A DNA stretch of 64,000 nt, taken from positions 2,852,001-2,916,000 of the forward strand of contig NZ_CP042862.1 in the NCBI RefSeq assembly GCF_008001015.1, given 5' to 3'. A program made the translations under genes and the position numbers. Below the pieces are notes generated by a model, which had not been told where the DNA came from, ran no database searches, and was given only the letters and a program-made list of their open reading frames with translations. Shown in pieces: positions 1 through 64,000 of this stretch. Every line of letters starts with the position of its first letter. Position 1 is the stretch's first letter. This stretch comes from Serinicoccus profundi (GTDB taxonomy: Bacteria > Actinomycetota > Actinomycetes > Actinomycetales > Dermatophilaceae).

Positions 1-786
1 AACACGGTCGCCACCCCCTACCTCTCGCGCCCGATCGAGCACGGCGCCGACATCGTGGTCCACTCGGCGACGAAGTACCTCGGCGGGCACGGCACCGCGA
101 TCGCCGGGGTCATCGTCGACGCCGGCCGCTTCGACTACGGCCAGCAGCCCGACCGGTTCCCCGAGTTCTCCACGCCCGACCCCAGCTACCACGGACTCGT
201 GTATGCCGAGGCGCTCGGCGAGGGCGGGATCCTCGGCGCCAACGTCTCCTACATCATCAAGGCCCGCGTGCAGCTGCTGCGCGACCTCGGGCCGGCGGTC
301 TCACCGTTCAACGCCTTCCTCATCGCCCAGGGCCTGGAGACGCTGTCGCTGCGGATCGAGCGGCACGTGGCCAACGCCCAGCGGGTCGCCGAGTGGCTGG
401 AGGCGCACGAGCAGGTCACCTCGGTCGCGTATGCCGGTCTCCCCAGCCACGCGTCCTACGAGCGGGCCCGGACCTACCTGCCGGGTGGGGCGGGCGCGGT
501 GCTCGCCTTCGAGATCGAGGGCGGCGCCGACGCCGGCCGCGCCTTCGTCTCGGCCCTGGAGCTGCACAGCCACGTCGCCAACATCGGCGACGTCCGCTCC
601 CTCGTGATCCACCCGGCGAGCACGACCCACTCCCAGCTCACGCCGGAGGCGCAGCGGGCTGCCGGGGTCACCCCGGGCCTCGTCCGCCTGTCGGTCGGCA
701 TCGAGGGGATCCAGGACATCCTGGCCGACCTCGAGCAGGGCTTCGCCGCCGCTGCGGCCGTGGTGCGCGGGACGGAGGCGGCCTGA
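1..786 (+). CDS. metY: O-acetylhomoserine sulfhydrylase, C-terminal part (cut by window edge)
   Basis: The reading frame is open from base 1, so the N-terminus lies outside the window. The fragment has the gamma-family Cys/Met-metabolism PLP-enzyme signature HSATKYLGGHG with the PLP lysine at fragment residue 25, followed by the usual C-terminal domain (SLVIHPASTTHSQL, LVRLSVGIEGIQDI). The family makes homocysteine from O-acetylhomoserine and sulfide. It ends one base before the start of metX, whose product makes the O-acetylhomoserine substrate, so the two are clearly one operon. Cystathionine gamma-synthase is a less likely alternative given this neighbour. Confidence 0.9.
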   Translation, partial: NTVATPYLSRPIEHGADIVVHSATKYLGGHGTAIAGVIVDAGRFDYGQQPDRFPEFSTPDPSYHGLVYAEALGEGGILGANVSYIIKARVQLLRDLGPAVSPFNAFLIAQGLETLSLRIERHVANAQRVAEWLEAHEQVTSVAYAGLPSHASYERARTYLPGGAGAVLAFEIEGGADAGRAFVSALELHSHVANIGDVRSLVIHPASTTHSQLTPEAQRAAGVTPGLVRLSVGIEGIQDILADLEQGFAAAAAVVRGTEAA

Positions 787-787
787 G

Positions 788-2026
788 ATGACTGACGCAC
801 CCGATGAGCCCCGGACGCCCGGGCACCCGCTGACCCCGGCACCGGCCCCCGAGGGCGGCCCGCGCTCGCGCCGCCGGACCCAGCCGGTCGGTCCGCTCGC
901 GCTGGAGTCCGGCGAGATCCTCGAGGACGTCCGCGTGACCTACCAGACCTGGGGCCGGCTCGACGCCGACGCCAGCAACGCGGTCCTCGTCCTGCACGCC
1001 CTCACCGGTGACAGCCACGTCGTCGGTGAGCGCGGGCCCGGCCAGGCCACGGCCGGCTGGTGGCCAGGACTCATCGGCCCCGGCTGCCCGATCGACACCG
1101 ACGAGTGGTTCGTCGTCGCCCCCAACGTCCTGGGCGGCTGCGGCGGCACCACCGGACCGTCGTCCGCCGCGCCGGACGGACGCCCCTACGGCAGCTCCTT
1201 CCCCCGCATCAGCGTGCGCGACCAGGTGCACGCCGAGGCCCTGCTCGCCGACCGGCTCGGCATCGACTCCTTCGCCCTGGTCGTCGGCGGCTCCGTCGGG
1301 GGTATGCGCTCCCTGGAGTGGGCGACGAGCCTGCCCTCGCGGGTGCAGCGGTGCGTGGTGCTCGCGGCGAGCGCCGTCGCCAGCGCGGACCAGATCGCCT
1401 GGTCGGTGCCGCAGCTGCACGCGATCCGGCTCGACCCGGCCTTCCACGGTGGCGACTACTACCCGGGCCCAGGCCCACGCGCCGGGCTGGAGATCGCCCG
1501 CCAGATCGCGCACACGACCTACCGCTCGGCGCCCGAGCTGGAGCTGCGCTTCGGGTGCGGCGCGCAGGAGGGCGAGGACGCGCTGCGCGGCGGACGGTAT
1601 GCCGTGCAGTCCTACCTCGAGCACCACGGCAAGAAGCTCGTCCGACGCTTCGACGCCAATGCCTACCTCACGCTGACCGAGGCGATGAACAGCCACGACA
1701 TCGGGCGGGGCCGCGGTGGCGTCACCGCTGCACTCTCCCGCATCACCGCCTCGCTGACGGTGGGGGTCGTGAGCAGCGACCGCCTCTTCACCCCCGCCGA
1801 CGGCCAGGTCATCGCCGGCGCGAGCAGCTGCCGCGAGCTCGCCGTCATCACCAGCCCCTACGGACACGACGCCTTCCTCATCGAGACCGAGCAGGTCTTC
1901 GGCATCATCACGCGCGCCCTGGCCGCGCCGGCCGGGCAGGCGTCCGCGAGGGGAGAGGATCGCGCCGCCGGACAGGAGTCGTCGGGACCTGCGACCCCTC
2001 GCCTCGTCGGCACCGGCCTCTGGTAG
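788..2026 (+). CDS. metX: Homoserine O-acetyltransferase
   Basis: 412-residue alpha/beta-hydrolase-fold acyltransferase. It shows the CPIDTDEWFVVAPNVLGGC block, the nucleophile elbow GGSVGG with catalytic Ser near residue 169, and the C-terminal SPYGHDAF block with the catalytic His near residue 360. It acetylates homoserine with acetyl-CoA. The ATG sits one base after the metY stop (TGAGATG), implying translational coupling. The first 30 residues are Pro/Arg-rich and poorly conserved, so a start slightly downstream is possible. The gene ends inside a bidirectional hairpin shared with the convergent lipoprotein gene. Confidence 0.93.
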   Translation: MTDAPDEPRTPGHPLTPAPAPEGGPRSRRRTQPVGPLALESGEILEDVRVTYQTWGRLDADASNAVLVLHALTGDSHVVGERGPGQATAGWWPGLIGPGCPIDTDEWFVVAPNVLGGCGGTTGPSSAAPDGRPYGSSFPRISVRDQVHAEALLADRLGIDSFALVVGGSVGGMRSLEWATSLPSRVQRCVVLAASAVASADQIAWSVPQLHAIRLDPAFHGGDYYPGPGPRAGLEIARQIAHTTYRSAPELELRFGCGAQEGEDALRGGRYAVQSYLEHHGKKLVRRFDANAYLTLTEAMNSHDIGRGRGGVTAALSRITASLTVGVVSSDRLFTPADGQVIAGASSCRELAVITSPYGHDAFLIETEQVFGIITRALAAPAGQASARGEDRAAGQESSGPATPRLVGTGLW

Positions 2027-2054
2027 ACGCTGCGGACTGCCCTCAGAGGCCGGT
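2012..2054. terminator. Bidirectional hairpin in the ends of two convergent genes
   Basis: Arms ACCGGCCTCTG (2012-2022) and CAGAGGCCGGT (2044-2054) are perfectly complementary around a 21-base loop. The hairpin includes the last codons of metX and of the convergent lipoprotein gene. It has no clear T-run, so it is a probable rather than certain terminator. Confidence 0.5.
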
Positions 2055-3197
2055 GGGCTCGGCCAGCCAGTCCACCTCGGCGCAGACGGCACCTGGCACC
2101 AGCCCGGCCAGGGCCACCCCGGCGGCGGCCGTGGGGTTGAGGACGCGGTAGTCGATCGTCGTGACGACCCGGCCGCCCTGCTCGGCCACGACGTAACCCG
2201 CGTCCGACCCCTCGGCCAGCCCGCGCGGCAGGCCGAAGGCGTCGACCCAGCCCACGCCCTCCGTCGTCGGCCAGCCCTCGGCGAGCGCCACCCGGGCCGC
2301 GGCGTCGGCCTCGACGGCCTCCTGCTCCAGCCCTTCGCCATGCACGACGGTGAGGGTGGCGGACCGGCCGGTGAACGACATACCCCACGCCTGGGGCTCC
2401 AGCAGGTCCTCCACGGCCGCCCCGGCGACCACCGCCTCCTGCTCCTCGACGTCGGCGTCGACCCCCAGCGCGGTCAGCCACGACAGGCAGCCCGGGGCCG
2501 CGAGCCGGGACTCCGCCGCCTCCCCGTCCAGCAGCGCAGCCATCGGCTCCGAGGCGGCCAGGGCACCCTCCGGCCCCGCGGCGCCCCGCAGGAGCAGCTG
2601 CTCGCCCGCCACCACCTCGGCACCGGCGACGCCCGGCACCTCCTCGGCCACCGCCCGGCGGAGCCCGGCCAGGTCGAGGTCGTCGCGGAGCCGGAGCGCG
2701 AGGCCGTCTCCTTCCCCGCCGGACTCGCCCGCCCACCGCACCTCCCAGAGCACGTCGTCCTGGGTGAGGCCGTGGCGCAGCCGCAGCCGGCTGTTCTCCC
2801 CGCGCAGCGCACCATCGGTGAGCAGCACCGTGCTCGACCCCACCGACCGCCAGAACTCCAGGGTGTCGGTCTGCAGGCTCTCGCTCGTGAGCCCGCCCGC
2901 CCCGAGGCGTTCCTTGATCGCCGCCCAGTCCGTCACGGTGAGGTATGCCGTGTCCACCGGCGCCAGCGCGAGCGCGGCTGCGGCCGGGCCCGGGTCCTGC
3001 GGGGTGGGGGCGGGCACGGGGCGCGTCGCCGTGGCGCCCTCCGGCGGGGATGACGTCACGCCCGCCGTCGACCGGGCGGCGGAGGAGCCGGTGGTGACCG
3101 CCTCGTCCTGCACCGTGTCGCTCGTGATCGTGCAGGCGGCGAGCAGGGGTGGGGCCAGCAGCAGCGCGGCCATCGCGGCGGGGGCGGGTCGTCTCAC
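2043..3197 (-). CDS. Secreted lipoprotein of unknown function
   Basis: 384 residues. The N-terminus MRRPAPAAMAALLLAPPLLAAC is a type II signal peptide, with the lipidated Cys at residue 22. A Thr/Ser/Pro-rich linker follows (about 23-65), then a soluble alpha/beta-looking domain rich in Ala, Glu and Leu with no motif I recognise. It should be anchored to the outer face of the membrane. The start is GTG at 3197; no other start precedes the signal peptide as well. It stands alone, convergent to metX and divergent from the NfeD gene. Confidence 0.75.
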   Translation of the reverse strand: MRRPAPAAMAALLLAPPLLAACTITSDTVQDEAVTTGSSAARSTAGVTSSPPEGATATRPVPAPTPQDPGPAAAALALAPVDTAYLTVTDWAAIKERLGAGGLTSESLQTDTLEFWRSVGSSTVLLTDGALRGENSRLRLRHGLTQDDVLWEVRWAGESGGEGDGLALRLRDDLDLAGLRRAVAEEVPGVAGAEVVAGEQLLLRGAAGPEGALAASEPMAALLDGEAAESRLAAPGCLSWLTALGVDADVEEQEAVVAGAAVEDLLEPQAWGMSFTGRSATLTVVHGEGLEQEAVEADAAARVALAEGWPTTEGVGWVDAFGLPRGLAEGSDAGYVVAEQGGRVVTTIDYRVLNPTAAAGVALAGLVPGAVCAEVDWLAEPTGL

Positions 3198-3311
3198 GAG
3201 GCACAGTCTGCACCGCGACCCGATCGTGGCGGGCCAGGCGACCGGGGAACCGCCCGGCCTGCTGACGCGTCCACCAGATAGGGTCGTGATACCAGGGGAA
3301 AGGAGCCCAGG

Positions 3312-3806
3312 ATGCCTGACTGGCTACGAGACTCTCCACAATGGCTGTGGTGGATCGGTGCCGCGCTCGCGTTCGGGATCGTCGAGATGACGACCCTCGA
3401 CCTGCTCTTCCTCATGCTGGCCCTCGGCGCGCTCGTCGCGGCGATCGTCGCCGGCACCGGCCTCGGCCTCATCTGGCAGGTGCTGCTCTTCGCCGTCGCG
3501 TCCGGGCTGTTCGTCTTCGCGCTGCGCCCGGTCGCCCTGAAGTACCTCCGGCTGGAGGGCAAGGGCGGCAAGATCGGCATGGAGGGCAACATCGGCCAGA
3601 CCGCGACCGTGCTGGAGGCGGTCTCCGACCGCGCCGGCCTGGTCAAGCTGCGCGGCGAGAGCTGGACGGCACGCGCTGAGCTGGAGGGTCAGACCTTCGC
3701 CGCGGGCGACCTCGTGACCGTGGTCCGGATCGACGGCGCGACCGCCGTCGTCACCGCGTCCACGCCCGAGGACAAGCCCTTCGATCTCGACCCGCCGCGG
3801 GACTGA
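3312..3806 (+). CDS. NfeD-like membrane protein
   Basis: 164 residues: two or three membrane segments (about 12-30, 32-52 and 55-75), then a soluble C-terminal domain of OB-fold type (GNIGQTATVLEAVSDRAGLVKLRGESWTARA split by short turns). This is the short NfeD family, which partners SPFH/stomatin proteins. The next gene is an SPFH protein 52 bases downstream, which supports the pairing. The start ATG follows an AAAGGAG ribosome site at about 3299-3305. Confidence 0.88.
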   Translation: MPDWLRDSPQWLWWIGAALAFGIVEMTTLDLLFLMLALGALVAAIVAGTGLGLIWQVLLFAVASGLFVFALRPVALKYLRLEGKGGKIGMEGNIGQTATVLEAVSDRAGLVKLRGESWTARAELEGQTFAAGDLVTVVRIDGATAVVTASTPEDKPFDLDPPRD

Positions 3807-3858
3807 CACCGCTCGCCGCGCGGCATACCTCGAGCACCACCAACCAAGGAGAATCCTG

Positions 3859-5226
3859 ATGGAACCCATCAACGTCATCGTCTGGGCCGTCGTCCTCCTG
3901 CTGGCACTCTTCGTCGTCGTGGCCGTCGCCCGGGCGATCCGCATCGTGCCGCAGGCGACCAGCGTCATCGTGGAGCGGCTCGGCAAGTACGACCGCACCC
4001 TCGACGCCGGGCTGCACTTCCTCGTGCCCTTCGTCGACCGGCCCCGTTCGGTGGTCGACCTGCGCGAGCAGGTCGTGAGCTTCCCGCCGCAGCCGGTCAT
4101 CACCAGCGACAACCTCGTCGTCTCGATCGACACGGTCATCTACTTCCAGCCGACCGACCCCAAGGCGGCGACCTACGAGATCGCCAACTACATCCAGGGC
4201 ATCGAGCAGCTCACCGTCACCACGCTGCGCAACGTCATCGGCTCCCTCGACCTGGAGCAGACGCTGACCAGCCGCGACATGATCAACGGCCAGCTGCGCG
4301 GGGTGCTCGACGAGGCGACCGGCCGCTGGGGCATCCGGGTCAACCGGGTCGAGCTCAAGGCGATCGATCCGCCCGCCAGCGTGCAGGACTCGATGGAGAA
4401 GCAGATGCGCGCCGAGCGCGACCGTCGCGCGGCCATCCTCAACGCCGAGGGCGTCAAGGGCAGCCAGATCCTCACCGCCGAGGGTGAGAAGCAGGCCCAG
4501 ATCCTGCGGGCCGAGGGCGCCGCTCAGTCGGCGATCCTGGAGTCCCAGGGTGAGGCCCGCGCGATCCTGCAGGTCTTCGACGCCATCCACAAGGGCAACC
4601 CGGACAGCAAGCTGCTGGCCTACCAGTACCTCCAGATGCTGCCCGAGATCGCCAAGGGCGACTCCAACCAGATGTGGGTCGTCCCGACCGAGCTCACCGC
4701 TGCCCTCGCCGGCATCGGCAACGCGCTCGGCGGCGGCAAGGGCCCCGACACCGCGGGCCTGGACGCCCCGTCGAGCGGGATCAGCTCCGAGGTCGGCGAC
4801 ATCGACCTCGGGGTGGACGCCCCGATGCTCGAGGACCCCCGCGAGGCGCTGCGCCGGGCGCGTGAGGAGGCCGAGGGCGCGACCCGCGACGCGGAGATCT
4901 CGACCCGCAAGCGCTCCAAGCAGAATGCCGACGCCGCCATCGCCGAGGCGGCCGACAAGGCCCGTCGCGCGGCAGCGCCGGGTGGGGACGCGGACCGCCA
5001 GGCCGCTCCGGGCGGCGATGCCGACCGCTCCGGCGCCCACCGCTCCGACGAGCAGGGCCAGCTCGGTGAGCTCCAGCAGCCCGAGCAGGTCTCGCCCGAC
5101 CTGGGTCAGCAGGCGGACTCCGCGCCCGAGCAGGCTCCGGCCGACGCCCCGCGCGAGCGTGACGCCCAGCCGTGGGACCGCCCGGAGGGTGAGGGCCAGC
5201 CCTGGAAGCGGGACGACCAGAGCTGA
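3859..5226 (+). CDS. SPFH/Band 7 (stomatin-like) membrane protein
   Basis: 455 residues. One N-terminal membrane helix (about 5-25) leads into the band-7 domain (VPQATSVIVERLGKYDRTLD, QMRAERDRRAAILNAEG, IGSLDLEQTLTSRDMIN). A long Ala/Glu/Gln coiled coil follows. The last 150 residues are an unusual charged low-complexity tail containing a duplicated APGGDAD segment and ending Pro/Glu/Asp-rich. Such proteins form oligomeric membrane scaffolds; QmcA of E. coli is the nearest known type. AAGGAG precedes the ATG. Likely co-transcribed with the NfeD gene. Confidence 0.9.
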   Translation: MEPINVIVWAVVLLLALFVVVAVARAIRIVPQATSVIVERLGKYDRTLDAGLHFLVPFVDRPRSVVDLREQVVSFPPQPVITSDNLVVSIDTVIYFQPTDPKAATYEIANYIQGIEQLTVTTLRNVIGSLDLEQTLTSRDMINGQLRGVLDEATGRWGIRVNRVELKAIDPPASVQDSMEKQMRAERDRRAAILNAEGVKGSQILTAEGEKQAQILRAEGAAQSAILESQGEARAILQVFDAIHKGNPDSKLLAYQYLQMLPEIAKGDSNQMWVVPTELTAALAGIGNALGGGKGPDTAGLDAPSSGISSEVGDIDLGVDAPMLEDPREALRRAREEAEGATRDAEISTRKRSKQNADAAIAEAADKARRAAAPGGDADRQAAPGGDADRSGAHRSDEQGQLGELQQPEQVSPDLGQQADSAPEQAPADAPRERDAQPWDRPEGEGQPWKRDDQS

Positions 5227-5246
5227 GCGCCGGCACCTGAACCACC

Positions 5247-5286
5247 ACGAGCGGGGCACGACACCACGGTGTCGTGCCCCGCTCGT
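5247..5286. terminator. 19-bp perfect hairpin after the SPFH gene
   Basis: Arms 5247-5265 and 5268-5286 are perfectly complementary (ACGAGCGGGGCACGACACC and its complement) with a 2-base centre. No T-run is present. The right arm touches the -10-like box of the next gene, so the hairpin both ends the upstream operon and abuts the downstream promoter. Confidence 0.7.
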
Positions 5287-5291
5287 AGTGT
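5286..5291 (+). promoter_or_regulatory. -10 box of a leaderless promoter (amidohydrolase)
   Basis: TAGTGT lies 7 bases before the ATG at 5299 and there is no Shine-Dalgarno. In actinobacteria a TANNNT at this distance normally places the transcript start at the start codon. Confidence 0.55.
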
Positions 5292-5298
5292 GTCGGCC

Positions 5299-6525
5299 AT
5301 GTGGATCCGTGACGTGCGCCCGTGGGGCGGCCCGAGCAGCGACGTGCGACTGGACGGCGAGCTCATCGCCGAGGTATGCCCTCGCCCGCCGGGCTCCCCC
5401 ACGACGGACTCCGACGGCTCGTCGTCGGACACGGAGGTGCAAGGTCGCGGCCGGCTCCTGCTGCCCGCCTTCGCCGACGTCCACGTGCACCTCGACTCGA
5501 CCCGGCTCGGGCTGCCCTTCCGACCGCATACCGGCGGGCCCGGGGTGTGGACGATGATGCTCAACGACCGCCAGCACTGGCGGGACGCCGAGATCCCCCT
5601 CCCCGAGCGCGTCGCCCACACCCTGGAGCTGATGATCGCCCGCGGCACCACCCGGGTCCGGTCCTTCGCCCAGGTCGACGTCGACTGCGGGCTGGAGCGG
5701 CTGGAGGCGGTGCTCGCCGCGCGGGAGACCCACCGCGAGCGCGCCGAGGTGCAGGTCATCGCCTTCCCGCAGGCAGGGCTGCTGCGCGAGGAGGGCTCGG
5801 CGCAGGTGCTGGAGGACGCCCTGCGCGCCGGGGCCGACGTCGTCGGCGGGATCGACCCGTGCACCCTCGACCGCGACCCGGTGCGCCACCTCGACCTCGT
5901 CTTCGGCCTGGCGGAGCGGTATGCCGTGCCCGTCGACATCCACCTGCACGAGACCGGCGAGCTCGGGCGCTTCTCCGCCGACCTCATCCTCGAGCGCACC
6001 GCCGCCCTGGGGATGCAGGGCCAGGTGCTGATCTCGCACGGCTACGGCCTGTGGGACGGCACCGAGTCGCAGACGAGGGGGCTCATCGAGCGCTTCGCCG
6101 AGCTCGACGTGGCGACCGCGACGGTGGCTCCCGGCGGGCGTCAGACCCTCCCGCTGACCGGGCTCGCGGAGGCCGGGGTGCGGGTGGGGCTCGGTGAGGA
6201 CGGGCAGCGCGACTACTGGTCGCCCTACGGCAACGCCGACATGCTCGACCGCACGTGGCAGCTGGCCTTCACCCACGGGTTCCGCGCCGACGACCTCGTC
6301 GAGCACGCCCTCGCGGTCGCCACCCGCGGCGGGGCGAGCATCATGGACCACGACCTGGCCCGGCTCTCCGGCGTCACCGACCGGCCGGGCCTGGCCCCGG
6401 GCGACCGGGCCGACCTGGTGCTCGTCGCGGGCGAGACGCCGACCTCGGCCGTGATGGACCGCTCACCCGAGCGCACCGTCCTGCACCGCGGCCGCGTCGT
6501 CGCCGAGGGGCTCACCCTGGCCTGA
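5299..6525 (+). CDS. Amidohydrolase family protein, cytosine deaminase-like
   Basis: 408 residues. Metal-site motifs of the amidohydrolase superfamily are in order: HVHLD (about 62-66), DIHLHE (about 214-219), SHG (about 247-249) and an Asp in LGEDGQRDYW (about 300). This pattern and length resemble CodA-type cytosine or isocytosine deaminases, but the substrate cannot be read from sequence. An in-frame GTG at 5269 lies inside the upstream terminator hairpin, so the ATG at 5299, seven bases after a TAGTGT box, is the better start. Confidence 0.8.
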   Translation: MWIRDVRPWGGPSSDVRLDGELIAEVCPRPPGSPTTDSDGSSSDTEVQGRGRLLLPAFADVHVHLDSTRLGLPFRPHTGGPGVWTMMLNDRQHWRDAEIPLPERVAHTLELMIARGTTRVRSFAQVDVDCGLERLEAVLAARETHRERAEVQVIAFPQAGLLREEGSAQVLEDALRAGADVVGGIDPCTLDRDPVRHLDLVFGLAERYAVPVDIHLHETGELGRFSADLILERTAALGMQGQVLISHGYGLWDGTESQTRGLIERFAELDVATATVAPGGRQTLPLTGLAEAGVRVGLGEDGQRDYWSPYGNADMLDRTWQLAFTHGFRADDLVEHALAVATRGGASIMDHDLARLSGVTDRPGLAPGDRADLVLVAGETPTSAVMDRSPERTVLHRGRVVAEGLTLA

Positions 6526-6567
6526 TCCGGCCCTCGAGCCAGGGGTGCGGTCAGGAAACAGGGACCC

Positions 6568-8316
6568 TCATTGCTCCGGAGGGCGATGAAGGTCGCTGTC
6601 AGCCGACCGCACTCCCCGGCGCAGGACCACGGACTCCCACCCCGGCAGCAGGGCCTGCGAGCGCAGCAGGTCGGCGGCCTCCGGCGAGGTCGCCAGCACC
6701 ACCTCCGCGTCTTGCCAGCCCTCGACGAGCTCGCCCGGCACCGCGACCGGCTCCCGGGTGAAGGCGGCGAAGGTGCGGACCACGACCCCGTCGAGCTCGC
6801 GCTCGACGGCCCAGAGGTCCGGGTGGTCCATCGCCAGCGGGGTGACCGACCCGCGGGCGATGACCGGCTCCGCGTGCCGCAGCGCGATGAGCGCCCGGTA
6901 GTGCTCCAGCACCGAGCCCGGATCCCCCACCTGGGCGGCGGCGTTGACCTGTGCATGGTTGGGGTTGATCCCGATCCAGGGCTCGCCCGTGGTGAAGCCC
7001 GCGCCCGGCTTGGCGTCCCATTGGACCGGCGTGCGGGCGTTGTCGCGGCCCACCTCGAGCAGCCCCGGCAGCACCGTCTCGAACCCCACACCACCACCCT
7101 CCTGCTCGGCGACGTGGTTGAGCGCCTCGATGTCCCGGAAGTCGGTGAGGACCGCGAAGGGTGAGTTCGTCATCCCCAGCTCCTCCCCCTGGTAGACGTA
7201 GGGGGTCCCGCGCAGCGTGTGCAGGACGCTGGCCAGCGTCTTCGCCGAGCGCTCGCGCCACGCCGGGTCGTCGTCGCCGAAGCGGCTCACCGCGCGTGGC
7301 TGGTCGTGGTTGTCCCAGTAGAGCGAGTTCCAGCCGACGTCGGCGAGCGCGACCTGCCAGCCCATGAGGCTCTCGCGCAGCTGCGGCATCGTCACCGGCC
7401 GCCGGTCGAACTTCCCGCCCGGCCCGATCCCCAGGTCGACGTGCTCGAACTGGAAGACCATGTCGACCTCGCGCCGCGCGGGGTCGGTGTAGAGGCGGGC
7501 GTCGTGGGTGGTGACGCCGGGCATCTCACCGACGGTGAGGAAGGCCCGCGGGTGCGCGGCGAAGACCTGCTCGTGCATCTCGGCGAGGAACTCGTGCACC
7601 CGGGGCCCGTCGGCGACGAGGGTGAAGGAGGTGCCGTCGGGCAGCCCCTCGGGCTTGGAGATGAGGTTGATGACGTCCATCCGGAAGCCGTCGACCCCGC
7701 GGTCCAGCCACCAGCGCATCATGGCGTAGACCGCCTCGCGCACCTGCGGGTTCTCCCAGTTGAGGTCGGGCTGCTTGCGGCTGAAGAGGTGCAGGTAGTA
7801 CTCCCCGCTCGCCGCGTCCCACTCCCATGCCGGGCCGGAGAAGAAGGAGCGCCAGTCGTTGGGCTCCGCGCCGGGCTCTCCCCCGGTATGCCCCTCGCGC
7901 GGCGGCCGCCACCAGTACCAGTCGCGGCGCTCTGAGGTCGGCGCGCTGCGGCTGTCCTGGAACCACGGGTGCTCATCGCTCGTGTGGTTGACCACGAGGT
8001 CCATGACGAGCCGGATCCCGCGGGCGTGCAGCGCCTCGATGAGCTCGTCGAGGTCGGCGAGGCTCCCGAAGGTGGGGTCGACGTCCTGGTAGTCGCTGAT
8101 GTCGTAGCCGTTGTCGTCCTGCGGGCTGCGGTAGACCGGGCTCAGCCAGACGACATCGACCCCGAGGTGCTCGAGATGGTCGAGGTGGTCGAGGATGCCG
8201 CGCAGGTCGCCGATCCCGTCGCCGTCGCTGTCGGCGAAGCTGCGCGGATAGATCTGGTAGACGACGGCGGAGGTCCACCAGTCGCGCGGCAGAGGTTGCT
8301 CGAGGGGGAACGGCAT
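6568..8316 (-). CDS. Alpha-glucosidase, GH13 (oligo-1,6-glucosidase type)
   Basis: 582 residues, normal for the family. It opens with WWTSAVVYQIYPRSFADSDGDG, typical of GH13 subfamilies 17/23/31. Catalytic residues are visible: nucleophile Asp214 in GFRMDVIN, acid/base Glu264 in VGEMPGV, and transition-state Asp338 in WDNHDQPR. It hydrolyses alpha-linked gluco-oligosaccharides in the cytoplasm; no signal peptide is present. Trehalose-6-phosphate hydrolase is an alternative, but no trehalose PTS lies nearby. Next to gluconate genes, it may feed glucose use. Confidence 0.88.
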   Translation of the reverse strand: MPFPLEQPLPRDWWTSAVVYQIYPRSFADSDGDGIGDLRGILDHLDHLEHLGVDVVWLSPVYRSPQDDNGYDISDYQDVDPTFGSLADLDELIEALHARGIRLVMDLVVNHTSDEHPWFQDSRSAPTSERRDWYWWRPPREGHTGGEPGAEPNDWRSFFSGPAWEWDAASGEYYLHLFSRKQPDLNWENPQVREAVYAMMRWWLDRGVDGFRMDVINLISKPEGLPDGTSFTLVADGPRVHEFLAEMHEQVFAAHPRAFLTVGEMPGVTTHDARLYTDPARREVDMVFQFEHVDLGIGPGGKFDRRPVTMPQLRESLMGWQVALADVGWNSLYWDNHDQPRAVSRFGDDDPAWRERSAKTLASVLHTLRGTPYVYQGEELGMTNSPFAVLTDFRDIEALNHVAEQEGGGVGFETVLPGLLEVGRDNARTPVQWDAKPGAGFTTGEPWIGINPNHAQVNAAAQVGDPGSVLEHYRALIALRHAEPVIARGSVTPLAMDHPDLWAVERELDGVVVRTFAAFTREPVAVPGELVEGWQDAEVVLATSPEAADLLRSQALLPGWESVVLRRGVRSADSDLHRPPEQ

Positions 8317-8323
8317 ACCCGCG

Positions 8324-8329
8324 ATCCTA
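8324..8329 (-). promoter_or_regulatory. -10 box of a leaderless promoter (alpha-glucosidase)
   Basis: On the minus strand TAGGAT ends 7 bases before the ATG at 8316, with no Shine-Dalgarno in between. Confidence 0.55.
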
Positions 8330-8341
8330 GGGTTGCCGACC

Positions 8342-8869
8342 TCAGTCCAGGTCGAGCTGAGCCAGCACCATCCGGGCCAGGCGCTCCGGGGGGTTGGCGA
8401 CGTCGTAGACCGCGCCGCGCTCGTCGGCCTCCAGCGGCTCGAGGGTGTCCAGCTGGGACTCCAGCAGGGACGGCGGCATGAAGTGCTCCCGCGAGCTCAT
8501 CCGCTCCAGCAGCAGGCCCTTGTCCCCCACGAGGTGCACGAACCACGTGCCCGCACCACCCCTGCGGAGCAGGTCGCGGTAGGACCGCCGCAGCGCCGAG
8601 CAGGTGAGCAGCGTGGGGGTGCCCGCGGCATCGCGCTCGGCGGTCCACGCCGCGAGCGCCTCCAGCCAGGGCCAGCGGTCCTCGTCCATGAGCGGTCGCC
8701 CGCTGGCCATCTTGTCGACATTGGCCTGGGGGTGGAACTCGTCACCCTCGGCGAACTCCCAGCCGAGCCGGGCGTGAAGGGCCTGCGCGATGGTGGACTT
8801 GCCCGTGCCGGACACCCCCATGACGACGAGGTGCAGCGGCTGGGCCGCCGGGTCCGGCAGCGGCGTCAC
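8342..8869 (-). CDS. gntK: Gluconokinase
   Basis: 175 residues from the GTG at 8869. The P-loop GVSGTGKST is at about residues 18-26, followed by the family motifs EGDEFHPQANVDKMASGRPL and LTCSALRRSYRD. It phosphorylates gluconate to 6-phosphogluconate for the pentose-phosphate pathway. The chosen GTG overlaps the stop of the permease gene as GTGA, the usual coupled arrangement; an upstream GTG at 8884 would add five residues. Forms an operon with the gluconate permease just upstream. Confidence 0.92.
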   Translation of the reverse strand: MTPLPDPAAQPLHLVVMGVSGTGKSTIAQALHARLGWEFAEGDEFHPQANVDKMASGRPLMDEDRWPWLEALAAWTAERDAAGTPTLLTCSALRRSYRDLLRRGGAGTWFVHLVGDKGLLLERMSSREHFMPPSLLESQLDTLEPLEADERGAVYDVANPPERLARMVLAQLDLD

Positions 8870-10305
8870 GGCACGACCACCCACAGCCCGGCGGCGATGA
8901 CGAAGATGGCCAGTCCGAGCGTGGTCTCCATGACGGTCCAGGTGCGCAGCGTCGTCTTGACGTCCATCCCGAAGAACCTGCTGACCAGCCAGAACCCGGA
9001 GTCGTTGACGTGGGACAGCACGGTGGCACCGGCGGCGATGGCCAGCACGAGGCAGGCGATCTTGAGGTCGGAGAGCCCCTCGGCGGTGACGGCGGCGGAG
9101 ATGAGACCCGCGGTCGTCGTGAGCGCCACGGTCGCCGAGCCCTGCGCGACGCGCAGGAGGGTGGCGATGAGGAAGGCGGAGACGATGAGGGGCAGACCGA
9201 GGTCGGCGAGGCTCTCGGAGAGCGCGGCGCCGATGCCGGAGTAGCGCAGCACCCCGCCGAACATCCCGCCCGCGCCGGTGATGAGGATGATCGCGCAGAT
9301 CGGCCCGAGGGCGTCGTTGAGCAGGCTCTCGACGGTCGCGAGCGAGCGGCCCTTGGTCCCGAGGACGTAGGTCGTGACGAGCAGCGTAATGAGCAGCGCG
9401 ACCGGCGTCTGCCCGATGAACACGAGCGCGTCCAGGACCCCGCTGTCGCCGAGCACCTCGGCCGAGCGCAGCGTGCCGATACCGGTGTTGAGCGCGATGA
9501 GGGCGAAGGGCAGGAGCAGCAGGCCGAGGACGAGACCGAAGGACGGCGGCGCCACCTGCTCCTCACCTCGCGCGATCCGCTCGGCCCGCGCGTCGTGGTC
9601 GCCGTCGTCGAGGTCGGAGGCCTCGCCCGACACGGTGCCCCGCAGCATGGTGTCGTTGATCGGCACCATGACCTTGCCGGCATACGCGGTGGTGAAGAGG
9701 TAGACGCCGACGTACCACGCGACGAAGGCCGCGGGGATCCCGATGAGCATGCTCAGCCCGATGGACCCCCCGAGCTCGGTCGCGGCCGTGACCGGGCCGG
9801 GGTGCGGCGGCACGATCGCGTGCATGGCGGCGAAGGCGCCGGCGGCGGGGATGGCGTACAGCAGCACCGACCCGCCGAAGCGGCGGGCGACGGAGAAGAT
9901 GATCGGCAGGAAGACGACGAGCCCGGCGTCGAAGAAGATGGGTATGCCGAAGAGCAGGGCCGCGATGCCGAGGGCGAAGGGTGCGCGCTGCTCGCCGAAG
10001 CGGTTGATGAGGGTGTCGGCGAGCACCTGCGCCCCACCGGTGACCTCCAGGAGGCGGCCGATCATCGCCCCGAGGCCGACGAGGAGCGCCACCGAGCCCA
10101 GGGTGGTGCCGAAGAAGCTCGTCGCGACCCCGGCCAGCTCGCCGAACGGGATGCCCGCCGCGAGACCGGTGAGGAGGCTGACCGTGACGAGCGCCACGAA
10201 GGCGTGCATCCGCAGCTTGATGATGAGGAACAGCAGGACCGCGACGGCGACCGCCGCAATGGTGAGCAGGGTGCCTGCTCCGTAGACAGGATCCATCGGC
10301 TCCAT
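8866..10305 (-). CDS. gntP: Gluconate:H+ symporter
   Basis: 479 residues with about 12 membrane segments. It contains GntP-family signatures (GIPIFFDAGLVVFLPIIFSVAR, AIVPPHPGPVTAATELGG, CAIILITGAGGMFGGVLRYSGIG). It imports gluconate for the overlapping kinase gene. The ATG at 10305 has GGGAGG about 8 bases upstream; a second ATG lies three codons in. Immediately upstream is a stretch that would encode only a Pro/Gly-rich extension, so the longer frame is rejected. A GntR-type regulator is not present next to it. Confidence 0.92.
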   Translation of the reverse strand: MEPMDPVYGAGTLLTIAAVAVAVLLFLIIKLRMHAFVALVTVSLLTGLAAGIPFGELAGVATSFFGTTLGSVALLVGLGAMIGRLLEVTGGAQVLADTLINRFGEQRAPFALGIAALLFGIPIFFDAGLVVFLPIIFSVARRFGGSVLLYAIPAAGAFAAMHAIVPPHPGPVTAATELGGSIGLSMLIGIPAAFVAWYVGVYLFTTAYAGKVMVPINDTMLRGTVSGEASDLDDGDHDARAERIARGEEQVAPPSFGLVLGLLLLPFALIALNTGIGTLRSAEVLGDSGVLDALVFIGQTPVALLITLLVTTYVLGTKGRSLATVESLLNDALGPICAIILITGAGGMFGGVLRYSGIGAALSESLADLGLPLIVSAFLIATLLRVAQGSATVALTTTAGLISAAVTAEGLSDLKIACLVLAIAAGATVLSHVNDSGFWLVSRFFGMDVKTTLRTWTVMETTLGLAIFVIAAGLWVVVP

Positions 10306-10406
10306 GAGGGCCTCCCCGGGGTCGGCGTCGTCGTCGTCCGGCCCACCGTAGCCCGAGACCGCCGTCGTCGTGGCCTCCCCGCGCACCGGCGGGCAGCGGC
10401 GTGCGG

Positions 10407-11036
10407 TCAGGCCAGGTCGACCCAGCCCTCGCTCGTGGTGCCGGGCACCGGCTCGGCGGCCCCGCCGGTGAGCTCGGCCAGCAGGTCGGGCAGGGTCTCG
10501 GCGTCGGCGAGGGGCACCTGGAGCCGCAACGTGACCTGCTGACCGTAGGTCGTGCCGCTGATGCCGACTCCCCGGGCGCGCAGGTCGTGCTCCAGCCGGC
10601 CCGCGACCTCGTGGCCCACCCGCACGTCCACCTCCCGCACCCGCACCCGGGTGAGCAGCCGCGCCTCGTCCAGCGCGGCGCGCACGGCCCCGGAGTAGGC
10701 GCGGGCCAGCCCGCCCGTGCCGAGCTTGGTGCCGCCGAACCAGCGGCTGACGACGGCGACCACGTCGCTCACCCCCGCGTGGGTGAGCACCTCGAGCATC
10801 GGCATACCGGCCGTGCCTGCGGGCTCGCCGTCGTCGTTGCTGCGCACGGTCGCCCCGTCGGGGCCCAGGACGAAGGCCGAGCAGTGGTGCCCGGCGTCCC
10901 AGAGGACGCTGCGGGCCTCCTCGACGACCGCCCGCGCGGCGTCCTCGTCGTCGACCCGCCGCAGCCAGCACTCGAAGACCGACCGCTTCTCCTCGGTGCG
11001 CACCACCACGGGTGCGTCGAGGGTTCGGAAGGTCAT
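10407..11036 (-). CDS. YigZ/IMPACT family protein
   Basis: 209 residues. The N-terminal UPF0029/IMPACT domain carries NDDGEPAGTAGMPML and VVAVVSRWFGGTKLGTGGLARAYS, and a smaller DUF1949-type C-terminal domain follows. The biochemical role of bacterial YigZ is not settled; the eukaryotic relative IMPACT modulates translation control. The ATG at 11036 is preceded by GGTGGAG; a GTG at 11045 is possible. Confidence 0.88.
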   Translation of the reverse strand: MTFRTLDAPVVVRTEEKRSVFECWLRRVDDEDAARAVVEEARSVLWDAGHHCSAFVLGPDGATVRSNDDGEPAGTAGMPMLEVLTHAGVSDVVAVVSRWFGGTKLGTGGLARAYSGAVRAALDEARLLTRVRVREVDVRVGHEVAGRLEHDLRARGVGISGTTYGQQVTLRLQVPLADAETLPDLLAELTGGAAEPVPGTTSEGWVDLA

Positions 11037-11077
11037 CGGCTCCACCCGGGCAGGGTATGCCGCCCAGGCGTCTCTCC

Positions 11078-11083
11078 TACACT
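11078..11083 (+). promoter_or_regulatory. -10 box of a leaderless promoter (copC-like gene)
   Basis: TACACT ends 7 bases before the ATG at 11091 and no ribosome binding site is present. Confidence 0.55.
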
Positions 11084-11090
11084 CGCCGAC

Positions 11091-11783
11091 ATGTCCTCAC
11101 GACGCCTCGCCCCCGCCCTCCTGGCCTCCCTCGGCCTGGTCCTCGCGCCCATCTCGGCCCAGGCCCACGACGAGCTCACCGGCACCACGCCGCAGGACGG
11201 CGCCACCGTCGAGGCCGGGGACCTCGAGGATCTCACGCTGACCTTCAGCGGCGAGATCGCCGACGTCGGGGCTGCCGTGGCGGTGACCGCACCCGACGGC
11301 AGCTCGGTGCTCGAGGGGGAGCCGGTCGTGGAGGGCCCCGAGGTGACCCAGGACCTGGTCGACGACCTCGGTGACGGGGAGTATGCCGTGGCCTGGCGGG
11401 TGACCAGCGAGGACGGGCACCCGATCTCCGGGGAGTTCGGCTTCACCGTGACCGGCGCCGCGCAGGAGGACCCGGCCGAGGAGTCGACCAGCGACGCGGG
11501 CGCCGCGGAGGAGACGACCGAGGCCGAGGAGTCCGCTGCCGAGGCCACCTCCGAGACCGACCCCACCGACGAGGAGCCGGTCGAGGAGCCGTCGCCCGAG
11601 CCGACGTCCGAGGACGACGCAGCAGGCCAGGACACCGCCGACGAGGAGACTGCCGGGGCCTCCGCGGACGCGAGCGCGCAGGAGCCGTCCGGCATACCCC
11701 CGTGGGCATGGGCACTGGTGGCCGTGGGAGCCGCCGGACTGCTCGTCCTGCTGGGCCGGACGTGGAGCCGCAGCCACCGCTGA
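11091..11783 (+). CDS. CopC-domain copper-resistance-like protein, membrane anchored
   Basis: 230 residues. A Sec signal peptide (about 1-24, ending AQA) precedes a mature N-terminus beginning HDELTGTTPQDGA, the usual CopC Cu(II)-binding His. The CopC beta-sandwich (about 25-120) contains the second-site block SEDGHPISGEF. A 90-residue acidic Thr/Glu/Asp-rich linker then leads to a C-terminal membrane helix (WAWALVAVGAAGLLVLLG) and an Arg/His tail. No CopD domain is fused or adjacent. It probably displays a periplasm-side copper-binding domain on the membrane. Confidence 0.85.
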   Translation: MSSRRLAPALLASLGLVLAPISAQAHDELTGTTPQDGATVEAGDLEDLTLTFSGEIADVGAAVAVTAPDGSSVLEGEPVVEGPEVTQDLVDDLGDGEYAVAWRVTSEDGHPISGEFGFTVTGAAQEDPAEESTSDAGAAEETTEAEESAAEATSETDPTDEEPVEEPSPEPTSEDDAAGQDTADEETAGASADASAQEPSGIPPWAWALVAVGAAGLLVLLGRTWSRSHR

Positions 11784-11923
11784 CGCCTGTGCCGATGCGG
11801 GAGGCGGAGCCCCTCTGATGTACCGTAAGGCCACGGAATACACACATCCCCGGGCCGGCTCCGCGACCTGAGCGATCAGCCAGCGATGCCGCTCCGGCAG
11901 ACTCGATACAAGGGGGTCACGCC

Positions 11924-12172
11924 ATGGGGCGCGGCCGGGCCAAGGCAAAGCAGATCAAGGTTGCACGGAAGCTGAAGTATTCAGCCCCCGACACCGACCT
12001 TTCGGCACTCGAGCGGGAGCTTCACTCCACGCGCGGAGAGTTCGACTACTCCCCGCCGTCGGATGACGAGCCCGAGGAGGAGCCCGACGAGGAGGATGAC
12101 CCCTACTCCGCCTACGCGGCGGACGACGAGGATGGTGAGTACGGCTCCTGGGCGGCCGGCGGACACCGTTGA
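11924..12172 (+). CDS. DUF3073 family protein
   Basis: 82 residues. The basic N-terminus MGRGRAKAKQIKVARKLKYS and a strongly acidic C-terminal half define DUF3073, a small actinobacterial family of unknown function often found near purM, as here. AAGGGGG precedes the ATG. No signal peptide or membrane segment. The 140 bases upstream hold the promoter but no element I can name. Confidence 0.88.
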   Translation: MGRGRAKAKQIKVARKLKYSAPDTDLSALERELHSTRGEFDYSPPSDDEPEEEPDEEDDPYSAYAADDEDGEYGSWAAGGHR

Positions 12173-12233
12173 CCACCAGTCTTCCCGACGCGGGAGCCGC
12201 CCATCAGGGCAGGGCTGAGCAGAGGGGCGAAGG

Positions 12234-12764
12234 ATGAGCACGCGGAGTCGGCACGAGGCCCGCTGGACCGATGAGCGCTCGACCGTCACCGGTCGAGGCC
12301 CTCGCAGCAAGTGGTGGGTGCTTCCCATCCTCGCTGCGGCGCTGCCGCTCACCTTCTACGCCTCGTGGCGGGTCTACAACGACATCGACACCGTCACCTA
12401 CGAGGTGCGCCAGTGCGCCGAGCCTCTCGCCGAGGACGCCTCGTGGGCCGACGTCACCGCGGCCGGCTGCGAGCCTGCCCCAGCGGAGGCGATGTCGATG
12501 GTGCTCATGCGGGGCGAGGAGCCGGTGGAGCCGGACCGCACGGAGGGTTCGTTGCTGTCCTGGGACGAGTGGGCGGTCAACTCCCCCGAGCACAGCGTGC
12601 AGCTCGTCCTGGAGGACCCGGCGGAGACGATCGTCATCGCCGAGCCCACCAACGAGCGGGTGCGCACGGCCCTCACCGGCGACTCCGCCGACGTCCGGTG
12701 GGGCGGCTTCATCGGCGGCCGCGGGCCCAAGGAGTACTGGGTCCTCATCACGCCGACCCGCTGA
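12234..12764 (+). CDS. Membrane-anchored protein of unknown function
   Basis: 176 residues: a basic N-terminus, one membrane helix (about 27-45, WVLPILAAALPLTFYASW), and an extracytoplasmic domain with a Cys pair (RQCAEP, AAGCEP) that might form a disulfide. I recognise no family. GGGGCGAAGG precedes the ATG. It lies between the DUF3073 gene and the convergent purM. Confidence 0.7.
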   Translation: MSTRSRHEARWTDERSTVTGRGPRSKWWVLPILAAALPLTFYASWRVYNDIDTVTYEVRQCAEPLAEDASWADVTAAGCEPAPAEAMSMVLMRGEEPVEPDRTEGSLLSWDEWAVNSPEHSVQLVLEDPAETIVIAEPTNERVRTALTGDSADVRWGGFIGGRGPKEYWVLITPTR

Positions 12765-12781
12765 CCCGCGGCACCGCCGGC

Positions 12782-13891
12782 TCAGCGCCGGTAGTCACCC
12801 ACGAGGCGCACGGCTCCCCCGTCGACGCCCTTAGCGCCCTGCACCACGTCGGGCCCGGTGAGCTCCTCCGCCCCGGCACGGCGGACGGTGCCGACGGGCC
12901 AGGTCGGTATGCCGGCCGCCTCCAGCGACGCGACCGCCCGGTCGGCCTCCTGCGGCGCCAGCACGGCGACGAACCCGACGCCCATGTTGAGGGTCTGCTC
13001 GAGGTCGGCCAGCGGCACCTGACCCAGCTCCTGCACGAGCGTGAAGACCGGCGGCAGCGCCCAGTCCCGCTCCACCGTCGCGAGCATCCCGGCCGGCAGC
13101 ACGCGGGCCAGGTTGGCGGCCAGCCCGCCACCCGTCACGTGCGAGAGGGCGTGCAGTCCGGGGCCCAGGTCGCGGACGAGCTCGAGCAGCGGCCGGGTGT
13201 AGATGCGGGTGGGCTCCAGGCACTCCTCGCCCAGGGTGCGGCCGAGCTCGGGCACCTCCCGGTCCCAGCCCCACCCGGCCGCTCCGACCACGCGACGCAC
13301 GAGCGAGTAGCCGTTGCTGTGCAGGCCCGAGCTGGCCAGCGCGAGGACGACGTCGCCGTCGGTGACGCGCTGCGGACCCAGCACCGCGTCGTGCTCGACG
13401 ACGCCGGTCGCAGCGCCCGCCACGTCATACTCCTGCGGGTCGAGCAGGCCGGGGTGCTCGGCGGTCTCGCCACCGACCAGGGCGACCCCCGCCAGCTCGC
13501 AGCCGCGCGCGATGCCCGAGACGATGGCGGCGATCCGCTCCGGGACGACCTTGCCGCAGGCGATGTAGTCGGTCATGAACAACGGCTCGGCGCCGCTGAC
13601 CACGATGTCGTCGACGACCATGCCGACGAGGTCCTGGCCGATGGTGTCGTGGACGCCCATCGCCTGGGCGATCGCCACCTTGGTCCCCACCCCGTCGGTC
13701 GAGGTCGCGAGCACCGGCCGGCGCATGCCCCGCAGCGCGGACGCGTCGAACATCCCCGCGAACCCGCCCAGCCCACCGAGCACCTCGGGCCGCTGGGCGC
13801 GCCGCACGGACTCCTTCATCAGCTCGACGGCGCGGTCGCCCGCGTGCACGTCGACACCGGCGCTGGCATAGGTGATCGGCTGGTCGCTCAT
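12782..13891 (-). CDS. purM: Phosphoribosylformylglycinamidine cyclo-ligase (AIR synthetase)
   Basis: 369 residues, slightly longer than E. coli PurM. Family motifs are YASAGVDVHAGDRAVELMK, ATSTDGVGTKVAIA, VVDDIVVSGAEPLFMTDY, GGETAEHPG and SHVTGGGLAANLARVLP. It performs the fifth step of de novo purine synthesis (FGAM to AIR). The start is the ATG at 13891; the open frame continues upstream but encodes only Arg/Gly-rich sequence. purF lies 0.8 kb upstream on the same strand. Confidence 0.95.
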   Translation of the reverse strand: MSDQPITYASAGVDVHAGDRAVELMKESVRRAQRPEVLGGLGGFAGMFDASALRGMRRPVLATSTDGVGTKVAIAQAMGVHDTIGQDLVGMVVDDIVVSGAEPLFMTDYIACGKVVPERIAAIVSGIARGCELAGVALVGGETAEHPGLLDPQEYDVAGAATGVVEHDAVLGPQRVTDGDVVLALASSGLHSNGYSLVRRVVGAAGWGWDREVPELGRTLGEECLEPTRIYTRPLLELVRDLGPGLHALSHVTGGGLAANLARVLPAGMLATVERDWALPPVFTLVQELGQVPLADLEQTLNMGVGFVAVLAPQEADRAVASLEAAGIPTWPVGTVRRAGAEELTGPDVVQGAKGVDGGAVRLVGDYRR

Positions 13892-13998
13892 CGGAGGTTC
13901 CCTCGGGCAGGGGGGCAGGTGGGCACACCCAGGGTATGCCGCCTGCCGCCCCCTCCGTGAGCGCGGCCCGTCCGGCTCGGCCCTTCGTCCCTCGCGGC

Positions 13999-14595
13999 TC
14001 AGCCGTGGGCGTGCCGGAAGCCGGCGCCCTCGGCCGCGCCCGCGTCCACGAAGCACTCGTGGGGCGCGGCGTCGTAGCCCTCCTCGTCGGGCAGCACGTA
14101 GGTCATCGTGTCGTGCCACGCCTTGACCGGGTGGCCCTCCGGGGTGCCCCCGTCGGAGCGAGGGGCCGCCGAGCCCCAGCCGTGACCTCCGTCGCGGATC
14201 TCCTCGTCGTCACCGTCCGAGGATCCATCCGCGGACCCGGCCGCCGAGCCGGTCGCGGCGAGCATCGACTGGTCGGTCTCCAGCTGCTGCGGCTCCGCGC
14301 CGCCGTCGGCCACCCAGTCGCCCTCCTGGCGGAACTCCTGGCCGGCCGCCACGTCGTGGTCGGCCGGGTCGTGCTCGCGCGCGAACTCCTCCTGACGGCG
14401 GCGGGTCTCCTCCTCGGACTCCTCCCGGCTGTCGCCGGGGGCATCCTGCGCCTCGCGGTCGGTGTGCTCACCACTGCCGGTGTGCGCCTCGCGGTCGGTG
14501 TGCTCGGTGCTGTCGGTGTGCTCGGCGCTCTCGTCCTGCTCACTGCCGTGCTCGTGCTCGTTGTCGTGCTCGTGCTCGTTGTCGTGCTCGCCCAT
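13999..14595 (-). CDS. His/Glu-rich protein with C-terminal sunset-type domain
   Basis: 198 residues. The first half is low complexity with repeated EHDNEHEH and EHTDREAHT units, rich in His, Asp and Glu and possibly metal-binding. A Glu/Arg helix follows, then a linker. The C-terminus (about 155-198, HPVKAWHDTMTYVLPDEEGY and ECFVDAGAAEGAGFRHA) matches the spacing of the sunset domain found in actinobacterial and surface proteins. No signal peptide. Function unknown. It sits between purF and purM on the same strand. Confidence 0.7.
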   Translation of the reverse strand: MGEHDNEHEHDNEHEHGSEQDESAEHTDSTEHTDREAHTGSGEHTDREAQDAPGDSREESEEETRRRQEEFAREHDPADHDVAAGQEFRQEGDWVADGGAEPQQLETDQSMLAATGSAAGSADGSSDGDDEEIRDGGHGWGSAAPRSDGGTPEGHPVKAWHDTMTYVLPDEEGYDAAPHECFVDAGAAEGAGFRHAHG

Positions 14596-14686
14596 CGTGG
14601 CGCCACCCTTCGCTCGGTCCTGCGGTGATCCGCAGCACGCTAGACCCGCGCGCCCCGGGCCGCATGACGAACCGGCAGCCACGCGC

Positions 14687-16267
14687 TCAGGGTCGGCGGA
14701 CCGCCTCGCCACCGCCGGCGCCCGCCGACAGCTGCACGTTGTCCATGTCGAGGGTGCCCACGTCGGTCGGGTCGGCCCCGGCGGTGCGCACCGGGAACTG
14801 CAGCTCCAGGACGTCCTTGCCGAGCTGGTCCTCCCGCGGGAGCTCGATGGGGTAGTCGCCGGTGAAGCAGGCCGTGCACAGGGAGGCGCGGGGCTGCTCG
14901 GTGGCGGCGATCATGCCCTCCGTCGAGATGTAGCCCAGCGAGTCGGCGCCCAGGGAGGCACAGATGTCCTCCGGCGACAGGCCCGTGGCGATGAGCTCGG
15001 CCCGGGTCGCGAAGTCGATGCCGTAGAAGCAGGGCCACCGCACCGGCGGGGAGGAGATCCGCACGTGCACCTCGGCCGCCCCGGCCTCGCGCAGCATCCG
15101 GACCAGCGCCCGCTGGGTGTTGCCGCGCACGATGGAGTCGTCGACGACGACCAGCCGCTTGCCCTTGATGACGTCACGCAGCGGGTTGAGCTTGAGCCGG
15201 ATCCCGAGCTGGCGGATCGTCTGGCTGGGCGCGATGAAGGTCCGCCCGACATAGGCGTTCTTGACCAGCCCCTGGCCGTAGGGGATGCCGGACTCCTCGG
15301 CATACCCGATCGCGGCGGGCGTGCCCGACTCCGGGGTCGGCATGACCATGTCCGCCTCGACCGGGTGCTCCCGGGCCAGGGCGCGGCCCATCTCGACCCG
15401 GGAGTCGTAGACCTCCCGTCCGGCGATCGTGGTGTCCGGCCGCGCGAGGTAGACCCACTCGAAGACGCACCGCTTCGGCTCGGCCTCCGCGAACCGGCGC
15501 GAGCGCAGACCGCCGGCGTCGATCGCGATGAGCTCGCCGGGTTCGACCTCCCGCACCACCGAGGCCCCGACGATGTCGAGGGCGGCCGTCTCGGACGCCA
15601 CGACCCAGCCGCGCTCCAACCGGCCGAGCACGAGGGGGCGGACCGCCTGCGGGTCGCGAGCGGCATACAGGGTGGTCTCGTCGCAGAAGACCAGCGAGAA
15701 GGCGCCACGGAGCTGCGGGAGCACCCGCATCGCGGCCTCCTCCAGCGACAGGTCCGGGTCGGCGGTGAGCATGCCGGTGACGATCGCGGTGTCCGTGGTG
15801 TTGCCGCGGCCCACCTCCCCGGTCGAGCGGGCGAGGTCGCCGCCGAGCATCTCGCGCAGGACGTCCCGCAGCTCGGAGGTGTTGATGAGGTTGCCGTTGT
15901 GGGCCAGCGCGACGGTGCCGTCGCTCGTGCCCCCGAGGGTGGGCTGGGCGTTCTGCCAGGAGTTGCGCCCGGTCGTGGAGTAGCGGCAGTGGCCGACGGC
16001 GAGGTGGCCCTGCAAGGACGCGAGCGCCGACTCGTCGAAGACCTGGCTGACCAGCCCGACGTCCTTGTAGACCACGAGCCGCTGACCGTCGCTGGTGGCG
16101 ATCCCGGCGGCCTCCTGGCCGCGGTGCTGCAGGGCGTAGAGGCCGTAGTAGGTGAGTTTGGCGACCTCCTCTCCGGGCGCCCACACCCCGAAGACGCCAC
16201 AGGCGTCCTGGGGCAGGCGCTCGCCGGGCAGGAGGTCGTGCGAGAGCTGTCCGTCAGCGCGAGCCAC
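14687..16267 (-). CDS. purF: Amidophosphoribosyltransferase
   Basis: 526 residues from the GTG at 16267. A short propeptide precedes the Ntn nucleophile Cys in DACGVFGVW (about residue 23). The glutaminase domain (LQHRGQEAAGIA, GHCRYSTTG) and the PRPP site VVVDDSIVRGNT follow. C-terminal cysteines (DICASLGAD, LCTACFTGDYP) match the Fe-S-containing Bacillus-type enzyme. It catalyses the committed step of purine synthesis. A start at 16303 would add 12 residues but lengthens the propeptide. Confidence 0.95.
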   Translation of the reverse strand: MARADGQLSHDLLPGERLPQDACGVFGVWAPGEEVAKLTYYGLYALQHRGQEAAGIATSDGQRLVVYKDVGLVSQVFDESALASLQGHLAVGHCRYSTTGRNSWQNAQPTLGGTSDGTVALAHNGNLINTSELRDVLREMLGGDLARSTGEVGRGNTTDTAIVTGMLTADPDLSLEEAAMRVLPQLRGAFSLVFCDETTLYAARDPQAVRPLVLGRLERGWVVASETAALDIVGASVVREVEPGELIAIDAGGLRSRRFAEAEPKRCVFEWVYLARPDTTIAGREVYDSRVEMGRALAREHPVEADMVMPTPESGTPAAIGYAEESGIPYGQGLVKNAYVGRTFIAPSQTIRQLGIRLKLNPLRDVIKGKRLVVVDDSIVRGNTQRALVRMLREAGAAEVHVRISSPPVRWPCFYGIDFATRAELIATGLSPEDICASLGADSLGYISTEGMIAATEQPRASLCTACFTGDYPIELPREDQLGKDVLELQFPVRTAGADPTDVGTLDMDNVQLSAGAGGGEAVRRP

Positions 16268-16327
16268 GGGCCCATGGTCCCACAGTCCGGGAGGGCCGCG
16301 CACCGCTCCCGGCGGCGCCCGGAGGAC

Positions 16328-16543
16328 TCAGGAGCCGAGGCGCGGGCGGTCTGCGACGAGGTAGGCCACCGCCCCGACCGCGAGGCCCGCGCCACCCCCG
16401 ATGAGGACGAAGAGGAGGTACTCCTCGAGGCCGTTGACGTAGGGCACGTCCCGCCCCAGCGCCGCGACGAGGACCGCGATCACCGCGCCCACGACGGCAC
16501 CGGTGGCCAGGAAACGCACCAGGTGGGGCTGACGGTAGGCCAC
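16328..16543 (-). CDS. Small membrane protein (paralogue A)
   Basis: 71 residues with two membrane helices (about 9-28 and 42-64) and short polar ends. The N-terminal block RFLATGAVVGAVIAVLVAALG resembles RFLVVGALLGFVAGAVVSLLG of the next gene upstream, so the two look like tandem duplicates. Function unknown. It is immediately upstream of purF on the same strand. Confidence 0.7.
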   Translation of the reverse strand: MAYRQPHLVRFLATGAVVGAVIAVLVAALGRDVPYVNGLEEYLLFVLIGGGAGLAVGAVAYLVADRPRLGS

Positions 16544-16551
16544 GGCGCGGG

Positions 16552-16806
16552 TCAGCCGCGCTCGCTGCGACGGTCGAGGAGGAGGTAGACGATCGCGGCG
16601 GCCAGCGCGGCGAAGGCGGCGCCGGTGGCTCCCAGCAGGATGACCTCCTGGCCGGCGCTGCTGCCCGGGGCGTCCGGACCGAGGAGCGAGACGACGGCTC
16701 CGGCGACGAAGCCGAGGAGCGCGCCCACGACGAGGAACCGGCTCAGGCGGGGGCGTCGGTGCACCGAGAGCCGGGCGGGGTCGGTCGTGTCGTCGGAGCG
16801 TGCCAC
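16552..16806 (-). CDS. Small membrane protein (paralogue B)
   Basis: 84 residues from the GTG at 16806; the longer frame to 16875 adds a region without membrane or family character. Two membrane helices (about 27-46 and 58-78). It is eight bases upstream of its apparent paralogue and shares the Arg-Phe-Leu opening and Gly/Ala-rich first helix. Function unknown. Confidence 0.68.
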   Translation of the reverse strand: MARSDDTTDPARLSVHRRPRLSRFLVVGALLGFVAGAVVSLLGPDAPGSSAGQEVILLGATGAAFAALAAAIVYLLLDRRSERG

Positions 16807-16894
16807 CCCACCAGTATCCGTCAGGACGCGGACCGGCGCGGCAGCCGGGTGGCTGCCGCGCCGGTGGCCGGTCACGGGACCGGTGCCGCCAGGA

Positions 16895-18325
16895 TCACTC
16901 CTGACCGATGTTGCGCTCGGTCAGCCCGCCGGTGGACCGCTGCGCGGGGTCGGCCAGAGCGGCCACGAGGCCGAGCAGCTGGGTCTCCACCGAGGCGTGC
17001 ACCGCCCCCTCCCCACCGACGATGGTGATGAGCGGGTAGGAGAAGCCGTCGACGAGGCGGTCGATCTCGGCCAGCACCCCGGCCGGGACGGCGTCCGGGC
17101 GGGTCAGCGCCACCCCGGCCCCGGTCCGGGCCGCGACGGGCACCGAGGTGAGGCTGTCGGGGAAGTCCTGGCCGGTGGCGACCATGACCTTGCCCTCGGC
17201 CGGGAACTGCTGCAGCACGGCCTCAGCAGTGTCATACCGCGTCGGGCCGCTGTAGCGGACCCACGGCATCCCGAGCGAGACGTCGTCCAGCACCTCGTCG
17301 GAGAGCACGCTCGTGCCACCGGCGGCGTGGACGTCGTCGAAGGTGAGCGTCGCGACGGCGGTGGCGGTCGACGGCGGCACGCCGTCCTGCTTGACGAGCA
17401 CGAGCGGTGCCTGGTGCCGGGCCGCGAGGGCGCTGAGCACGAGGGCGTCCGGGAAGTCCTGGCCGGAGGCGACGAAGAGCTCGGCGCTGCTGTCCTGCAC
17501 GACGCGCTGGGCGATCTCCCCCGCCGTGGCGTAACGGTCGGGCCCCGAGACCCGCTCGACCGTGGCTCCCGGCAGCGTGGCCTGGACGTCGTCGAGGACG
17601 GCCTGGCTCACCGCACCGGCCCCACCGACGACGAAGACCTCGTCGGGCATGAGGCGGGTGAGCTCGGCGGCCGTCGCCGGCGGCAGCCCGCCGGGCTGGG
17701 TGAGCAGCAGCGGGGCGCCCAGCTGGGCGGCCCACGGCGCGGCCGCGAGGGCGTCGGGGTAGGTCTTGGACGTGGCGATCACGGCGGTGTCTGCCATGAC
17801 GAACTTCTGCTCCGAGAGCATCGCCGCGGTCTCGATCCGGGTCGGTCCGCCGATGCGCTCGACGTCGAAGGTGCACGGCCCGTCGACGTCGTCGGGGAAG
17901 AAGGGGTCGACGACGTCGAGCGTGCCGACGACGGCGCCGGCAGCGTCCACGTCGTTGATGACGATGCCGACGCCGGGGGCGCCGCTGCCGTAGAACCCGA
18001 CGAAGGAGAGGAAGGCGTGGACGTCACGCGTGGTGCCGACCTCGACCTCAAGGGTGCGGCTGTCCTTGAGCGTGCCGTCGTCCCACACCTGGAACTCCAC
18101 GCGGTCGAAACCCGCGATGTCGTCGGTGGTGCCGGTGATGCTGGCGTCGATGGCGTACTCGTTGCGGCTGCAGTCGTCGTTGACGAACTGCACCCCGCTG
18201 ATCTCGTAGTCGCCGAGCGTCGCGGCGAAGGCCGGTACGGCGCCGGCGAGCACCGTGGTGCCGAGCGCGAGCGCCGCCCCTGCGGCGACCCCCGGCCTGC
18301 GGCGTGGGTTGGTCGTGGTGGTCAT
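16895..18325 (-). CDS. Secreted CWB2 cell-wall-binding repeat protein
   Basis: 476 residues. A Sec signal (about 1-34, ending AFA) is followed by a beta-rich N-terminal domain with two cysteines (NDDCSRNE, DGPCTFDV), then three CWB2 repeats of about 95 residues. Each repeat opens with R-I-x-G-P-T-R or the variants VSGPDRYATA and YSGPTRYDTAE, and includes the ATSKTYPDALAAAP or ASGQDFPDALVLSAL type block. CWB2 (Cwp66-type) repeats hold proteins to the cell wall. AAGGAG precedes the ATG. The role of the unique N-terminal domain is unknown. Confidence 0.88.
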   Translation of the reverse strand: MTTTTNPRRRPGVAAGAALALGTTVLAGAVPAFAATLGDYEISGVQFVNDDCSRNEYAIDASITGTTDDIAGFDRVEFQVWDDGTLKDSRTLEVEVGTTRDVHAFLSFVGFYGSGAPGVGIVINDVDAAGAVVGTLDVVDPFFPDDVDGPCTFDVERIGGPTRIETAAMLSEQKFVMADTAVIATSKTYPDALAAAPWAAQLGAPLLLTQPGGLPPATAAELTRLMPDEVFVVGGAGAVSQAVLDDVQATLPGATVERVSGPDRYATAGEIAQRVVQDSSAELFVASGQDFPDALVLSALAARHQAPLVLVKQDGVPPSTATAVATLTFDDVHAAGGTSVLSDEVLDDVSLGMPWVRYSGPTRYDTAEAVLQQFPAEGKVMVATGQDFPDSLTSVPVAARTGAGVALTRPDAVPAGVLAEIDRLVDGFSYPLITIVGGEGAVHASVETQLLGLVAALADPAQRSTGGLTERNIGQE

Positions 18326-18463
18326 GGTCGGTCTCCTTCACGGGCCGGCCGTCGCCGGCCGGTGACGCCGGGAGGTCCCTCGCCTCCGCGGTGACGTCAG
18401 GGGTGAAGAGCACACCGGCTCGACCGGGATACATCGGCGGGGAGGACCCCGGTGTCCGCGGCC

Positions 18464-19746
18464 TCAGCCGACCGGCTCCGGCTCCGGGGCCAGCACGTGG
18501 GCGTCGACCGACGCCTGCGGCACGGTGACGGCGACGAGCACGGTCGCGAGGAGCATCACCGCGGGGACGCCGGCCAGGACCACAGGTATGCCCGCGAGCG
18601 CCGCCACCTGCCCGCCCACCAGCGCGCCGAGGGGCATCGCACCGAAGACGAGCACCCGCGATGCACCACCGACCCGACCGAGCTGGTGCCCGGCCACCAG
18701 ACGGGGCCGGAGCGAGCCGGAGACGATGTTGCCGACGACCCCGAGCGGGCCGGCCGCCAGGAGGAAGAGCGCCAGTCCCCAGGCCGAGGGCCATAGGAGC
18801 GGGGCCAGGTTGAAGACCGCGTTGAGCCCCCAGCAGGCCACCAGCACCGACATCTCCGAGAAGCGCTCGATGATCCGGCTCGCGACCATGCTGCCCAGCA
18901 GCGCACCGGCCGGCAGCACCACCATGACGAGGGAGAACAGCTGGGGGGAGAGCCCGCCCACGGACTCCGGCCCGACCAACCACAGGATGAGGACCGCCCC
19001 GAACGCTGTGGAGGCGAAGTTCCACAGCCCGGCGGCGATGGCCAGCGGGCGCAGGACGGGGTGGCGCCACAGGACCCGCATCCCCGAGGTGAGCTCGGAC
19101 CACCGGGAGCCGACGCTCTCGACCTCCCGACCTGCAGCGACGTGGCGGCCGCGGAGCCCGAGGGCGAGCACGAGGACGGCACTCACCACGACGGCCGCGG
19201 AGGACCCGACGAGCCACGCGGCCCCCAGCGCGACGAGCACGCCCGCGAGCGGTGGGCCGACGAACCCGTTGCACACCTGCTCCACCGCCAGGAGCCGGGC
19301 GTTCGCGCGGCGCAGGGGCCGGCCGCCCGCCCGACGAGCGCGGGCACCTGCGCCGCGGCGGCGAGGTCGGTGAACACCTCGGTGATGCCGTAGCCCAGCG
19401 CGAGCCCGACCAGCACCCAGATGGTCAGCCGATCGGTGAGTGCCACGGCCGCAGCTCCACCCAGCAGGACGGCCCGGAGCCCCAGGGCCACGAGCATCGT
19501 GCGGCGTCGGTCCCAGCGGTCCACGAGCATCCCGGCGGGGATGCCGCAGACCAGCCACGGGAGCCAGACCGCCGCCGTGAGCACCCCCATGAGCAGGGGC
19601 GATCGGGTCAGGGTCACGGCCAGGAGGGGCACCCCGATCTGGACGACCCCGTCGGCGAGGTTGGCCAGGCCGACGGCACCGAGGTGGGCGCCGAAGGGGC
19701 GACCCAAGGGTATGTCGCGGCGCGCGGTCGCGGTGCTCGTCGTCAT
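18464..19746 (-). pseudogene. MFS transporter, broken by a frameshift
   Basis: Two frames together make one complete MFS permease. The N-terminal part runs from the ATG at 19746 through LADGVVQIGVPLLAVTLTRS and VDRWDRRRTMLV to QVPALVGR. The C-terminal part resumes in another frame at RRANARLLAVEQVCNG and runs to 18464. The switch falls at about 19315-19335 in a run of GGGCGG and GGCCGG repeats. A one-base loss or two-base gain explains it, so sequencing error or true inactivation are both open. The upstream HTH gene is divergent and likely controls it; the putative efflux substrate is unknown. Confidence 0.75.
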
Positions 19747-19768
19747 CGAGAGACTCCCCTAGAGTGAG

Positions 19769-19814
19769 TGCAGACAGTTCTATGCAAACGATTCTTTGCA
19801 AAGGTATCTCTGCA
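19769..19814. promoter_or_regulatory. Phased TGCA operator array between MFS gene and HTH regulator
   Basis: TGCA occurs at 19769, 19783, 19797 and 19811, exactly 14 bases apart. Adjacent pairs form inverted repeats TGCANN-N6-NNTGCA. The central pair is perfect: TGCAAA-CGATTC-TTTGCA (19783-19800). The array covers most of the 70-base divergent spacer and ends two bases before the regulator ATG. It is a good candidate for autoregulation by the adjacent HTH protein. Confidence 0.7.
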
Positions 19815-19816
19815 TC

Positions 19817-20425
19817 ATGCACGAGCGCAAACCCTCACCCCTGGCCGCGCGCCAGGTCGACGCCGCGACCCTCAAGGCCTTCGCCCATCCCCTGCGCATG
19901 CGGATGTACGACCACCTCAAGGACCACGGTGCCGCAACGGCGTCGATGCTGGCCCGAGCCATGGGCGAGAGCACCGGCCAGACCAGCTATCACCTCCGCC
20001 AGCTGGAACGGCACGGTCTCGTCGAGGAGGACAGCGGAAGGGGTACCGCACGCGAGCGCTGGTGGATCGCGGCCGGCTTCTCTTTCACCCCCGACGTCCT
20101 GGAGGAGGATCGCACCGCTCGCAGCACCCTGCAGGTGGTCGAGCAGCATCAGCTGAGCGTCCGCGCCGAGCGGCTGCAGGAGTGGTTGCGCCGCAGCGAG
20201 CACGAGGACCCGCAGTGGGTGGCGGTCGCGAGCAGCAACGAGGTGACCCTACCGATGACCGCCGAGGAGCTGGAGTCGATGACGATGGCCGTGGCCGCCG
20301 TCATGCGCGAGCACCTCGACCGGGCCCGAGAGGCCCGCGCGGACCACGGTGACGACGGACGCCGCACGGTGAAGATCTACCAGTACGCCTTCCCGCTCCC
20401 GCAGGAGCAGACTGCGGAGGAGTAG
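19817..20425 (+). CDS. ArsR-like winged-helix transcriptional regulator (HTH_20 type)
   Basis: 202 residues from the ATG at 19817. The winged helix lies at about residues 10-85: ATLKAFAHPLRMRMYDHLKD, GESTGQTSYHLRQLERHGLVEE, then a wing with RERWWIAA. The C-terminal half is helical and Glu-rich. It is divergent from the MFS gene with only 70 bases between, and the spacer holds a phased TGCA array, so it is probably the repressor of that pump and of itself. No metal-binding Cys pair is seen. The inducer is unknown. Confidence 0.85.
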   Translation: MHERKPSPLAARQVDAATLKAFAHPLRMRMYDHLKDHGAATASMLARAMGESTGQTSYHLRQLERHGLVEEDSGRGTARERWWIAAGFSFTPDVLEEDRTARSTLQVVEQHQLSVRAERLQEWLRRSEHEDPQWVAVASSNEVTLPMTAEELESMTMAVAAVMREHLDRAREARADHGDDGRRTVKIYQYAFPLPQEQTAEE

Positions 20426-20449
20426 GCGGGGTCAGACGACGTCGGCGCC

Positions 20450-20836
20450 TCAGCGCAGCGGCAGGTATGCCGTGAGGTCGGCCCGCTGCCCCGAGGCCCG
20501 CACCGCGCCGCTCGCCGTCGCCTCGGCCCAGGTCGTGCGGCCGGTCGCGAGCTCCAGCCACGTCTGCGGGTCGGTCTCGATGACGTTGGTGGGGGTCCCG
20601 CGGGTGTGCCGAGGGCCCTCGATGACCTGGGCCGCGGCATACGGCGGGATCCGCACCTCGACCGAGCGTCCGGGGGCGCGCTCGACGAGCTCCTCCACGA
20701 GGTAGCGCACGGCGGTGGCGAGCTGCTGCCGGGACACCTCCGGTGCCTCGCCCTCCTCCCCCGTGGACCGGGCGGCCTCCCACGCGGCGACCGCCTGCTC
20801 GCCGGCGGCGAGGTCGACGCGTCGACGGGCGGGCAT
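20450..20836 (-). CDS. Sterol-carrier (SCP2-like) family protein
   Basis: 128 residues. The pattern ELVERAPGRSVEVRIPPYAAAQ, followed by THTRGTPTNVIETDPQTWLELATGR broken at Gly, and ending GQRADLTAYLPL, is that of the actinobacterial short SCP2 family (MDMPI/SCP fold) of uncertain role. The ATG at 20836 overlaps the arginine deiminase stop as ATGA, implying coupling. Confidence 0.78.
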   Translation of the reverse strand: MPARRRVDLAAGEQAVAAWEAARSTGEEGEAPEVSRQQLATAVRYLVEELVERAPGRSVEVRIPPYAAAQVIEGPRHTRGTPTNVIETDPQTWLELATGRTTWAEATASGAVRASGQRADLTAYLPLR

Positions 20837-22077
20837 CAGGTGAGCGGGTCGCGCTCGATGGGGCAGGACATGCAACGGGGGCCGCCGCGGCCGCGGCCCA
20901 GCTCCGAGCCGTCGATCTCGAGGACCTCGACCCCCTGCTCGCGCAGGTAGGCGTTGGTGACGGTGTTGCGCTGGTAGCCCACGACCACGCCGGGTTCCAG
21001 GGCGAGCACGTTGCACCCGTCGTCCCACTGCTCGCGCGCGGCGGCGCGGGGGTCCTGCTCGGCGGCGAGGACGCGCAGCCGGTCGACGCCGAGCCCGCGG
21101 GCGATGACCTGCTCCATCTGCGCCGGCTCGTGGCGCTCGATGACGAGCTGCAGCTCACCGGAGGCCGGGTCCTCCTCCCCCGCGGTGATCGTCCAGGAAG
21201 TGAGGTCGGGCAGCCCGAGGTAACGGGTGAAGGTCTGCTCGTCGACCATCGTCATCACCGTGTCGAGGTGCATGACCGCCCGCGCCTTGGGCATGTCGAG
21301 CGCCACGACCCGCTCGGCCTGACCGGAGGCGAGCATGCGGCGTGCCAGCCGCTCGACCCCCATCGCGGTGGTCCGCTCGGACAACCCGACGAGCACCATG
21401 CCGTTGCCCGGGATGAGGATGTCGCCGCCCTCGGCGGTCGCGGGGCCGTCGTCCACGCCGTGGCTCCACCACTGCATACCGGCCTGGGCGAACATCGGGT
21501 GGTAGCGGTAGATCGCGTCGTAGTGCACCGTCTCGCGGCGCCGCGCCTTCTTGTGCATGGAGTTGACGGCGACGCCGCTGTAGGCCCAGGCGGAGGTGTC
21601 GCGGGTGAAGAGGTGGTTGGGCAGCGGCGCGAGCACCGAGTCGTGCTGGCCGAACTGGTCGATGACGACCGAGTTGGGGCTGCCGATCCGCTCGAGCACC
21701 TCGGCCTTGGTGATCCCGCCGATGAGGTGGGTGGCGAGCTCGGCGTCGTCCATGCCCTCGAACATCGCGCGGAGCTCCTCGGCGGCCTGCGGGCCGACGT
21801 GCCGCTCGTCGAGACTGTGGTCGAGGACGTGCGCGCGGGCCTCCGGCACCCCCAGCGCCTCGCGCAGCAGCGCGTCGAAGTGGTGCACGGTCACACCACG
21901 CTCGCGCATGATCTGGACGAAGTAGTCGTGCTCCTCCTGAGCCTTCTCCACCCAGAGGATCTCGTCGAAGAGGTAGCGCTCCTTGTTGTCCGGGGTCAGG
22001 CGGTGCATCTCCAGCCCGGGGCGGTGCACGATGACCTGACGCAGCCGGCCGACCTCGGATCCCACGTGCAGCGGCAT
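20836..22077 (-). CDS. arcA: Arginine deiminase
   Basis: 413 residues. It carries the guanidino-group-modifying fold signatures: [46 protein letters not shown], and the C-terminal nucleophile Cys402 in GPRCMSCPI. It converts arginine to citrulline and ammonia. Ornithine transcarbamylase and carbamate kinase, the usual partners of an energy-yielding pathway, are not adjacent here. The ATG at 22077 follows GAAAGGAC. Confidence 0.93.
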
Positions 22078-22155
22078 GGCGTGTCCTTTCGACAGAGGGT
22101 GCGGACATCCTGCCACGCGCGGCGGGCCCGCCGGGGCCCAGCGGCCCGGGACATG

Positions 22156-22250
22156 AAGAACCCCTCGCGCACCTGGAAGAGCCCGGTTGCCCTTGCTGCA
22201 TTCCTGCCCTGGGGGAGTTCACCGAGGTACCACCGCACGAGGGGTCCGGG
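22156..22250 (-). ncRNA. ffs: Signal recognition particle RNA (4.5S type)
   Basis: Read on the minus strand, the conserved core CAGGGCAGGAATGCAGCAAG sits in the apical region, as in small bacterial SRP RNAs. The ends GGACCCCTCG and CGAGGGGTTC pair to close the helix. Boundaries are approximate to a few bases. Confidence 0.9.
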
Positions 22251-22298
22251 GATGAGTCTAAGCGCTGACCGCACCCCCCTCCAACCCGCTGCCCTTCC

Positions 22299-22452
22299 CA
22301 CCGAGCGCCGCACATGGTCGTCCCCGGCCCCACCGAGCGCCGCAGATGGTCGCCCCCGCCCCCACCGAGCGCCGCACATGGTCGTCCCCGGCACCACCGA
22401 GCGCCGCAGATGGTCGCTCCCAGCCCCACCGAGCGCCGCAGATGGTCGCTGA
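22299..22452 (+). repeat. 32-bp tandem array, 5 units (family A)
   Basis: The block CACCGAGCGCCGCA(G/C)ATGGTCG begins at 22299, 22331, 22363, 22395 and 22427, an exact 32-base period. About 23 bases are near constant and about 9 vary. Units alternate CACATGGTCGT with CAGATGGTCGC. It fills the spacer between the SRP RNA and the tRNA-Ser. The same unit, in one or the other orientation, occurs at 37.5, 57.9 and 58.8 kb. Confidence 0.9.
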
Positions 22453-22528
22453 TCGACAGGGAGGGCTGCAAGTGACGAGGCGCTGGCGCGGTTTTGGTCC
22501 GTCCAGCCGCTCGGGTATCCTCGTCGGC

Positions 22529-22613
22529 GGAGGATTCGCATAGCGGCCTAGTGCGCACGATTGGAAATCGTGTTGGGATAAAACCCTCGGGGGTTCAAAT
22601 CCCCCATCCTCCG
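22529..22613 (+). tRNA. tRNA-Ser (anticodon GGA)
   Basis: Acceptor arms GGAGGAT and ATCCTCC pair. The anticodon loop gives GGA, there is a long class II variable arm, and the T-loop is GTTCAAATC. Discriminator G is followed by an encoded CCA at 22614-22616. Confidence 0.95.
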
Positions 22614-22640
22614 CCACGGTCCTGACTGCAGGACGGCGAC

Positions 22641-22669
22641 AGCCCCCGGACGCCTCGCGTCCGGGGGCT
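22641..22669 (+). terminator. Hairpin after tRNA-Ser(GGA)
   Basis: Arms AGCCCCCGGACG and CGTCCGGGGGCT pair perfectly over a 5-base loop (22653-22657). Confidence 0.7.
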
Positions 22670-23036
22670 GTCCGCTGCCCTCCGCCCTACTGACGTCCGG
22701 TATGCCGCACCCGCGCCGGTCGGCGAGCGCCGCGCCCGCGGCAGGGCCACGCTCGCTCGGCCGTGCCCGTCGACACCCGGCCTGGGCCGACACGGCATAC
22801 CTCGGCTGTCCCAGGCGCCACATCTGCCCCTCGGTGCCAGGACAACCGGCCGTGCGCAGGGCGGATTCAGGACATGCAGCGCGCACAGCCTGATGTCCTG
22901 GCAGGTCGTGGCAGGAGCGACACGTGTGACGCCGAGGGGCACAAGCCTCGGTGCGTCGGGACCGATCCGAGCTCGACCCGCCCGACCAGCACTGTCGCCG
23001 CGACCGGCACGAACAGGCCGGACCCGAGCTCGCCCC
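22670..23036. other. Intergenic stretch without a supported gene
   Basis: No frame here has convincing protein character. Two GTATGCC/GGCATAC words occur (about 22701 and 22793). The inverted pair TGCCAGGACA (about 22838) and TGTCCTGGCA (about 22890) could fold. I see no promoter or RNA gene that I can name. Confidence 0.5.
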
Positions 23037-24625
23037 TCAGCGGCGCCGCGTGCCGAAGATGGAGCGGGTGATCTCCCGGCCGATGACGGTGCCGGCCGAG
23101 CGCAGCATGGACCGGAAGGCGGTGGAGGAGACGACCTGCTCGACCATCCCCTGGTCGGCGTCGCGGGACCGCCCGCCACGGGAGGCGGTCGAGGCCTGCT
23201 TCTCCCGGGCCGCCTGCTCCTGCGCTGCGGCCTGCGCCGCGTCGGCCTCGGCGGCTGCCTTGCTCGCCGCCTCCATCCGGGCGGCGAGCATCTCCTGCGC
23301 GGACTCGCGGTCGAGCGGGTCGGCATACTTGCTCGACAGGGCGGAGCCGGCGACGGTCGCCCGGACGACGGACTCCTCCGAGGGGCCGATCTGGCCTTGC
23401 GGGGCCCGGAGCATGGTGCGCGCCACCGGGGTGGGGGAACCCTCCTCGGACAGCACAGTCACGACCGCCTCGCCGGTGCGCAGCGAGGTGAGCACCTCGG
23501 CGAGGTCGTAGTCGCTGGTCGGGAAGGTCGACACGGTCGCCTTGAGCGCCTTGGCGTCGTTGGGCGTATGCGCGCGCAGCGCGTGCTGGACCCGGTTGCC
23601 GAGCTGGGCGAGCACCGCGTCGGGCACGTCCTTGGGCGTCTGGGTGACGAAGAACACCCCGACCCCCTTGGACCGGATGAGCCGCACCGCCTGCTCCACG
23701 GCGTCGAGGAAGGCGTCGGACGCGTCGTCGAAGAGCAGGTGCGCCTCGTCGAAGAAGAAGACGAGCTTGGGCTTGTCCGGGTTGCCGACCTCCGGCAGGT
23801 CCTGGAAGAGCTCGGCGAGCAGCCACATGAGGAAGGTCGAGAAGAGCACCGGCTTGTCCTGCACACCCGGGCAGCTCGCAGCGAGATGACGCCCTTGCCG
23901 TCGGCGGTCGTGCGCAGCAGGTCGGCGGTCTCGAACTCCGGCTCACCGAAGAACACGTCGCCCCCGGCCGCGGACAGCGCGATGAGCTCGCGCAGGATGA
24001 CGCCCGCGGTGGAGGTCGCGAGCCCACCCAGTCCCTTGAGGTCCTCCTTGCCCTCGTCCGAGATGAGGTGCTGAGTCACCGCGACGAGGTCCTTGAGGTC
24101 GAGCAGCGCCAGACCCTGCTGGTCGGCCCAGTAGAAGATGAGGCCGAGGCTCGACTCCTGCGTCTTGTTGAGCTGGAGCACCTTGGACAGCAGGGTCGGG
24201 CCGAAGGCCGTGATGGTCGCGCGCACCGGGTTGCCGACGCCGTGGCCGCCGAGGTTGAGCAGCTCGACGGGGTATGCCGCGCCCGTCCACTCCTGCCCCA
24301 GCTCACCCATGCGCTCCTCGACCTTGCCGCCCCCGGCGGCGGGGGTCGCGAGGCCGGTGAGGTCGCCCTTGATGTCGGAGAGGAAGACCGGCACCCCCGC
24401 GTCGGAGAGCTGCTCGGCGAGCACCTGGAGCGTCACGGTCTTGCCGGTGCCCGTCGCCCCGGCGACGAGGCCGTGCCGGTTCATCGAGGCGAGCGGCAGC
24501 CGGACGACGGCCTCGCTCACCACCGCGTCGCCGTCGGCACCGACGGCGCCACCGAGCACGATGCTGGGGTCGGTGAAGGTGTAGCCCTCGCGGATGAGGT
24601 CGATCTGGCTGCTCTGCTCGCTCAC
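23037..24625 (-). pseudogene. HerA-like ATPase (DUF853/YjgR type), broken by two one-base insertions
   Basis: The first frame starts at the GTG at 24625 and holds the Walker A motif GATGTGKT (about 48-55). It goes wrong after GKGVIS. The second frame, from about 23864 down, holds Walker B (LVFFFDEAHLLFDD) and the Ala/Glu-rich C-terminus. Removing one base at about 23878 and one at about 23865 restores the smooth sequence ISLELPGVQDKPVLFSTF. The family is HerA/FtsK-like with unclear role. Two insertions 13 bases apart suggest sequencing error or recent decay. No frame repair is assumed in the boundaries. Confidence 0.8.
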
Positions 24626-24632
24626 CCTTCAG

Positions 24633-24642
24633 ACTCTAGACT
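24633..24642. promoter_or_regulatory. Overlapping divergent -10 boxes, both leaderless
   Basis: On the minus strand TAGAGT (24638 to 24633) ends 7 bases before the GTG at 24625. On the plus strand TAGACT (24637-24642) ends 7 bases before the ATG at 24650. The two boxes share two bases. Confidence 0.6.
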
Positions 24643-24649
24643 GCGCCGC

Positions 24650-24961
24650 ATGATCTTCAAGGGCGTGGGCGACGAGCGGCCCTACCCCCCGCACGGCCTG
24701 GACGAGCCCGGGGACTGGGCCCACCTCCCGCCGCGGATGCTGCGCCTCGACGAGCTCGTCACGGTGCGATCCCAGCTCGACCTGCGGGCGCTGCTGGCCT
24801 CGGACTCCACCTTCTACGGCGACATCTTCTGCCATGTGGTGAAGTGGCAGGACGAGCTCTACCTCGAGGACGGCCTGCACCGGGCGCTGAGGGCGGCCCT
24901 GCAGGGTCGGCCCGCGGTCCACGGGCGTGTCCTCGACCTCGACACCGCGCCGAGTCGCTAG
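24650..24961 (+). CDS. Conserved actinobacterial protein (called VapB-like in some annotations)
   Basis: 103 residues, MIFKGVGDERPYPPHGLDE to the C-terminus, with DSTFYGDIFCHVVKWQDELY and LEDGLHRALRAAL. I recognise this as a conserved actinobacterial family that automatic annotation often labels a VapB-type antitoxin. No toxin gene or DNA-binding motif is visible here, so that label is not supported by context. Starts seven bases after a TAGACT box and has no Shine-Dalgarno. Confidence 0.78.
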   Translation: MIFKGVGDERPYPPHGLDEPGDWAHLPPRMLRLDELVTVRSQLDLRALLASDSTFYGDIFCHVVKWQDELYLEDGLHRALRAALQGRPAVHGRVLDLDTAPSR

Positions 24962-24989
24962 CCTGCTCCGGTCGGAAAGGACGTTCTGC

Positions 24990-25508
24990 GTGGGATACGT
25001 GCGCACTGCCGGTATGTCGACGGCCGCCCGTCGGGCCCGTCGCCGCGCCGCCATGGTCATGGCGGCGCTCTTCGGCGTGCTCGCCCTCGCCCTGGTCCTG
25101 GCCATGGCCAGCATGCAGGGCTGGTTCGGGATGGGCGGGGAGGCCGACGAGGTCGCCGCGACGGTCGAGGCCCCGACGCCCACGCTCGCGGCGGAGGACG
25201 TCGTCGTCAACGTCTTCAACTCCACCGGCACCGCCGGTCTCGCCGGCCGCGCCAGTGAGGGGCTGGGTGCGCGTGGCTTCACCGTCGACGGCGTCGACAA
25301 CTCCGGCGCCGACGTGCCGGGACCCGGGCAGATCATCCACGGGCCCACCGGCCTGGAGGGTGCGCAGCTGCTCGCGGAGGCCCTGCCGCAGGAGGTCGAG
25401 CTGGTCCAGGACGAGCGCGATGACGCCACCCTGGACCTCGTCCTCGGCGACGCGTGGGAGGACCTGCCCGCGCACGACACTGCGGAGCAGACCGGGGGCG
25501 AGGGGTGA
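24990..25508 (+). CDS. LytR C-terminal domain protein, membrane anchored
   Basis: 172 residues from the GTG at 24990, which follows GGAAAGGA. A basic N-terminus and one membrane helix (about 22-42) precede a LytR_C domain (about 65-150) with VVVNVFNSTGTAGLAGRAS and LLAEALPQEVELVQDE. The domain accompanies LytR-CpsA-Psr proteins of wall assembly, but here it stands alone. The stop overlaps the next gene as GTGA. Confidence 0.85.
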   Translation: MGYVRTAGMSTAARRARRRAAMVMAALFGVLALALVLAMASMQGWFGMGGEADEVAATVEAPTPTLAAEDVVVNVFNSTGTAGLAGRASEGLGARGFTVDGVDNSGADVPGPGQIIHGPTGLEGAQLLAEALPQEVELVQDERDDATLDLVLGDAWEDLPAHDTAEQTGGEG

Positions 25509-25984
25509 GCGGCACCCACGAGGCCCGGGTCGAGCGCCGGGTCGAGGCCTCCCCCGCCGCGGTGTGGGAGGTCGTCACCGACCTCGAGCACGCGCAGGAG
25601 CGCCTCTCCCAGGTCACCAACCTGCACCTCATCACCACGGGCCCGTATGCCGTGGGCACCGGTTGGCGGGAGACCCGCCGCATGATGGGCGCCTCGGACA
25701 CCCAGGAGATCTGGGTCGTCGACAGCGACCCCGAGCGCCGCACCGAGACCGAGGCCCGCTCCGGCAACACGACCTATCGCACCGTGATGACCCTGGAGCC
25801 CCTCGACGAGGGGGCCGCGACCCGGCTGTCGGTGCACTTCAGCGCGAGCACGCTGGACCCCAACGCCCTGCAGCGGATGGCGCTGCGGGTCGTCGGCCCG
25901 CTCGGGCTCAAGCTCACCGAGAAGGCGCTGCGCACCGAGCTCGACGACATCGCCACCGCCGCGCAGGAGATCGACGCGCGCTGA
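25505..25984 (+). CDS. SRPBCC (START-like) family protein
   Basis: 159 residues. The opening HEARVERRVEASPAAVWEVVTDLEHAQERL and later LEPLDEGAATRLSVHF are typical of polyketide-cyclase/SRPBCC lipid- or ligand-binding folds. No catalytic residues can be assigned. The GTG start overlaps the LytR_C stop (GTGA). Confidence 0.8.
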   Translation: MSGTHEARVERRVEASPAAVWEVVTDLEHAQERLSQVTNLHLITTGPYAVGTGWRETRRMMGASDTQEIWVVDSDPERRTETEARSGNTTYRTVMTLEPLDEGAATRLSVHFSASTLDPNALQRMALRVVGPLGLKLTEKALRTELDDIATAAQEIDAR

Positions 25985-26031
25985 ACGGCATACCCTGTGG
26001 ACAACTTCTGCGGGGCGACGCCGACCTCTCC

Positions 26032-26037
26032 TAGGTT
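26032..26037 (+). promoter_or_regulatory. -10 box of a leaderless promoter (DUF4190-like gene 1)
   Basis: TAGGTT ends 7 bases before the ATG at 26045; no Shine-Dalgarno. Confidence 0.5.
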
Positions 26038-26044
26038 CGGGCTC

Positions 26045-26425
26045 ATGGAGACCTTCGATCCACCGACGTCGCTGACCGAGCACCGCGGCTGGAACCCCGA
26101 TGACCTCGCGGGTCGGCGGCCGCAGGACCGCCCGCCGTCCTACCCCGCGACAGTCTGGGGGCCGCCCGGTCACCACCACCCCAGGGGCACCCACGCGTTC
26201 GTGCTCGGGCTGCTGAGCGTGACCGTCTTCACCCCGATCGGGCCCTTCGCCTGGGCGATGGCACGACGCGCGTTGCAGGAGGTGGATGCGGCGCCGGTGA
26301 GGGTCATCAACCGGGGCCAGCTCGCGGCCGCCCAGGTGATGGGGGTGATCGCCACCGTGCTCCTGGCCTTCGTGGCGCTCACCATGGTCGCGGTCGTGCT
26401 CGGCGTGCTCCTCCTCGACCTCTGA
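26045..26425 (+). CDS. DUF4190-like membrane protein 1
   Basis: 126 residues: a polar Pro-rich N-terminus (about 1-50), then two membrane helices (FVLGLLSVTVFTPIGPFAWA and VIATVLLAFVALTMVAVVLGVL) around a short loop with RRALQEVD. A paralogue lies at 28604-29026, with the same HPRGT opening to the first helix and NR-QLAAA motif. Function unknown. Confidence 0.75.
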   Translation: METFDPPTSLTEHRGWNPDDLAGRRPQDRPPSYPATVWGPPGHHHPRGTHAFVLGLLSVTVFTPIGPFAWAMARRALQEVDAAPVRVINRGQLAAAQVMGVIATVLLAFVALTMVAVVLGVLLLDL

Positions 26426-26518
26426 CCCCGCACGCCGGAGCGGGGAGCCCAGGTGGGGGCGGGCACGCTCTAGGGCCGGAGCCCGGGTGCGGCCCGCGCC
26501 CGGTCACCCCGGTCGCTG

Positions 26519-28459
26519 CTAGCCGTCGGTGTCGATCAGCCGCACCTGGCTGAGCGCCGCCGGAAGGACGGCCGCCGGGCCGCCGAAGGCACCGACGTAG
26601 TCCGGTCGGCGCTGCTGGAGCGTCTCCCGCGTCGTCGTCGGCACCGTCGTGGGCTGGACGAGCAGCAACGGGGCGTAGAGCTGCCCGGCCAGCGCCCCAC
26701 CGGCGAGCGCGTCCGGCCAGTTGCGACCCGTCGCGACGAAGGCGAGGGGCTCGGTGGCAGGGATGCGCTTCGCGACGCCCGCCGCCACGGCATACCGGTC
26801 CTTGCCGTCGATGCGCTCGATGCGTGGAGTCCCCGTACCCCGGGGGTCGAGCTCGGCGCGCAGCTGCCCGATGACGTCGGAGGAGACCGCACCGGTGCCG
26901 CCCAGGACGACGATGCGGCTGGGGGCGCGGTCGCGCAGACCCTGCAGGACGGCGCCCGGCACCTCCTCCTTCTTGGTGAGCATGAGCAGGTCCTGCCCGT
27001 AGGCCGCAGCGGCGCCACCCGTCAGGCCGTCGGGCCAGTTCTGCCCGGTGGCCAGGTAGACCGTCCCGGGGTGACTGCCCCAGAAGTCCGAGACCGCCGC
27101 GGACACGGCATACCGGTCGGTGCCGGTCACCCGGTCGACCCGGTCGGCGTAGCGCCGGAGCTCGTCGGCCACGCCCTTGGTCACCGCGCCGGTGCCGCCG
27201 AGCACGATGACCTGGCTGGGGTCCAGGTCCTCGAGCGCGCGTGAGGTCGAGATCGGCAGGCTGTCCTTCTTGGTGAGCAGCACGGGGCCGCCGACGAGCC
27301 CGGCGAGGGCGGAGCCGGACAACGCGTCCGGGAAGTTCTGGCCGGACACGACGATGACGGTGCTGGTGCCCTCGGTCCACGACGCGGCGATGTTGGCCGC
27401 GACGGCGTAACGGTTGGCGCCGCTCACCCGCTCGACGACGGAGTGGCTCGAGTAGCCGGTCTGCCGGGTGGCGTCGGTGGCGAGGTAGCGCCCCGACCAC
27501 GTGAGTACCGTGAGGGCCGTGGCCCACACGTCACCGTCGGCGTGCTCGTAGAACTCCGGCAGCCCGCCGTCGGCGTGCTGCTGCTGCATCAGCCAGGTCA
27601 TCGTGGCGTCGCGTCGCGCCGGTGCGTCCTGGTAGGTCCCGGCCATGGCGAAGCTCTGCTCGGCGAGCGCGTTGAGGCCCACCGGTAGGTCCTCGGCGAG
27701 GACGCGACCCTCGCCACGGGAGAGGTAGAGGTAGTCGCGGGCGCCGAGGCCGGTCGCCCGCGCACGGGCCCGCGCGTCGACGCCGGCCATCGCCTGGGGC
27801 GTGATCGCCGTGGCCCAGGCCTCGACCCCGCCACCGGCCATGATGCCGGCGGTCACCGGGTCGGCGACGGCGGCCACGGAGTCGATCGCAGCCTGCGGGA
27901 CGGTGCCCCCTGTGCGGTCCAGACCGATGACGCACAGACCCGAGACGAAGGCCCACGCCTCACCGCAGTGGCCGTCGGCGAGCTCGACCTCCAGGGCCCG
28001 CACGAGGTCGACCCGGCCGAAGGAGCGCGGGTTGCGCCCGGTGGCGTCGGCCGCGATCGCCGTGAGGCCGAGGGCGAGCGGGTCCGAACGCGCCGCGGCG
28101 GCCCGACCCTCGAGCTGGGTGGTGAGTCGCTGGCGGTCGGCGTCGTGCTCGGGACCCGCGGCGGCCAGCGCGATGACCGTGAGCGCGAGCTCGTCCGTCG
28201 TGAGCTGACCGCGAGCGGCCCGCGCCGCGAGCCAGTCGGCACCGCGTTCAGCGGCGGCCGCCAGGTCGGCGGCCCGGACCGCCGACGGGACGTCGGGGGA
28301 CACCGACCGCAGCTGGGTGACCGGGGGCGAGGACAGCGTGAGCGGCTCCGGGGCGGGCTCGCGCGAGGCGGGCGGCTCGGCGACGGCGACGAGGGGGGAG
28401 GCCAGCAGACCGGCGGCGAGAGCCAGGGTCAGGGCACGGCGGAGGGGACGACGAGGCAT
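26519..28459 (-). CDS. Secreted CWB2 protein with helical-toroid-like N-terminal domain
   Basis: 646 residues. Signal peptide about 1-27. Residues about 60-340 are repetitive helices with WLMQQQHADGGLPEFYEHADGDVWATALT, similar to prenyltransferase/squalene-cyclase toroid repeats (the motif is quoted in part). Three CWB2 repeats follow, opening VERVSGANRYAVA, VDRVTGTDRYAVS and IERIDGKDRYAVA. It should be anchored in the wall. Substrate of the helical domain is unknown. It is flanked on both sides by divergent DUF4190-like paralogues. Confidence 0.87.
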   Translation of the reverse strand: MPRRPLRRALTLALAAGLLASPLVAVAEPPASREPAPEPLTLSSPPVTQLRSVSPDVPSAVRAADLAAAAERGADWLAARAARGQLTTDELALTVIALAAAGPEHDADRQRLTTQLEGRAAAARSDPLALGLTAIAADATGRNPRSFGRVDLVRALEVELADGHCGEAWAFVSGLCVIGLDRTGGTVPQAAIDSVAAVADPVTAGIMAGGGVEAWATAITPQAMAGVDARARARATGLGARDYLYLSRGEGRVLAEDLPVGLNALAEQSFAMAGTYQDAPARRDATMTWLMQQQHADGGLPEFYEHADGDVWATALTVLTWSGRYLATDATRQTGYSSHSVVERVSGANRYAVAANIAASWTEGTSTVIVVSGQNFPDALSGSALAGLVGGPVLLTKKDSLPISTSRALEDLDPSQVIVLGGTGAVTKGVADELRRYADRVDRVTGTDRYAVSAAVSDFWGSHPGTVYLATGQNWPDGLTGGAAAAYGQDLLMLTKKEEVPGAVLQGLRDRAPSRIVVLGGTGAVSSDVIGQLRAELDPRGTGTPRIERIDGKDRYAVAAGVAKRIPATEPLAFVATGRNWPDALAGGALAGQLYAPLLLVQPTTVPTTTRETLQQRRPDYVGAFGGPAAVLPAALSQVRLIDTDG

Positions 28460-28590
28460 CGACGGCTCGCTTCTGTGACATGCAGGGAAGGCGGGAGCAT
28501 AGCGCGGGCGTGACGGCTGGGGCTAGAGCAATCTGTGAGTGCGCTGAGACGGATGTGTCGCGCTACCGGGGCCGACCCGACAGGAGGGCG

Positions 28591-28596
28591 TAGCCT
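28591..28596 (+). promoter_or_regulatory. -10 box of a leaderless promoter (DUF4190-like gene 2)
   Basis: TAGCCT ends 7 bases before the ATG at 28604; no Shine-Dalgarno. Confidence 0.5.
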
Positions 28597-28603
28597 CGGT
28601 CGC

Positions 28604-29026
28604 ATGTACCGCTTCGAGCCTCCTCCCCCGCCGCAGTTCGGTGGCGGGTCCGAGCCGGAGGACCCCTACGCGCAGGCGACGGTGGACACACGCCCCGCCC
28701 CGCCCCCGGGCCGGACGGCACCCACGGGCAACCCGTATGCCGCCCCGTCCGGCGCCTGGGGGGCGCCGGACGTCGCCGTCCACCCGCGCGGCACGACCGC
28801 CCTGGTCCTCGGGATCCTGTCGGTGTGCGGTCTGTCGCTGCTCGGCCCGATCGCCTGGGGCATCGCGCAGACGGCGCTGCGGGAGATCGACCAGTCGCCC
28901 TATCCCGCCGCCAACCGGAGCCAGCTCGCCGCTGCCCGCATCCTCGGGATCATCGGCACCTGCTTCCTGGCGCTCACCGCGATCTACTTCGTGTCCATCA
29001 TCATCTGGGGCATCGTCAGCCTCTGA
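28604..29026 (+). CDS. DUF4190-like membrane protein 2
   Basis: 140 residues: a Pro/Gly-rich cytoplasmic head (about 1-65) and two membrane helices (TTALVLGILSVCGLSLLGPI and IGTCFLALTAIYFVSIIIWG). It is paralogous to 26045-26425. The head contains the Pro-Tyr-rich stretch often seen in this family. Function unknown. Confidence 0.75.
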   Translation: MYRFEPPPPPQFGGGSEPEDPYAQATVDTRPAPPPGRTAPTGNPYAAPSGAWGAPDVAVHPRGTTALVLGILSVCGLSLLGPIAWGIAQTALREIDQSPYPAANRSQLAAARILGIIGTCFLALTAIYFVSIIIWGIVSL

Positions 29027-29055
29027 GCCGAGCGCAGCCGATGGCTCGCCGCGCT

Positions 29056-29498
29056 TCAGCAGGTGTGACCGTGCGCCCCGCTGTAGATCGTCCGGGCGCC
29101 GGACTGACCGCCGTTCCACTGCACGTACGCGACGGTGCGCAAGACCGGGTTGCGGTAGTTGCACGGGTTGATGGCCGTGGTCTGCCCGGTGTCGGAGCCG
29201 CCGAAGTAGCCGTCGTAGTCGTAGGTCTCGCGGACCGTCACCCAGGAGCTGCCGTTGTAGTGCTGGAGCGGATGTTGGTGACCGCGACGTTGAGGTTGGG
29301 TCCACCGTCCACGTCGGTCACGGTCGCCCGCCCGTAGTAGGTGTTGCCACCGGGCCAGACGACGTTGGCGCACATCCGCGCGCCCTCGACCGTGGTGCAG
29401 TTGGCCTGGGCGGAGGCGCTCGTGACGCCGACGAGGCTCGAGCCCGCGATGAGCGCGGCGGCGGCAGCCACCTGGGCGGTGCGGCGAAGGGTGATCAT
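29056..29498 (-). pseudogene. Small secreted protein, broken by a one-base frameshift
   Basis: A Sec signal (MITLRRTAQVAAAAALIAGS to SASAQA) starts at 29498. The mature part has Cys pairs (ANCTTVEGARMCANVVW) and continues to NLNVAVTNIR. The frame then changes at about 29267-29272, and LQHYNGSSWVTVRETYDYDG to the end (GAHGHTC) continues in another frame. Adding one base restores a protein of about 147 residues. Family not recognised. Confidence 0.65.
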
Positions 29499-29631
29499 GG
29501 GAGACCTCATTCTCTGTCGTGAGCCGGTCCTGTGAGCGGCTCGCCTGGCTTCCGACCTCGGGAGACGTTGATCGGTTCCCACCTGGAGAGCACCAGCCGG
29601 ACCCGATGACGGAGCGGCCGCCCCTGAGGGG

Positions 29632-30753
29632 TCACCCTCGGGAGGGGTGGGTGTCGGGCTGCTCCGTGGTTGCGCGGTCGGGGAAGAACCTGCGCGCCCA
29701 GAGGCTGACGTAGACGAGCCCGACGAGGACGGGGACCTCGATGAGCGGTCCTACGACGCCGGCGAGGGCTTGGCCGAAGGTGACGCCGAAGACGCCGATC
29801 GCCACGGCGATGGCGAGCTCGAAGTTGTTCCCGGCTGCGGTGAAGGAGATGGCGGTCGCGCGTTGGTAGTCGAACCTCAGCGCCTTGGACAGGAGCATGG
29901 AGCCGCCCCACATGAGGGCGAAGTAGACCAGCAACGGGACGGCGATACGGACGACGTCGAGGGGCTGGCTGGTGATGGTGTCGCCCTGGAGCGCGAAGAG
30001 CAGGACGATGGTGAACAGCAGTCCGTAGAGCGCCCATGGTCCGATGCGGGGCAGCACGGTGCTCTCGTACCATTCACGGCCCCTGGCACGTTCGCCGAGG
30101 GTGCGGGTGAGGAACCCGGCGGCGAGCGGTATGCCGAGGAAGACCAGCACGGACTTCGCGATGCTCCACATGGAGACGTCGAGGTCGGTCTGGTCGAGTC
30201 CGAGCCAGCCGGGCAGGACCTGGAGGTAGAAGTAGCCGAGGACGGCGAAGGCCAGGATCTGGAAGATCGCGTTAATGGCGACCAGGATGGCGGCCGCCTC
30301 CCGGTCGCCGCACGCGAGGTCGTTCCAGATCAGCACCATGGCGATGCACCGGGCGAGGCCGACGATGATGAGGCCGGTGCGGTACTCCGGCAGGTCGGGC
30401 AGCAGCAGCCAGGCCAGCGCGAACATCAGCGCCGGGCCGAGGACCCAGTTCAGGGCGATCGAGGTCACCAGGAGACGGCGGTCGCTGGTGACGTGGCCGA
30501 GCTCGTCGTAGCGGACCTTGGCCAGGACCGGGTACATCATCACGAGCAGACCGATGGCGATCGGCAGGGAGACCGAGCCGATCTCCACTGCGGCGAGCGC
30601 GTCGTCGAGGCCCTCGACGAACCGGCCGAGCAGGAGCCCGGCCACCATCGCGACCCCGATCCACACCGGGAGGAACCGGTCCAGGGTCGAGAGCCGCTGG
30701 AGCACCGGGCTGTCGGCGCCGGCGGTGGGCGTGTCACGGACGGCGTCGCTCAT
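29632..30753 (-). CDS. acr3: Arsenite efflux permease, ACR3 family
   Basis: 373 residues with about ten membrane helices. The conserved Cys block GLARCIAMVLIWNDLACGD is present, and PLAAGFLTR and FTAAGNNFELAIAVAIGVFG are ACR3 signatures. It exports As(OH)3 from the cytoplasm. The ATG at 30753 overlaps the arsR stop as ATGA. The long open frame upstream of it is the arsR gene in another phase. Confidence 0.93.
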   Translation of the reverse strand: MSDAVRDTPTAGADSPVLQRLSTLDRFLPVWIGVAMVAGLLLGRFVEGLDDALAAVEIGSVSLPIAIGLLVMMYPVLAKVRYDELGHVTSDRRLLVTSIALNWVLGPALMFALAWLLLPDLPEYRTGLIIVGLARCIAMVLIWNDLACGDREAAAILVAINAIFQILAFAVLGYFYLQVLPGWLGLDQTDLDVSMWSIAKSVLVFLGIPLAAGFLTRTLGERARGREWYESTVLPRIGPWALYGLLFTIVLLFALQGDTITSQPLDVVRIAVPLLVYFALMWGGSMLLSKALRFDYQRATAISFTAAGNNFELAIAVAIGVFGVTFGQALAGVVGPLIEVPVLVGLVYVSLWARRFFPDRATTEQPDTHPSRG

Positions 30754-31151
30754 GCCGGTGCCCCCGCCATGTCGTCGGAACTCACGGTGCTGCCGGTGGC
30801 GAACAGGGCCCCGAGCGCGGCCATCGCCTCGGGACGGGCGATGTAGTAGACCCAGGTGCCGCGCTTCTCGCGGTTCAGCAAGCCTGCCTCGTGGAGGACC
30901 TTGAGGTGGTGACTGATGGTCGGCTGGGACAGGTCGAAGTGCGGCAGCAGGTCGCACACGCATGCCTCACCGCCCTCGTGGGACAGCACGATCGAGAGCA
31001 GCCTCAACCGGGCAGGTTCAGCCATGGCCCTGAGCATCGCGACCACGCCGGCTGCCTGCTCGACGCTGATGGGCTCACGAGCCAACGGGACACAGCAGGC
31101 CAGCCCCTCAGCCGTCGAGGGTGCGCAGTCACTCAACGAAGATATCGACAT
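30750..31151 (-). CDS. arsR: ArsR family arsenic-responsive repressor
   Basis: 133 residues. Winged helix about 35-110 with DLSQPTISHHLKVLHEAGLL. Two candidate As(III) ligand pairs are visible: Cys19-Cys20 near the N-terminus and Cys64-x-Cys66 (EACVCDLL) in the helix before the recognition helix. It should repress its own operon until arsenite binds. The ATG at 31151 lies inside the operator palindrome and has no Shine-Dalgarno, so the transcript may be leaderless. Confidence 0.92.
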   Translation of the reverse strand: MSISSLSDCAPSTAEGLACCVPLAREPISVEQAAGVVAMLRAMAEPARLRLLSIVLSHEGGEACVCDLLPHFDLSQPTISHHLKVLHEAGLLNREKRGTWVYYIARPEAMAALGALFATGSTVSSDDMAGAPA

Positions 31152-31177
31152 GCGTCAATGTTGACACATGTCGATAT
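31142..31177. promoter_or_regulatory. ArsR operator
   Basis: Outer arms ATATCGACATG (31142-31152) and CATGTCGATAT (31167-31177) are perfectly complementary. Between them GTCAA-TG-TTGAC forms a nested palindrome (31154-31165). It overlaps the arsR start codon. Confidence 0.8.
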
Positions 31178-31233
31178 GTGGCATCACTGCGCCACCTTCC
31201 CCGGGCGCTCCACCAGGCCCACGACGACGAAAA

Positions 31234-31262
31234 GGCCGGACCCGCACGATGCAGGTCCGGCC
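31234..31262 (-). terminator. Terminator of tRNA-Ser(CGA)
   Basis: On the minus strand the arms GGCCGGACC and GGTCCGGCC flank an 11-base loop and are followed by TTTT, downstream of the tRNA 3' end. Confidence 0.7.
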
Positions 31263-31289
31263 CCTTCTGATGTCCGAAGGCATCACGGG

Positions 31290-31376
31290 CGGTGGCGGTG
31301 GGATTTGAACCCACGGTGGACTTGCGCCCACACACGCTTTCGAGGCGTGCTCCTTAGGCCGCTCGGACACGCCACC
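31290..31376 (-). tRNA. tRNA-Ser (anticodon CGA)
   Basis: Acceptor arms GGTGGCG and CGCCACC pair on the minus strand. The anticodon loop reads CGA, with a long variable arm and GTTCAAATC T-loop. No CCA is encoded. Confidence 0.95.
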
Positions 31377-31424
31377 GCCGACGAGGTTACCCGACGAGCC
31401 GGGCCCGACCCAAAATCTTCGCCG

Positions 31425-31931
31425 TCAGCGACGGTCGGCGAAGAAGCCGGTCAGGAGGGCCCCGCACTCCTCCTCCAGGACGCCTCCGACGACCTCGGCG
31501 CGGTGCAGGGCCCGCCGGTCGCGCGGCAGGTCCCACACCGACCCGCACGCGCCCGCCTTGTCGTCCCACGCACCGAAGACGACCCGGTCCACGCGGGCGA
31601 GCACGGCCGCCCCGGCGCACATCGCGCATGGCTCCAGGGTCACGACGAGGGAGCATCCCATGAGTCTCCAGGACCCGAGGGCGGCGCCCGCCTCGCGCAG
31701 GGCCACCACCTCCGCGTGCCCGGTCGGGTCGTGCCCGGCCTCACGCACGTTGTGCCCGCGGCCGACCACCTCGCCGGAGGCGTCCACGACGAGCGCCCCG
31801 ATCGGCACGTCCCCCGACCCACCCACCGCCCTGGCCTGCGCGATCGCCTCGCGCACCCAGGCGTCATACCTCTCCACACCCCAGCCGACCTGGCTCCGGG
31901 GTGCGGGTGAGGTGTCGGGTGCGTCGGTCAC
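31425..31931 (-). CDS. tadA: tRNA-specific adenosine deaminase (TadA) family protein
   Basis: 168 residues. Zinc site and proton shuttle His72-Ala-Glu74 and Pro-Cys102-x2-Cys105 are in place. It should convert the wobble adenosine of tRNA-Arg(ACG) to inosine; that tRNA is at 43462-43534 in this window. The GTG at 31931 starts 18 bases from the divergent upp start. Generic nucleoside deaminases share the fold. Confidence 0.88.
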
Positions 31932-31935
31932 GCCC

Positions 31936-31941
31936 TAGAGT
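31936..31941 (+). promoter_or_regulatory. -10 box of a leaderless promoter (upp)
   Basis: TAGAGT ends 7 bases before the ATG at 31949; no Shine-Dalgarno. Confidence 0.55.
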
Positions 31942-31948
31942 CTGGCGT

Positions 31949-32587
31949 ATGCGCGTCCACGTTGCCGATCACCCGCTCATCGCCCACAAGCTGACCTACC
32001 TGCGCGACAAGCGGACCGACACGCCCACCTTCCGCCGGCTCGCCGACGAGCTGGTGACGTTGCTGGCCTACGAGGCCACCCGTGAGGTGCGCATCGCCCC
32101 CTTCGACATCGAGACGCCGGTCGCCGCGACGACGGGCATCCACCTGGCCACCCCGAAGCCGCTGGTGGTGCCGATCCTTCGCGCCGGGCTGGGCATGCTC
32201 GACGGCATGATGCGCATGCTCCCGACCGCCGAGGTCGGCTTCCTCGGGATGCTGCGCAACGAGGAGACGCTGGAGGCGCACACCTACGCCAACCGGCTCC
32301 CCGACGACCTCGACGCCCGCCAGTGCTACGTCCTGGACCCGATGCTCGCGACCGGGGGCACCCTCATCGCGGCGATCAAGTACCTCGTCGAGCGCGGCGC
32401 CGACGACATCACCGCCATCACCCTGCTGTCGGCGCCCGAGGGCATCGAGAGGATGCAGGCCGGGCTCGCCGACGTCGAGCCCCCGGTCACCCTGGTCACC
32501 GGGGCGATCGACGAGCGGCTCAACGAGCAGGGCTACATCGTGCCCGGGCTCGGTGACGCCGGCGACCGGCTCTACGGCGTCGTCTGA
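31949..32587 (+). CDS. upp: Uracil phosphoribosyltransferase
   Basis: 212 residues. Signature blocks are [32 protein letters not shown], the PRPP loop [12 protein letters not shown], and the C-terminal uracil-site region [16 protein letters not shown]. It salvages uracil to UMP. Starts seven bases after a TAGAGT box. Confidence 0.95.
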
Positions 32588-32613
32588 GGTCGGTCCCCGA
32601 CCCCGGATCCGGT

Positions 32614-33807
32614 ATGCCGCAGCACCAGACCTCCTCCCCCTCCGCGCGCGTCTCGGCGCGCTCCGCGGTCGAGCCCTTCCACGTCATGGAGGTGCTCAAG
32701 GCGGCGGCCGGGCGGCAGCGCAGCCACGGCGACGTCATCATGCTCTGCGCCGGCCAGCCCTCCACCCCGGCGCCGCAGGTCGCGCGGGACGCGGCCGTCG
32801 CGGCGATGGCGGGTGAGGTGCTCGGCTACACCGAGTCGACCGGGATCCTGCCGCTGCGGGAGGCGATCGCCGAGCACCACCGGGCCACCGCGGGCATCGA
32901 GGTCGACCCCGACGACGTCGTCGTCTTCCCCGGCTCCTCCGGCGCGTTCACCGCGCTCTTCCTGGCCGCCTTCGACGCCGGCGACCAGGTGGCGATGACG
33001 CGGCCCGGCTACCCGGCATACCGCAACAGCCTCGCGGCCCTCGGGTGCGAGGTGGTCGAGCTCGCCTGCGGCCCGGACACCCGCTTCCAGCCCACGGTCG
33101 AGATGCTCGACGCCCTGCCGCAGCCCCCCGCCGGCCTGATCGTGGCCTCGCCCGCCAACCCCACCGGGACCGTCGTCGACCCTCGTGTCCTGGCCGAGCT
33201 CACCGCCTGGTGCGTGGAGCACGGCACCCTGCTCATCAGCGACGAGATCTACCACGGGCTGACCTACGGCCGGGAGGTCGCGAGCGCCTGGGCGACCTCG
33301 CAGGAGAGCGTCGTCGTGGGGTCGGTGAGCAAGTATTTCTCCATGACGGGGTGGCGGGTCGGCTGGCTCCTCGCGCCGCCCTCGCTACGGCGACCGCTCG
33401 AGATCCTCACCGGCAACCTCAACATCTGCCCACCGGCGATCGGTCAGCACGCGGCGATCGCGGCGCTCGGCGAGGGTGCACGGGCCGAGCTCGACGGGCA
33501 TCGTGCGCGGTATGCCGCGACCCGCGACCTCCTGCTCCGTCGCCTGCCCGAGATCGGGCTGCGCGACTACGCCCCTCCGGACGGTGCGTTCTACGCCTGG
33601 TGCGACATCGGCCACCTCACCGACGACTCGGTGCAGTGGTGCGCCGACCTGCTGGCCGACTGCGGGGTGGCGCTGACCCCCGGCGTCGACTTCGACACGG
33701 TCGAGGGCCACCGCAAGGTCCGGCTGAGCTTCGCCGGGTCGACGGCGGAGGTCGACGAGGCGCTCGACCGGATGGCCGCCTCGCCCCTCCTGCGCCCGCC
33801 GGCCTGA
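32614..33807 (+). CDS. Class I/II PLP aminotransferase (1)
   Basis: 397 residues, cytoplasmic. It has the fold-type I core: GYTESTGILPLREAIAEH, ANPTGTVVDP, ISDEIYHGL, PLP lysine in SVSKYFSMTGWRVGW, and the C-terminal Arg in RKVRLSFAGS. It resembles the aspartate/alanine aminotransferase group; the substrate is not defined. It begins 26 bases after upp, but without a functional link that I can see. Confidence 0.88.
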   Translation: MPQHQTSSPSARVSARSAVEPFHVMEVLKAAAGRQRSHGDVIMLCAGQPSTPAPQVARDAAVAAMAGEVLGYTESTGILPLREAIAEHHRATAGIEVDPDDVVVFPGSSGAFTALFLAAFDAGDQVAMTRPGYPAYRNSLAALGCEVVELACGPDTRFQPTVEMLDALPQPPAGLIVASPANPTGTVVDPRVLAELTAWCVEHGTLLISDEIYHGLTYGREVASAWATSQESVVVGSVSKYFSMTGWRVGWLLAPPSLRRPLEILTGNLNICPPAIGQHAAIAALGEGARAELDGHRARYAATRDLLLRRLPEIGLRDYAPPDGAFYAWCDIGHLTDDSVQWCADLLADCGVALTPGVDFDTVEGHRKVRLSFAGSTAEVDEALDRMAASPLLRPPA

Positions 33808-33831
33808 CAGCGCCGGGCCCCTGTCGGCGGA

Positions 33832-33968
33832 GAGGATCCGTGCACGCGCACCCATCCTCGCCGGAATGAGGCTCTTCCGCGGGGAGGATCCGTACACGCG
33901 CACCCATCCTCACCGGGATGTCGCCCGCGCGCGGTGAGGATCCGTGCACGCGCGCCCATCCTCACCGG
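33832..33968. repeat. 52-bp tandem array of hairpins, 3 units (family B)
   Basis: GAGGATCCGT(G/A)CACGCGC begins at 33832, 33884 and 33936, an exact 52-base period. Each unit has facing arms; the third is GGTGAGGAT (33933-33941) and ATCCTCACC (33957-33965). The spacers differ. It lies after the aminotransferase gene and could act on RNA ends, though no T-run is present. Confidence 0.85.
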
Positions 33969-34085
33969 AGTATCCCCTCCCGCAGCCTCGGCGACACGCA
34001 CCCCGCGTGAGGCTCGGCATACCCCGCCACATCTGCCACACTGACACCAGACCCGTGTCCACCTGTCCAGCGAAAGGCACCTGAC

Positions 34086-34256
34086 ATGCCGTCCACGGTC
34101 AAGAAGGTCCTGCACTGGCTGCTGTGGGGCTTCATCATCTACGCGATCATCACCAACCCCGACCGCGCCGCCGACATCGTGCGCGCCGTCTGGGACATCA
34201 TCTCGCAGGGCTTCCTCAACATCGGCCGGTTCTTCAACCAGCTGATGGGAGTCTGA
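34086..34256 (+). CDS. Small membrane-associated protein, 56 residues
   Basis: A short frame with sensible protein character: MPSTVKKVLHWLLWGFIIYA, then AIITNPDRAADIVRAVWD and an amphipathic tail to QLMGV. One membrane helix at about 8-22. GAAAGGCAC precedes the ATG. The PH-domain gene starts 14 bases later, so they are probably co-transcribed. Family not recognised. Confidence 0.65.
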   Translation: MPSTVKKVLHWLLWGFIIYAIITNPDRAADIVRAVWDIISQGFLNIGRFFNQLMGV

Positions 34257-34270
34257 CGCAGAGGGTCCCC

Positions 34271-35044
34271 GTGCCCGGACACCTGCCCCCACCGCCGCAG
34301 ATCAGCCGCCGCGTCGCCAAACGCTACCTGCTGGCGGACGAGCGGGTCGTCGTCTCGACCCGGTGGCACTGGGCCAAGCTCATCGGCCCGGCCGCGGCTG
34401 TCCTCGGCGCCCTGTTCCTCACCCTGTGGGTCGCCGCGTCGGTGACCGACGCCGCCGCGACCGGTATGGCGCTGAGCGTCTTCGCGGTCGTGTGCGCCTG
34501 GGCCGGCTGGCAGGTGCTGGAGTGGCGGTGCGAGTGGTTCATCGCGACCGACCGTCGGCTGCTCAAGACCTACGGCCTCATCACCCAACGGGTCGCGATG
34601 ATGCCGCTGGTCAAGGTGACCGACATGAGCTACGACCGCACCATCCTGGGACGGATGCTCGGCTACGGCCGCTTCGTCATGGAGTCCGCGGGCCAGGACC
34701 AGGCGCTGAGCCACATCGACTACATCCCGCAGCCGGACGAGAAGTACCAGGCGATGTGCGAGACGATCTTCGGCCGCGACGTCCGCGACCCAGGCGAGGA
34801 CGCCGACCGGTGGGACGACGAGGACGACGACTGGGGCCCGCAGGGGCATGGAGGCGACCGGACCGGGCCGCAACCCCGGGCGACGCCGGCCCGCGAGGGC
34901 GAGCGCCGGCAGCACTGGGAGCCGGTCGACCCCGGCGAGCTCCCGGCCGACTGGGAGTGGGAGGGGGAGCCGCGGCGCGCCGCGCCCGCCCGCTCGGGCC
35001 GGAGACGGGTGGCCGTCGACCCTGATCCGACACCGCTGCGCTGA
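34271..35044 (+). CDS. Membrane protein with bacterial PH-like (bPH2) domain
   Basis: 257 residues from the GTG at 34271. Two membrane helices (about 35-75) precede a YdbS/bPH2-type domain with WFIATDRRLLKTYGLITQRV and MMPLVKVTDMSYDRTILGRMLGYG. The last 80 residues are a disordered Asp/Arg/Pro-rich tail. Function unknown; such domains sit on the inner membrane. Confidence 0.83.
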   Translation: MPGHLPPPPQISRRVAKRYLLADERVVVSTRWHWAKLIGPAAAVLGALFLTLWVAASVTDAAATGMALSVFAVVCAWAGWQVLEWRCEWFIATDRRLLKTYGLITQRVAMMPLVKVTDMSYDRTILGRMLGYGRFVMESAGQDQALSHIDYIPQPDEKYQAMCETIFGRDVRDPGEDADRWDDEDDDWGPQGHGGDRTGPQPRATPAREGERRQHWEPVDPGELPADWEWEGEPRRAAPARSGRRRVAVDPDPTPLR

Positions 35045-35136
35045 CCGCTCGCCAGCGCGAGGTGGCGCCGACCTCGGCCGACCGCACCCTCAGTGGGCCC
35101 CGCCCCCAACCGACCGCACCCTCGGCCTGCGCACCC

Positions 35137-35760
35137 TCACCTCCCCGCGGGCACCTCGAGCACGAACCTCTCCCCCTGCGGCCGGAAGCCGATCCGCTCG
35201 TAGTAGGGACTGCGCATACCCGCAGGTGAGAGGACACGTGTGAAGCCGCGCCGGGCGAACAACCCCGACTCGCGGTAGACGAACTCCCCCGGCGAGAAGT
35301 CCCGATGCTTGGGCGTCACCCAGTCGAGCACGATCTCGGCGGTGCCCTCCCCCGCGTCGCGCGCCAGCACGACGCCGACCGTCTCGTCGCCCTGCAGCAC
35401 GAGGAAGGCCGAGTGCTCGGCGGCCGGGTCGTGCGCGAAGCCCGGGTTGTAGCGCGCGATGTCCTCGCCGTGCACGCCGAGCACGTGGCCGAGGTAGCGG
35501 TCGTCCGGCTCGACCTCCAGCACGGTGTAGGCGTCGGCATCGTGCCGGGTGCGCAGCATCCGCCAGAGGTACACGACGTTGATGATCGCGAGGACCACGT
35601 TGAGCCCCACCATGGGCCAGACGCCGACGACCGCGTTGTAGCCGATGAGCACGATGCAGCCGACCAGGTTGATCCAGCGCAGCCGCAGGACGCGCGTCTG
35701 CAGCAGGGAGACCACCAGGATGGCGGACCCGACCCACCCGAGCACCTCGATCCAGTTCAT
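35137..35760 (-). CDS. Membrane protein fused to a GNAT-like domain
   Basis: 207 residues. Three membrane helices (about 2-70, EVLGWVGSAILVVSLLQTRV through VGLNVVLAIINVVYLW) resemble YgjV-type inner-membrane proteins. From about residue 85 the sequence looks like an N-acetyltransferase fold (FLVLQGDETVGVVLARDAG, FSPGEFVYRESGLFARRGF, PYYERIGFRPQG). The joined layout suggests a membrane-tethered acetyltransferase, but no substrate is evident. Starts six bases after a TACTCT box, with no clear Shine-Dalgarno. Confidence 0.75.
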   Translation of the reverse strand: MNWIEVLGWVGSAILVVSLLQTRVLRLRWINLVGCIVLIGYNAVVGVWPMVGLNVVLAIINVVYLWRMLRTRHDADAYTVLEVEPDDRYLGHVLGVHGEDIARYNPGFAHDPAAEHSAFLVLQGDETVGVVLARDAGEGTAEIVLDWVTPKHRDFSPGEFVYRESGLFARRGFTRVLSPAGMRSPYYERIGFRPQGERFVLEVPAGR

Positions 35761-35766
35761 GGAGGC

Positions 35767-35772
35767 AGAGTA
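35767..35772 (-). promoter_or_regulatory. -10 box of a leaderless promoter (GNAT-fusion gene)
   Basis: On the minus strand TACTCT ends 6 bases before the ATG at 35760; no Shine-Dalgarno. Confidence 0.45.
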
Positions 35773-35793
35773 GGGCCAGCGGCGCGGCATACC

Positions 35794-35799
35794 TAGAAT
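35794..35799 (+). promoter_or_regulatory. -10 box of a leaderless promoter (def)
   Basis: TAGAAT ends 8 bases before the ATG at 35808; no Shine-Dalgarno. Confidence 0.5.
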
Positions 35800-35807
35800 C
35801 TGCTCCT

Positions 35808-36377
35808 ATGGCAGTCCGTCCCATCACCGTCATCGGCCACAAGGCCCTCCATGCTCCGACCAAGAAGGTCCGCGAGATCACCGACGAGGTGCGCACCCTC
35901 GTCGACGACATGTTCGACACCATGGCGGCCGCTGAGGGTGTCGGCCTCGCGGCGAACCAGGTCGGGGTGCGCCTACGTCTCTTCGTGTATGACTGCCCTG
36001 TCCCCGGGAAGGACAACGCGCGCGGCGTCGTCGTGAACCCGGTCCTGGAGCGGCTCGGCACGCCGAGCCCGCTGGACCAGGAGGAGGACGGCGAGGGGTG
36101 CCTGTCGGTGCCGGGCGAGTGGTTCCCCCTGGCCCGCCACCCCCGCGCCCGGGTCACCGGGACCGACCTCGACGGCAACGAGGTCGTCGTCGAGGGGGAG
36201 GGTCTGCTCGCCCGCTGCCTGCAGCACGAGACCGACCACCTCGACGGCTACCTCTACGTCGACAAGCTCACCGGCCCGGTCAAGGCAGAGGCGCGCGAGG
36301 CGGTCAAGGACCGCGGCTGGGCGGCCGACGGCATCGTCAAGTGGGACCCCTCGGCCACCACGGCCGACGAGGTCTGA
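35808..36377 (+). CDS. def: Peptide deformylase
   Basis: 189 residues. Motif 1 GVGLAANQVG (about 45-54), motif 2 EGCLSVP with metal ligand Cys98, and motif 3 HETDH with His140 and His144 are all present. It removes the formyl group from nascent proteins. The C-terminus (RGWAADGIVKWDPS) is the actinobacterial extension. Confidence 0.95.
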   Translation: MAVRPITVIGHKALHAPTKKVREITDEVRTLVDDMFDTMAAAEGVGLAANQVGVRLRLFVYDCPVPGKDNARGVVVNPVLERLGTPSPLDQEEDGEGCLSVPGEWFPLARHPRARVTGTDLDGNEVVVEGEGLLARCLQHETDHLDGYLYVDKLTGPVKAEAREAVKDRGWAADGIVKWDPSATTADEV

Positions 36378-36419
36378 GCCTCAGCACCTCGGCACCGACC
36401 CGCCGGACCCGCCGGACCC

Positions 36420-36492
36420 ACCTGAGCAAGCGCCCGTTGACGTCCGCGAACCTGAGCAAGGCGAGTTTGCTCGCGACACCATGGCCATGGTG
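36420..36492. repeat. Short direct repeat, small hairpin and palindrome after def
   Basis: ACCTGAGCAAG occurs at 36420 and 36450 (period 30). GCGAG-TTTG-CTCGC can fold at about 36461-36474. The 16-base palindrome CACCATGGCCATGGTG spans 36477-36492. No gene is seen in this 220-base spacer. Confidence 0.5.
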
Positions 36493-36601
36493 CATCGTGC
36501 GGACCAGGCTTGCCCAGGGTGCCGGAGAACTCTCTCGGCGAGGCTGCAGTGACGCGTGAGCCGGCTCCCGCACCCCAGCTCGTCCCGGCTTAGGCTGCGG
36601 T

Positions 36602-37492
36602 ATGCCTGCTCCCCCCGCTCTCGACCGGCGCACCCTGCTCGCGCTGACCGGCGGGCTGTCGCTCGCGGCGTGCGCTCCCAGCAACGGGACCAGGGACGAC
36701 GGTGCCGCGTCCGGCACCGCGGGACCGAGCGCGGACCCGGCCGACGCTGCGACGCCGACGGCGGGGCGCACCGGGCGCATCAGCTACGGCGACGACCCGT
36801 CGCAGTGGGCCGAGCTCCAGCGGCCTGAGGGTGAGGCTCGGGGCACCGTCGTGGTCATCCACGGCGGCTTCTGGCGCGAGGCCTACGGCGCCGAGCTCGG
36901 TGAGCCGCTGGCCGCCGACCTCGTGGAGCGCGGGTGGACGACCCTCAACGTGGAGTATCGCCGGGTCGGCAACGGCGGCGGCTTCCCCCAGACCTTCGAC
37001 GACGTGCACTCCGCCCTCGAGCTGGTCGACGCGGGCGGGCCAGTGGTGACCCTCGGCCACTCGGCCGGTGGACACCTGGCCGCCTGGGCCGCCGGGCGAC
37101 TACGCAGTGGCGCGTGGCCGGGCCGGGTCGAGGTCACCCACGTGCTCTCCCAGGCGGGCGTCCTGGACCTGGCCTCGGCATACCGTGAGCGCCTCGGGTC
37201 CGGCGCCGTCGACGACCTGATGGGGTTCGACCCGGAGGACCCTCGGTTCGCCTCGGCCGACCCGGCGCAGCAGCTGCCGATCGACGCGAGCGTCTGGGCG
37301 CTGCACGCCGCGGACGATGAGCAGGTGCCGATCCAGCAGTCGCAGGACTACGTCGCGGCCGCCCGCGCCGCCGGCACCCGGGCCGAGCTCGTCGAGGTCA
37401 CCGGCGGACACTTCGACCTCATCGACGTCACCACCGACGCCTGGGCCCGGGTGGTCGGGATCCTCGACAGCATCAGCCCGCCGCTGACCTAG
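36602..37492 (+). CDS. Secreted alpha/beta hydrolase lipoprotein
   Basis: 296 residues. The N-terminus LDRRTLLALTGGLSLAAC combines an Arg-Arg motif with a lipobox (Cys near 24), so export by Tat or Sec as a lipoprotein is likely. The hydrolase has the oxyanion block HGGFWREAYG, nucleophile elbow GHSAGG and a late His in GGHFDLID, as in the BD-FAE/kynurenine-formamidase-like group. Substrate unknown. A TAGGCT box ends five bases before the ATG. Confidence 0.82.
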   Translation: MPAPPALDRRTLLALTGGLSLAACAPSNGTRDDGAASGTAGPSADPADAATPTAGRTGRISYGDDPSQWAELQRPEGEARGTVVVIHGGFWREAYGAELGEPLAADLVERGWTTLNVEYRRVGNGGGFPQTFDDVHSALELVDAGGPVVTLGHSAGGHLAAWAAGRLRSGAWPGRVEVTHVLSQAGVLDLASAYRERLGSGAVDDLMGFDPEDPRFASADPAQQLPIDASVWALHAADDEQVPIQQSQDYVAAARAAGTRAELVEVTGGHFDLIDVTTDAWARVVGILDSISPPLT

Positions 37493-37538
37493 CAGACGCG
37501 CCCCGCCGGCGTGGCGCCATACCTGAGCGCGGAGAACA

Positions 37539-37666
37539 ACCATCTGCGACGCCCGGTGGGGACCAGAGCGACCATCTGCGACGCCCGGTGGGGACCAGAG
37601 CGACCATCTGCGACGCCCGGTGGAGACCACAGCGACCATCTGCGACGCCCGGTGGGGTCCCTCGTC
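37539..37666 (-). repeat. 32-bp tandem array, 4 units (family A, reverse)
   Basis: ACCATCTGCGACGCCCGGTG begins at 37539, 37571, 37603 and 37635, an exact 32-base period; this is the reverse complement of the 22.3-kb unit type. The array lies between two convergent genes and ends just before the sugar-porter stop. Confidence 0.9.
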
Positions 37667-37671
37667 CGCGC

Positions 37672-39078
37672 CTACTCCATGTCCTCCAGCTCGCGGCCGT
37701 TGGTCTCCGGCACGAACTTCATGACGAAGAAGAGGCTCAGCAGCGCGCACAGGGTGTAGAAGCCGTAGGCGAAGCCCAGCCCCAGGTCGGCCATGGCCGG
37801 GAAGCTCGTGGAGATGACGAAGTTGGCCATCCACTGCGCGGCGGCCGCGATGCCGAGCGCCGTGGCCCGGATCCGGTTGTTGAACATCTCGCCGAGCAGC
37901 ACCCAGACACCCGGGCCCCACGACATACCGAAGAAGACGACGAAGCCGTTGGCGGCGATGAGCGCCACCACACCCTGGGAGTCGCTGAGCTGCGGCCCGC
38001 CGTCCACCACCGGGGCGTTGGCGAAGATCCAGGCCATCGTGCCGAGGGTGAGGAACATGCCGCCCGACCCGATGAGCAGGAGCACCCGCCGGCCGATCTT
38101 GTCGATGAGCGCGATGGCCACGATCGTCACGACGATGTTGGTCACCGAGGTGATGACGGTCTGGGTGAGCGCGTCCTCCTCGGTGAAGCCGACCGCCTGC
38201 CACAGCGTCGAGGAGTAGTAGAAGATGACGTTGATCCCCACGAACTGCTGGAAGACCGACAGCCCGATGCCGATCCAGACGATCGGGAGCAGTCCGCCGC
38301 CGGACTTCATGAGGTCCTGGAGCGACGCCTTGGCCTCGCGCCGGACGGTCCGCTGGATCTCGCTGATCCGCTCCCCGATGCCCCGCATCATGACCCGCCC
38401 GAGCACCTCGCGCGCCTCGTCGACGCGACCGAGACTCACGAGGTAGCGCGGTGACTCGGGGATGGTCGTCGCGAGGACGCCGTAGGCCACGGCCGGGATG
38501 ACCTCGGCCCAGAACATCCACCGCCAGGCGGTGCTGCCCCACAGCGCCTCGGCGGAGCCACCGGCCACCCCCGCGAGGAAGTAGTCGGAGAGGAGGGCCA
38601 CGAAGATGCCGGTGACGATGGCCATCTGCTGCAACGAGCCGAGACGGCCGCGGATCGAGGCCGGTGCGATCTCGGCGATGTAGGCCGGCGCGATGACCGA
38701 GGCGGCCCCGACCCCGATGCCGCCGACGACGCGCCAGAAGATCATGTCCACCGGCCCGAAGGCGAAGCCCGACCCGATGGCGGAGATGGTGAACATCGCC
38801 GAGGCGAGCATCATGACGCGGATGCGACCGAGCCGCTCCGCGAGCCGTCCGGCGAGGTAGGCACCGACGACGCAGCCCAGGAGCGCCGAGCTGACGACGA
38901 ACCCGGTGAGACCGGACCCCATGTCGAAGTCCTCGCGCATGGCGTTGACGGCGCCGTTGATCACCGCCGTGTCGAAGCCGAAGAGGAAGCCTCCCAGCGC
39001 GGCGACCGACGCCAGCAGGACCGCCTTCCCGAGGTAGTAGTCCCGCTCCCCGATCTGGACCTGAGGTTGCTCGCTCAT
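37672..39078 (-). CDS. Sugar porter family MFS transporter
   Basis: 468 residues, 12 membrane helices. Signatures of the SP family are visible: GGFLFGFDTAVINGAV, RLAERLGRIRVM, PESPRYLVSLGR, QQFVGINVIFYYSS, DKIGRRVLLLIG and the terminal VPETNGREL. It is a sugar or polyol:proton symporter, probably for a hexose or pentose. The ATG at 39078 follows GGTGG. Confidence 0.92.
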   Translation of the reverse strand: MSEQPQVQIGERDYYLGKAVLLASVAALGGFLFGFDTAVINGAVNAMREDFDMGSGLTGFVVSSALLGCVVGAYLAGRLAERLGRIRVMMLASAMFTISAIGSGFAFGPVDMIFWRVVGGIGVGAASVIAPAYIAEIAPASIRGRLGSLQQMAIVTGIFVALLSDYFLAGVAGGSAEALWGSTAWRWMFWAEVIPAVAYGVLATTIPESPRYLVSLGRVDEAREVLGRVMMRGIGERISEIQRTVRREAKASLQDLMKSGGGLLPIVWIGIGLSVFQQFVGINVIFYYSSTLWQAVGFTEEDALTQTVITSVTNIVVTIVAIALIDKIGRRVLLLIGSGGMFLTLGTMAWIFANAPVVDGGPQLSDSQGVVALIAANGFVVFFGMSWGPGVWVLLGEMFNNRIRATALGIAAAAQWMANFVISTSFPAMADLGLGFAYGFYTLCALLSLFFVMKFVPETNGRELEDME

Positions 39079-39212
39079 GTCCACCACCCTTCCGGTCATC
39101 GACATTGACGTAACGACAAGACCCAGTGTGCACGTCCGGACGCCTGAGCACCATGTGAAGGGCGATACCGTGGTGGCGTTCCGTCGCTCGACACACATAC
39201 AAGGACGTGGGT

Positions 39213-40412
39213 ATGAAGCTGGCCACCAGGCTCGACAACCTCGGCACCGAGACGGCCTTCGCGGTGGCGGCGGCCGCCGCAGACTGGAAGTCCCAGGGCC
39301 ACGAGGTCTTTCCCTTCCACCTGGGTGACCTGGACTTCCCGCTCGCGGACCACATCGTCGAGGCCATGAACGCCGCCATCGCGGACGGCAGGACCGGCTA
39401 CTGCCCGGGTCCCGGCATACCTGAGCTGCGGTCGGCGCTGGCCGACGATATCGGCTCGAGGCGGGGTATGACGTTCGGCCCGGACGAGGTGACCGTCATG
39501 ACCGGCGGGAAGCCGGTGATCACGAAGTTCCTTCAGGCCGTGATGAACCCCGGCGATGAGGTGCTCTACCCCAACCCCGGCTTCCCGATCTACGAGAGCC
39601 AGATCGAGTACCTCGGCGGGGTGGGGCGCGCCTACCGCTACCTCCCGACCGACGACGGCTTCCGGATCGACCTGGACCAGGTGCGCGACCTCATCACCGA
39701 CAAGACCGTCGCGATCATCTACAACGACCTGCAGAACCCCATCTCGGCCGAGTCGACCGACGCCGAGCGGGAGGCGATCGCGCAGCTGGCCATCGAGCAC
39801 GACCTCTGGGTCCTCTCCGACGAGGCCTACTTCGAGATGCGCTACGAGGGCGGGTCCACCTCGATCGCCAGCCTGCCCGGCATGCGCGAGCGCACCTGCA
39901 TCCTCTACACCTTCTCCAAGAAGTTCGCGATGACCGGCTCCCGCCTGGGGTGCGCGGTCGCGCCGCAGGAGCTCGGTAAGGTCTTCTCGACCATGAACAC
40001 CAACGACGAGTCCTGCACGACGCACTACGTGCAGTGGGCGGGGATCGCCGCGCTCACCGGCACCCAGCAGCCCGTCGCCGACATGCTCGACACCCTCAGG
40101 GGGCGGCGCGACGCGGCGTGCGAGCTCGTCAACGCCACGCCGGGGATGTCGGTGGAGACGCCGCGCTCGACGTTCTACCTCTTCCCGGACGTCACCGAGG
40201 CGATCCAGCTCGTCGGCGCCACGGGCCTGGCCGACTTCGCCGAGCAGGCCCTGCACGCCACCGGCGTGAGCTTCTGCACGCGCAACCACTTCGGCCGACC
40301 GCAGGAGGGTGAGGACCGCAGCTACATCCGGTTCGCCTACTCCGGGCTGTCGGAGGAGAAGATCCGCCGCGGCCTCGGCGGGCTGCGCGACTGGGTCGGG
40401 AGCCACGCGTGA
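39213..40412 (+). CDS. Class I PLP aminotransferase (2)
   Basis: 399 residues. Core motifs are FHLGDLDFPLADHIVEAMN, GYCPGPGIPELRSALA, YPNPGFPIYES, LSDEAYFEMRY, and the PLP lysine in YTFSKKFAMTGSRLG. AAGGAC lies about nine bases before the ATG at 39213; a GTG at 39207 is too close. It overlaps the following dehydrogenase by four bases, so the two enzymes probably act in one pathway interconverting an amino acid, its keto acid and the hydroxy acid. Substrate unknown. Confidence 0.88.
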   Translation: MKLATRLDNLGTETAFAVAAAAADWKSQGHEVFPFHLGDLDFPLADHIVEAMNAAIADGRTGYCPGPGIPELRSALADDIGSRRGMTFGPDEVTVMTGGKPVITKFLQAVMNPGDEVLYPNPGFPIYESQIEYLGGVGRAYRYLPTDDGFRIDLDQVRDLITDKTVAIIYNDLQNPISAESTDAEREAIAQLAIEHDLWVLSDEAYFEMRYEGGSTSIASLPGMRERTCILYTFSKKFAMTGSRLGCAVAPQELGKVFSTMNTNDESCTTHYVQWAGIAALTGTQQPVADMLDTLRGRRDAACELVNATPGMSVETPRSTFYLFPDVTEAIQLVGATGLADFAEQALHATGVSFCTRNHFGRPQEGEDRSYIRFAYSGLSEEKIRRGLGGLRDWVGSHA

Positions 40413-41371
40413 GCCGGGTCGTCGTCACCGGTCGTATTCCCAAGCCCGGGCTCGACATCCTGCGCCGCGCGGGCCACGAGGTCGACGTCTGGGACAGCGA
40501 GGACCAGCAGCCGCGCGACCAGCTGCTCGAGCAGGTGGGGGGCGCCGACGCGCTGCTCACCCTGCTCACCGAGAAGGTCGACGCCGAGCTGCTCGACGCC
40601 GCGGGCGAGCAGCTCCAGGTCGTCGCCAACGTCGCGGTGGGCTACAACAACGTCGACGTCGAGGTATGCCGTGAGCGCGGCATCGTGGCGACGAACACCC
40701 CCGGGGTGCTCACCGAGGCGACGGCGGACATCGCCATGGGCCTCATCCTCATGGCGACGCGCCGTCTCGGTGAGGGCGAGCGGGTCATCCGCTCGGGCAC
40801 CCCGTGGCAGTGGGGCATGTTCTACCTCCTCGGCTCGGGGCTGCAGCGCAAGACCCTCGGCGTCGTCGGGCTCGGGGGGATCGGCGCGGCCACCGCGCGG
40901 CGGGCCCGGGCCTTCGGGATGAACGTCATCTACTCCTCCCGCTCCCAGGCGCCCCGCGACCTCGAGCTCGAGCTGGGCGCGCACCGGGTCGACCTCGACA
41001 CCCTCATCGCCGAGTCCGACGTGCTGTCGCTCCACTGCCCCTACTCCCCCGCGACGCACCACCTGCTGGGCGAGCAGGAGTTCGCGGCGATGAAGCCGAC
41101 CTCCTACGTCATCAACACCGCCCGCGGCCCGGTGATCGACGAGGCGGCGCTCGCCGAGGCTCTGCGCACCGGCCAGATCGCCGGGGCCGGCCTGGACGTC
41201 TTCGAGGAGGAGCCGGACGTTCATCCCGACCTCCTGACCCGCGACAACGCCGTCCTCGTGCCGCACCTGGGCTCGGCGACGATCGAGACCCGGACGGCGA
41301 TGGCGACCCTCGCCGCCGACAACGCCGTCGCGGTGCTCGCGGGTGAGGAACCGCCCACGCCGATCCGCTGA
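40409..41371 (+). CDS. D-2-hydroxyacid dehydrogenase (glycerate/hydroxypyruvate type)
   Basis: 320 residues. The NAD-binding loop is GVVGLGGIGAATARRA. The catalytic set is Arg/Glu/His (NTARGPVIDEAAL, DVFEEEPDVHPDLL, LVPHLGSAT). The N-terminal substrate domain matches glyoxylate/hydroxypyruvate reductases. The GTG start overlaps the aminotransferase stop (GTGA). Confidence 0.88.
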   Translation: MSRVVVTGRIPKPGLDILRRAGHEVDVWDSEDQQPRDQLLEQVGGADALLTLLTEKVDAELLDAAGEQLQVVANVAVGYNNVDVEVCRERGIVATNTPGVLTEATADIAMGLILMATRRLGEGERVIRSGTPWQWGMFYLLGSGLQRKTLGVVGLGGIGAATARRARAFGMNVIYSSRSQAPRDLELELGAHRVDLDTLIAESDVLSLHCPYSPATHHLLGEQEFAAMKPTSYVINTARGPVIDEAALAEALRTGQIAGAGLDVFEEEPDVHPDLLTRDNAVLVPHLGSATIETRTAMATLAADNAVAVLAGEEPPTPIR

Positions 41372-41433
41372 CGCGAGGCCGACGCCACGCCGGTCGTGAC
41401 CGGCTCAGCCACGCACGTGCGCGACTGAGCCGC

Positions 41434-42162
41434 TCAGGCCGGACATGTGGCCGGGACGAGTGCGGTAGCGAGGGCGCCGACCTTCAGCCGGAGGGCGTCG
41501 TGGGCCGCGTCGAAGGCCTCCTCGGTGCCGACACGGACCGGGTCGGGCACCGACCAGTGCAGGTCGCCGGCGAACTCCTCGTGCGCCCGGTCGCACACCG
41601 TCACCACGAGGTCCCCGGGCCGCAGGAGCCCCTCGACCTGCCGGGGCGCCACCTCGGGCAGGTCCAGCCCGTGCCGGCGCGCAGCCCCGACCGCGCCCGG
41701 GGCGATGGTCTCCTCCGGATGGGTGCCCGCAGAGACGGCCGACACCTCGCTGGCCGCGCGCCACAGGGCCGCCGCGAGATGGCTGCGCGCCGTGTTGGCC
41801 GTGCAGACGAAGACGACCCGGTCCGCTCCGGGCACCGCCGCCCGGGCACCGCCACCGTCGACGGACCATCCGACCCCGTGGGCCGGTCCCGGCGCCCCGC
41901 CTGACGCGACGAGCGAGACATACGTCCGCCGACCGTCCCCCTCGGACCGACGCCGTCGGACCACCCCCGCACCCTCGAGCACGTTGAGGTGGTGCGCGAG
42001 CAGGTTGGAGGGCAGCGCCAGGGCCTCCCGCAGCTCGGCGACGGAGAGGTCGCCGAGCTCCAGCAGGTCCACCACCGCCAGCCGGGAGGGGTCGCCCAGC
42101 GCGGCGTGGCGGCGGGCCCGCCGTTCCAGCTCGTCCCGCCCGGACGTTCGCTCAGTGTTCAT
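41434..42162 (-). CDS. ArsR-type HTH fused to low-molecular-weight phosphatase/arsenate reductase domain
   Basis: 242 residues. A winged helix (about 10-85, HAALGDPSRLAVVDLLELGD and HHLNVLEGAGVVRRR) precedes an LMW-PTP fold (about 113-240) with the CX5R loop VCTANTARS near residues 119-126 and an Asp loop (SVPDPVRVG). Such fusions occur near arsenic or phosphate genes. It is divergent from the next gene with a short spacer holding TTGACT direct repeats. Confidence 0.85.
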   Translation of the reverse strand: MNTERTSGRDELERRARRHAALGDPSRLAVVDLLELGDLSVAELREALALPSNLLAHHLNVLEGAGVVRRRRSEGDGRRTYVSLVASGGAPGPAHGVGWSVDGGGARAAVPGADRVVFVCTANTARSHLAAALWRAASEVSAVSAGTHPEETIAPGAVGAARRHGLDLPEVAPRQVEGLLRPGDLVVTVCDRAHEEFAGDLHWSVPDPVRVGTEEAFDAAHDALRLKVGALATALVPATCPA

Positions 42163-42268
42163 TGACTCAAGTTTGACTGAGGTGTCGGCGCGACGTCAAG
42201 ATGGGCGCGTGACCCCGACCCCGCCGCTGCCCCGCCGCCCTCGCCACCACGGCGACGCAGACCACACG

Positions 42269-42907
42269 ATGAGCAACCGCACGCATCTCGACCTCCCCGC
42301 CGAGAGGGACCCCTACGCCGCCATCGTCGATGACCTCTCCTACCGCTACGACGGAGTCTTCGCCAGGGAGAGCATCACGCGCGCTGTGGACGAGGCACGA
42401 GCACTCCTCGAGCCTTCCTCGACGATCCGCACCTTCCTGCCGATCCTCGTCGCCCGGCAGGCCCGGGAGCAGCTCATGGCCGCTGCCCAGGCGCAGGGCA
42501 CGGTCGCCAAGGGGGTGCCGGAGATCCTCTTCGTCTGCGTGCACAACGCCGGCCGGTCACAGATGGCGGCGGCACTCACCGAGCACCTCTCGGCCCGCCG
42601 CGTCCATGTGCGGTCCGCAGGTTCGGCGCCCACCGGCGAGATCAACCCCGTCGTGGTCCAGGCCCTGGCGGAGCGCGGGATCGACCTGGGGGTCGCCTAC
42701 CCCAAACCGCTCAGCGACTCGGTCATGCACGCCGCCGACGTCATCATCACGATGGGGTGCGGCGACTCGTGCCCGGTCTTCCCCGGGAAGCGCTACGAGG
42801 ACTGGCCCGTCGCCGACCCTGCCGGGCAACCCATCCAGGTCGTCCGAGAGATCCGGGACGACATCCAGAGCCGCGTCACCACCCTCCTGCGCCAGGTCCT
42901 GGACTGA
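42269..42907 (+). CDS. LMW-phosphatase/arsenate reductase with N-terminal three-helix domain
   Basis: 212 residues from the ATG at 42269 (a GTG at 42209 is possible). An N-terminal helical domain (about 10-60, DPYAAIVDDLSYRYDGVF) is followed by the CX5R loop FVCVHNAGRSQMAAAL. The rest closely matches the next gene (GCGDSCPVFPGKRYEDW). It is a tandem paralogue of arsC with an extra dimerisation-type domain. It probably reduces arsenate, perhaps with mycothiol or thioredoxin. Confidence 0.83.
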   Translation: MSNRTHLDLPAERDPYAAIVDDLSYRYDGVFARESITRAVDEARALLEPSSTIRTFLPILVARQAREQLMAAAQAQGTVAKGVPEILFVCVHNAGRSQMAAALTEHLSARRVHVRSAGSAPTGEINPVVVQALAERGIDLGVAYPKPLSDSVMHAADVIITMGCGDSCPVFPGKRYEDWPVADPAGQPIQVVREIRDDIQSRVTTLLRQVLD

Positions 42908-42970
42908 GCCGATCCACCCCTATTGCTCCGCCATACCCCTGTCCGACCCTTCCACCCACGAGGAGAAGCG

Positions 42971-43393
42971 ATGACCACGTCGTCGACCACCCGCCCCTCC
43001 GTCCTCTACGTCTGCGTGCACAACGCGGGCCGGTCCCAGATGGCGGCGGCCTACACCCGCCACCTGTCCGGGGGCGCCGTCGAGGTGCGCTCGGCCGGGT
43101 CCGCCCCCGCCGACAGCATCAACCCCGCCGTGCGCGACGCGATGCTCGAGGAGGGCATCGACATCTCCGCCGAGCGGCCCAAGATCCTCACGACCGAGGC
43201 GGTCGAGGCCTCCGACGTCGTCGTGACGATGGGCTGCGGCGACACCTGCCCGATCTTCCCCGGGAAGCGCTACGAGGACTGGGAGCTCGCGGACCCGGCC
43301 GGCCAGGGCGTGGACGCCGTCCGCCCGATCCGCGACGACATCCGCCAGCGGGTGAGGACCATGCTCCGCGAGCTGGGGGTCGAGCCCGCCTGA
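42971..43393 (+). CDS. arsC: Arsenate reductase, LMW-phosphatase type
   Basis: 140 residues. The active-site loop is CVHNAGRS with Cys15 and Arg21. The redox-relay region GCGDTCPIFPGKRYEDWEL and the closing IRDDIRQRV are typical of actinobacterial ArsC enzymes. AGGAGAA precedes the ATG. A strong terminator follows at 43407-43440. The efflux permease for arsenite is in a separate locus at 29.6 kb. Confidence 0.88.
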   Translation: MTTSSTTRPSVLYVCVHNAGRSQMAAAYTRHLSGGAVEVRSAGSAPADSINPAVRDAMLEEGIDISAERPKILTTEAVEASDVVVTMGCGDTCPIFPGKRYEDWELADPAGQGVDAVRPIRDDIRQRVRTMLRELGVEPA

Positions 43394-43406
43394 GCGCTGC
43401 AGATGC

Positions 43407-43440
43407 CGAAGGCCCCCGCCACACGTGGCGGGGGCCTTCG
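43407..43440 (+). terminator. Terminator after arsC
   Basis: Arms 43407-43422 and 43425-43440 (CGAAGGCCCCCGCCAC and its complement) pair perfectly around AC. Confidence 0.8.
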
Positions 43441-43461
43441 TCCATCTGTCTCAACACAGAG

Positions 43462-43534
43462 CGCGCCCGAAGGGATTCGAACCCCTAACCTTCTGATCCG
43501 TAGTCAGATGCTCTATCCGTTGAGCTACGGGCGC
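43462..43534 (-). tRNA. tRNA-Arg (anticodon ACG)
   Basis: Acceptor arms GCGCCCG and CGGGCGC pair. The anticodon loop reads ACG, T-loop GTTCGAATC. It is the substrate type for TadA, which is encoded at 31.4 kb. Confidence 0.95.
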
Positions 43535-43619
43535 TGACGAACGACAACTTTAACGGATCGCCGCGGCAGCCTCCTAATCGCGCCTGGCCGCGCCACCCGG
43601 GGCCTGGGCACCGGGCCGC

Positions 43620-44396
43620 TCAGACGAGGGCGAGGAGCTCCTGCCCCAGGACCAGCACGCCCACGACGAGGACGAACCAGCCGAACCCCCGCCGCAGCGC
43701 GTCGGGGTGGACCCTGGCGACGAGGCGACCGCCGAGGAGCGCGCCGAGCACCGCCGCCATGGTGACGACGCCGGCCGTCACCCAGTCGATGCTCACCGAC
43801 GAGAGGTAGCCGGCCAGTCCGGCGCCGGACTTCATCGCGATGACGACCAGGGACGTCCCGATCGCGACCGGCATCGACAGCCCCCCGAGCAGCACGAGCG
43901 CCGGCACGACGAGGAAGCCGCCTCCCGCCCCGACGATGCCGGTGACGAAGCCCACGACGAGCCCCTCCGCCAGCACCAGGAGCCACGGCAGCCCGTCGTG
44001 CGCCCCGCCGCCCCGCTCCCCTCCACCCCTGCCGCCGCGCAGCATCGCCCAGGCCGTCGCGAGCATCATCACGGCGAACGCGACGAGCAGGAGGGTGCCG
44101 GGCAGGAACTCCGCGACCCGACCCCCGGCATACGCCCCGCCCATGGCGAACGCGCCGAAGGTCACCCCCGTGCGCCACCGCACCCGCCCGGCGCGGGCGT
44201 GCGAGACCGCGGCCACGGCGCTCGTGACCCCGACGACGAGCAACGAGGTCGCGATCGCCTCCTTGGCGTCCATCCCGGCCACGTAGACCAGGAGCGGCAC
44301 GGTGAGGATCGACCCGCCGCCGCCGAGCAGGCCGAGGGACACACCGACGAGGACGGCGAGGACGGCCACGAGAACGATCACGACACCAGCATACAT
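43620..44396 (-). CDS. TauE/SafE family sulfur-compound permease
   Basis: 258 residues with about eight membrane helices. The two half-site motifs [18 protein letters not shown] and [20 protein letters not shown] are family hallmarks. These proteins move sulfite, sulfoacetate, taurine or related sulfur anions, or act in persulfide handling. The ATG at 44396 lies inside a CsoR/CstR-like palindrome, so repression would block initiation. The cognate regulator gene is not visible within the window. Confidence 0.88.
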
Positions 44397-44412
44397 ACCC
44401 CCAGGGGTATGT
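44393..44412. promoter_or_regulatory. CsoR/CstR-like operator over the TauE start codon
   Basis: ACATACCCC-CA-GGGGTATGT is a perfect 9-bp inverted repeat with a 2-base centre. The TACCCC...GGGGTA shape matches operators of the CsoR/CstR/RcnR family. The left arm contains the permease start codon (44396-44394). Confidence 0.8.
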
Positions 44413-44560
44413 TGTGACAGCCCGTCACTGTGACCAATCTGGCACCGCGGCGCCCCGTTCTCCGGCCGCCCCGCACGCCTCCCGGCGCTACCGTGGTCGC
44501 GACGGGGCGACGCAGCCCCGGCAGCCCCACGACTGGCAACGACGCCAGGGAAGGACGCCG

Positions 44561-46390
44561 ATGCCCGACATCACGACGACCGGTGGCACCCGCCACGCCG
44601 AGCTGGACGCCTGGGTGGAGGAGGTGGCTGCGCACACCCGACCCGACCAGATCGTCTGGGTCGACGGATCGCCGGAGGAGCGGAGCCGCATCGAGGAGAT
44701 CCTCGTGGCCGCCGGCACCGCCAGCCCGCTCGCCGAGGACCAGATCCCGCACTCCTACCTCGCGCTCTCCGACACCGACGACGTCGCCCGGGTCGAGGAC
44801 CGGACCTTCATCTGCTCGGTCCGCGAGGAGGACAGCGGGCACACCAACAACTGGATGGCGCCGCTGGAGATGAAGGCCGAGCTGTGGCCGCGCTTCGAGG
44901 GCTCCATGCGGGGCCGGACGATGTATGTCATCCCCTTCGTCATGGGCCACCTCGAGGCGGAGGAGCCGAAGTTCGGCGTCGAGCTCACCGACAGCCCCTA
45001 CGTCGTGGCCTCCATGCGCATCATGGCGCGCGTCGGCTCCTCGGTGCTCTCCCGGATGGAGGAGCTGGAGGCGCCCTACGTCAAGGGGTTGCACTCCCTC
45101 GGCGCCCCGCTGCAGCCGGGCGAGCAGGACGTGCCGTGGCCGTGCAACGAGGACAAGTACATCGTGCACTTCCCCGAGGAGCGGACGATCTGGTCCTACG
45201 GCTCGGGCTACGGCGGCAACGCGCTGCTCGGCAAGAAGTGCTACGCCCTGCGCATCGCCTCCGCCATCGCCCGCGACGAGGGCTGGATGGCCGAGCACAT
45301 GCTCATCCTCAAGCTCACCGGGCCCGGCGGCGCCGTGCACTACGTCGCGGGCGCGTTCCCCTCGGCCTGCGGCAAGACCAACCTGGCCATGATCCGCCCG
45401 ACGATCCCGGGGTGGAAGGCCGAGCTCATCGGTGACGACATCGCCTGGATGCGCTTCGGGCAGGACGGTCGGTTGTATGCCGTCAACCCCGAGTTCGGGT
45501 TGTTCGGCGTCGCTCCGGGCACCAACGCCCGCACCAACCCGGTCGCGATGGAGACCATCGAGGCGGGCGGCTCGATCTTCACCAACGTCGCGCGCACGCC
45601 GCAGGGCGGCGTCTGGTGGGAGGAGATGACCGAGGACGAGCCGGCCGAGCTGACCGACTGGCACGGCCAGCCGTGGTCACCCGGGTCGGAGCGCGCGGCA
45701 GCGCATCCCAACAGCCGGTTCTGCACCCCGATCACCCAGTGCCCGACGCTGGCGCCGGAGTACCACGAGCCCCAGGGCGTGCCGATCTCGGCGATCCTCT
45801 TCGGCGGGCGGCGCAAGACGACGGTGCCGCTGGTGACGCAGGCGCGGGACTGGCAGCACGGCACCTTCATGGGCGGCACCCTCTCCTCGGAGACGACCGC
45901 CGCCGCCAAGGGCGCGGTCGGCGTGGTGCGGCGCGACCCGATGGCCATGCTGCCCTTCATCGGCTACAACGCGGGCGACTACCTCGACCACTGGCTCGAG
46001 GTCGGCAAGCAGGCCGATGCCACCAAGCTGCCGCAGATCTTCCTCGTCAACTGGTTCCGCCGGGCGCAGGACGGCTCGTTCCTGTGGCCGGGCTTCGGGG
46101 AGAACTCCCGCATCCTGTCCTGGATGATCCAGCGGCTCGAGGGCGAGGTGGAGGCCCAGGACTCCCCCATCGGCTACCAGCCGCTGCCCGAGGACATCGA
46201 CCTCACCGGGCTCGACCTGTCGGTGGAGGACGTGGCGGCAGCGCTGGAGTTCGACGCCGCGGAGTGGGAGGCTGAGCTTCCCTTGATCAAGGAGTGGTTC
46301 GCCGCCTTCAGCCCGGGCTCACTGCCCGCGGCGATGGAGGACGAGCTGGCCATCCTCGAGCAACGACTGCAGGAGGTCGCGCACCGATGA
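44561..46390 (+). CDS. pckG: Phosphoenolpyruvate carboxykinase (GTP)
   Basis: 609 residues, the normal length for GTP-type enzymes. The P-loop is FPSACGKTN (about 266-274), with [10 protein letters not shown], the [20 protein letters not shown] region and [14 protein letters not shown]. It converts oxaloacetate to PEP for gluconeogenesis. AAGGA lies seven bases upstream of the ATG. A four-base overlap (ATGA) joins it to the next gene. Confidence 0.95.
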
Positions 46391-46629
46391 GCATCATCCC
46401 GGGCTCCGAGCCCCGCCCCGAGGGCTCCGAGCCCATGCTGGCCGACGAGCCGCTCCCCCCGGGCGAGCACGACATCGAGGAGACGGTCGACGCCCTGGAC
46501 CAGAAGGTGCGGCAGTCCGGCTCCGAGGAGGTGGCGGAGGCGCAGGAGTCCAAGGAGGAGCCGGACGAGCCGACGCAGGACGAGAGCGACCCGCAGACCC
46601 CGCCCCAGGAGGAGCCGGACGTCTCCTGA
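46387..46629 (+). CDS. Small acidic protein of unknown function
   Basis: 80 residues, [20 protein letters not shown] and then an almost uninterrupted Glu/Asp/Gln/Pro composition. Probably disordered. It overlaps the pckG stop as ATGA and is followed by a terminator, so it belongs to the pckG transcript. Family not recognised. Confidence 0.65.
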
Positions 46630-46646
46630 GCGCCACCCGCAGACGG

Positions 46647-46680
46647 AAGAACCCCCGGGCCAGCAGGCTCGGGGGTTCTT
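46647..46680 (+). terminator. Terminator after the pckG operon
   Basis: Arms AAGAACCCCCG (46647-46657) and CGGGGGTTCTT (46670-46680) pair, and the right arm ends in TTCTT. Confidence 0.75.
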
Positions 46681-46701
46681 CTCGGTCCGCAGGGACCGGG
46701 G

Positions 46702-46793
46702 CGGAGGTGGAGGGATTTGAACCCTCGATCGGGCTATAAACCCGAAACCCGCTTAGCAGGCGGGCGCCATAGACCAGACTAGGCGACACCTCC
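46702..46793 (-). tRNA. tRNA-Ser (anticodon GCT)
   Basis: Acceptor arms GGAGGTG and CACCTCC pair. The anticodon loop reads GCT, the variable arm is long (ATAGCCCGA region), T-loop GTTCAAATC. Confidence 0.95.
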
Positions 46794-46913
46794 ACGGCGT
46801 GGATCAGGTTACCTGCCATGCTGGGGCACGACCAAACAGGTCTCTCCCAGCCCCAGACCAGTCTGCGGTGATAGAGAGAGTATGGTTCCGCTCCGACCCG
46901 AAAGGCTGCCCGC

Positions 46914-48517
46914 ATGACCGACTCCCGTGGCTCCTCCGATCGCGGGTCCGACGCGCCCGAGTCGCGGTCGCAGTGGCTCGCGGAGCAGCAGCCGGGCAGC
47001 GAGGGGGTGGGGCGCGCGGCGGGGCTCACGACGCTCAGCGCGCTCCTGCCGGGGGCCGGGCTGCTGGGCACCCCGCGCCGGCGGCTCGGCGCGGTCCTCG
47101 TGGGACTCGCCGTCCTCACCGTCGTCGTCGTGGGCGGCTATGCGCTGACCAACGGGCTGACCACCACGGCCCTGCAGACCGCTGCCGACACCGGCCGCCT
47201 CCGGGCCATCGCCGTGCTCCTCGTGCTGGGCACGCTGGTGTGGATCGCCGCCATCGCCCTCACCGCCCTGTCGGCGGCGCCCCGCCGGCCCACCACCGGG
47301 CAGCGGACGGCCCTGAGCGCCCTCACCGCGGTGCTGTGTCTCGCCGTGACCGCGCCGGCGCTGCTCGGGGTGCGCTACATCGACGCCCACGTCGACGCCG
47401 TCGACAAGGTCTTCGACACCGGCGGCACGGTCGGTGGCGGCAGCAGCGAGGCGACCCCCACCTCGGTCATCGGCTCGGACCCGGACGACCCGTGGAAGGA
47501 CCTGCCCAGGGTCAACGTCCTGCTCCTGGGCTCGGACGCCGCCGAGGCACGCGAGGGCACCCGCACCGACACGATGATCGTCGCGAGCATCGACACCCGC
47601 ACGGGCGACAGCGTGCTCTTCTCCATCCCGCGCAACCTCCAGAACATCCCCATCCCGCGCGACAACCCGCTCCACGAGGTCTACGGCCCGGTCTACGACT
47701 GTGGTGACCAGTGCCTGATGAACAGCATCTGGACCGAGGCGGAGGCCGCCGCCGAGGAGCACCCCGAGTGGTATGCCGACGACCCCAACCCGGGCCAGAC
47801 GGCGACCCGCGAGGTGCTCTCCGGGATCCTCGGCATACCGATCCACCACACGGTCATCGTCAACATGAAGGGTTTCGCCGACCTCGTCGACGCCATGGGC
47901 GGCGTCCTGGTCAACGTGCAGGAGCGCATCCCGATCGGCGGCGTCACCTACACCGACGCCAACGGCACCCTCCAGCTGGACCCCAACTCCGACTACGAGT
48001 GGCTCGAGCCGGGCTCGCAACGCCTCGACGGCCCGCAGGCCCTGGCCTACTCACGCTCCCGGGTGACCAGCGACGACTTCTCCCGGATGCGGCGCCAGCG
48101 GTGCATGGTCGCGGCGGTCGTCGACCAGGTCAACCCGATGACGATGCTGCAGCGCTACCCCCCAGATCATCAGCGCGGTGGGCGACAACGTGCTCACCGA
48201 CCTGCCCCAGGACGACCTCGACGAGTGGGCGGCGCTCGTCCTCGAGGTGCAGGGCGGCACGATGAGCAGCCTGCCGTTCACCGGCGCCAACATCGACACG
48301 GTGGACCCCGACTACTCCCAGATCCGCTACCTCGTCTACGAGGCCCTCAACCCCCCGCCCCCGGCCCCCGAGCCCCCCTGCGGAGGAGACCGGCGCCACC
48401 GCTGCCCCCGAGCCCGACGACACCGAGACGACGACGGAGCCGCCCAGCGACGACGCGGCGGCCACCACCGAGGAGCCCACCGACGAGCTCGAGGACGTCG
48501 GGGCCGTCTGCGACTGA
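46914..48517 (+). pseudogene. LytR-CpsA-Psr (LCP) wall-polymer ligase, broken by two one-base insertions
   Basis: The N-terminal part has three or four membrane segments (about 45-150), then the LCP domain begins INVLLLGSDA-like (VNVLLLGSDAAEAREGTRTD, SIPRNLQNIP, GGVLVNVQERIPIGG, RSRVTSDDFSRMRRQR). The frame fails in a C6 run at 48158-48163; dropping one C gives QIISAVGDNVLTDLPQDD. It fails again in the C6 run at 48373-48378; dropping one C gives the acidic tail ending EDVGAVCD and a stop at 48517. Both breaks are homopolymer gains, so sequencing error is a strong possibility. GAAAGG precedes the ATG. Confidence 0.82.
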
Positions 48518-48585
48518 GCAGGCGGCACGACGGCCTCACCCCCGCTCACGCACGCCCTGCCCGGGCGCCTCGCCCTGGGAATGCG

Positions 48586-48621
48586 GAAGGCCCCCGTCAC
48601 AAGCTGGTGACGGGGGCCTTC
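48586..48621. terminator. Shared terminator of LCP gene and cspA
   Basis: Arms GAAGGCCCCCGTCAC (48586-48600) and GTGACGGGGGCCTTC (48607-48621) pair over a 6-base loop between two convergent genes. Confidence 0.75.
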
Positions 48622-48646
48622 GCGGAAGGTCGTGGAACGGCCTACC

Positions 48647-48850
48647 TCAGACCGGGCGAACGGTGTCCGCCTGCGGCCCCTTGGGGCTCTGCGTGACCTC
48701 GAACTCGACCCGCTGGGCCTCCTCGAGCGTCCGGTAGCCGTTGGTCTCGATGGCCGAGTAGTGGACGAAGACGTCGGGGCCACCGCCATCCTGAGCGATG
48801 AAGCCGAAGCCCTTCTCCGCGTTGAACCACTTCACGGTTCCCTGTGCCAT
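48647..48850 (-). CDS. cspA: Cold-shock protein
   Basis: 67 residues, [20 protein letters not shown] with RNP1 (KGFGFI, 13-18) and RNP2 (VFVHY), ending [13 protein letters not shown]. It binds single-stranded nucleic acid. About 200 bases of gene-free sequence precede it before the tRNA, a size that would allow a structured 5' leader, although I cannot assign one. Shine-Dalgarno is weak. Confidence 0.95.
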
Positions 48851-49059
48851 GCCATTCTCATTTCTGCTGTGCTGTGCAAGTGCACCCCTCGCAGGCGCGA
48901 GAGGCAGTTGTTGGTGAACCCCCCAGCTCACTCGCAAGAAGATACAACTCCAACCAGGACACCACGCTATCAGCCTCAGGGCCTGAGAGCGGCATCCGCG
49001 GCCCGTGCGATGATGGGCCGACGCCAGACAGGGACCCGCGGACGGGCCCGACCTGGCCT

Positions 49060-49142
49060 GGAGGGTTCGCATAGCGGCCGAGTGCAGGCGCCTTGAAAGC
49101 GCCCGAGGGAAACCTCCGTGGGTTCGAATCCCACACCCTCCG
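49060..49142 (+). tRNA. tRNA-Ser (anticodon TGA)
   Basis: Acceptor arms GGAGGGT and ACCCTCC pair. The anticodon loop reads TGA, the variable arm is long, T-loop GTTCGAATC. CCA is not encoded exactly (CCCA follows). Confidence 0.95.
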
Positions 49143-49240
49143 CCCACCCGCACGTGCGCTGCCGCCGCTCCCGGCGGACGCACCGCCACGACCGCGATAT
49201 GGTCGAGGGCGAACCACAGATCCACGATGAAGGAGTCAAC

Positions 49241-49588
49241 ATGCGCAACAAGCTGATGCTGCTTGTCGGTGCCGCCGCCGGATACGTCCTCGGCGCCCGC
49301 GCCGGCCGTGAGCGTTACGACCAGATCGCCGACCAGGCCAACAAGGCCTGGAGCAGCCCGAAGGTCCAGGAGACCGTCGAGCAGGTCAAGGCCAAGGCCC
49401 CCGAGCTGAGCGCCAAGGTCAGCGAGCAGGCCAAGGTCACCGCGGACGGCGTGAAGTCCAAGGTCACCGGCCACGAGGCCACCGACCGCGACGGGTCCTA
49501 CGAGAACGCCACCGGCACTCTCGACGGCTCCGGCGAGGCCACCATCGACACCACCGGCTTCGGCCCGGGCGGGGAGAAGCTTCCCTGA
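49241..49588 (+). CDS. YtxH-like membrane-anchored protein
   Basis: 115 residues. An N-terminal helix [24 protein letters not shown] has the Gly-rich pattern of YtxH-type proteins, followed by a long Lys/Ala/Glu helix and an unstructured end. AAGGAG precedes the ATG. Function unknown; relatives are often stress-induced. Confidence 0.78.
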
Positions 49589-49603
49589 CCCGGCCCCAGC
49601 CGT

Positions 49604-49643
49604 GACGAAGGCCCACCTCCTGCTCAGGAGGTGGGCCTTCGTC
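49604..49643. terminator. 18-bp terminator hairpin
   Basis: Arms 49604-49621 (GACGAAGGCCCACCTCCT) and 49626-49643 pair perfectly around GCTC, between convergent genes. Confidence 0.8.
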
Positions 49644-49687
49644 ATACCTGGGTCACCCCGGCAGGAAGGGGTATGCCGGGGTGACGT

Positions 49688-50308
49688 CTAGATCCACAGC
49701 GCCGGGTCGTCGTAGAGCGCCTGCTGGGGGTCCAGCCCGGGCTCGGGCCGCCGGATCGACGCCGGGATGCCCGTGGCCACGGCCATGGCCGGGACGTCCT
49801 TGGTGACCACCGCGTTGGCACCCACCTGCGCGCCGTGGCCGATGGTGATGTCGCCGAGGATCTTGGCACCGGCACCCACGGTCACCCCGTCGCCCAGGGT
49901 CGGGTGCCGCTTGATCGTGGGGTCCATCGACCGGCCGCCGAGGGTGACCCCGTGGTAGAGCATGACGTCATCGCCGACCTCGGCCGTCTCCCCGATGACC
50001 ACACCCATGCCGTGGTCGACGAAGAAGCGCGCGCCGATGGTGGCGCCGGGGTGGATCTCGATCCCGGTCGCCGCGCGGCTGGCCTGCGAGAGCAGGCGGG
50101 CGGGCAGCTTGGCCCCGGACGTCCACAGCGCGTGCGAGGCCCGGTGGACCCACAGCGCGTGCAGACCTGGCGAGGCCAGAGCCATCTCGAGTCGGCTGTC
50201 CGTGGCAGGGTCCCGGGCGATCGCCGCGTCGAGGTCCGCGCGGACCCCGGCCACCGCGCGGCGCAGCAGGCCGACGGCCTGCCGCGACCGGTGAGTGGCA
50301 GCAGCCAT
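49688..50308 (-). CDS. cysE: Serine O-acetyltransferase
   Basis: 206 residues. Left-handed beta-helix hexapeptide repeats cover about 85-180. The [20 protein letters not shown] block includes the catalytic His, and [11 protein letters not shown] follows. It makes O-acetylserine for the cysK product encoded two bases upstream. The C-terminal tail after GIPAS is longer than in E. coli. Confidence 0.94.
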
Positions 50309-50310
50309 GA

Positions 50311-51246
<936 letters not shown>

Positions 51247-51371
51247 GAGGAGCCTTTCGTAGCAGGGTCAGCGAGGTGATGCTCTCGGCAAGTTATACAT
51301 CACTCAACACCACGTTATTCCCTTGTGCCCGGCTCGCGCGCCTGGCCCTGCGGCTCGTCGGTGCTGGCGAT

Positions 51372-51377
51372 TAGGCT
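51372..51377 (+). promoter_or_regulatory. -10 box of a leaderless promoter (Fe-S oxidoreductase)
   Basis: TAGGCT ends 6 bases before the ATG at 51384; no Shine-Dalgarno. Confidence 0.5.
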
Positions 51378-51383
51378 GCGGTC

Positions 51384-53696
51384 ATGTCATTCGGTGTGCT
51401 GCAGGTCCTCGCCATCGTGGTCGCGGGCCTGGTGACCTTGGCCGCGGTCGCCCTCTTCGTCCGGACCATCGCCGGCTTCGTCGCGCAGTTCCGGCTGGGG
51501 CAGCCCGAGCGGCGGACCGACGAGCCGGGCGCCCGCACGACCACGCTGCTGCGCGAGGTGGTGGGGCATACCCGCATGGCGCGCAAGCCGTGGGTCGCCG
51601 TCGCCCACTGGGTGGTCATGGTCTCCTTCGGGCTGCTCTTCCTCACCCTGGTCACCGCCTACGGCCAGGTGGTCGACCCCCACTTCGTCCTGCCGCTCAT
51701 CGGGCACTTCTGGCCCTACGAGTGGCTCACCGAGCTCTTCGGCTGGGGTGCGGTCGTCGGCATCATCGCCCTCATCGTCGTCCGGCAGCGGCAGCACCCG
51801 CGCGGCATGGGGCGCCGGTCACGCTTCTGGGGCTCGACCTTCTGGCAGGCGTATGTCGTGGAGTTCGTCATCCTCGGCGTGGGCCTGGCCATCGTCGCGC
51901 TGCGCGCGCTGGAGTATGCCCTCGGCCGGGCCACCGGCGAGGCCTGGGCGAGCGCCCTGCACTTCCCGCTCACCGCCTGGCTGGGCGGCCTCCTGGCCGG
52001 TGCCTCCGCCGCCACGCTCGAGGGGTGGATCATCGGCGTCGCCCTGGTGAAGATCCTCATCTCGATGGCCTGGATGATCATCATCGCCCGCACCCCGACG
52101 ATGGGTGTGGCCTGGCACCGCTTCCTCGCCTTCTTCAACATCTGGTTCAAGCGTCACCCCGACGGCGCCACGTCGCTGGGCGCCGTGCAGCCCATCACCG
52201 TCGCCGGTGAGCCCGTCGACTTCGAGAACATCGAGGAGCTGCCCGAGGACGCCGCCCTCGGCGTCGGCAAGGTCGAGGACTTCACCTGGAAGGGCCTGCT
52301 CGACTTCTCCACCTGCACCGAGTGCGGTCGCTGCCAGGAGCAGTGCCCGGCGTGGCACACCGACAAGCCGCTCTCGCCCAAGATGCTCATCAAGAACCTC
52401 CGCGACCAGCACCACGCCATCGCCCCGTGGCTGCAGGCCGGCGAGGAGCACCGGGAGGCGGCCGCGAAGGCGCTGGAGGCCGCCGGCGGGCCGGGCGCCG
52501 AGGGCCTCCCGGAGGAGTTCCACGGCATCCCCACCACCGCGGTGCTCGCCGCCCAGCGGCCCCTCGTCGGGGAGACCGAGGGCGACCCGACGGTCCCCGA
52601 CGGGGGCGGCATCATCGACCCCGAGGTGCTGTGGTCCTGCACCACGTGCGGCGCGTGCGTCGAGCAGTGCCCGGTCGACATCGAGCACGTCGACGCGATC
52701 GTCGACATGCGGCGCTACCAGAACCTCATCGAGTCAGCCTTTCCCTCCGAGCTCGGCGGGCTCTTCAAGAACCTCGAGAACAAGGGCAACCCGTGGGGCA
52801 TGAACGCCCGGCTGCGGATGGACTGGGCCAAGGATCTCGACTTCGACGTGCCGATCGTCGGCGAGGACCTCGAGAGCCTGGCGGAGATGGACTACCTCTT
52901 CTGGGTCGGGTGCGCCGGCGCCTTCGAGGACCGCGCCAAGAAGACGACGCGGGCGGTCGCCGAGCTGCTGCATACCGCCGGGGTGAGCTTCGCGGTGCTC
53001 GGCGACGGCGAGAGCTGCACCGGTGACCCGGCCCGCCGCAGCGGCAACGAGTTCCTCTTCCAGATGCTCGCGATGCAGAACGTCGAGGTCCTCAACGAGG
53101 CGGGCGCGAGCAAGATCGTCGTCACCTGCGCCCACTGCTTCAACACGCTGAAGAACGAGTACCCCCAGGTCGGGGGGCAGTTCGAGGTCGTCCACCACAC
53201 CCAGCTGCTCAACCGCCTCGTGCGCGAGAAGCGGCTGACGCCGGTCTCCCGTCCCGACGCCGCCGACAGCTCTGGGGCCGCGTCCACGGCGGAGTCGGTG
53301 ACCTACCACGACCCGTGCTACCTCGGCCGGCACAACCAGGTGTATGCCCCGCCGCGCGAGCTCATCGGCGCGCTGCCGGGGGTGCAGCTCACCGAGATGC
53401 CGCGGCACGCGGAGAAGTCGTTCTGCTGCGGCGCCGGCGGCGCGCGCATGTGGATGGAGGAGAAGCTCGGCACCCGGATCAACCTCAACCGCACCGAGGA
53501 GGCGCTGGCCACCGGCGCCGACCGGATCGCCATCGGCTGCCCCTTCTGCCGGGTCATGCTCTCCGACGGGCTCACCCAGAAGCAGGCCGAGGGCGCCCGC
53601 GAGGAGGTCGAGGTCGTCGATGTCGCCCAGATGCTGCTCGCCGCCGTGCGCCGGGGTGACCAGCCGGCCGAGCCCGCGCCCAGCACCGAGGACTGA
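51384..53696 (+). CDS. Membrane (Fe-S)-binding oxidoreductase, heterodisulfide-reductase-like
   Basis: 770 residues. Five or six membrane helices fill about 1-240 (NarI-like domain). Two 4Fe-4S motifs follow: CTECGRCQEQCP (about 311-322) and CTTCGACVEQCP (about 418-429). Two CCG cysteine-rich domains lie after (VGCAGAFEDR, CAHCFNTL, HDPCYLG, SFCCGAGGARMW). It should pass electrons between a soluble donor and the quinone pool. The donor may be an electron-transfer flavoprotein or a similar carrier, but none is encoded next to it. Confidence 0.87.
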   Translation: MSFGVLQVLAIVVAGLVTLAAVALFVRTIAGFVAQFRLGQPERRTDEPGARTTTLLREVVGHTRMARKPWVAVAHWVVMVSFGLLFLTLVTAYGQVVDPHFVLPLIGHFWPYEWLTELFGWGAVVGIIALIVVRQRQHPRGMGRRSRFWGSTFWQAYVVEFVILGVGLAIVALRALEYALGRATGEAWASALHFPLTAWLGGLLAGASAATLEGWIIGVALVKILISMAWMIIIARTPTMGVAWHRFLAFFNIWFKRHPDGATSLGAVQPITVAGEPVDFENIEELPEDAALGVGKVEDFTWKGLLDFSTCTECGRCQEQCPAWHTDKPLSPKMLIKNLRDQHHAIAPWLQAGEEHREAAAKALEAAGGPGAEGLPEEFHGIPTTAVLAAQRPLVGETEGDPTVPDGGGIIDPEVLWSCTTCGACVEQCPVDIEHVDAIVDMRRYQNLIESAFPSELGGLFKNLENKGNPWGMNARLRMDWAKDLDFDVPIVGEDLESLAEMDYLFWVGCAGAFEDRAKKTTRAVAELLHTAGVSFAVLGDGESCTGDPARRSGNEFLFQMLAMQNVEVLNEAGASKIVVTCAHCFNTLKNEYPQVGGQFEVVHHTQLLNRLVREKRLTPVSRPDAADSSGAASTAESVTYHDPCYLGRHNQVYAPPRELIGALPGVQLTEMPRHAEKSFCCGAGGARMWMEEKLGTRINLNRTEEALATGADRIAIGCPFCRVMLSDGLTQKQAEGAREEVEVVDVAQMLLAAVRRGDQPAEPAPSTED

Positions 53697-53720
53697 GCCG
53701 GGGCGCTGCGCCCGCCAGGG

Positions 53721-54302
53721 TCAGCGGGCGACGTCGCTGCGGTGGAAGTTGGACCAGGAGCGGCTGGCCGTGGGGCCGCGCTGCCCCTGGTAGTGGCTGC
53801 CCTTCTGCGAGCTGCCGTAGGGGTGGTCGGACGCCGAGCTCAGACGGAAGAAGCAGAGCTGGCCGATCTTCATCCCCGGGTGCAGCACGATCGGCAGGGT
53901 CGCGACGTTGGACAGCTCCAGCGTCACGTGACCGGTGAAGCCCGGGTCGACGAAGCCGGCCGTCGCGTGCGTGAGCAGCCCGAGCCGCCCCAGCGAGGAC
54001 TTGCCCTCCACCCGGGCGGCGATGTCGTCGGGCAGGCTGACCTCTTCATACGTCGACCCCAGCACGAACTCCCCGGGGTGCAGCACGAAGCTCTCCCCCG
54101 CCTCGACCTCGACGAGCCGGGTCAGGTCGGGCTGCTCCTGCGCCGGGTCGATGACGGGGTACTTGTGGTTGTCGAACAACCGGAAGTAGCGGTCGAGCCG
54201 GATGTCGACGCTGGAGGGCTGGACCATCTGGGGATCCCACGGGTCTAGCCGGACCCGCCCGGCGTCGATCGAGGCGAGGATGTCGCGGTCTGAGAGCAGC
54301 AC
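53721..54302 (-). CDS. dcd: dCTP deaminase
   Basis: 193 residues. Motifs match the dUTPase-fold deaminases: [31 protein letters not shown], catalytic Glu in [13 protein letters not shown], and the C-terminal Gln/Gly-rich lid HYQGQRGPT. It makes dUTP, or dUMP if bifunctional as in mycobacteria. Start is the GTG at 54302, six bases after a TAGTGT box. Confidence 0.92.
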
Positions 54303-54308
54303 GGTGAC

Positions 54309-54314
54309 ACACTA
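54309..54314 (-). promoter_or_regulatory. -10 box of a leaderless promoter (dcd)
   Basis: On the minus strand TAGTGT ends 6 bases before the GTG at 54302; no Shine-Dalgarno. Confidence 0.5.
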
Positions 54315-54381
54315 ACGGGGGTGACTTTGGTGGGGGCCACCCGCGATGGTTATCATGGCTCTCGCCTCAGTTCGAGGCGTC

Positions 54382-54452
54382 GCGGGCGTAGTTCAATGGT
54401 AGAACATCAGCTTCCCAAGCTGAATACGCGAGTTCGATTCTCGTCGCCCGCT
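54382..54452 (+). tRNA. tRNA-Gly (anticodon CCC)
   Basis: Acceptor arms GCGGGCG and CGCCCGC pair. The anticodon loop TTCCCAA gives CCC. Discriminator T is followed by encoded CCA (54453-54455). Confidence 0.95.
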
Positions 54453-54465
54453 CCATCCCGTCCGG

Positions 54466-54831
54466 TCACTGACCGAGGCGGCTCGGGGGGCCCGGCCGCT
54501 GTGATCCGCGCAGCTGGTCGCTCACCCACCCGGCATACGCCTCCAGGGCGTCCACCACCGGCACGGCCATGATCTCCGGCACCTCGTAGGCGTGCAGCGA
54601 CTGCACCACCTCGCAGACCGGTGTGAAGCCGGCGCGTGTGGTCTTGACGAGGAGCAGCCACTCCTTGCTCTCGTGGACCTGCCCGCTCCAGCTGTAGATC
54701 GAGGTCATCGGCCCGAGGATCTGCACGCACGCGGCGACCTTGCGCGCGACGAGCTCTTCAGCGATGTGTCTGGCGGACTCCATCGTGGGCACGCTGACGC
54801 GGGCCTCCACGAGCTCCGAGAGATCGTTCAT
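54466..54831 (-). CDS. cutA: CutA-type divalent-cation tolerance protein
   Basis: 121 residues. Family blocks are VARKVAACVQILGPMTSIYSW, the KEWLLLVKTT strand and LHAYEVPEIMAVPV. CutA forms trimers; its role in metal tolerance is debated. AGGAAGC precedes the ATG. The tail after RGSQ is a short Pro-rich extension. Confidence 0.92.
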   Translation of the reverse strand: MNDLSELVEARVSVPTMESARHIAEELVARKVAACVQILGPMTSIYSWSGQVHESKEWLLLVKTTRAGFTPVCEVVQSLHAYEVPEIMAVPVVDALEAYAGWVSDQLRGSQRPGPPSRLGQ

Positions 54832-54855
54832 GTCCCCTGCTTCCTGCTCGAGCGG

Positions 54856-56178
54856 TCACGGTGTCACGTCCGCCAGGGCGTCGCCGAGGATCGCCACGCC
54901 ACGGGAGGCGTCCTCGTCGGTGATCACGCACGGCGGCACCAGGTGCACACGGTTGGCTACGACCAGGGGCCACATCCCCCGCTCCAGGCATCCTGCCTGC
55001 ACCGCCTTCATCGTCTCACCGGAGGCAGGTTCGCGCGAGGCCTGATCTGCGACGAGCTCGACCACCCAGAAGACCCCGAGCCCGCGCACATCGCCCACCA
55101 GCGGGTTCGTCCCCATGAGCGCGGTCGCGGCGGGCCCGAGACTGTGCTCGCCGACCTGCGCGGCGTGCTCCACGATTCCCTCCTCGCGCATGATCTTGAT
55201 GGCCGCCACCGCCGACGCCGTGGCCAGCGCGTGACCCGAGTAGGTCAGCCCGCCGGGGAAGGGCCGCTCGTCGAAGGTCGCCGCCACCGGGTCGCCGATG
55301 ATGACGCCGCCGAGCGGGACGTACCCGGAGTTGACGCCCTTGGCGAAGGTGATGAGGTCAGGCCGCACCCCCCAGTGGTCGAGCGCGAACCACGCGCCGG
55401 TGCGGCCGAAGCCGGCCATGACCTCATCGAGGATGAGCAGCATCCCGAACTCGTCGCAGAGGGCGCGCACCCCTTCGAGGTAGCCCGGCGGCGGCACGAG
55501 GATGCCGTTGGAGCCCACCACGGTCTCCAGGATGATCGCGGCGACCTGGCCGGGCCCCTCGGCCTCGACGGTGTGCCGCAGGTGCAGCAGGGCGCGCTCG
55601 CTCTCCTCCTCCGGCGTGGTGGCGTGGAACTCGCTGCGGAACAGGTGCGGGCCCCAGAAGTGGACGACCCCGGGCATACCCGGCTCGCCGCCCCACCGGC
55701 GCGCCTCGCCGGTGAGCGTGATCGCCCCGGCCGTGGCGCCGTGGTAACTGCGGTAGGACGCGAGGATCTTGTGCCGACCGGTGTGCGCGCGGGCCATCCG
55801 CAGGGCGTTCTCGTTGGCCTCCGCGCCACCGTTGGTGAAGAAGATTTTGCTCATGCCCTCCGGCGCGAGTCCCGCGATGAGTGCGGCGGCCTCGGCGCGG
55901 CTCTCCTCGGCGAAGGCGGGCGCGACCGTGGTCAGCCGCTCGGCGGCCCGGGCGATCGCGGCCGACAGTCTCGGGTGCTGGTAGCCGATGTTGACATTGA
56001 CGAGCTGGGAGGAGAAGTCGAGGAAGCGCCGGCCCTGGTAGTCCCAGAAGTAGGCGCCCTCTCCCCCGGCCAGCGGCAGCGGGTCGATCGCCTGCTGGGC
56101 CGACCAGGACGTCATCACGTGGGCGCGGGACAGCTCCCGGATGCGGGCGTCGCGCGCGGGGTCCGGTGTCATCGTCAT
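54856..56178 (-). CDS. Class III PLP aminotransferase
   Basis: 440 residues. Motifs of class III enzymes are WDYQGRRFLDFSSQLVNVNI, FFTNGGAEANENALRMAR, LILDEVMAGFGRTGAWF and the PLP lysine in ITFAKGVNSGYVPLGG. Group type suggests an omega-amino-acid or beta-alanine:pyruvate substrate. The ATG at 56178 follows TAGAGT by seven bases, whereas the much longer open frame upstream is out of character. Confidence 0.87.
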   Translation of the reverse strand: MTMTPDPARDARIRELSRAHVMTSWSAQQAIDPLPLAGGEGAYFWDYQGRRFLDFSSQLVNVNIGYQHPRLSAAIARAAERLTTVAPAFAEESRAEAAALIAGLAPEGMSKIFFTNGGAEANENALRMARAHTGRHKILASYRSYHGATAGAITLTGEARRWGGEPGMPGVVHFWGPHLFRSEFHATTPEEESERALLHLRHTVEAEGPGQVAAIILETVVGSNGILVPPPGYLEGVRALCDEFGMLLILDEVMAGFGRTGAWFALDHWGVRPDLITFAKGVNSGYVPLGGVIIGDPVAATFDERPFPGGLTYSGHALATASAVAAIKIMREEGIVEHAAQVGEHSLGPAATALMGTNPLVGDVRGLGVFWVVELVADQASREPASGETMKAVQAGCLERGMWPLVVANRVHLVPPCVITDEDASRGVAILGDALADVTP

Positions 56179-56185
56179 GGTCGCG

Positions 56186-56191
56186 ACTCTA
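56186..56191 (-). promoter_or_regulatory. -10 box of a leaderless promoter (class III aminotransferase)
   Basis: On the minus strand TAGAGT ends 7 bases before the ATG at 56178; no Shine-Dalgarno. Confidence 0.55.
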
Positions 56192-56242
56192 GGCGAGCCG
56201 TGCCCTCTGGTGCCCGCGGCGTGCGGACGGCAGGATGGGGGC

Positions 56243-57874
56243 ATGGCTGAGGCGCTGGCGCACACCACCGGGGCGGACCACCCCCCGCTGCTGGAGCAGA
56301 CCATCGGGGACAACCTCGACGAGACCGCGGCGGAGCACGCCACCCGGGAGGCCTTGGTCGAGGTCGCGACCGGCCGACGGTGGACGTATGCCGAGCTCGT
56401 CGCCGACGTCGACCTGCTGGCCCGGGCGTTCGTCGCCTCCGGGGTGGGCACCGGCGACCGGGTCGGCATCTGGGCGCCGAACTGCGCTGAGTGGACCCTC
56501 GTGCAGCTGGCGACGGCCAAGATCGGCGCCATCCTGGTGACCATCAACCCCGCCTACCGCGCGCACGAGCTGGGCTACGTCCTGCGGCAGTCGGGGGTGA
56601 GCACGATCGTCGTCGCCCGCGAGTTCAAGGGCACGAGCTATCCCGACCTCGTGGCGCTGGTGCGCGAGGACTGCCCGGAGCTGGCGCAGGTGGTCGTCAT
56701 CGGCGACGAGGGGTGGGACGAGCTGCTCGCCGGGGCGCACCAGGTCAGCCGCGGCCGGTTGGCCGAGCTCCAGGCGAGCCTCACCCCGGACCAGCCCATC
56801 AACATCCAGTACACCTCCGGCACCACCGGCTTCCCCAAGGGCGCCACGCTCTCCCACCGCAACATCCTCAACAACGGCTACTTCGTGGGCGAGGGGTGCC
56901 GCTACACCGAGCGCGACGTGATCTGCATACCCGTGCCGTTCTACCACTGCTTCGGCATGGTCATGGGCAACCTCGCAGCGACCACCCACGGGGCCTGCAT
57001 GGTCATCCCCGGCCCGGGTTTCGACCCCGCCGCGACGTTGCGGGCGGTGCGCGAGGAGCAGTGCACGTCGCTCTACGGCGTGCCGACGATGTTCATCGCC
57101 GAGCTCGAGCTCATCGAGCGCAGCGACGAGGTCTCGCTGGAGGACCTCGCCTCGGTCCGCACCGGCATCATGGCCGGCTCGCTGTGCCCGGCCTCGGTCA
57201 TGCGCACGCTCATCGACGCCGGGGTGGAGGAGATGACCATCTGCTACGGCATGACGGAGACCTCGCCGGTGTCGACCCAGACCGCGCCGGACGACCCCTT
57301 CGACGCCAAGGTCGGCACCGTCGGCCGGGTGATGCCCCACCTGGAGATCCAGATCGTCGACCCCGCCACGCGGGAGGTCGTCCCCCGCGGCACGCCGGGC
57401 GAGTTCTGCACCAAGGGTTACTCGGTCATGCTCGGCTACTGGGATGAGCCGGAGAAGACGGCCGAGGTGCTGCAGGACGGCTGGATGGCGACCGGTGACA
57501 TCGGGGTCATGGACGAGGACGGGTATGTCGAGATCACCGGCCGGATCAAGGACCTCATCATCCGCGGCGGGGAGAATGTCTACCCGCGGGAGGTGGAGGA
57601 GTTCCTCTACACCCACCCCGACGTCGTGGACGCCCAGGTGGTGGGGGTGCCCGACGAGCGCTACGGCGAGGAGCTCATGGCGTGGGTGCGGCTGCGGGAG
57701 GGGGCCGAGCCGCTCACCGCGGAGGCCGTCAAGGACTTCTGCACGGGCTCGCTGGCGCACTACAAGATCCCGCGGCACGTGCAGGTCATCGAGGAGTTCC
57801 CCATGACTGTCACCGGCAAGGTCCGCAAGGTGGAGCTGCGCGAGCGCGGCGAGGAGCTCCTCCGCCACCCCTGA
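56243..57874 (+). CDS. AMP-binding acyl-CoA synthetase
   Basis: 543 residues. The P-loop is YTSGTTGFPKGATLSH, the core contains YGMTETSPV, and the hinge is ATGDIGVMDEDGYVEITGRIKDLII, with Lys in TGKVRKVELRE. It activates a carboxylate, most likely a fatty or short-chain acid, with ATP and CoA. GGATGGGGG is the weak ribosome site before the ATG at 56243. Confidence 0.9.
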   Translation: MAEALAHTTGADHPPLLEQTIGDNLDETAAEHATREALVEVATGRRWTYAELVADVDLLARAFVASGVGTGDRVGIWAPNCAEWTLVQLATAKIGAILVTINPAYRAHELGYVLRQSGVSTIVVAREFKGTSYPDLVALVREDCPELAQVVVIGDEGWDELLAGAHQVSRGRLAELQASLTPDQPINIQYTSGTTGFPKGATLSHRNILNNGYFVGEGCRYTERDVICIPVPFYHCFGMVMGNLAATTHGACMVIPGPGFDPAATLRAVREEQCTSLYGVPTMFIAELELIERSDEVSLEDLASVRTGIMAGSLCPASVMRTLIDAGVEEMTICYGMTETSPVSTQTAPDDPFDAKVGTVGRVMPHLEIQIVDPATREVVPRGTPGEFCTKGYSVMLGYWDEPEKTAEVLQDGWMATGDIGVMDEDGYVEITGRIKDLIIRGGENVYPREVEEFLYTHPDVVDAQVVGVPDERYGEELMAWVRLREGAEPLTAEAVKDFCTGSLAHYKIPRHVQVIEEFPMTVTGKVRKVELRERGEELLRHP

Positions 57875-57948
57875 CACCACCCCGCCCTGACCCTCCTCCC
57901 ACCCCTGACCCACCCTGACCCGACCCCTGACCCGACCCACCCCTGACC

Positions 57949-58044
57949 CACCGAGCGCCGCAGATGGTCGCCCTCACCCCCACCGAGCGCCGCACATGGT
58001 CGCCCTCACCCCCACCGAGCGCCGCACATGGTTGCTGGCAGGAT
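57949..58044 (+). repeat. 32-bp tandem array, 3 units (family A)
   Basis: CACCGAGCGCCGCA(G/C)ATGGT begins at 57949, 57981 and 58013, an exact 32-base period, in the same orientation as the 22.3-kb array. It ends just before the SDR gene. A microrepetitive CCTGACCC tract lies ahead of it (57890-57948). Confidence 0.9.
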
Positions 58045-58050
58045 CGGGGG

Positions 58051-58821
58051 ATGAGCCTGGACTACTCACAGATGTTCCGCCTCGACGGTCAGCACGCCGT
58101 GGTGGTCGGGTGCGGCGGGATCGGCGCGGAGATCGTCGCGGGCCTGGCCGCCCAAGGCGCGCGTGTGACCTGCCTCGACAAGGACCTGACGGTCGCCCAA
58201 GCGGCGCTCGAGCGGGCGCCGGGAGGGGCGGCATACCCCGTGGACGTCCTCGACCCGGGCGACCTGGAGTCGCGTGCCGGCGACCTCGGCGACGTCGACG
58301 TGCTGGTGCTCACCGCGGCGATGAACGTCCGCAAGCGGCTGCTGGACTACACCGCCGAGGAGTTCGACCGGGTGGTCGACCTCAACCTGCGCGGCACGTT
58401 CTCCGCCGTGCGCGCTTTCGCGCCCGCGATGGTCGAGCGCGGACGCGGGTCGATCGTCACGCTCACCTCGATCCGCGCGGTCGTGGTCGAACCTGGTCAG
58501 GGGGTGTATGCCGCCACGAAGGCCGGCGTCATGCAGCTCGTCCGCACGTGGTCGGCCGAGCTCGGACCGGCCGGTGTGCGGATCAACGCCGTCGCGCCGG
58601 GCGTCGTGGAGACGCCACTCACTCAGCAGATCCGCGACGACGAGCAGTGGGATCGGGCGTATGCGCAGAAGGCCGCGTTGGGCAGGTGGGCGCGACCCGA
58701 GGAGATGGTCGGCGCCGTGTGCTGGCTGGCCTCCGACGCCGCCAGCTTTGTCACCGGGAGCCAGGTGATGGTCGACGGCGGATGGACGGCGATCGACGGA
58801 CGGTTCACGCCGCCCACCTGA
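58051..58821 (+). CDS. Short-chain dehydrogenase/reductase
   Basis: 256 residues. The cofactor loop is GCGGIGAEIVAGLA. The catalytic Tyr-Lys pair is in YAATKAG with the Ser in TLTSIRA, and WLASDAASFVTGSQVMVDGG is the usual C-terminal block. NAD(P)-dependent; substrate unknown. The gene is bracketed by family A arrays of opposite orientation on either side. Confidence 0.9.
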   Translation: MSLDYSQMFRLDGQHAVVVGCGGIGAEIVAGLAAQGARVTCLDKDLTVAQAALERAPGGAAYPVDVLDPGDLESRAGDLGDVDVLVLTAAMNVRKRLLDYTAEEFDRVVDLNLRGTFSAVRAFAPAMVERGRGSIVTLTSIRAVVVEPGQGVYAATKAGVMQLVRTWSAELGPAGVRINAVAPGVVETPLTQQIRDDEQWDRAYAQKAALGRWARPEEMVGAVCWLASDAASFVTGSQVMVDGGWTAIDGRFTPPT

Positions 58822-59045
58822 GCCATTCACGACGCCCGGTCGGTCTCAGGACGACCACCTGCGACGCTCGGTGGGGCTCACAGCGACCATCTGCGACGCC
58901 CCGTGAGGCTCACAGCGACCATCTGCGACGCCCCGTGAGGCTCACAGCGACCATCTGCGACGCCCGGTCGGTCTCAGGACGACCATCTGCGACGCTCGGT
59001 GGGGGTCACAGCGACCATCTACGGCGCTCGGTGGGGGTCTCAGCT
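58822..59045 (-). repeat. 32-bp tandem array, 7 units (family A, reverse)
   Basis: Units begin at 58822 (degenerate), 58854, 58886, 58918, 58950, 58982 and 59014, all 32 bases apart. The core is ACC(A/C)(T/C)CTGCGACGC(C/T)CGGT or the CCCCGTG variant. The last unit overlaps the purU stop codon at 59040. Confidence 0.9.
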
Positions 59046-59924
59046 GAAGACGATGGTGCGCCCGCCGCGCAGGACCACCCGGTGCTCGGCGTGCCAGCGG
59101 ATTGCCCGGGAGAAGGCCGCGGCCTCGACCTCCTGGCCCTGCTGAGCCAGCTGGGCCGGGGTAAGCCGGTGGTCGACCCGGCGGAAGTCCTGCTCGATGA
59201 TGGGCCCCTCGTCGAGGTCGGCGGTGACGTAGTGCGCGGTCGCGCCGATGACCTTGACCCCGCGGTCGTGCGCCTGCGTGTAGGGCTTGGCGCCCTTGAA
59301 GCTGGGCAGCAACGAGTGGTGGATGTTGATGATGCGCCCCGAGTAGTCGGCGCACAGCTGCGGGGAGAGCACCTGCATGTAACGGGCCAGGGCGATCGTG
59401 TCGACGTCGTGCTCGCGCACGACCTCCTGCAGCGCTGCCTCGGCGTCCGCCTTGGTGTCGGGGGTCACCGGCAGGTGGTGGAAGGGGATGTCGTGCCACT
59501 CAGCGAGGGCCCGGAAGTCCTCGTGGTTGGAGACGATGGCCGGGATGGTGACCGGCAGCTGGCCGGTCCGGGTGCGGAAGAGCAGGTCGTTGAGGCAGTG
59601 GCCCATGCGGCTCACCATGACGAGAAGCCGGTGCGGCTGCGCCCGGTCGTGCACCTGCCACTGTCCGCCGAGGCCGTCGGCGACCGGGCCGAGCCCCGCG
59701 CGCAGCTCCTCGACGGCGACGGGCGCCCCCTCGCGGGTCGCCTCCATCCGCAGGTGGAACTCCCCCGTGCTCGGGTCGGCGAACTGCTGCGACTCGGTGA
59801 TCGTCAGCGCGTGCTCGAGCATCGCCCCGGACACCGCGTGCACGACCCCGGCACGGTCCGGGCAGGACAGCGTCAGGACGAACTCTCGACCGGTCTCGGC
59901 GGTCGCGCCGGTATGCGTGCTCAC
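59040..59924 (-). CDS. purU: Formyltetrahydrofolate deformylase
   Basis: 294 residues. An ACT domain (about 12-90, LTLSCPDRAGVVHAVSGAML) precedes the formyltransferase-like domain with MVSRMGHCLNDLLFR, NHEDFRALA and the catalytic cluster NIHHSLLPSFKGAKPY with Asp in VTADLDEGP. It releases formate and tetrahydrofolate. Start is the GTG at 59924, eight bases after a TAGACT box. Confidence 0.93.
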   Translation of the reverse strand: MSTHTGATAETGREFVLTLSCPDRAGVVHAVSGAMLEHALTITESQQFADPSTGEFHLRMEATREGAPVAVEELRAGLGPVADGLGGQWQVHDRAQPHRLLVMVSRMGHCLNDLLFRTRTGQLPVTIPAIVSNHEDFRALAEWHDIPFHHLPVTPDTKADAEAALQEVVREHDVDTIALARYMQVLSPQLCADYSGRIINIHHSLLPSFKGAKPYTQAHDRGVKVIGATAHYVTADLDEGPIIEQDFRRVDHRLTPAQLAQQGQEVEAAAFSRAIRWHAEHRVVLRGGRTIVFS

Positions 59925-59932
59925 GGCGCCGC

Positions 59933-59938
59933 AGTCTA
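59933..59938 (-). promoter_or_regulatory. -10 box of a leaderless promoter (purU)
   Basis: On the minus strand TAGACT ends 8 bases before the GTG at 59924; no Shine-Dalgarno. Confidence 0.5.
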
Positions 59939-60517
59939 CGCGTCAGACGGTCCCGCGGTGGCGGCGAGTCGCTGCGCCATCCGGCGCGCCAGGTCGACGG
60001 GGTCGGCCTCCGGATCCAGCGGCACCGTCAGCTGGTCCAGCAGGATGCCGTTGACGGCGTGGTGGGCGAGCAGGACGAGGTCGGAGCCTCCTGGCAGCCC
60101 ACGGTCGCGGTGGAAGTCGACGTCGGCGGCGACCCCGGCCCGCAGGAACGGCCCGATGACCTCTCGCACCGCGTCGTCCCGGGCCGCTGCCAACCGGAGC
60201 TCGATGAGCGCGGTCGCGAGGTGCGGGCGAGCCAGGAGCCGCTGCACGACGGCCGCGACATAACGAGGGAACGCCTCGCCCCGGGCTTCATCCGGCTCGG
60301 CCAGATCCTCCGGGGAGGGCGCCAGCAGCTTGAAGACGCGCTCGGCCATGGCGAGCATGAGGCCCGCCCGGCTGGGGAAGTAGTTCGCCGCGGTGCCCAC
60401 CGGCAGTCCGGCGTGAGCATCGACCGCGCGGTGGGTCAGCCCCCGCCCACCCCGGTCGCCGAGGACGGTCAGGGCAGCGTCGATGACCGAGAGACGACGC
60501 TGGGGGTTGGCGACCAC
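59936..60517 (-). CDS. TetR family transcriptional regulator
   Basis: 193 residues. N-terminal HTH (about 10-55): VIDAALTVLGDRGGRGLTHRAVDAHAGLP (in two overlapping helices) and VGTAANYFPSRAGLM. The C-terminal ligand domain is helical. It is divergent from the DHFR-like gene, and the spacer contains TGTAG-N14-CTACA, so it probably controls that gene and itself. Ligand unknown. Confidence 0.85.
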   Translation of the reverse strand: MVANPQRRLSVIDAALTVLGDRGGRGLTHRAVDAHAGLPVGTAANYFPSRAGLMLAMAERVFKLLAPSPEDLAEPDEARGEAFPRYVAAVVQRLLARPHLATALIELRLAAARDDAVREVIGPFLRAGVAADVDFHRDRGLPGGSDLVLLAHHAVNGILLDQLTVPLDPEADPVDLARRMAQRLAATAGPSDA

Positions 60518-60549
60518 GACGGCACCCTACCCCCAACCAGGACGGGTGT

Positions 60550-60573
60550 TGTAGATTCACCCCAACCACTACA
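60550..60573. promoter_or_regulatory. Candidate TetR operator
   Basis: TGTAG (60550-60554) and CTACA (60569-60573) form an inverted repeat with a 14-base centre in the divergent spacer. Arms are short, so this is tentative. Confidence 0.4.
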
Positions 60574-60593
60574 GACGTTCTGATGGGAGATCC

Positions 60594-61193
60594 ATGCGTG
60601 ACCTCGTCTACTACATCGCCACCTCCGCCGACGGTTTCATCGCCGACCCCGGCGGCGGCACCGGCGCCTTCCCGCACCATCCCGGGACGCTGACCGACCT
60701 CTTCGAGCGCTACCCGGAGACCTGCCCGGCGCACCTGCGCGAGGCCCTGGGGGTCGCGGGTAGCCCCCGTCGCTTCGACACCGTGCTCATGGGCTACCGC
60801 ACCTTCGAGCCGGCCCGGGACGCCGGACTCACCAGTGCCTATCCCCACCTCCGCGAGATCGTCGTCACCCATCGCGACCTCGGCCCCGACACACCCGTGG
60901 ACGTGTGGTCCGGCGACCTGGATCCTCAGATCCGCGCCCTCAAGGACGAGCCCGGCGCCGACATCTGGCTCTGCGGCGGCGCAGACCTGGCCGGGCAGCT
61001 CATCGACCACATCGACGAGCTGCAGCTCAAGGTCAACCCCTTGCTCCTGGGCGACGGGCTGCCACTCCTCGTCGACCCGAGCCGCTCGAGCACCGGACTG
61101 CCGCTGCGGCTGGTCGAGGCCACCACCCTTCCGGGCGACGTGGTCCTGCTGACCTACCGCACCCCCGTGGCGGACGGGAAGGCGTCGCGGTAG
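60594..61193 (+). CDS. Dihydrofolate reductase-like (RibD C-terminal domain) protein
   Basis: 199 residues. Signatures are YYIATSADGFIADPGG, MGYRTFEPA, and the late block DIWLCGGADLAGQLIDHIDELQ. This is the DHFR/RibD_C fold used by many small NADPH reductases of unknown substrate. GGGAGA precedes the ATG. It is regulated most likely by the divergent TetR. Its 3' end overlaps the convergent peptidase by 40 bases. Confidence 0.85.
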   Translation: MRDLVYYIATSADGFIADPGGGTGAFPHHPGTLTDLFERYPETCPAHLREALGVAGSPRRFDTVLMGYRTFEPARDAGLTSAYPHLREIVVTHRDLGPDTPVDVWSGDLDPQIRALKDEPGADIWLCGGADLAGQLIDHIDELQLKVNPLLLGDGLPLLVDPSRSSTGLPLRLVEATTLPGDVVLLTYRTPVADGKASR

Positions 61194-62302
61194 CTGCGCC
61201 AGGTGCCGGCCGGGGTGGTGACGCTCTCCGCGGCCAGGAGCGCCCGCACCATGGCGCGGGTCACCACCTCTCCGCTGGTATGCAGCATCGCGTGGAAGGC
61301 GGCGGGGTCCGGTCGCTCCCGGCCGCAGGTCGCGAGCCCGAAGAGGCTGTCGCCGTCGAACATCGTGTGGATGGGGTTGACCGCCCGGGCCATGCCGTCG
61401 TGACCGCTGGTCGCGAGCCGGGCACACTGCGCCGGGTCCAGGGTGGCGTCGGTCGCGATCACGCCGATGGTCGTCGCCAGCGAGCGCGGCACCGAGCTGC
61501 GCGCGTTGGCCTCTGCGGCGGCCGACCGGGCGGCCTCCAGCTCCGAGGGCACCGGCCGTCGCGGCGCGACACCGGCCGGCCAGTCCCCGAGCCCGTCGAG
61601 GTCCTCGGCGACCAGGTGCCGGGCGCCCCACAGCTCACCGGTGGCGAGGTCGACGGCCGACCCGACCGCATTGACGACGACGAGCGCCGCGACCGTCGTG
61701 CCGTCGGCCAGCACCCCGCTGGCGGTGCCCACACCGCCGCGCAGCCCACCCACCTGGGTGCCGGTCCCGGCGCCGACGCTCCCCTGCGGGACCACGCCCA
61801 CGCTGCGGGCTCCGGTGTCACCCGCGTTGCCCTGGCCGGCGCGATACTCCCCGGCCTCACCCGCCGCCTCACCCGCCGCCGCGAGCGCAGCCGCACCGAA
61901 ACCGGCGTCCGGGAAGGCCCCGAAGTCCCCTCCCCGCCCGAGGTCGAAGCACACCGCGGCCGGCACGATCGGCACCACCTCGCCCGGTCCACCCATGGGG
62001 AAGCCGCGACCCTCGGCATACAGCTCGCGCATGACGCCGTCCGCGGCGGCGAGGCCGAAGGCGGACCCGCCGGAGAGGACGACGGCGTGGACGCGTTCGA
62101 CGAGGTTGCGGGGGTCGAGCAGGTCGGTCTCGCGGGTGCCGGGGGCGCCGCCGCGGACGTCCGCACCGGCGACCGCACCTTCCGGAGGGCAGCGGACCAC
62201 GGTGGTGCCGGTGAGGTAGCCGTCGCCGACCCGCTGGTGGTGGCCGACCGCCAGGCCGGGCACGTCGAGCAGGGAGTTGGTCAGGCCGGCGGTGCGCTCC
62301 AT
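61154..62302 (-). CDS. P1 family peptidase (DmpA/N-terminal nucleophile type)
   Basis: 382 residues. GxGGSAFGLAAADGV-type core, and the autoprocessing site LATTIGVIATDATLD with Thr277/278 as likely nucleophile after self-cleavage. Family members are aminopeptidases or amidases of varied substrate. Its C-terminal end overlaps the DHFR-like gene (61154-61193). Confidence 0.85.
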   Translation of the reverse strand: MERTAGLTNSLLDVPGLAVGHHQRVGDGYLTGTTVVRCPPEGAVAGADVRGGAPGTRETDLLDPRNLVERVHAVVLSGGSAFGLAAADGVMRELYAEGRGFPMGGPGEVVPIVPAAVCFDLGRGGDFGAFPDAGFGAAALAAAGEAAGEAGEYRAGQGNAGDTGARSVGVVPQGSVGAGTGTQVGGLRGGVGTASGVLADGTTVAALVVVNAVGSAVDLATGELWGARHLVAEDLDGLGDWPAGVAPRRPVPSELEAARSAAAEANARSSVPRSLATTIGVIATDATLDPAQCARLATSGHDGMARAVNPIHTMFDGDSLFGLATCGRERPDPAAFHAMLHTSGEVVTRAMVRALLAAESVTTPAGTWRSYRDAFPSATGVR

Positions 62303-62314
62303 GGGCTCAGCCTG

Positions 62315-63718
62315 TCACGTGCCCAGCGCGGTGAGGATCTCCTCGACCTTGGCCTTGGCGTCGCCGAAGATCATCTGGGTGTTGTCCCGGAAGAAGAGCG
62401 GGTTCTGGACGCCGGCGTAGCCTGGCGCCATCGAGCGCTTGAAGACCACGACCTCACGCGCCTCCCACACCTGGAGGACAGGCATACCCGCGATCGGGCT
62501 GCCCGGCTGTTCGATCGCCGCGGGGTTGACGGTGTCGTTGGCGCCGATGACGAGCACGACGTCGGTGCCGGCGAGGTCGCCGTTGACCTCGTCCATGCCG
62601 AGCACGATGTCGTAGGGCACCCGCGCCTCGGCGAGCAGGACGTTCATGTGCCCCGGCAACCGGCCGGCCACGGGGTGTATGCCGAAGCGCACGGAGACCC
62701 CCAGCTCACCCGGGCGCTCGACGAGGCGGGCGACCGGGTGCTGCGCGTGCGCGACCGCCATGCCGTAGCCAGGCGTGATGACGACGGAGCGCGCCTGGCG
62801 CAGCATCTCGGCCACCCCCTCCGCGCCGACCTCACGGTGCGTGCCCTGCTCCTCACCGCCGTCGGCACCGACCACCGGATCGGCACCGAAACCGCCGGCG
62901 ATGACGGAGACGAAGGAGCGGTTCATCGCCGTGCACATGATCCAGGACAGGATCGCGCCGGAGCTGCCGACGAGGGCGCCGGTGATGATGAGCAGGTCGT
63001 TGCCGAGCATGAAGCCCGCCGCGGCCGCGGCCCACCCGCTGTAGGAGTTGAGCATCGAGACGACGACCGGCATGTCGCCGCCGCCGATCGAGGCGACGAG
63101 GTGCGCCCCCAGCGCCAGCGCCAGCCCGGTGAGGATGAGCAGCGGCACCAGGCCGGGGGCCGCGACGAACCAGACGGACACCACGAGGCCGGCCAGCACG
63201 ACGACGAGGTTGAGCAGGTGCCTCCGCGGGAGCATGAGCGGGGCGCTCTTCATCCGGGCGGAGAGCTTGGCCCAGGCCACGACCGACCCGGTGAAGGTCA
63301 CGGCCCCGATGAAGACGCCGGCGGCGATCTCGACACGCTGACTCACCCCGGCCGCGCCGGTGGGCCCCTCCCCGAGGTAGGTGTTGATGCCGACGAGGAC
63401 AGCCGCCACCCCGACGAAGCTGTGCAGGATCGCGACGAGCTCCGGCATACCGGTCATGGCCACGACCCGCGCCCGCCAGATCCCGATGCCCGCACCGAGC
63501 GACATCGCCGCCGCGATGAGCAGCAAGGTCGTCAGCGCACCCCGTTCGGCGGTGCTGACCGCGAGCACCACGGTGGCGACGAGCGCGAGAGCCATGCCGC
63601 CGATCCCGAGGAGGTTGCCGCGCCGCGCGGACTCGTGCCGGGACAGCCCCGCCAGCGCGCCCAGGAAGAGCAGGGCCGCGACGAGGTATGCCGCGTCGAC
63701 GGCCGAGGTCAGCGTCAC
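62315..63718 (-). CDS. pntB: NAD(P) transhydrogenase subunit beta
   Basis: 467 residues. Eight or nine membrane helices (about 5-260) are followed by the NADP(H) domain with [38 protein letters not shown] and the [23 protein letters not shown] region (in parts). It uses the proton gradient to reduce NADP+ from NADH. The GTG at 63718 overlaps the pntAB stop by four bases. Confidence 0.94.
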
Positions 63719-63981
63719 GACTCGGCTTTCCGGAACATCCCGAGCATCCGGTGGGTCACGGTGAAGCCGCCGAAGATGTTGATCGAGGCCACGGTGATGC
63801 CCACCAGGGCGAGCGCCGTGACCCAGGTGCTGCTGCTGCCGACCTGCAGGATCGCGCCGACGCAGATGATCCCGCTGATCGCGTTGGTCACCGACATGAG
63901 CGGGGTGTGCAGTGCGTGGGTCACGTGCGAGACGACGTAGTAGCCGGCGATGACCGACAGCGCGAAGACGGTGAGGTGCAT
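63715..63981 (-). CDS. pntAB: NAD(P) transhydrogenase subunit alpha, membrane part
   Basis: 88 residues from the ATG at 63981, preceded by GGAGGAG six bases upstream. Three membrane helices with the conserved block [22 protein letters not shown]. The open frame continues to the window edge, so a slightly longer start cannot be excluded. The NAD-binding subunit should lie just outside the window. Confidence 0.85.
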
Positions 63982-64000
63982 CCGCAGCTCCTCCGGGGCG

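What the first reader, a model, noticed from the sequence alone, without database searches (positions are those of the whole stretch)
1..64000. GTATGCC/GGCATAC is over-represented in all reading frames and in spacers
By eye I count about 32 GTATGCC and 27 GGCATAC. At 72% G+C, composition alone predicts roughly six in total. Inside genes the word forces rare codons in every phase: Tyr TAT before GCC (for example 1598, 24273), Ile ATA in Gly-Ile-Pro (11690, 39415, 47832) and Val GTA before TGC (5373, 40664). It also occurs in spacers (13934, 22701, 25985, 34017, 49671). The related GTACGCC and GGCGTAC look very rare. This frame-independent signal fits either a DNA-level function (segregation, uptake, recombination or methylation) or a mutation bias such as deamination of a methylated GTACGCC.
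Basis: partly seen in the sequence, partly recalled or inferred. Interest (0 to 1): 0.8.

Follow-up and report, generated by a model that had tools for sequence, protein, structure and literature searches.

The report
Genome-wide DNA word with dialects
A short DNA word is repeated about 2,500 times around this actinobacterium's chromosome, in genes and spacers alike and on both strands, and related genera use altered or different words, which looks like a 'self' tag such as those some bacteria use to choose which DNA to take up, although what reads it here is unknown.

Summary
The window holds 32 GTATGCC and 27 GGCATAC; the whole genome (nearest named relatives Ornithinimicrobium) holds 1259+1221, the reversed word 70+74. 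In 464 kb, genes hold 283 copies against 33 in synonymous-codon shuffles; all six frame/strand classes and spacers are enriched, without strand skew. Tyr TAT codons inside the word are kept between G000 and G121 in 37 of 45 cases, outside it in 13 of 49. Aligned variant words are mixed and 10 of 26 enriched genomes tested lack C5-methyltransferases, so the deamination reading fails. Of 186 family genomes, 110 carry the word at 150 per Mb or more. Eight carry GRATGCCG in excess, and all 19 genomes of two Janibacter-type genera carry GCGAAGGGG instead; 42 have none of the three. Density, dialects, strand symmetry and inverted pairs resemble the DNA uptake sequences of Neisseriaceae. ComEA, ComEC and Tad pilus genes are present, but equally in genomes without the word; no receptor was found, and inserted DNA is not poor in the word. 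Best reading: a self-recognition word, most likely for DNA uptake (0.45). My searches found nothing in print.

The parts
201..207 (+). GTATGCC copy
429..435 (+). GTATGCC copy
1597..1603 (+). GTATGCC copy
2943..2949 (+). GTATGCC copy
5374..5380 (+). GTATGCC copy
5919..5925 (+). GTATGCC copy
7886..7892 (+). GTATGCC copy
9942..9948 (+). GTATGCC copy
11055..11061 (+). GTATGCC copy
11381..11387 (+). GTATGCC copy
12907..12913 (+). GTATGCC copy
13934..13940 (+). GTATGCC copy, in a spacer
18586..18592 (+). GTATGCC copy
20465..20471 (+). GTATGCC copy
22700..22706 (+). GTATGCC copy, in a spacer; inverted pair with 22794
24272..24278 (+). GTATGCC copy
25645..25651 (+). GTATGCC copy
28735..28741 (+). GTATGCC copy
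30129..30135 (+). GTATGCC copy
32612..32618 (+). GTATGCC copy
33510..33516 (+). GTATGCC copy
36600..36606 (+). GTATGCC copy
40664..40670 (+). GTATGCC copy
45475..45481 (+). GTATGCC copy
47771..47777 (+). GTATGCC copy; inverted pair with 47832
49671..49677 (+). GTATGCC copy, in a spacer
51914..51920 (+). GTATGCC copy
53342..53348 (+). GTATGCC copy
56386..56392 (+). GTATGCC copy
58506..58512 (+). GTATGCC copy
62677..62683 (+). GTATGCC copy
63686..63692 (+). GTATGCC copy
3822..3828 (-). GTATGCC copy (reads GGCATAC on +)
8312..8318 (-). GTATGCC copy
9679..9685 (-). GTATGCC copy
10801..10807 (-). GTATGCC copy
11691..11697 (-). GTATGCC copy
15299..15305 (-). GTATGCC copy
15662..15668 (-). GTATGCC copy
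20636..20642 (-). GTATGCC copy
22794..22800 (-). GTATGCC copy, in a spacer; inverted pair with 22700
23322..23328 (-). GTATGCC copy
25987..25993 (-). GTATGCC copy, in a spacer
26789..26795 (-). GTATGCC copy
27107..27113 (-). GTATGCC copy
33015..33021 (-). GTATGCC copy
34016..34022 (-). GTATGCC copy, in a spacer
35786..35792 (-). GTATGCC copy
37177..37183 (-). GTATGCC copy
39414..39420 (-). GTATGCC copy
44127..44133 (-). GTATGCC copy
47832..47838 (-). GTATGCC copy; inverted pair with 47771
51565..51571 (-). GTATGCC copy
54532..54538 (-). GTATGCC copy
55673..55679 (-). GTATGCC copy
58230..58236 (-). GTATGCC copy
62015..62021 (-). GTATGCC copy
62481..62487 (-). GTATGCC copy
63444..63450 (-). GTATGCC copy

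Best explanation
GGTATGCCG (core GTATGCCG) is a chromosome-wide self-recognition word read by a sequence-specific DNA-binding protein, most likely for choosing DNA during natural transformation. It would work like the DNA uptake sequences (DUS/USS) of Neisseriaceae and Pasteurellaceae: fragments carrying the word are bound and imported (here by a Tad/Flp pilus with ComEA/ComEC), recombine into the chromosome, and so spread and maintain the word at hundreds to a thousand copies per Mb in every reading frame. A change of the receptor's taste turns one word into another, giving dialects. Shown: abundance, frame- and strand-independence, conservation of the word, dialects that largely replace one another, fewer close neighbours than chance in two of three genomes tested, presence of ComEA/ComEC and Tad genes. 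Inferred: that these bacteria are competent, that uptake is word-dependent, and that a receptor exists.
For: 7-mer 713 per Mb, 1259/1221 on the two strands, 17-fold over the reversed word; 9-mer 1323 against 6. Codon-preserving enrichment in all six classes and in spacers. TAT inside the word kept in 37 of 45 against 13 of 49 outside it, P 5e-8, G000 versus G121. Aligned variant words of many kinds. Dialects: the base before the word is C in 57 of 73 copies in Terrabacter-type loci, G in 226 of 309 in G000; GRATGCCG at 1,038-2,298 per strand in 8 genomes of 4 genera, three of which (G036, G037, G047) also pass the GTATGCC threshold, as S. muelleri holds two DUS dialects (PMC3630211, one section read); GCGAAGGGG in 19 of 19 genomes of g27/g36 at 230-971 per strand against 6-63 in the other 167. 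Neighbours within 300 bp: 58 against 79 in G000, 45 against 68 in G121, each reached by 1 of 1000 random placements. Close pairs are inverted in 15 of 17; in Janibacter loci eight inverted pairs form perfect or near-perfect terminator-like stems, as DUS and USS pairs can (PMC2397512, PMC7811141, passages). ComEA, ComEC and a Tad locus in G000; in Micrococcus luteus transformation depends on Flp pili (PMC4322843, title and start of abstract). A phage of a family member has no excess, 3 against 3.7.
Against: ComEC (180 of 186) and T2SSF/Tad domains (57 of 57 tested) are as present in genomes without the word, and seven of eight word-poor genomes examined have all six Tad-locus ORF clusters. Conversely the enriched G110 lacked several of the small pilin ORFs in my gene calls. 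PilM, a type IV pilus marker, was not found in G000 and in only 7 of 186 genomes, so a ComP-type receptor is not expected. No Tad pilin stands out by charge. Insertions relative to sister species carry the word as densely as aligned DNA: 9 against 9.6, 10/11.6, 4/4.5, 2/1.0, 2/4.6, 3/1.0 in six comparisons, unlike recently acquired genes in Neisseria (PMC2397512). Flanks give no trace of import beyond what control words show. Close-neighbour avoidance was not significant in G108 and absent for the Janibacter word. The Janibacter word shares no core with the others. The first 20 kb, with core replication genes, has only 4 copies. Of 63 word-poor genomes, 42 have none of the three words. No competence was tested.
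Confidence: 0.45

Rival explanations
1. The word is a binding site for a chromosomal protein with another job (nucleoid organisation, repair, replication or chromosome handling), selected at thousands of sites, and dialects follow evolution of that protein.
For: Same DNA-level evidence as the main reading; universal uptake genes do not track the word; insertions carry it too.
Against: No strand or chromosome-half skew in G000 (71/66 and 86/86 in 20 stretches), unlike KOPS or Chi (recalled). The spelling is rigid: all 21 single-base neighbours are at 1-112 against 368, tighter than most nucleoid-protein sites (recalled). Use of an unrelated word in all 19 genomes of g27/g36 is hard for an essential organiser.
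Confidence: 0.3
2. A HIP1-like system: an orphan DNA methyltransferase together with methylation-dependent repair creates and keeps the word.
For: HIP1 and alternate HIPs replace one another and track methyltransferases (PMC4390886, abstract); word replacement is seen here too. Other enzyme classes (type I, IIG, III, Dam-like) were not tested.
Against: HIPs are palindromic, this word is not. Of 26 enriched genomes tested, C5 (PF00145) domains are missing from 10, N4/N6 (PF01555) from 18, and both from 8: G007, G079, G108, G110, G112, G115, G117, G169. Of 24 word-poor genomes, 11 and 12 have them (G022, of middle density, not counted).
Confidence: 0.12
3. Mutation bias: deamination of methylated GTACGCC to GTATGCC.
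For: GTACGCC is depleted, 17 against 105 in synonymous shuffles, and is the commonest single-mismatch aligned word, 23 of 87.
Against: 63 of 87 single-mismatch differences are not C>T; GTATGCC plus GTACGCC is 3.3 to 4.9 times that of the four family sets without the word; no C5 methylase domain in 10 of 26 enriched genomes; TAT in the word is retained, not merely produced.
Confidence: 0.03
4. A Chi-like site that regulates RecBCD.
For: Chi-type words are abundant and vary between genera (recalled); RecC is found in 30 of 31 genus genomes, the one without (G122) being 75% complete.
Against: RecC is found in 49 of 110 enriched and 36 of 63 word-poor genomes (Fisher P 0.12, in the opposite direction); G006 and G007 are enriched without it, while G008 of the same genus has it without the word. 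No strand skew. Chi for AdnAB or AddAB was not tested.
Confidence: 0.05

Closest known systems
DNA uptake sequences (DUS) and dialects, Neisseriaceae; uptake signal sequences (USS), Pasteurellaceae
   Same: Thousands of copies, both strands; clade-specific with dialects, one genome sometimes holding two; some family members lack any word; inverted pairs, stem-forming in Janibacter loci; the word conserved in less conserved surroundings.
   Different: Actinobacterial, 72% G+C; no type IV pilus marker found; one genus group uses a word with no common core; not scarce in inserted DNA in a small test; no uptake test; receptor unknown.
HIP1 and alternate HIPs, cyanobacteria
   Same: Highly iterated word across a clade, lost or replaced in some members.
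   Different: HIPs are palindromic and track specific methyltransferases; here the words are not palindromic and the two methylase families tested do not track them.
Chi and KOPS words
   Same: Short non-palindromic words over-represented genome-wide.
   Different: Those are strand-skewed along replichores (recalled); this is not. Enrichment here, about 220-fold over the reversed 9-mer, is far above typical Chi (recalled).

Membership tests
DUS/USS | Hundreds to thousands of copies, by far the most over-represented word | tested here: met
   2480 copies; top 7-mer by Markov-2 score in 464 kb
DUS/USS | Present on both strands, in coding and non-coding DNA | tested here: met
DUS/USS | Dialects with a shared core that follow taxonomy | tested here: inconclusive
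   Core ATGCCG shared by GTATGCCG, GGATGCCG, GAATGCCG, but GCGAAGGGG in g27/g36 has another core
DUS/USS | Close inverted pairs acting as transcription terminators | tested here: inconclusive
   15 of 17 close pairs inverted in G000, few of them stems; in Janibacter loci 13 of 21 close pairs are '+-', eight of them perfect or near-perfect stems; terminator function not tested
DUS/USS | Scarce in recently acquired DNA | tested here: not met
   Insertions carry it at normal density in six small comparisons, though some may be losses in the sister. Phage TJE1 has no excess
DUS/USS | DNA-uptake machinery encoded | tested here: met
   Pfam matches to ComEA-type SLBB/HHH, Competence, T2SSE, T2SSF, TadE and Tad in G000; the Flp-like ORF and a second TadE-like ORF have no Pfam match and are named by eye
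DUS/USS | Type IV pilus with DUS-specific minor pilin (ComP, recalled) or equivalent receptor | tested here: not met
   PilM_2 in 7 of 186 genomes, not in G000; no receptor candidate among Tad pilins
DUS/USS | Word raises uptake and transformation | not testable with these tools
   needs an experiment
HIP1-like | Palindromic word | tested here: not met
   GGTATGCCG and its reverse complement differ
HIP1-like | Cognate methyltransferase in genomes with the word | tested here: not met
   8 of 26 enriched genomes lack both PF00145 and PF01555; other classes not tested
Chi (RecBCD) | RecBCD present where the word is | tested here: not met
   RecC in 49 of 110 enriched genomes
KOPS / segregation words | Strand skew towards the terminus | tested here: not met
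   71/66 and 86/86 in the two coordinate halves of the chromosome, 20 stretches; origin assumed near base 1, terminus assumed opposite

The most novel reading that the evidence does not exclude
This family of Actinobacteria runs a further, independently evolved set of DNA uptake sequences, with at least three genus-level dialects including a complete change of word in Janibacter-type genera, read by an unknown receptor on a Tad/Flp-type uptake machine rather than a classical type IV pilus: sequence-gated bacterial sex in Gram-positive bacteria.
Probability: 0.4. Interest if true: 0.93.

Novelty: new variant of a known kind. Interest (0 to 1): 0.8.

Why it matters
Uptake sequences are described for Pasteurellaceae and Neisseriaceae (PMC7811141, summary). 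A word of DUS-like density with dialects in a family of Actinobacteria would mean that sequence-gated DNA exchange arose again, on another pilus, and would give a species barrier and a handle for genetics in hard-to-transform genera. If it is not uptake, a selected word at some 700 sites per Mb whose spelling switches between sister genera still needs a DNA-reading protein that my searches did not find described.

Tried and rejected
Deamination and any single mutation bias: rejected on the spectrum of aligned words, pool size within the family and missing C5 methylases. HIP-type C5 or N4/N6 methylases: absent from 8 of 26 enriched genomes tested. RecBCD/Chi: RecC does not track the word. KOPS/segregation: no skew. 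Type IV pili: marker absent. ComEC and Tad genes as the discriminating trait: present with and without the word. A basic, receptor-like Tad pilin limited to enriched genomes: none seen in the 20 loci. Core-versus-inserted DNA: null in six comparisons. Flank divergence as a trace of import: lost sites had less conserved flanks than kept ones in three of six comparisons (P 0.03, 0.001, 0.02), but control words behave alike. G+C against word count in 23 bins: Spearman 0.38, P 0.07. Words from small loci that proved to be local repeats of one gene (CCCCTGGGA, CCCGTGGGA, AAGAACGCC) were dropped. Higher-order Markov scores hide the signal because the sub-words are inflated too. Rank of the word's retention among 7-mers with 40 or more sites: 8 of 952, 23 of 941, 6 of 694, 14 of 936, but 105 of 685 (G000 to G108) and 204 of 897 (G121 to G108), where the sister has fewer copies. 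The TAT test against G108 alone was not significant (13 of 28 against 10 of 40, P 0.08). Plasmid searches with a window gene and an IS gave nothing of use. Paper searches for the words: (0, 2 and 1 papers, unrelated by title and abstract); for uptake sequences in these or other actinobacteria: (none seen in the listings; only open-licence papers and no preprints are held).
Full report
What was checked. The window is bases 2,852,001-2,916,000 of a 3,475,711-base genome in one contig. The nearest named relatives of a 770-residue protein of the window include Ornithinimicrobium cerasi (L091, 82%) and other members of the old Intrasporangiaceae; that GTDB puts them in Dermatophilaceae is recalled. 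The other genomes bear only handles. Janibacter for g27 and g36 is inferred: a contig of G093 has the same length, 919,231 bases, as a Janibacter melonis record, and four named Janibacter loci carry the word that marks g27 and g36.

It is real and DNA-level. The genome has 1259 forward and 1221 reverse copies, the reversed word 70 and 74; GGTATGCCG 662 and 661 against 3 and 3. In 464 kb (20 stretches of 20 kb plus the window) all 21 single-base neighbours lie at 1-112 against 368. I called 426 genes with a simple codon-usage caller of my own (84.6% coding). Against 40 synonymous-codon shuffles, genes hold 283 copies where 32.9 are expected. Observed/expected by class: sense phases 8/0.7, 19/3.8, 145/18.9; antisense 32/2.5, 25/3.6, 54/3.5. 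Spacers hold 77 where 5.2 are expected, at 1.07 per kb against 0.74 in genes; 8 sites at gene edges are in neither count. In these genes 145 of 309 TAT codons and 32 of 47 ATA codons sit in the word.

It is kept. Between G000 and G121 (about 83% identical in aligned parts) a Tyr TAT codon inside the word stays TAT in 37 of 45 synonymous comparisons, outside it in 13 of 49 (P 5e-8). Against G108, which has fewer words, the figures are 13 of 28 and 10 of 40 (P 0.08). The whole word is kept in 76 of 111 aligned cases, against 35% for 7-mers overall and 49% for words with three A/T (G000 to G121; one search gives 67 of 93 after dropping sites with local identity under 0.7). Flanks of kept words have identity 0.83-0.84, flanks of kept CTACGCC 0.87-0.88 and GCACGCC 0.85-0.87; GGATGCC varies from 0.81 to 0.89.

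It is not a single mutation bias. Words aligned to the motif with one mismatch, over six directed comparisons, are GTACGCC 23, GTAGGCC 19, GGATGCC 14, GTGTGCC 8, GTATGCG 8 and eight more with 15 in all, 87 together, 49 of them transversions. CTACGCC, two changes away, is also frequent, for instance 10 of 94 sites from G121 to G108. These comparisons are not polarised, so they mix gains and losses. GTATGCC plus GTACGCC reach 855 per Mb in G000 but 175-260 per Mb in four family sets without the word (G114, Janibacter, Phycicoccus, G178); Kribbella and Nocardioides loci outside the family have about 1,040, nearly all GTACGCC. Of 26 enriched genomes tested, 10 lack any C5-methyltransferase domain and 8 lack both C5 and N4/N6 domains (51 genomes were given to those calls, six fewer than the 57, and all were chosen from 186).

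It is a family trait with dialects. In 186 genomes of the family, 110 carry GTATGCC at 150 per Mb or more, 63 below 60, and 13 between. This is a cut on density alone. In some genera the reversed control is high as well (for example G005, G006, G009), partly, I think, because CCGTATG overlaps the C-type form CCGTATGCC; the 9-mer stays clear there in the two genomes checked, G006 182+169 against 28+33 and G007 218+248 against 24+12. Outside the family, none of 228 genomes of the order has more than 33 copies of GGTATGCCG per strand, though a few exceed their control, such as G282 with 33+28 against 4+4. In the genus, 30 of 31 genomes pass the cut and G114 does not; G008 and G084 are single exceptions in their genera. 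The base after GTATGCC is nearly always G in other genera (71 of 73, 60 of 63, 24 of 24, 39 of 40) but 241 of 309 in G000; the base before it is C in 57 of 73 Terrabacter-type copies and G in 226 of 309 in G000. De novo word searches in loci poor in the word turned up GGATGCCG (Humibacillus, G178), GAATGCCG (a Phycicoccus MAG), GTATGCG (Nostocoides F2B08) and CCCCCTTCG (Janibacter), and no clear word in many others. Two were then counted in all 186 genomes. GRATGCCG stands at 1,038-2,298 per strand in G017, G018, G034-G037, G047 and G178, and at no more than 738 elsewhere. GCGAAGGGG stands at 230-971 per strand in all 19 genomes of g27 and g36, and at 6-63 in the other 167. The words largely exclude each other, but G036, G037 and G047 pass the GTATGCC cut too. 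Of the 63 genomes poor in GTATGCC, 42 have none of the three words.

Layout. There is no skew between strands or coordinate halves. Sites have fewer close neighbours than random placement: within 300 bp 58 against 79 in G000 and 45 against 68 in G121, both P 0.001; G108 shows 31 against 37 (P 0.17) and the Janibacter word 28 against 29. Of 17 pairs within 100 bp in G000, 15 are inverted (P 0.002). In Janibacter loci 13 of 21 close pairs are inverted in the '+-' sense, eight of them perfect or near-perfect stems at spacings of 28-36 bases. A phage of Tetrasphaera jenkinsii has no excess of GTATGCC (3 against 3.7); it has 7 GGATGCCG against 3 expected, and its host's own genome was not seen.

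What it most likely does. Density, strand symmetry, rigid spelling, dialects, mixed genomes, word-free relatives and inverted pairs match DUS and USS as described in PMC3630211 (abstract and one section), PMC2397512 and PMC7811141 (passages). The genome encodes ComEA, ComEC and a Tad locus. Transformation in Micrococcus luteus depends on Flp pili (PMC4322843, title and start of abstract; a text search of it found no mention of uptake sequences); its need for ComEA and ComEC is recalled. I therefore put the uptake reading first at 0.45. Against it: these genes are as present where the word is missing, no type IV pilus marker is found, no receptor stands out, the enriched G110 lacked several small Tad ORFs in my calls, and inserted DNA is not poor in the word. 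A cytosolic reader with another job is the main rival. I do not file the word as a DUS: it works like one as far as layout and evolution go, but two tested features are not met.

Noticed in passing
L010-L029, window, L030-L049: GTAC is depleted in all enriched Ornithinimicrobium sets (observed/expected 0.37-0.54) and less so in G114 (0.69) or Janibacter (0.80), apparently more than loss of GTACGCC alone explains; CTAG is low in the family sets (0.12-0.39).
   Followed up: partly
G114 (L046, L207, L208): The one genus member without the word has a weak candidate of its own, GGTAGCGGC, 16 bins against 1.7 expected, among repeats of similar score.
   Followed up: no
L051, L060 (G108): TCTACCTCG is in 11 bins against 0.3 expected in 40 kb of G108, beside the main word.
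   Followed up: no
L219, L220, L233, L234, L245, L246 (G014, G089, G002): GTACGCCG-type words, the C form of the main word, are mildly enriched (19-22 bins against 3.0-4.8 expected) in genomes poor in GTATGCC.
   Followed up: no
L121 (Piscicoccus intestinalis): GGAGCCGGT in 13 bins against 0.7 expected in 22 kb: possibly another word.
   Followed up: no
L117 (Nostocoides sp. F2B08) and L139 (Phycicoccus MAG): Candidate further dialects GTATGCG (13 bins against 1.4) and GAATGCCG (16 against 0.9).
   Followed up: partly
G153, G158 (genus g46): GRATGCCG is mildly raised (674+557, 684+669) against 281-500 per strand in the other ten genomes of that genus.
   Followed up: no
L168 (Microlunatus parietis): Words around the palindrome TGATCA are over-represented (CATGATCA 10 bins against 0.6), outside the family.
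   Followed up: no
L146, L166: Very high densities of the word: 40 copies in 22 kb of an actinomycete MAG and 24 in 22 kb of Metallococcus carri.
   Followed up: no
L090: A contig labelled Acidobacteria MAG (isolate ATN4) encodes an 81% relative of the window protein and carries the word 4 times: perhaps a misbinned Ornithinimicrobium contig.
   Followed up: no
L132, L138, L134: A gene next to the query homologue in Knoellia and Phycicoccus carries many repeats whose DNA reads D-P-W-D-E-P in one frame (reading by eye).
   Followed up: no
L010:15078-16364: An IS256-family-like transposase gene (by plasmid matches) lies about 3.6 kb after an ORF that I take, by eye, for gyrA.
   Followed up: partly
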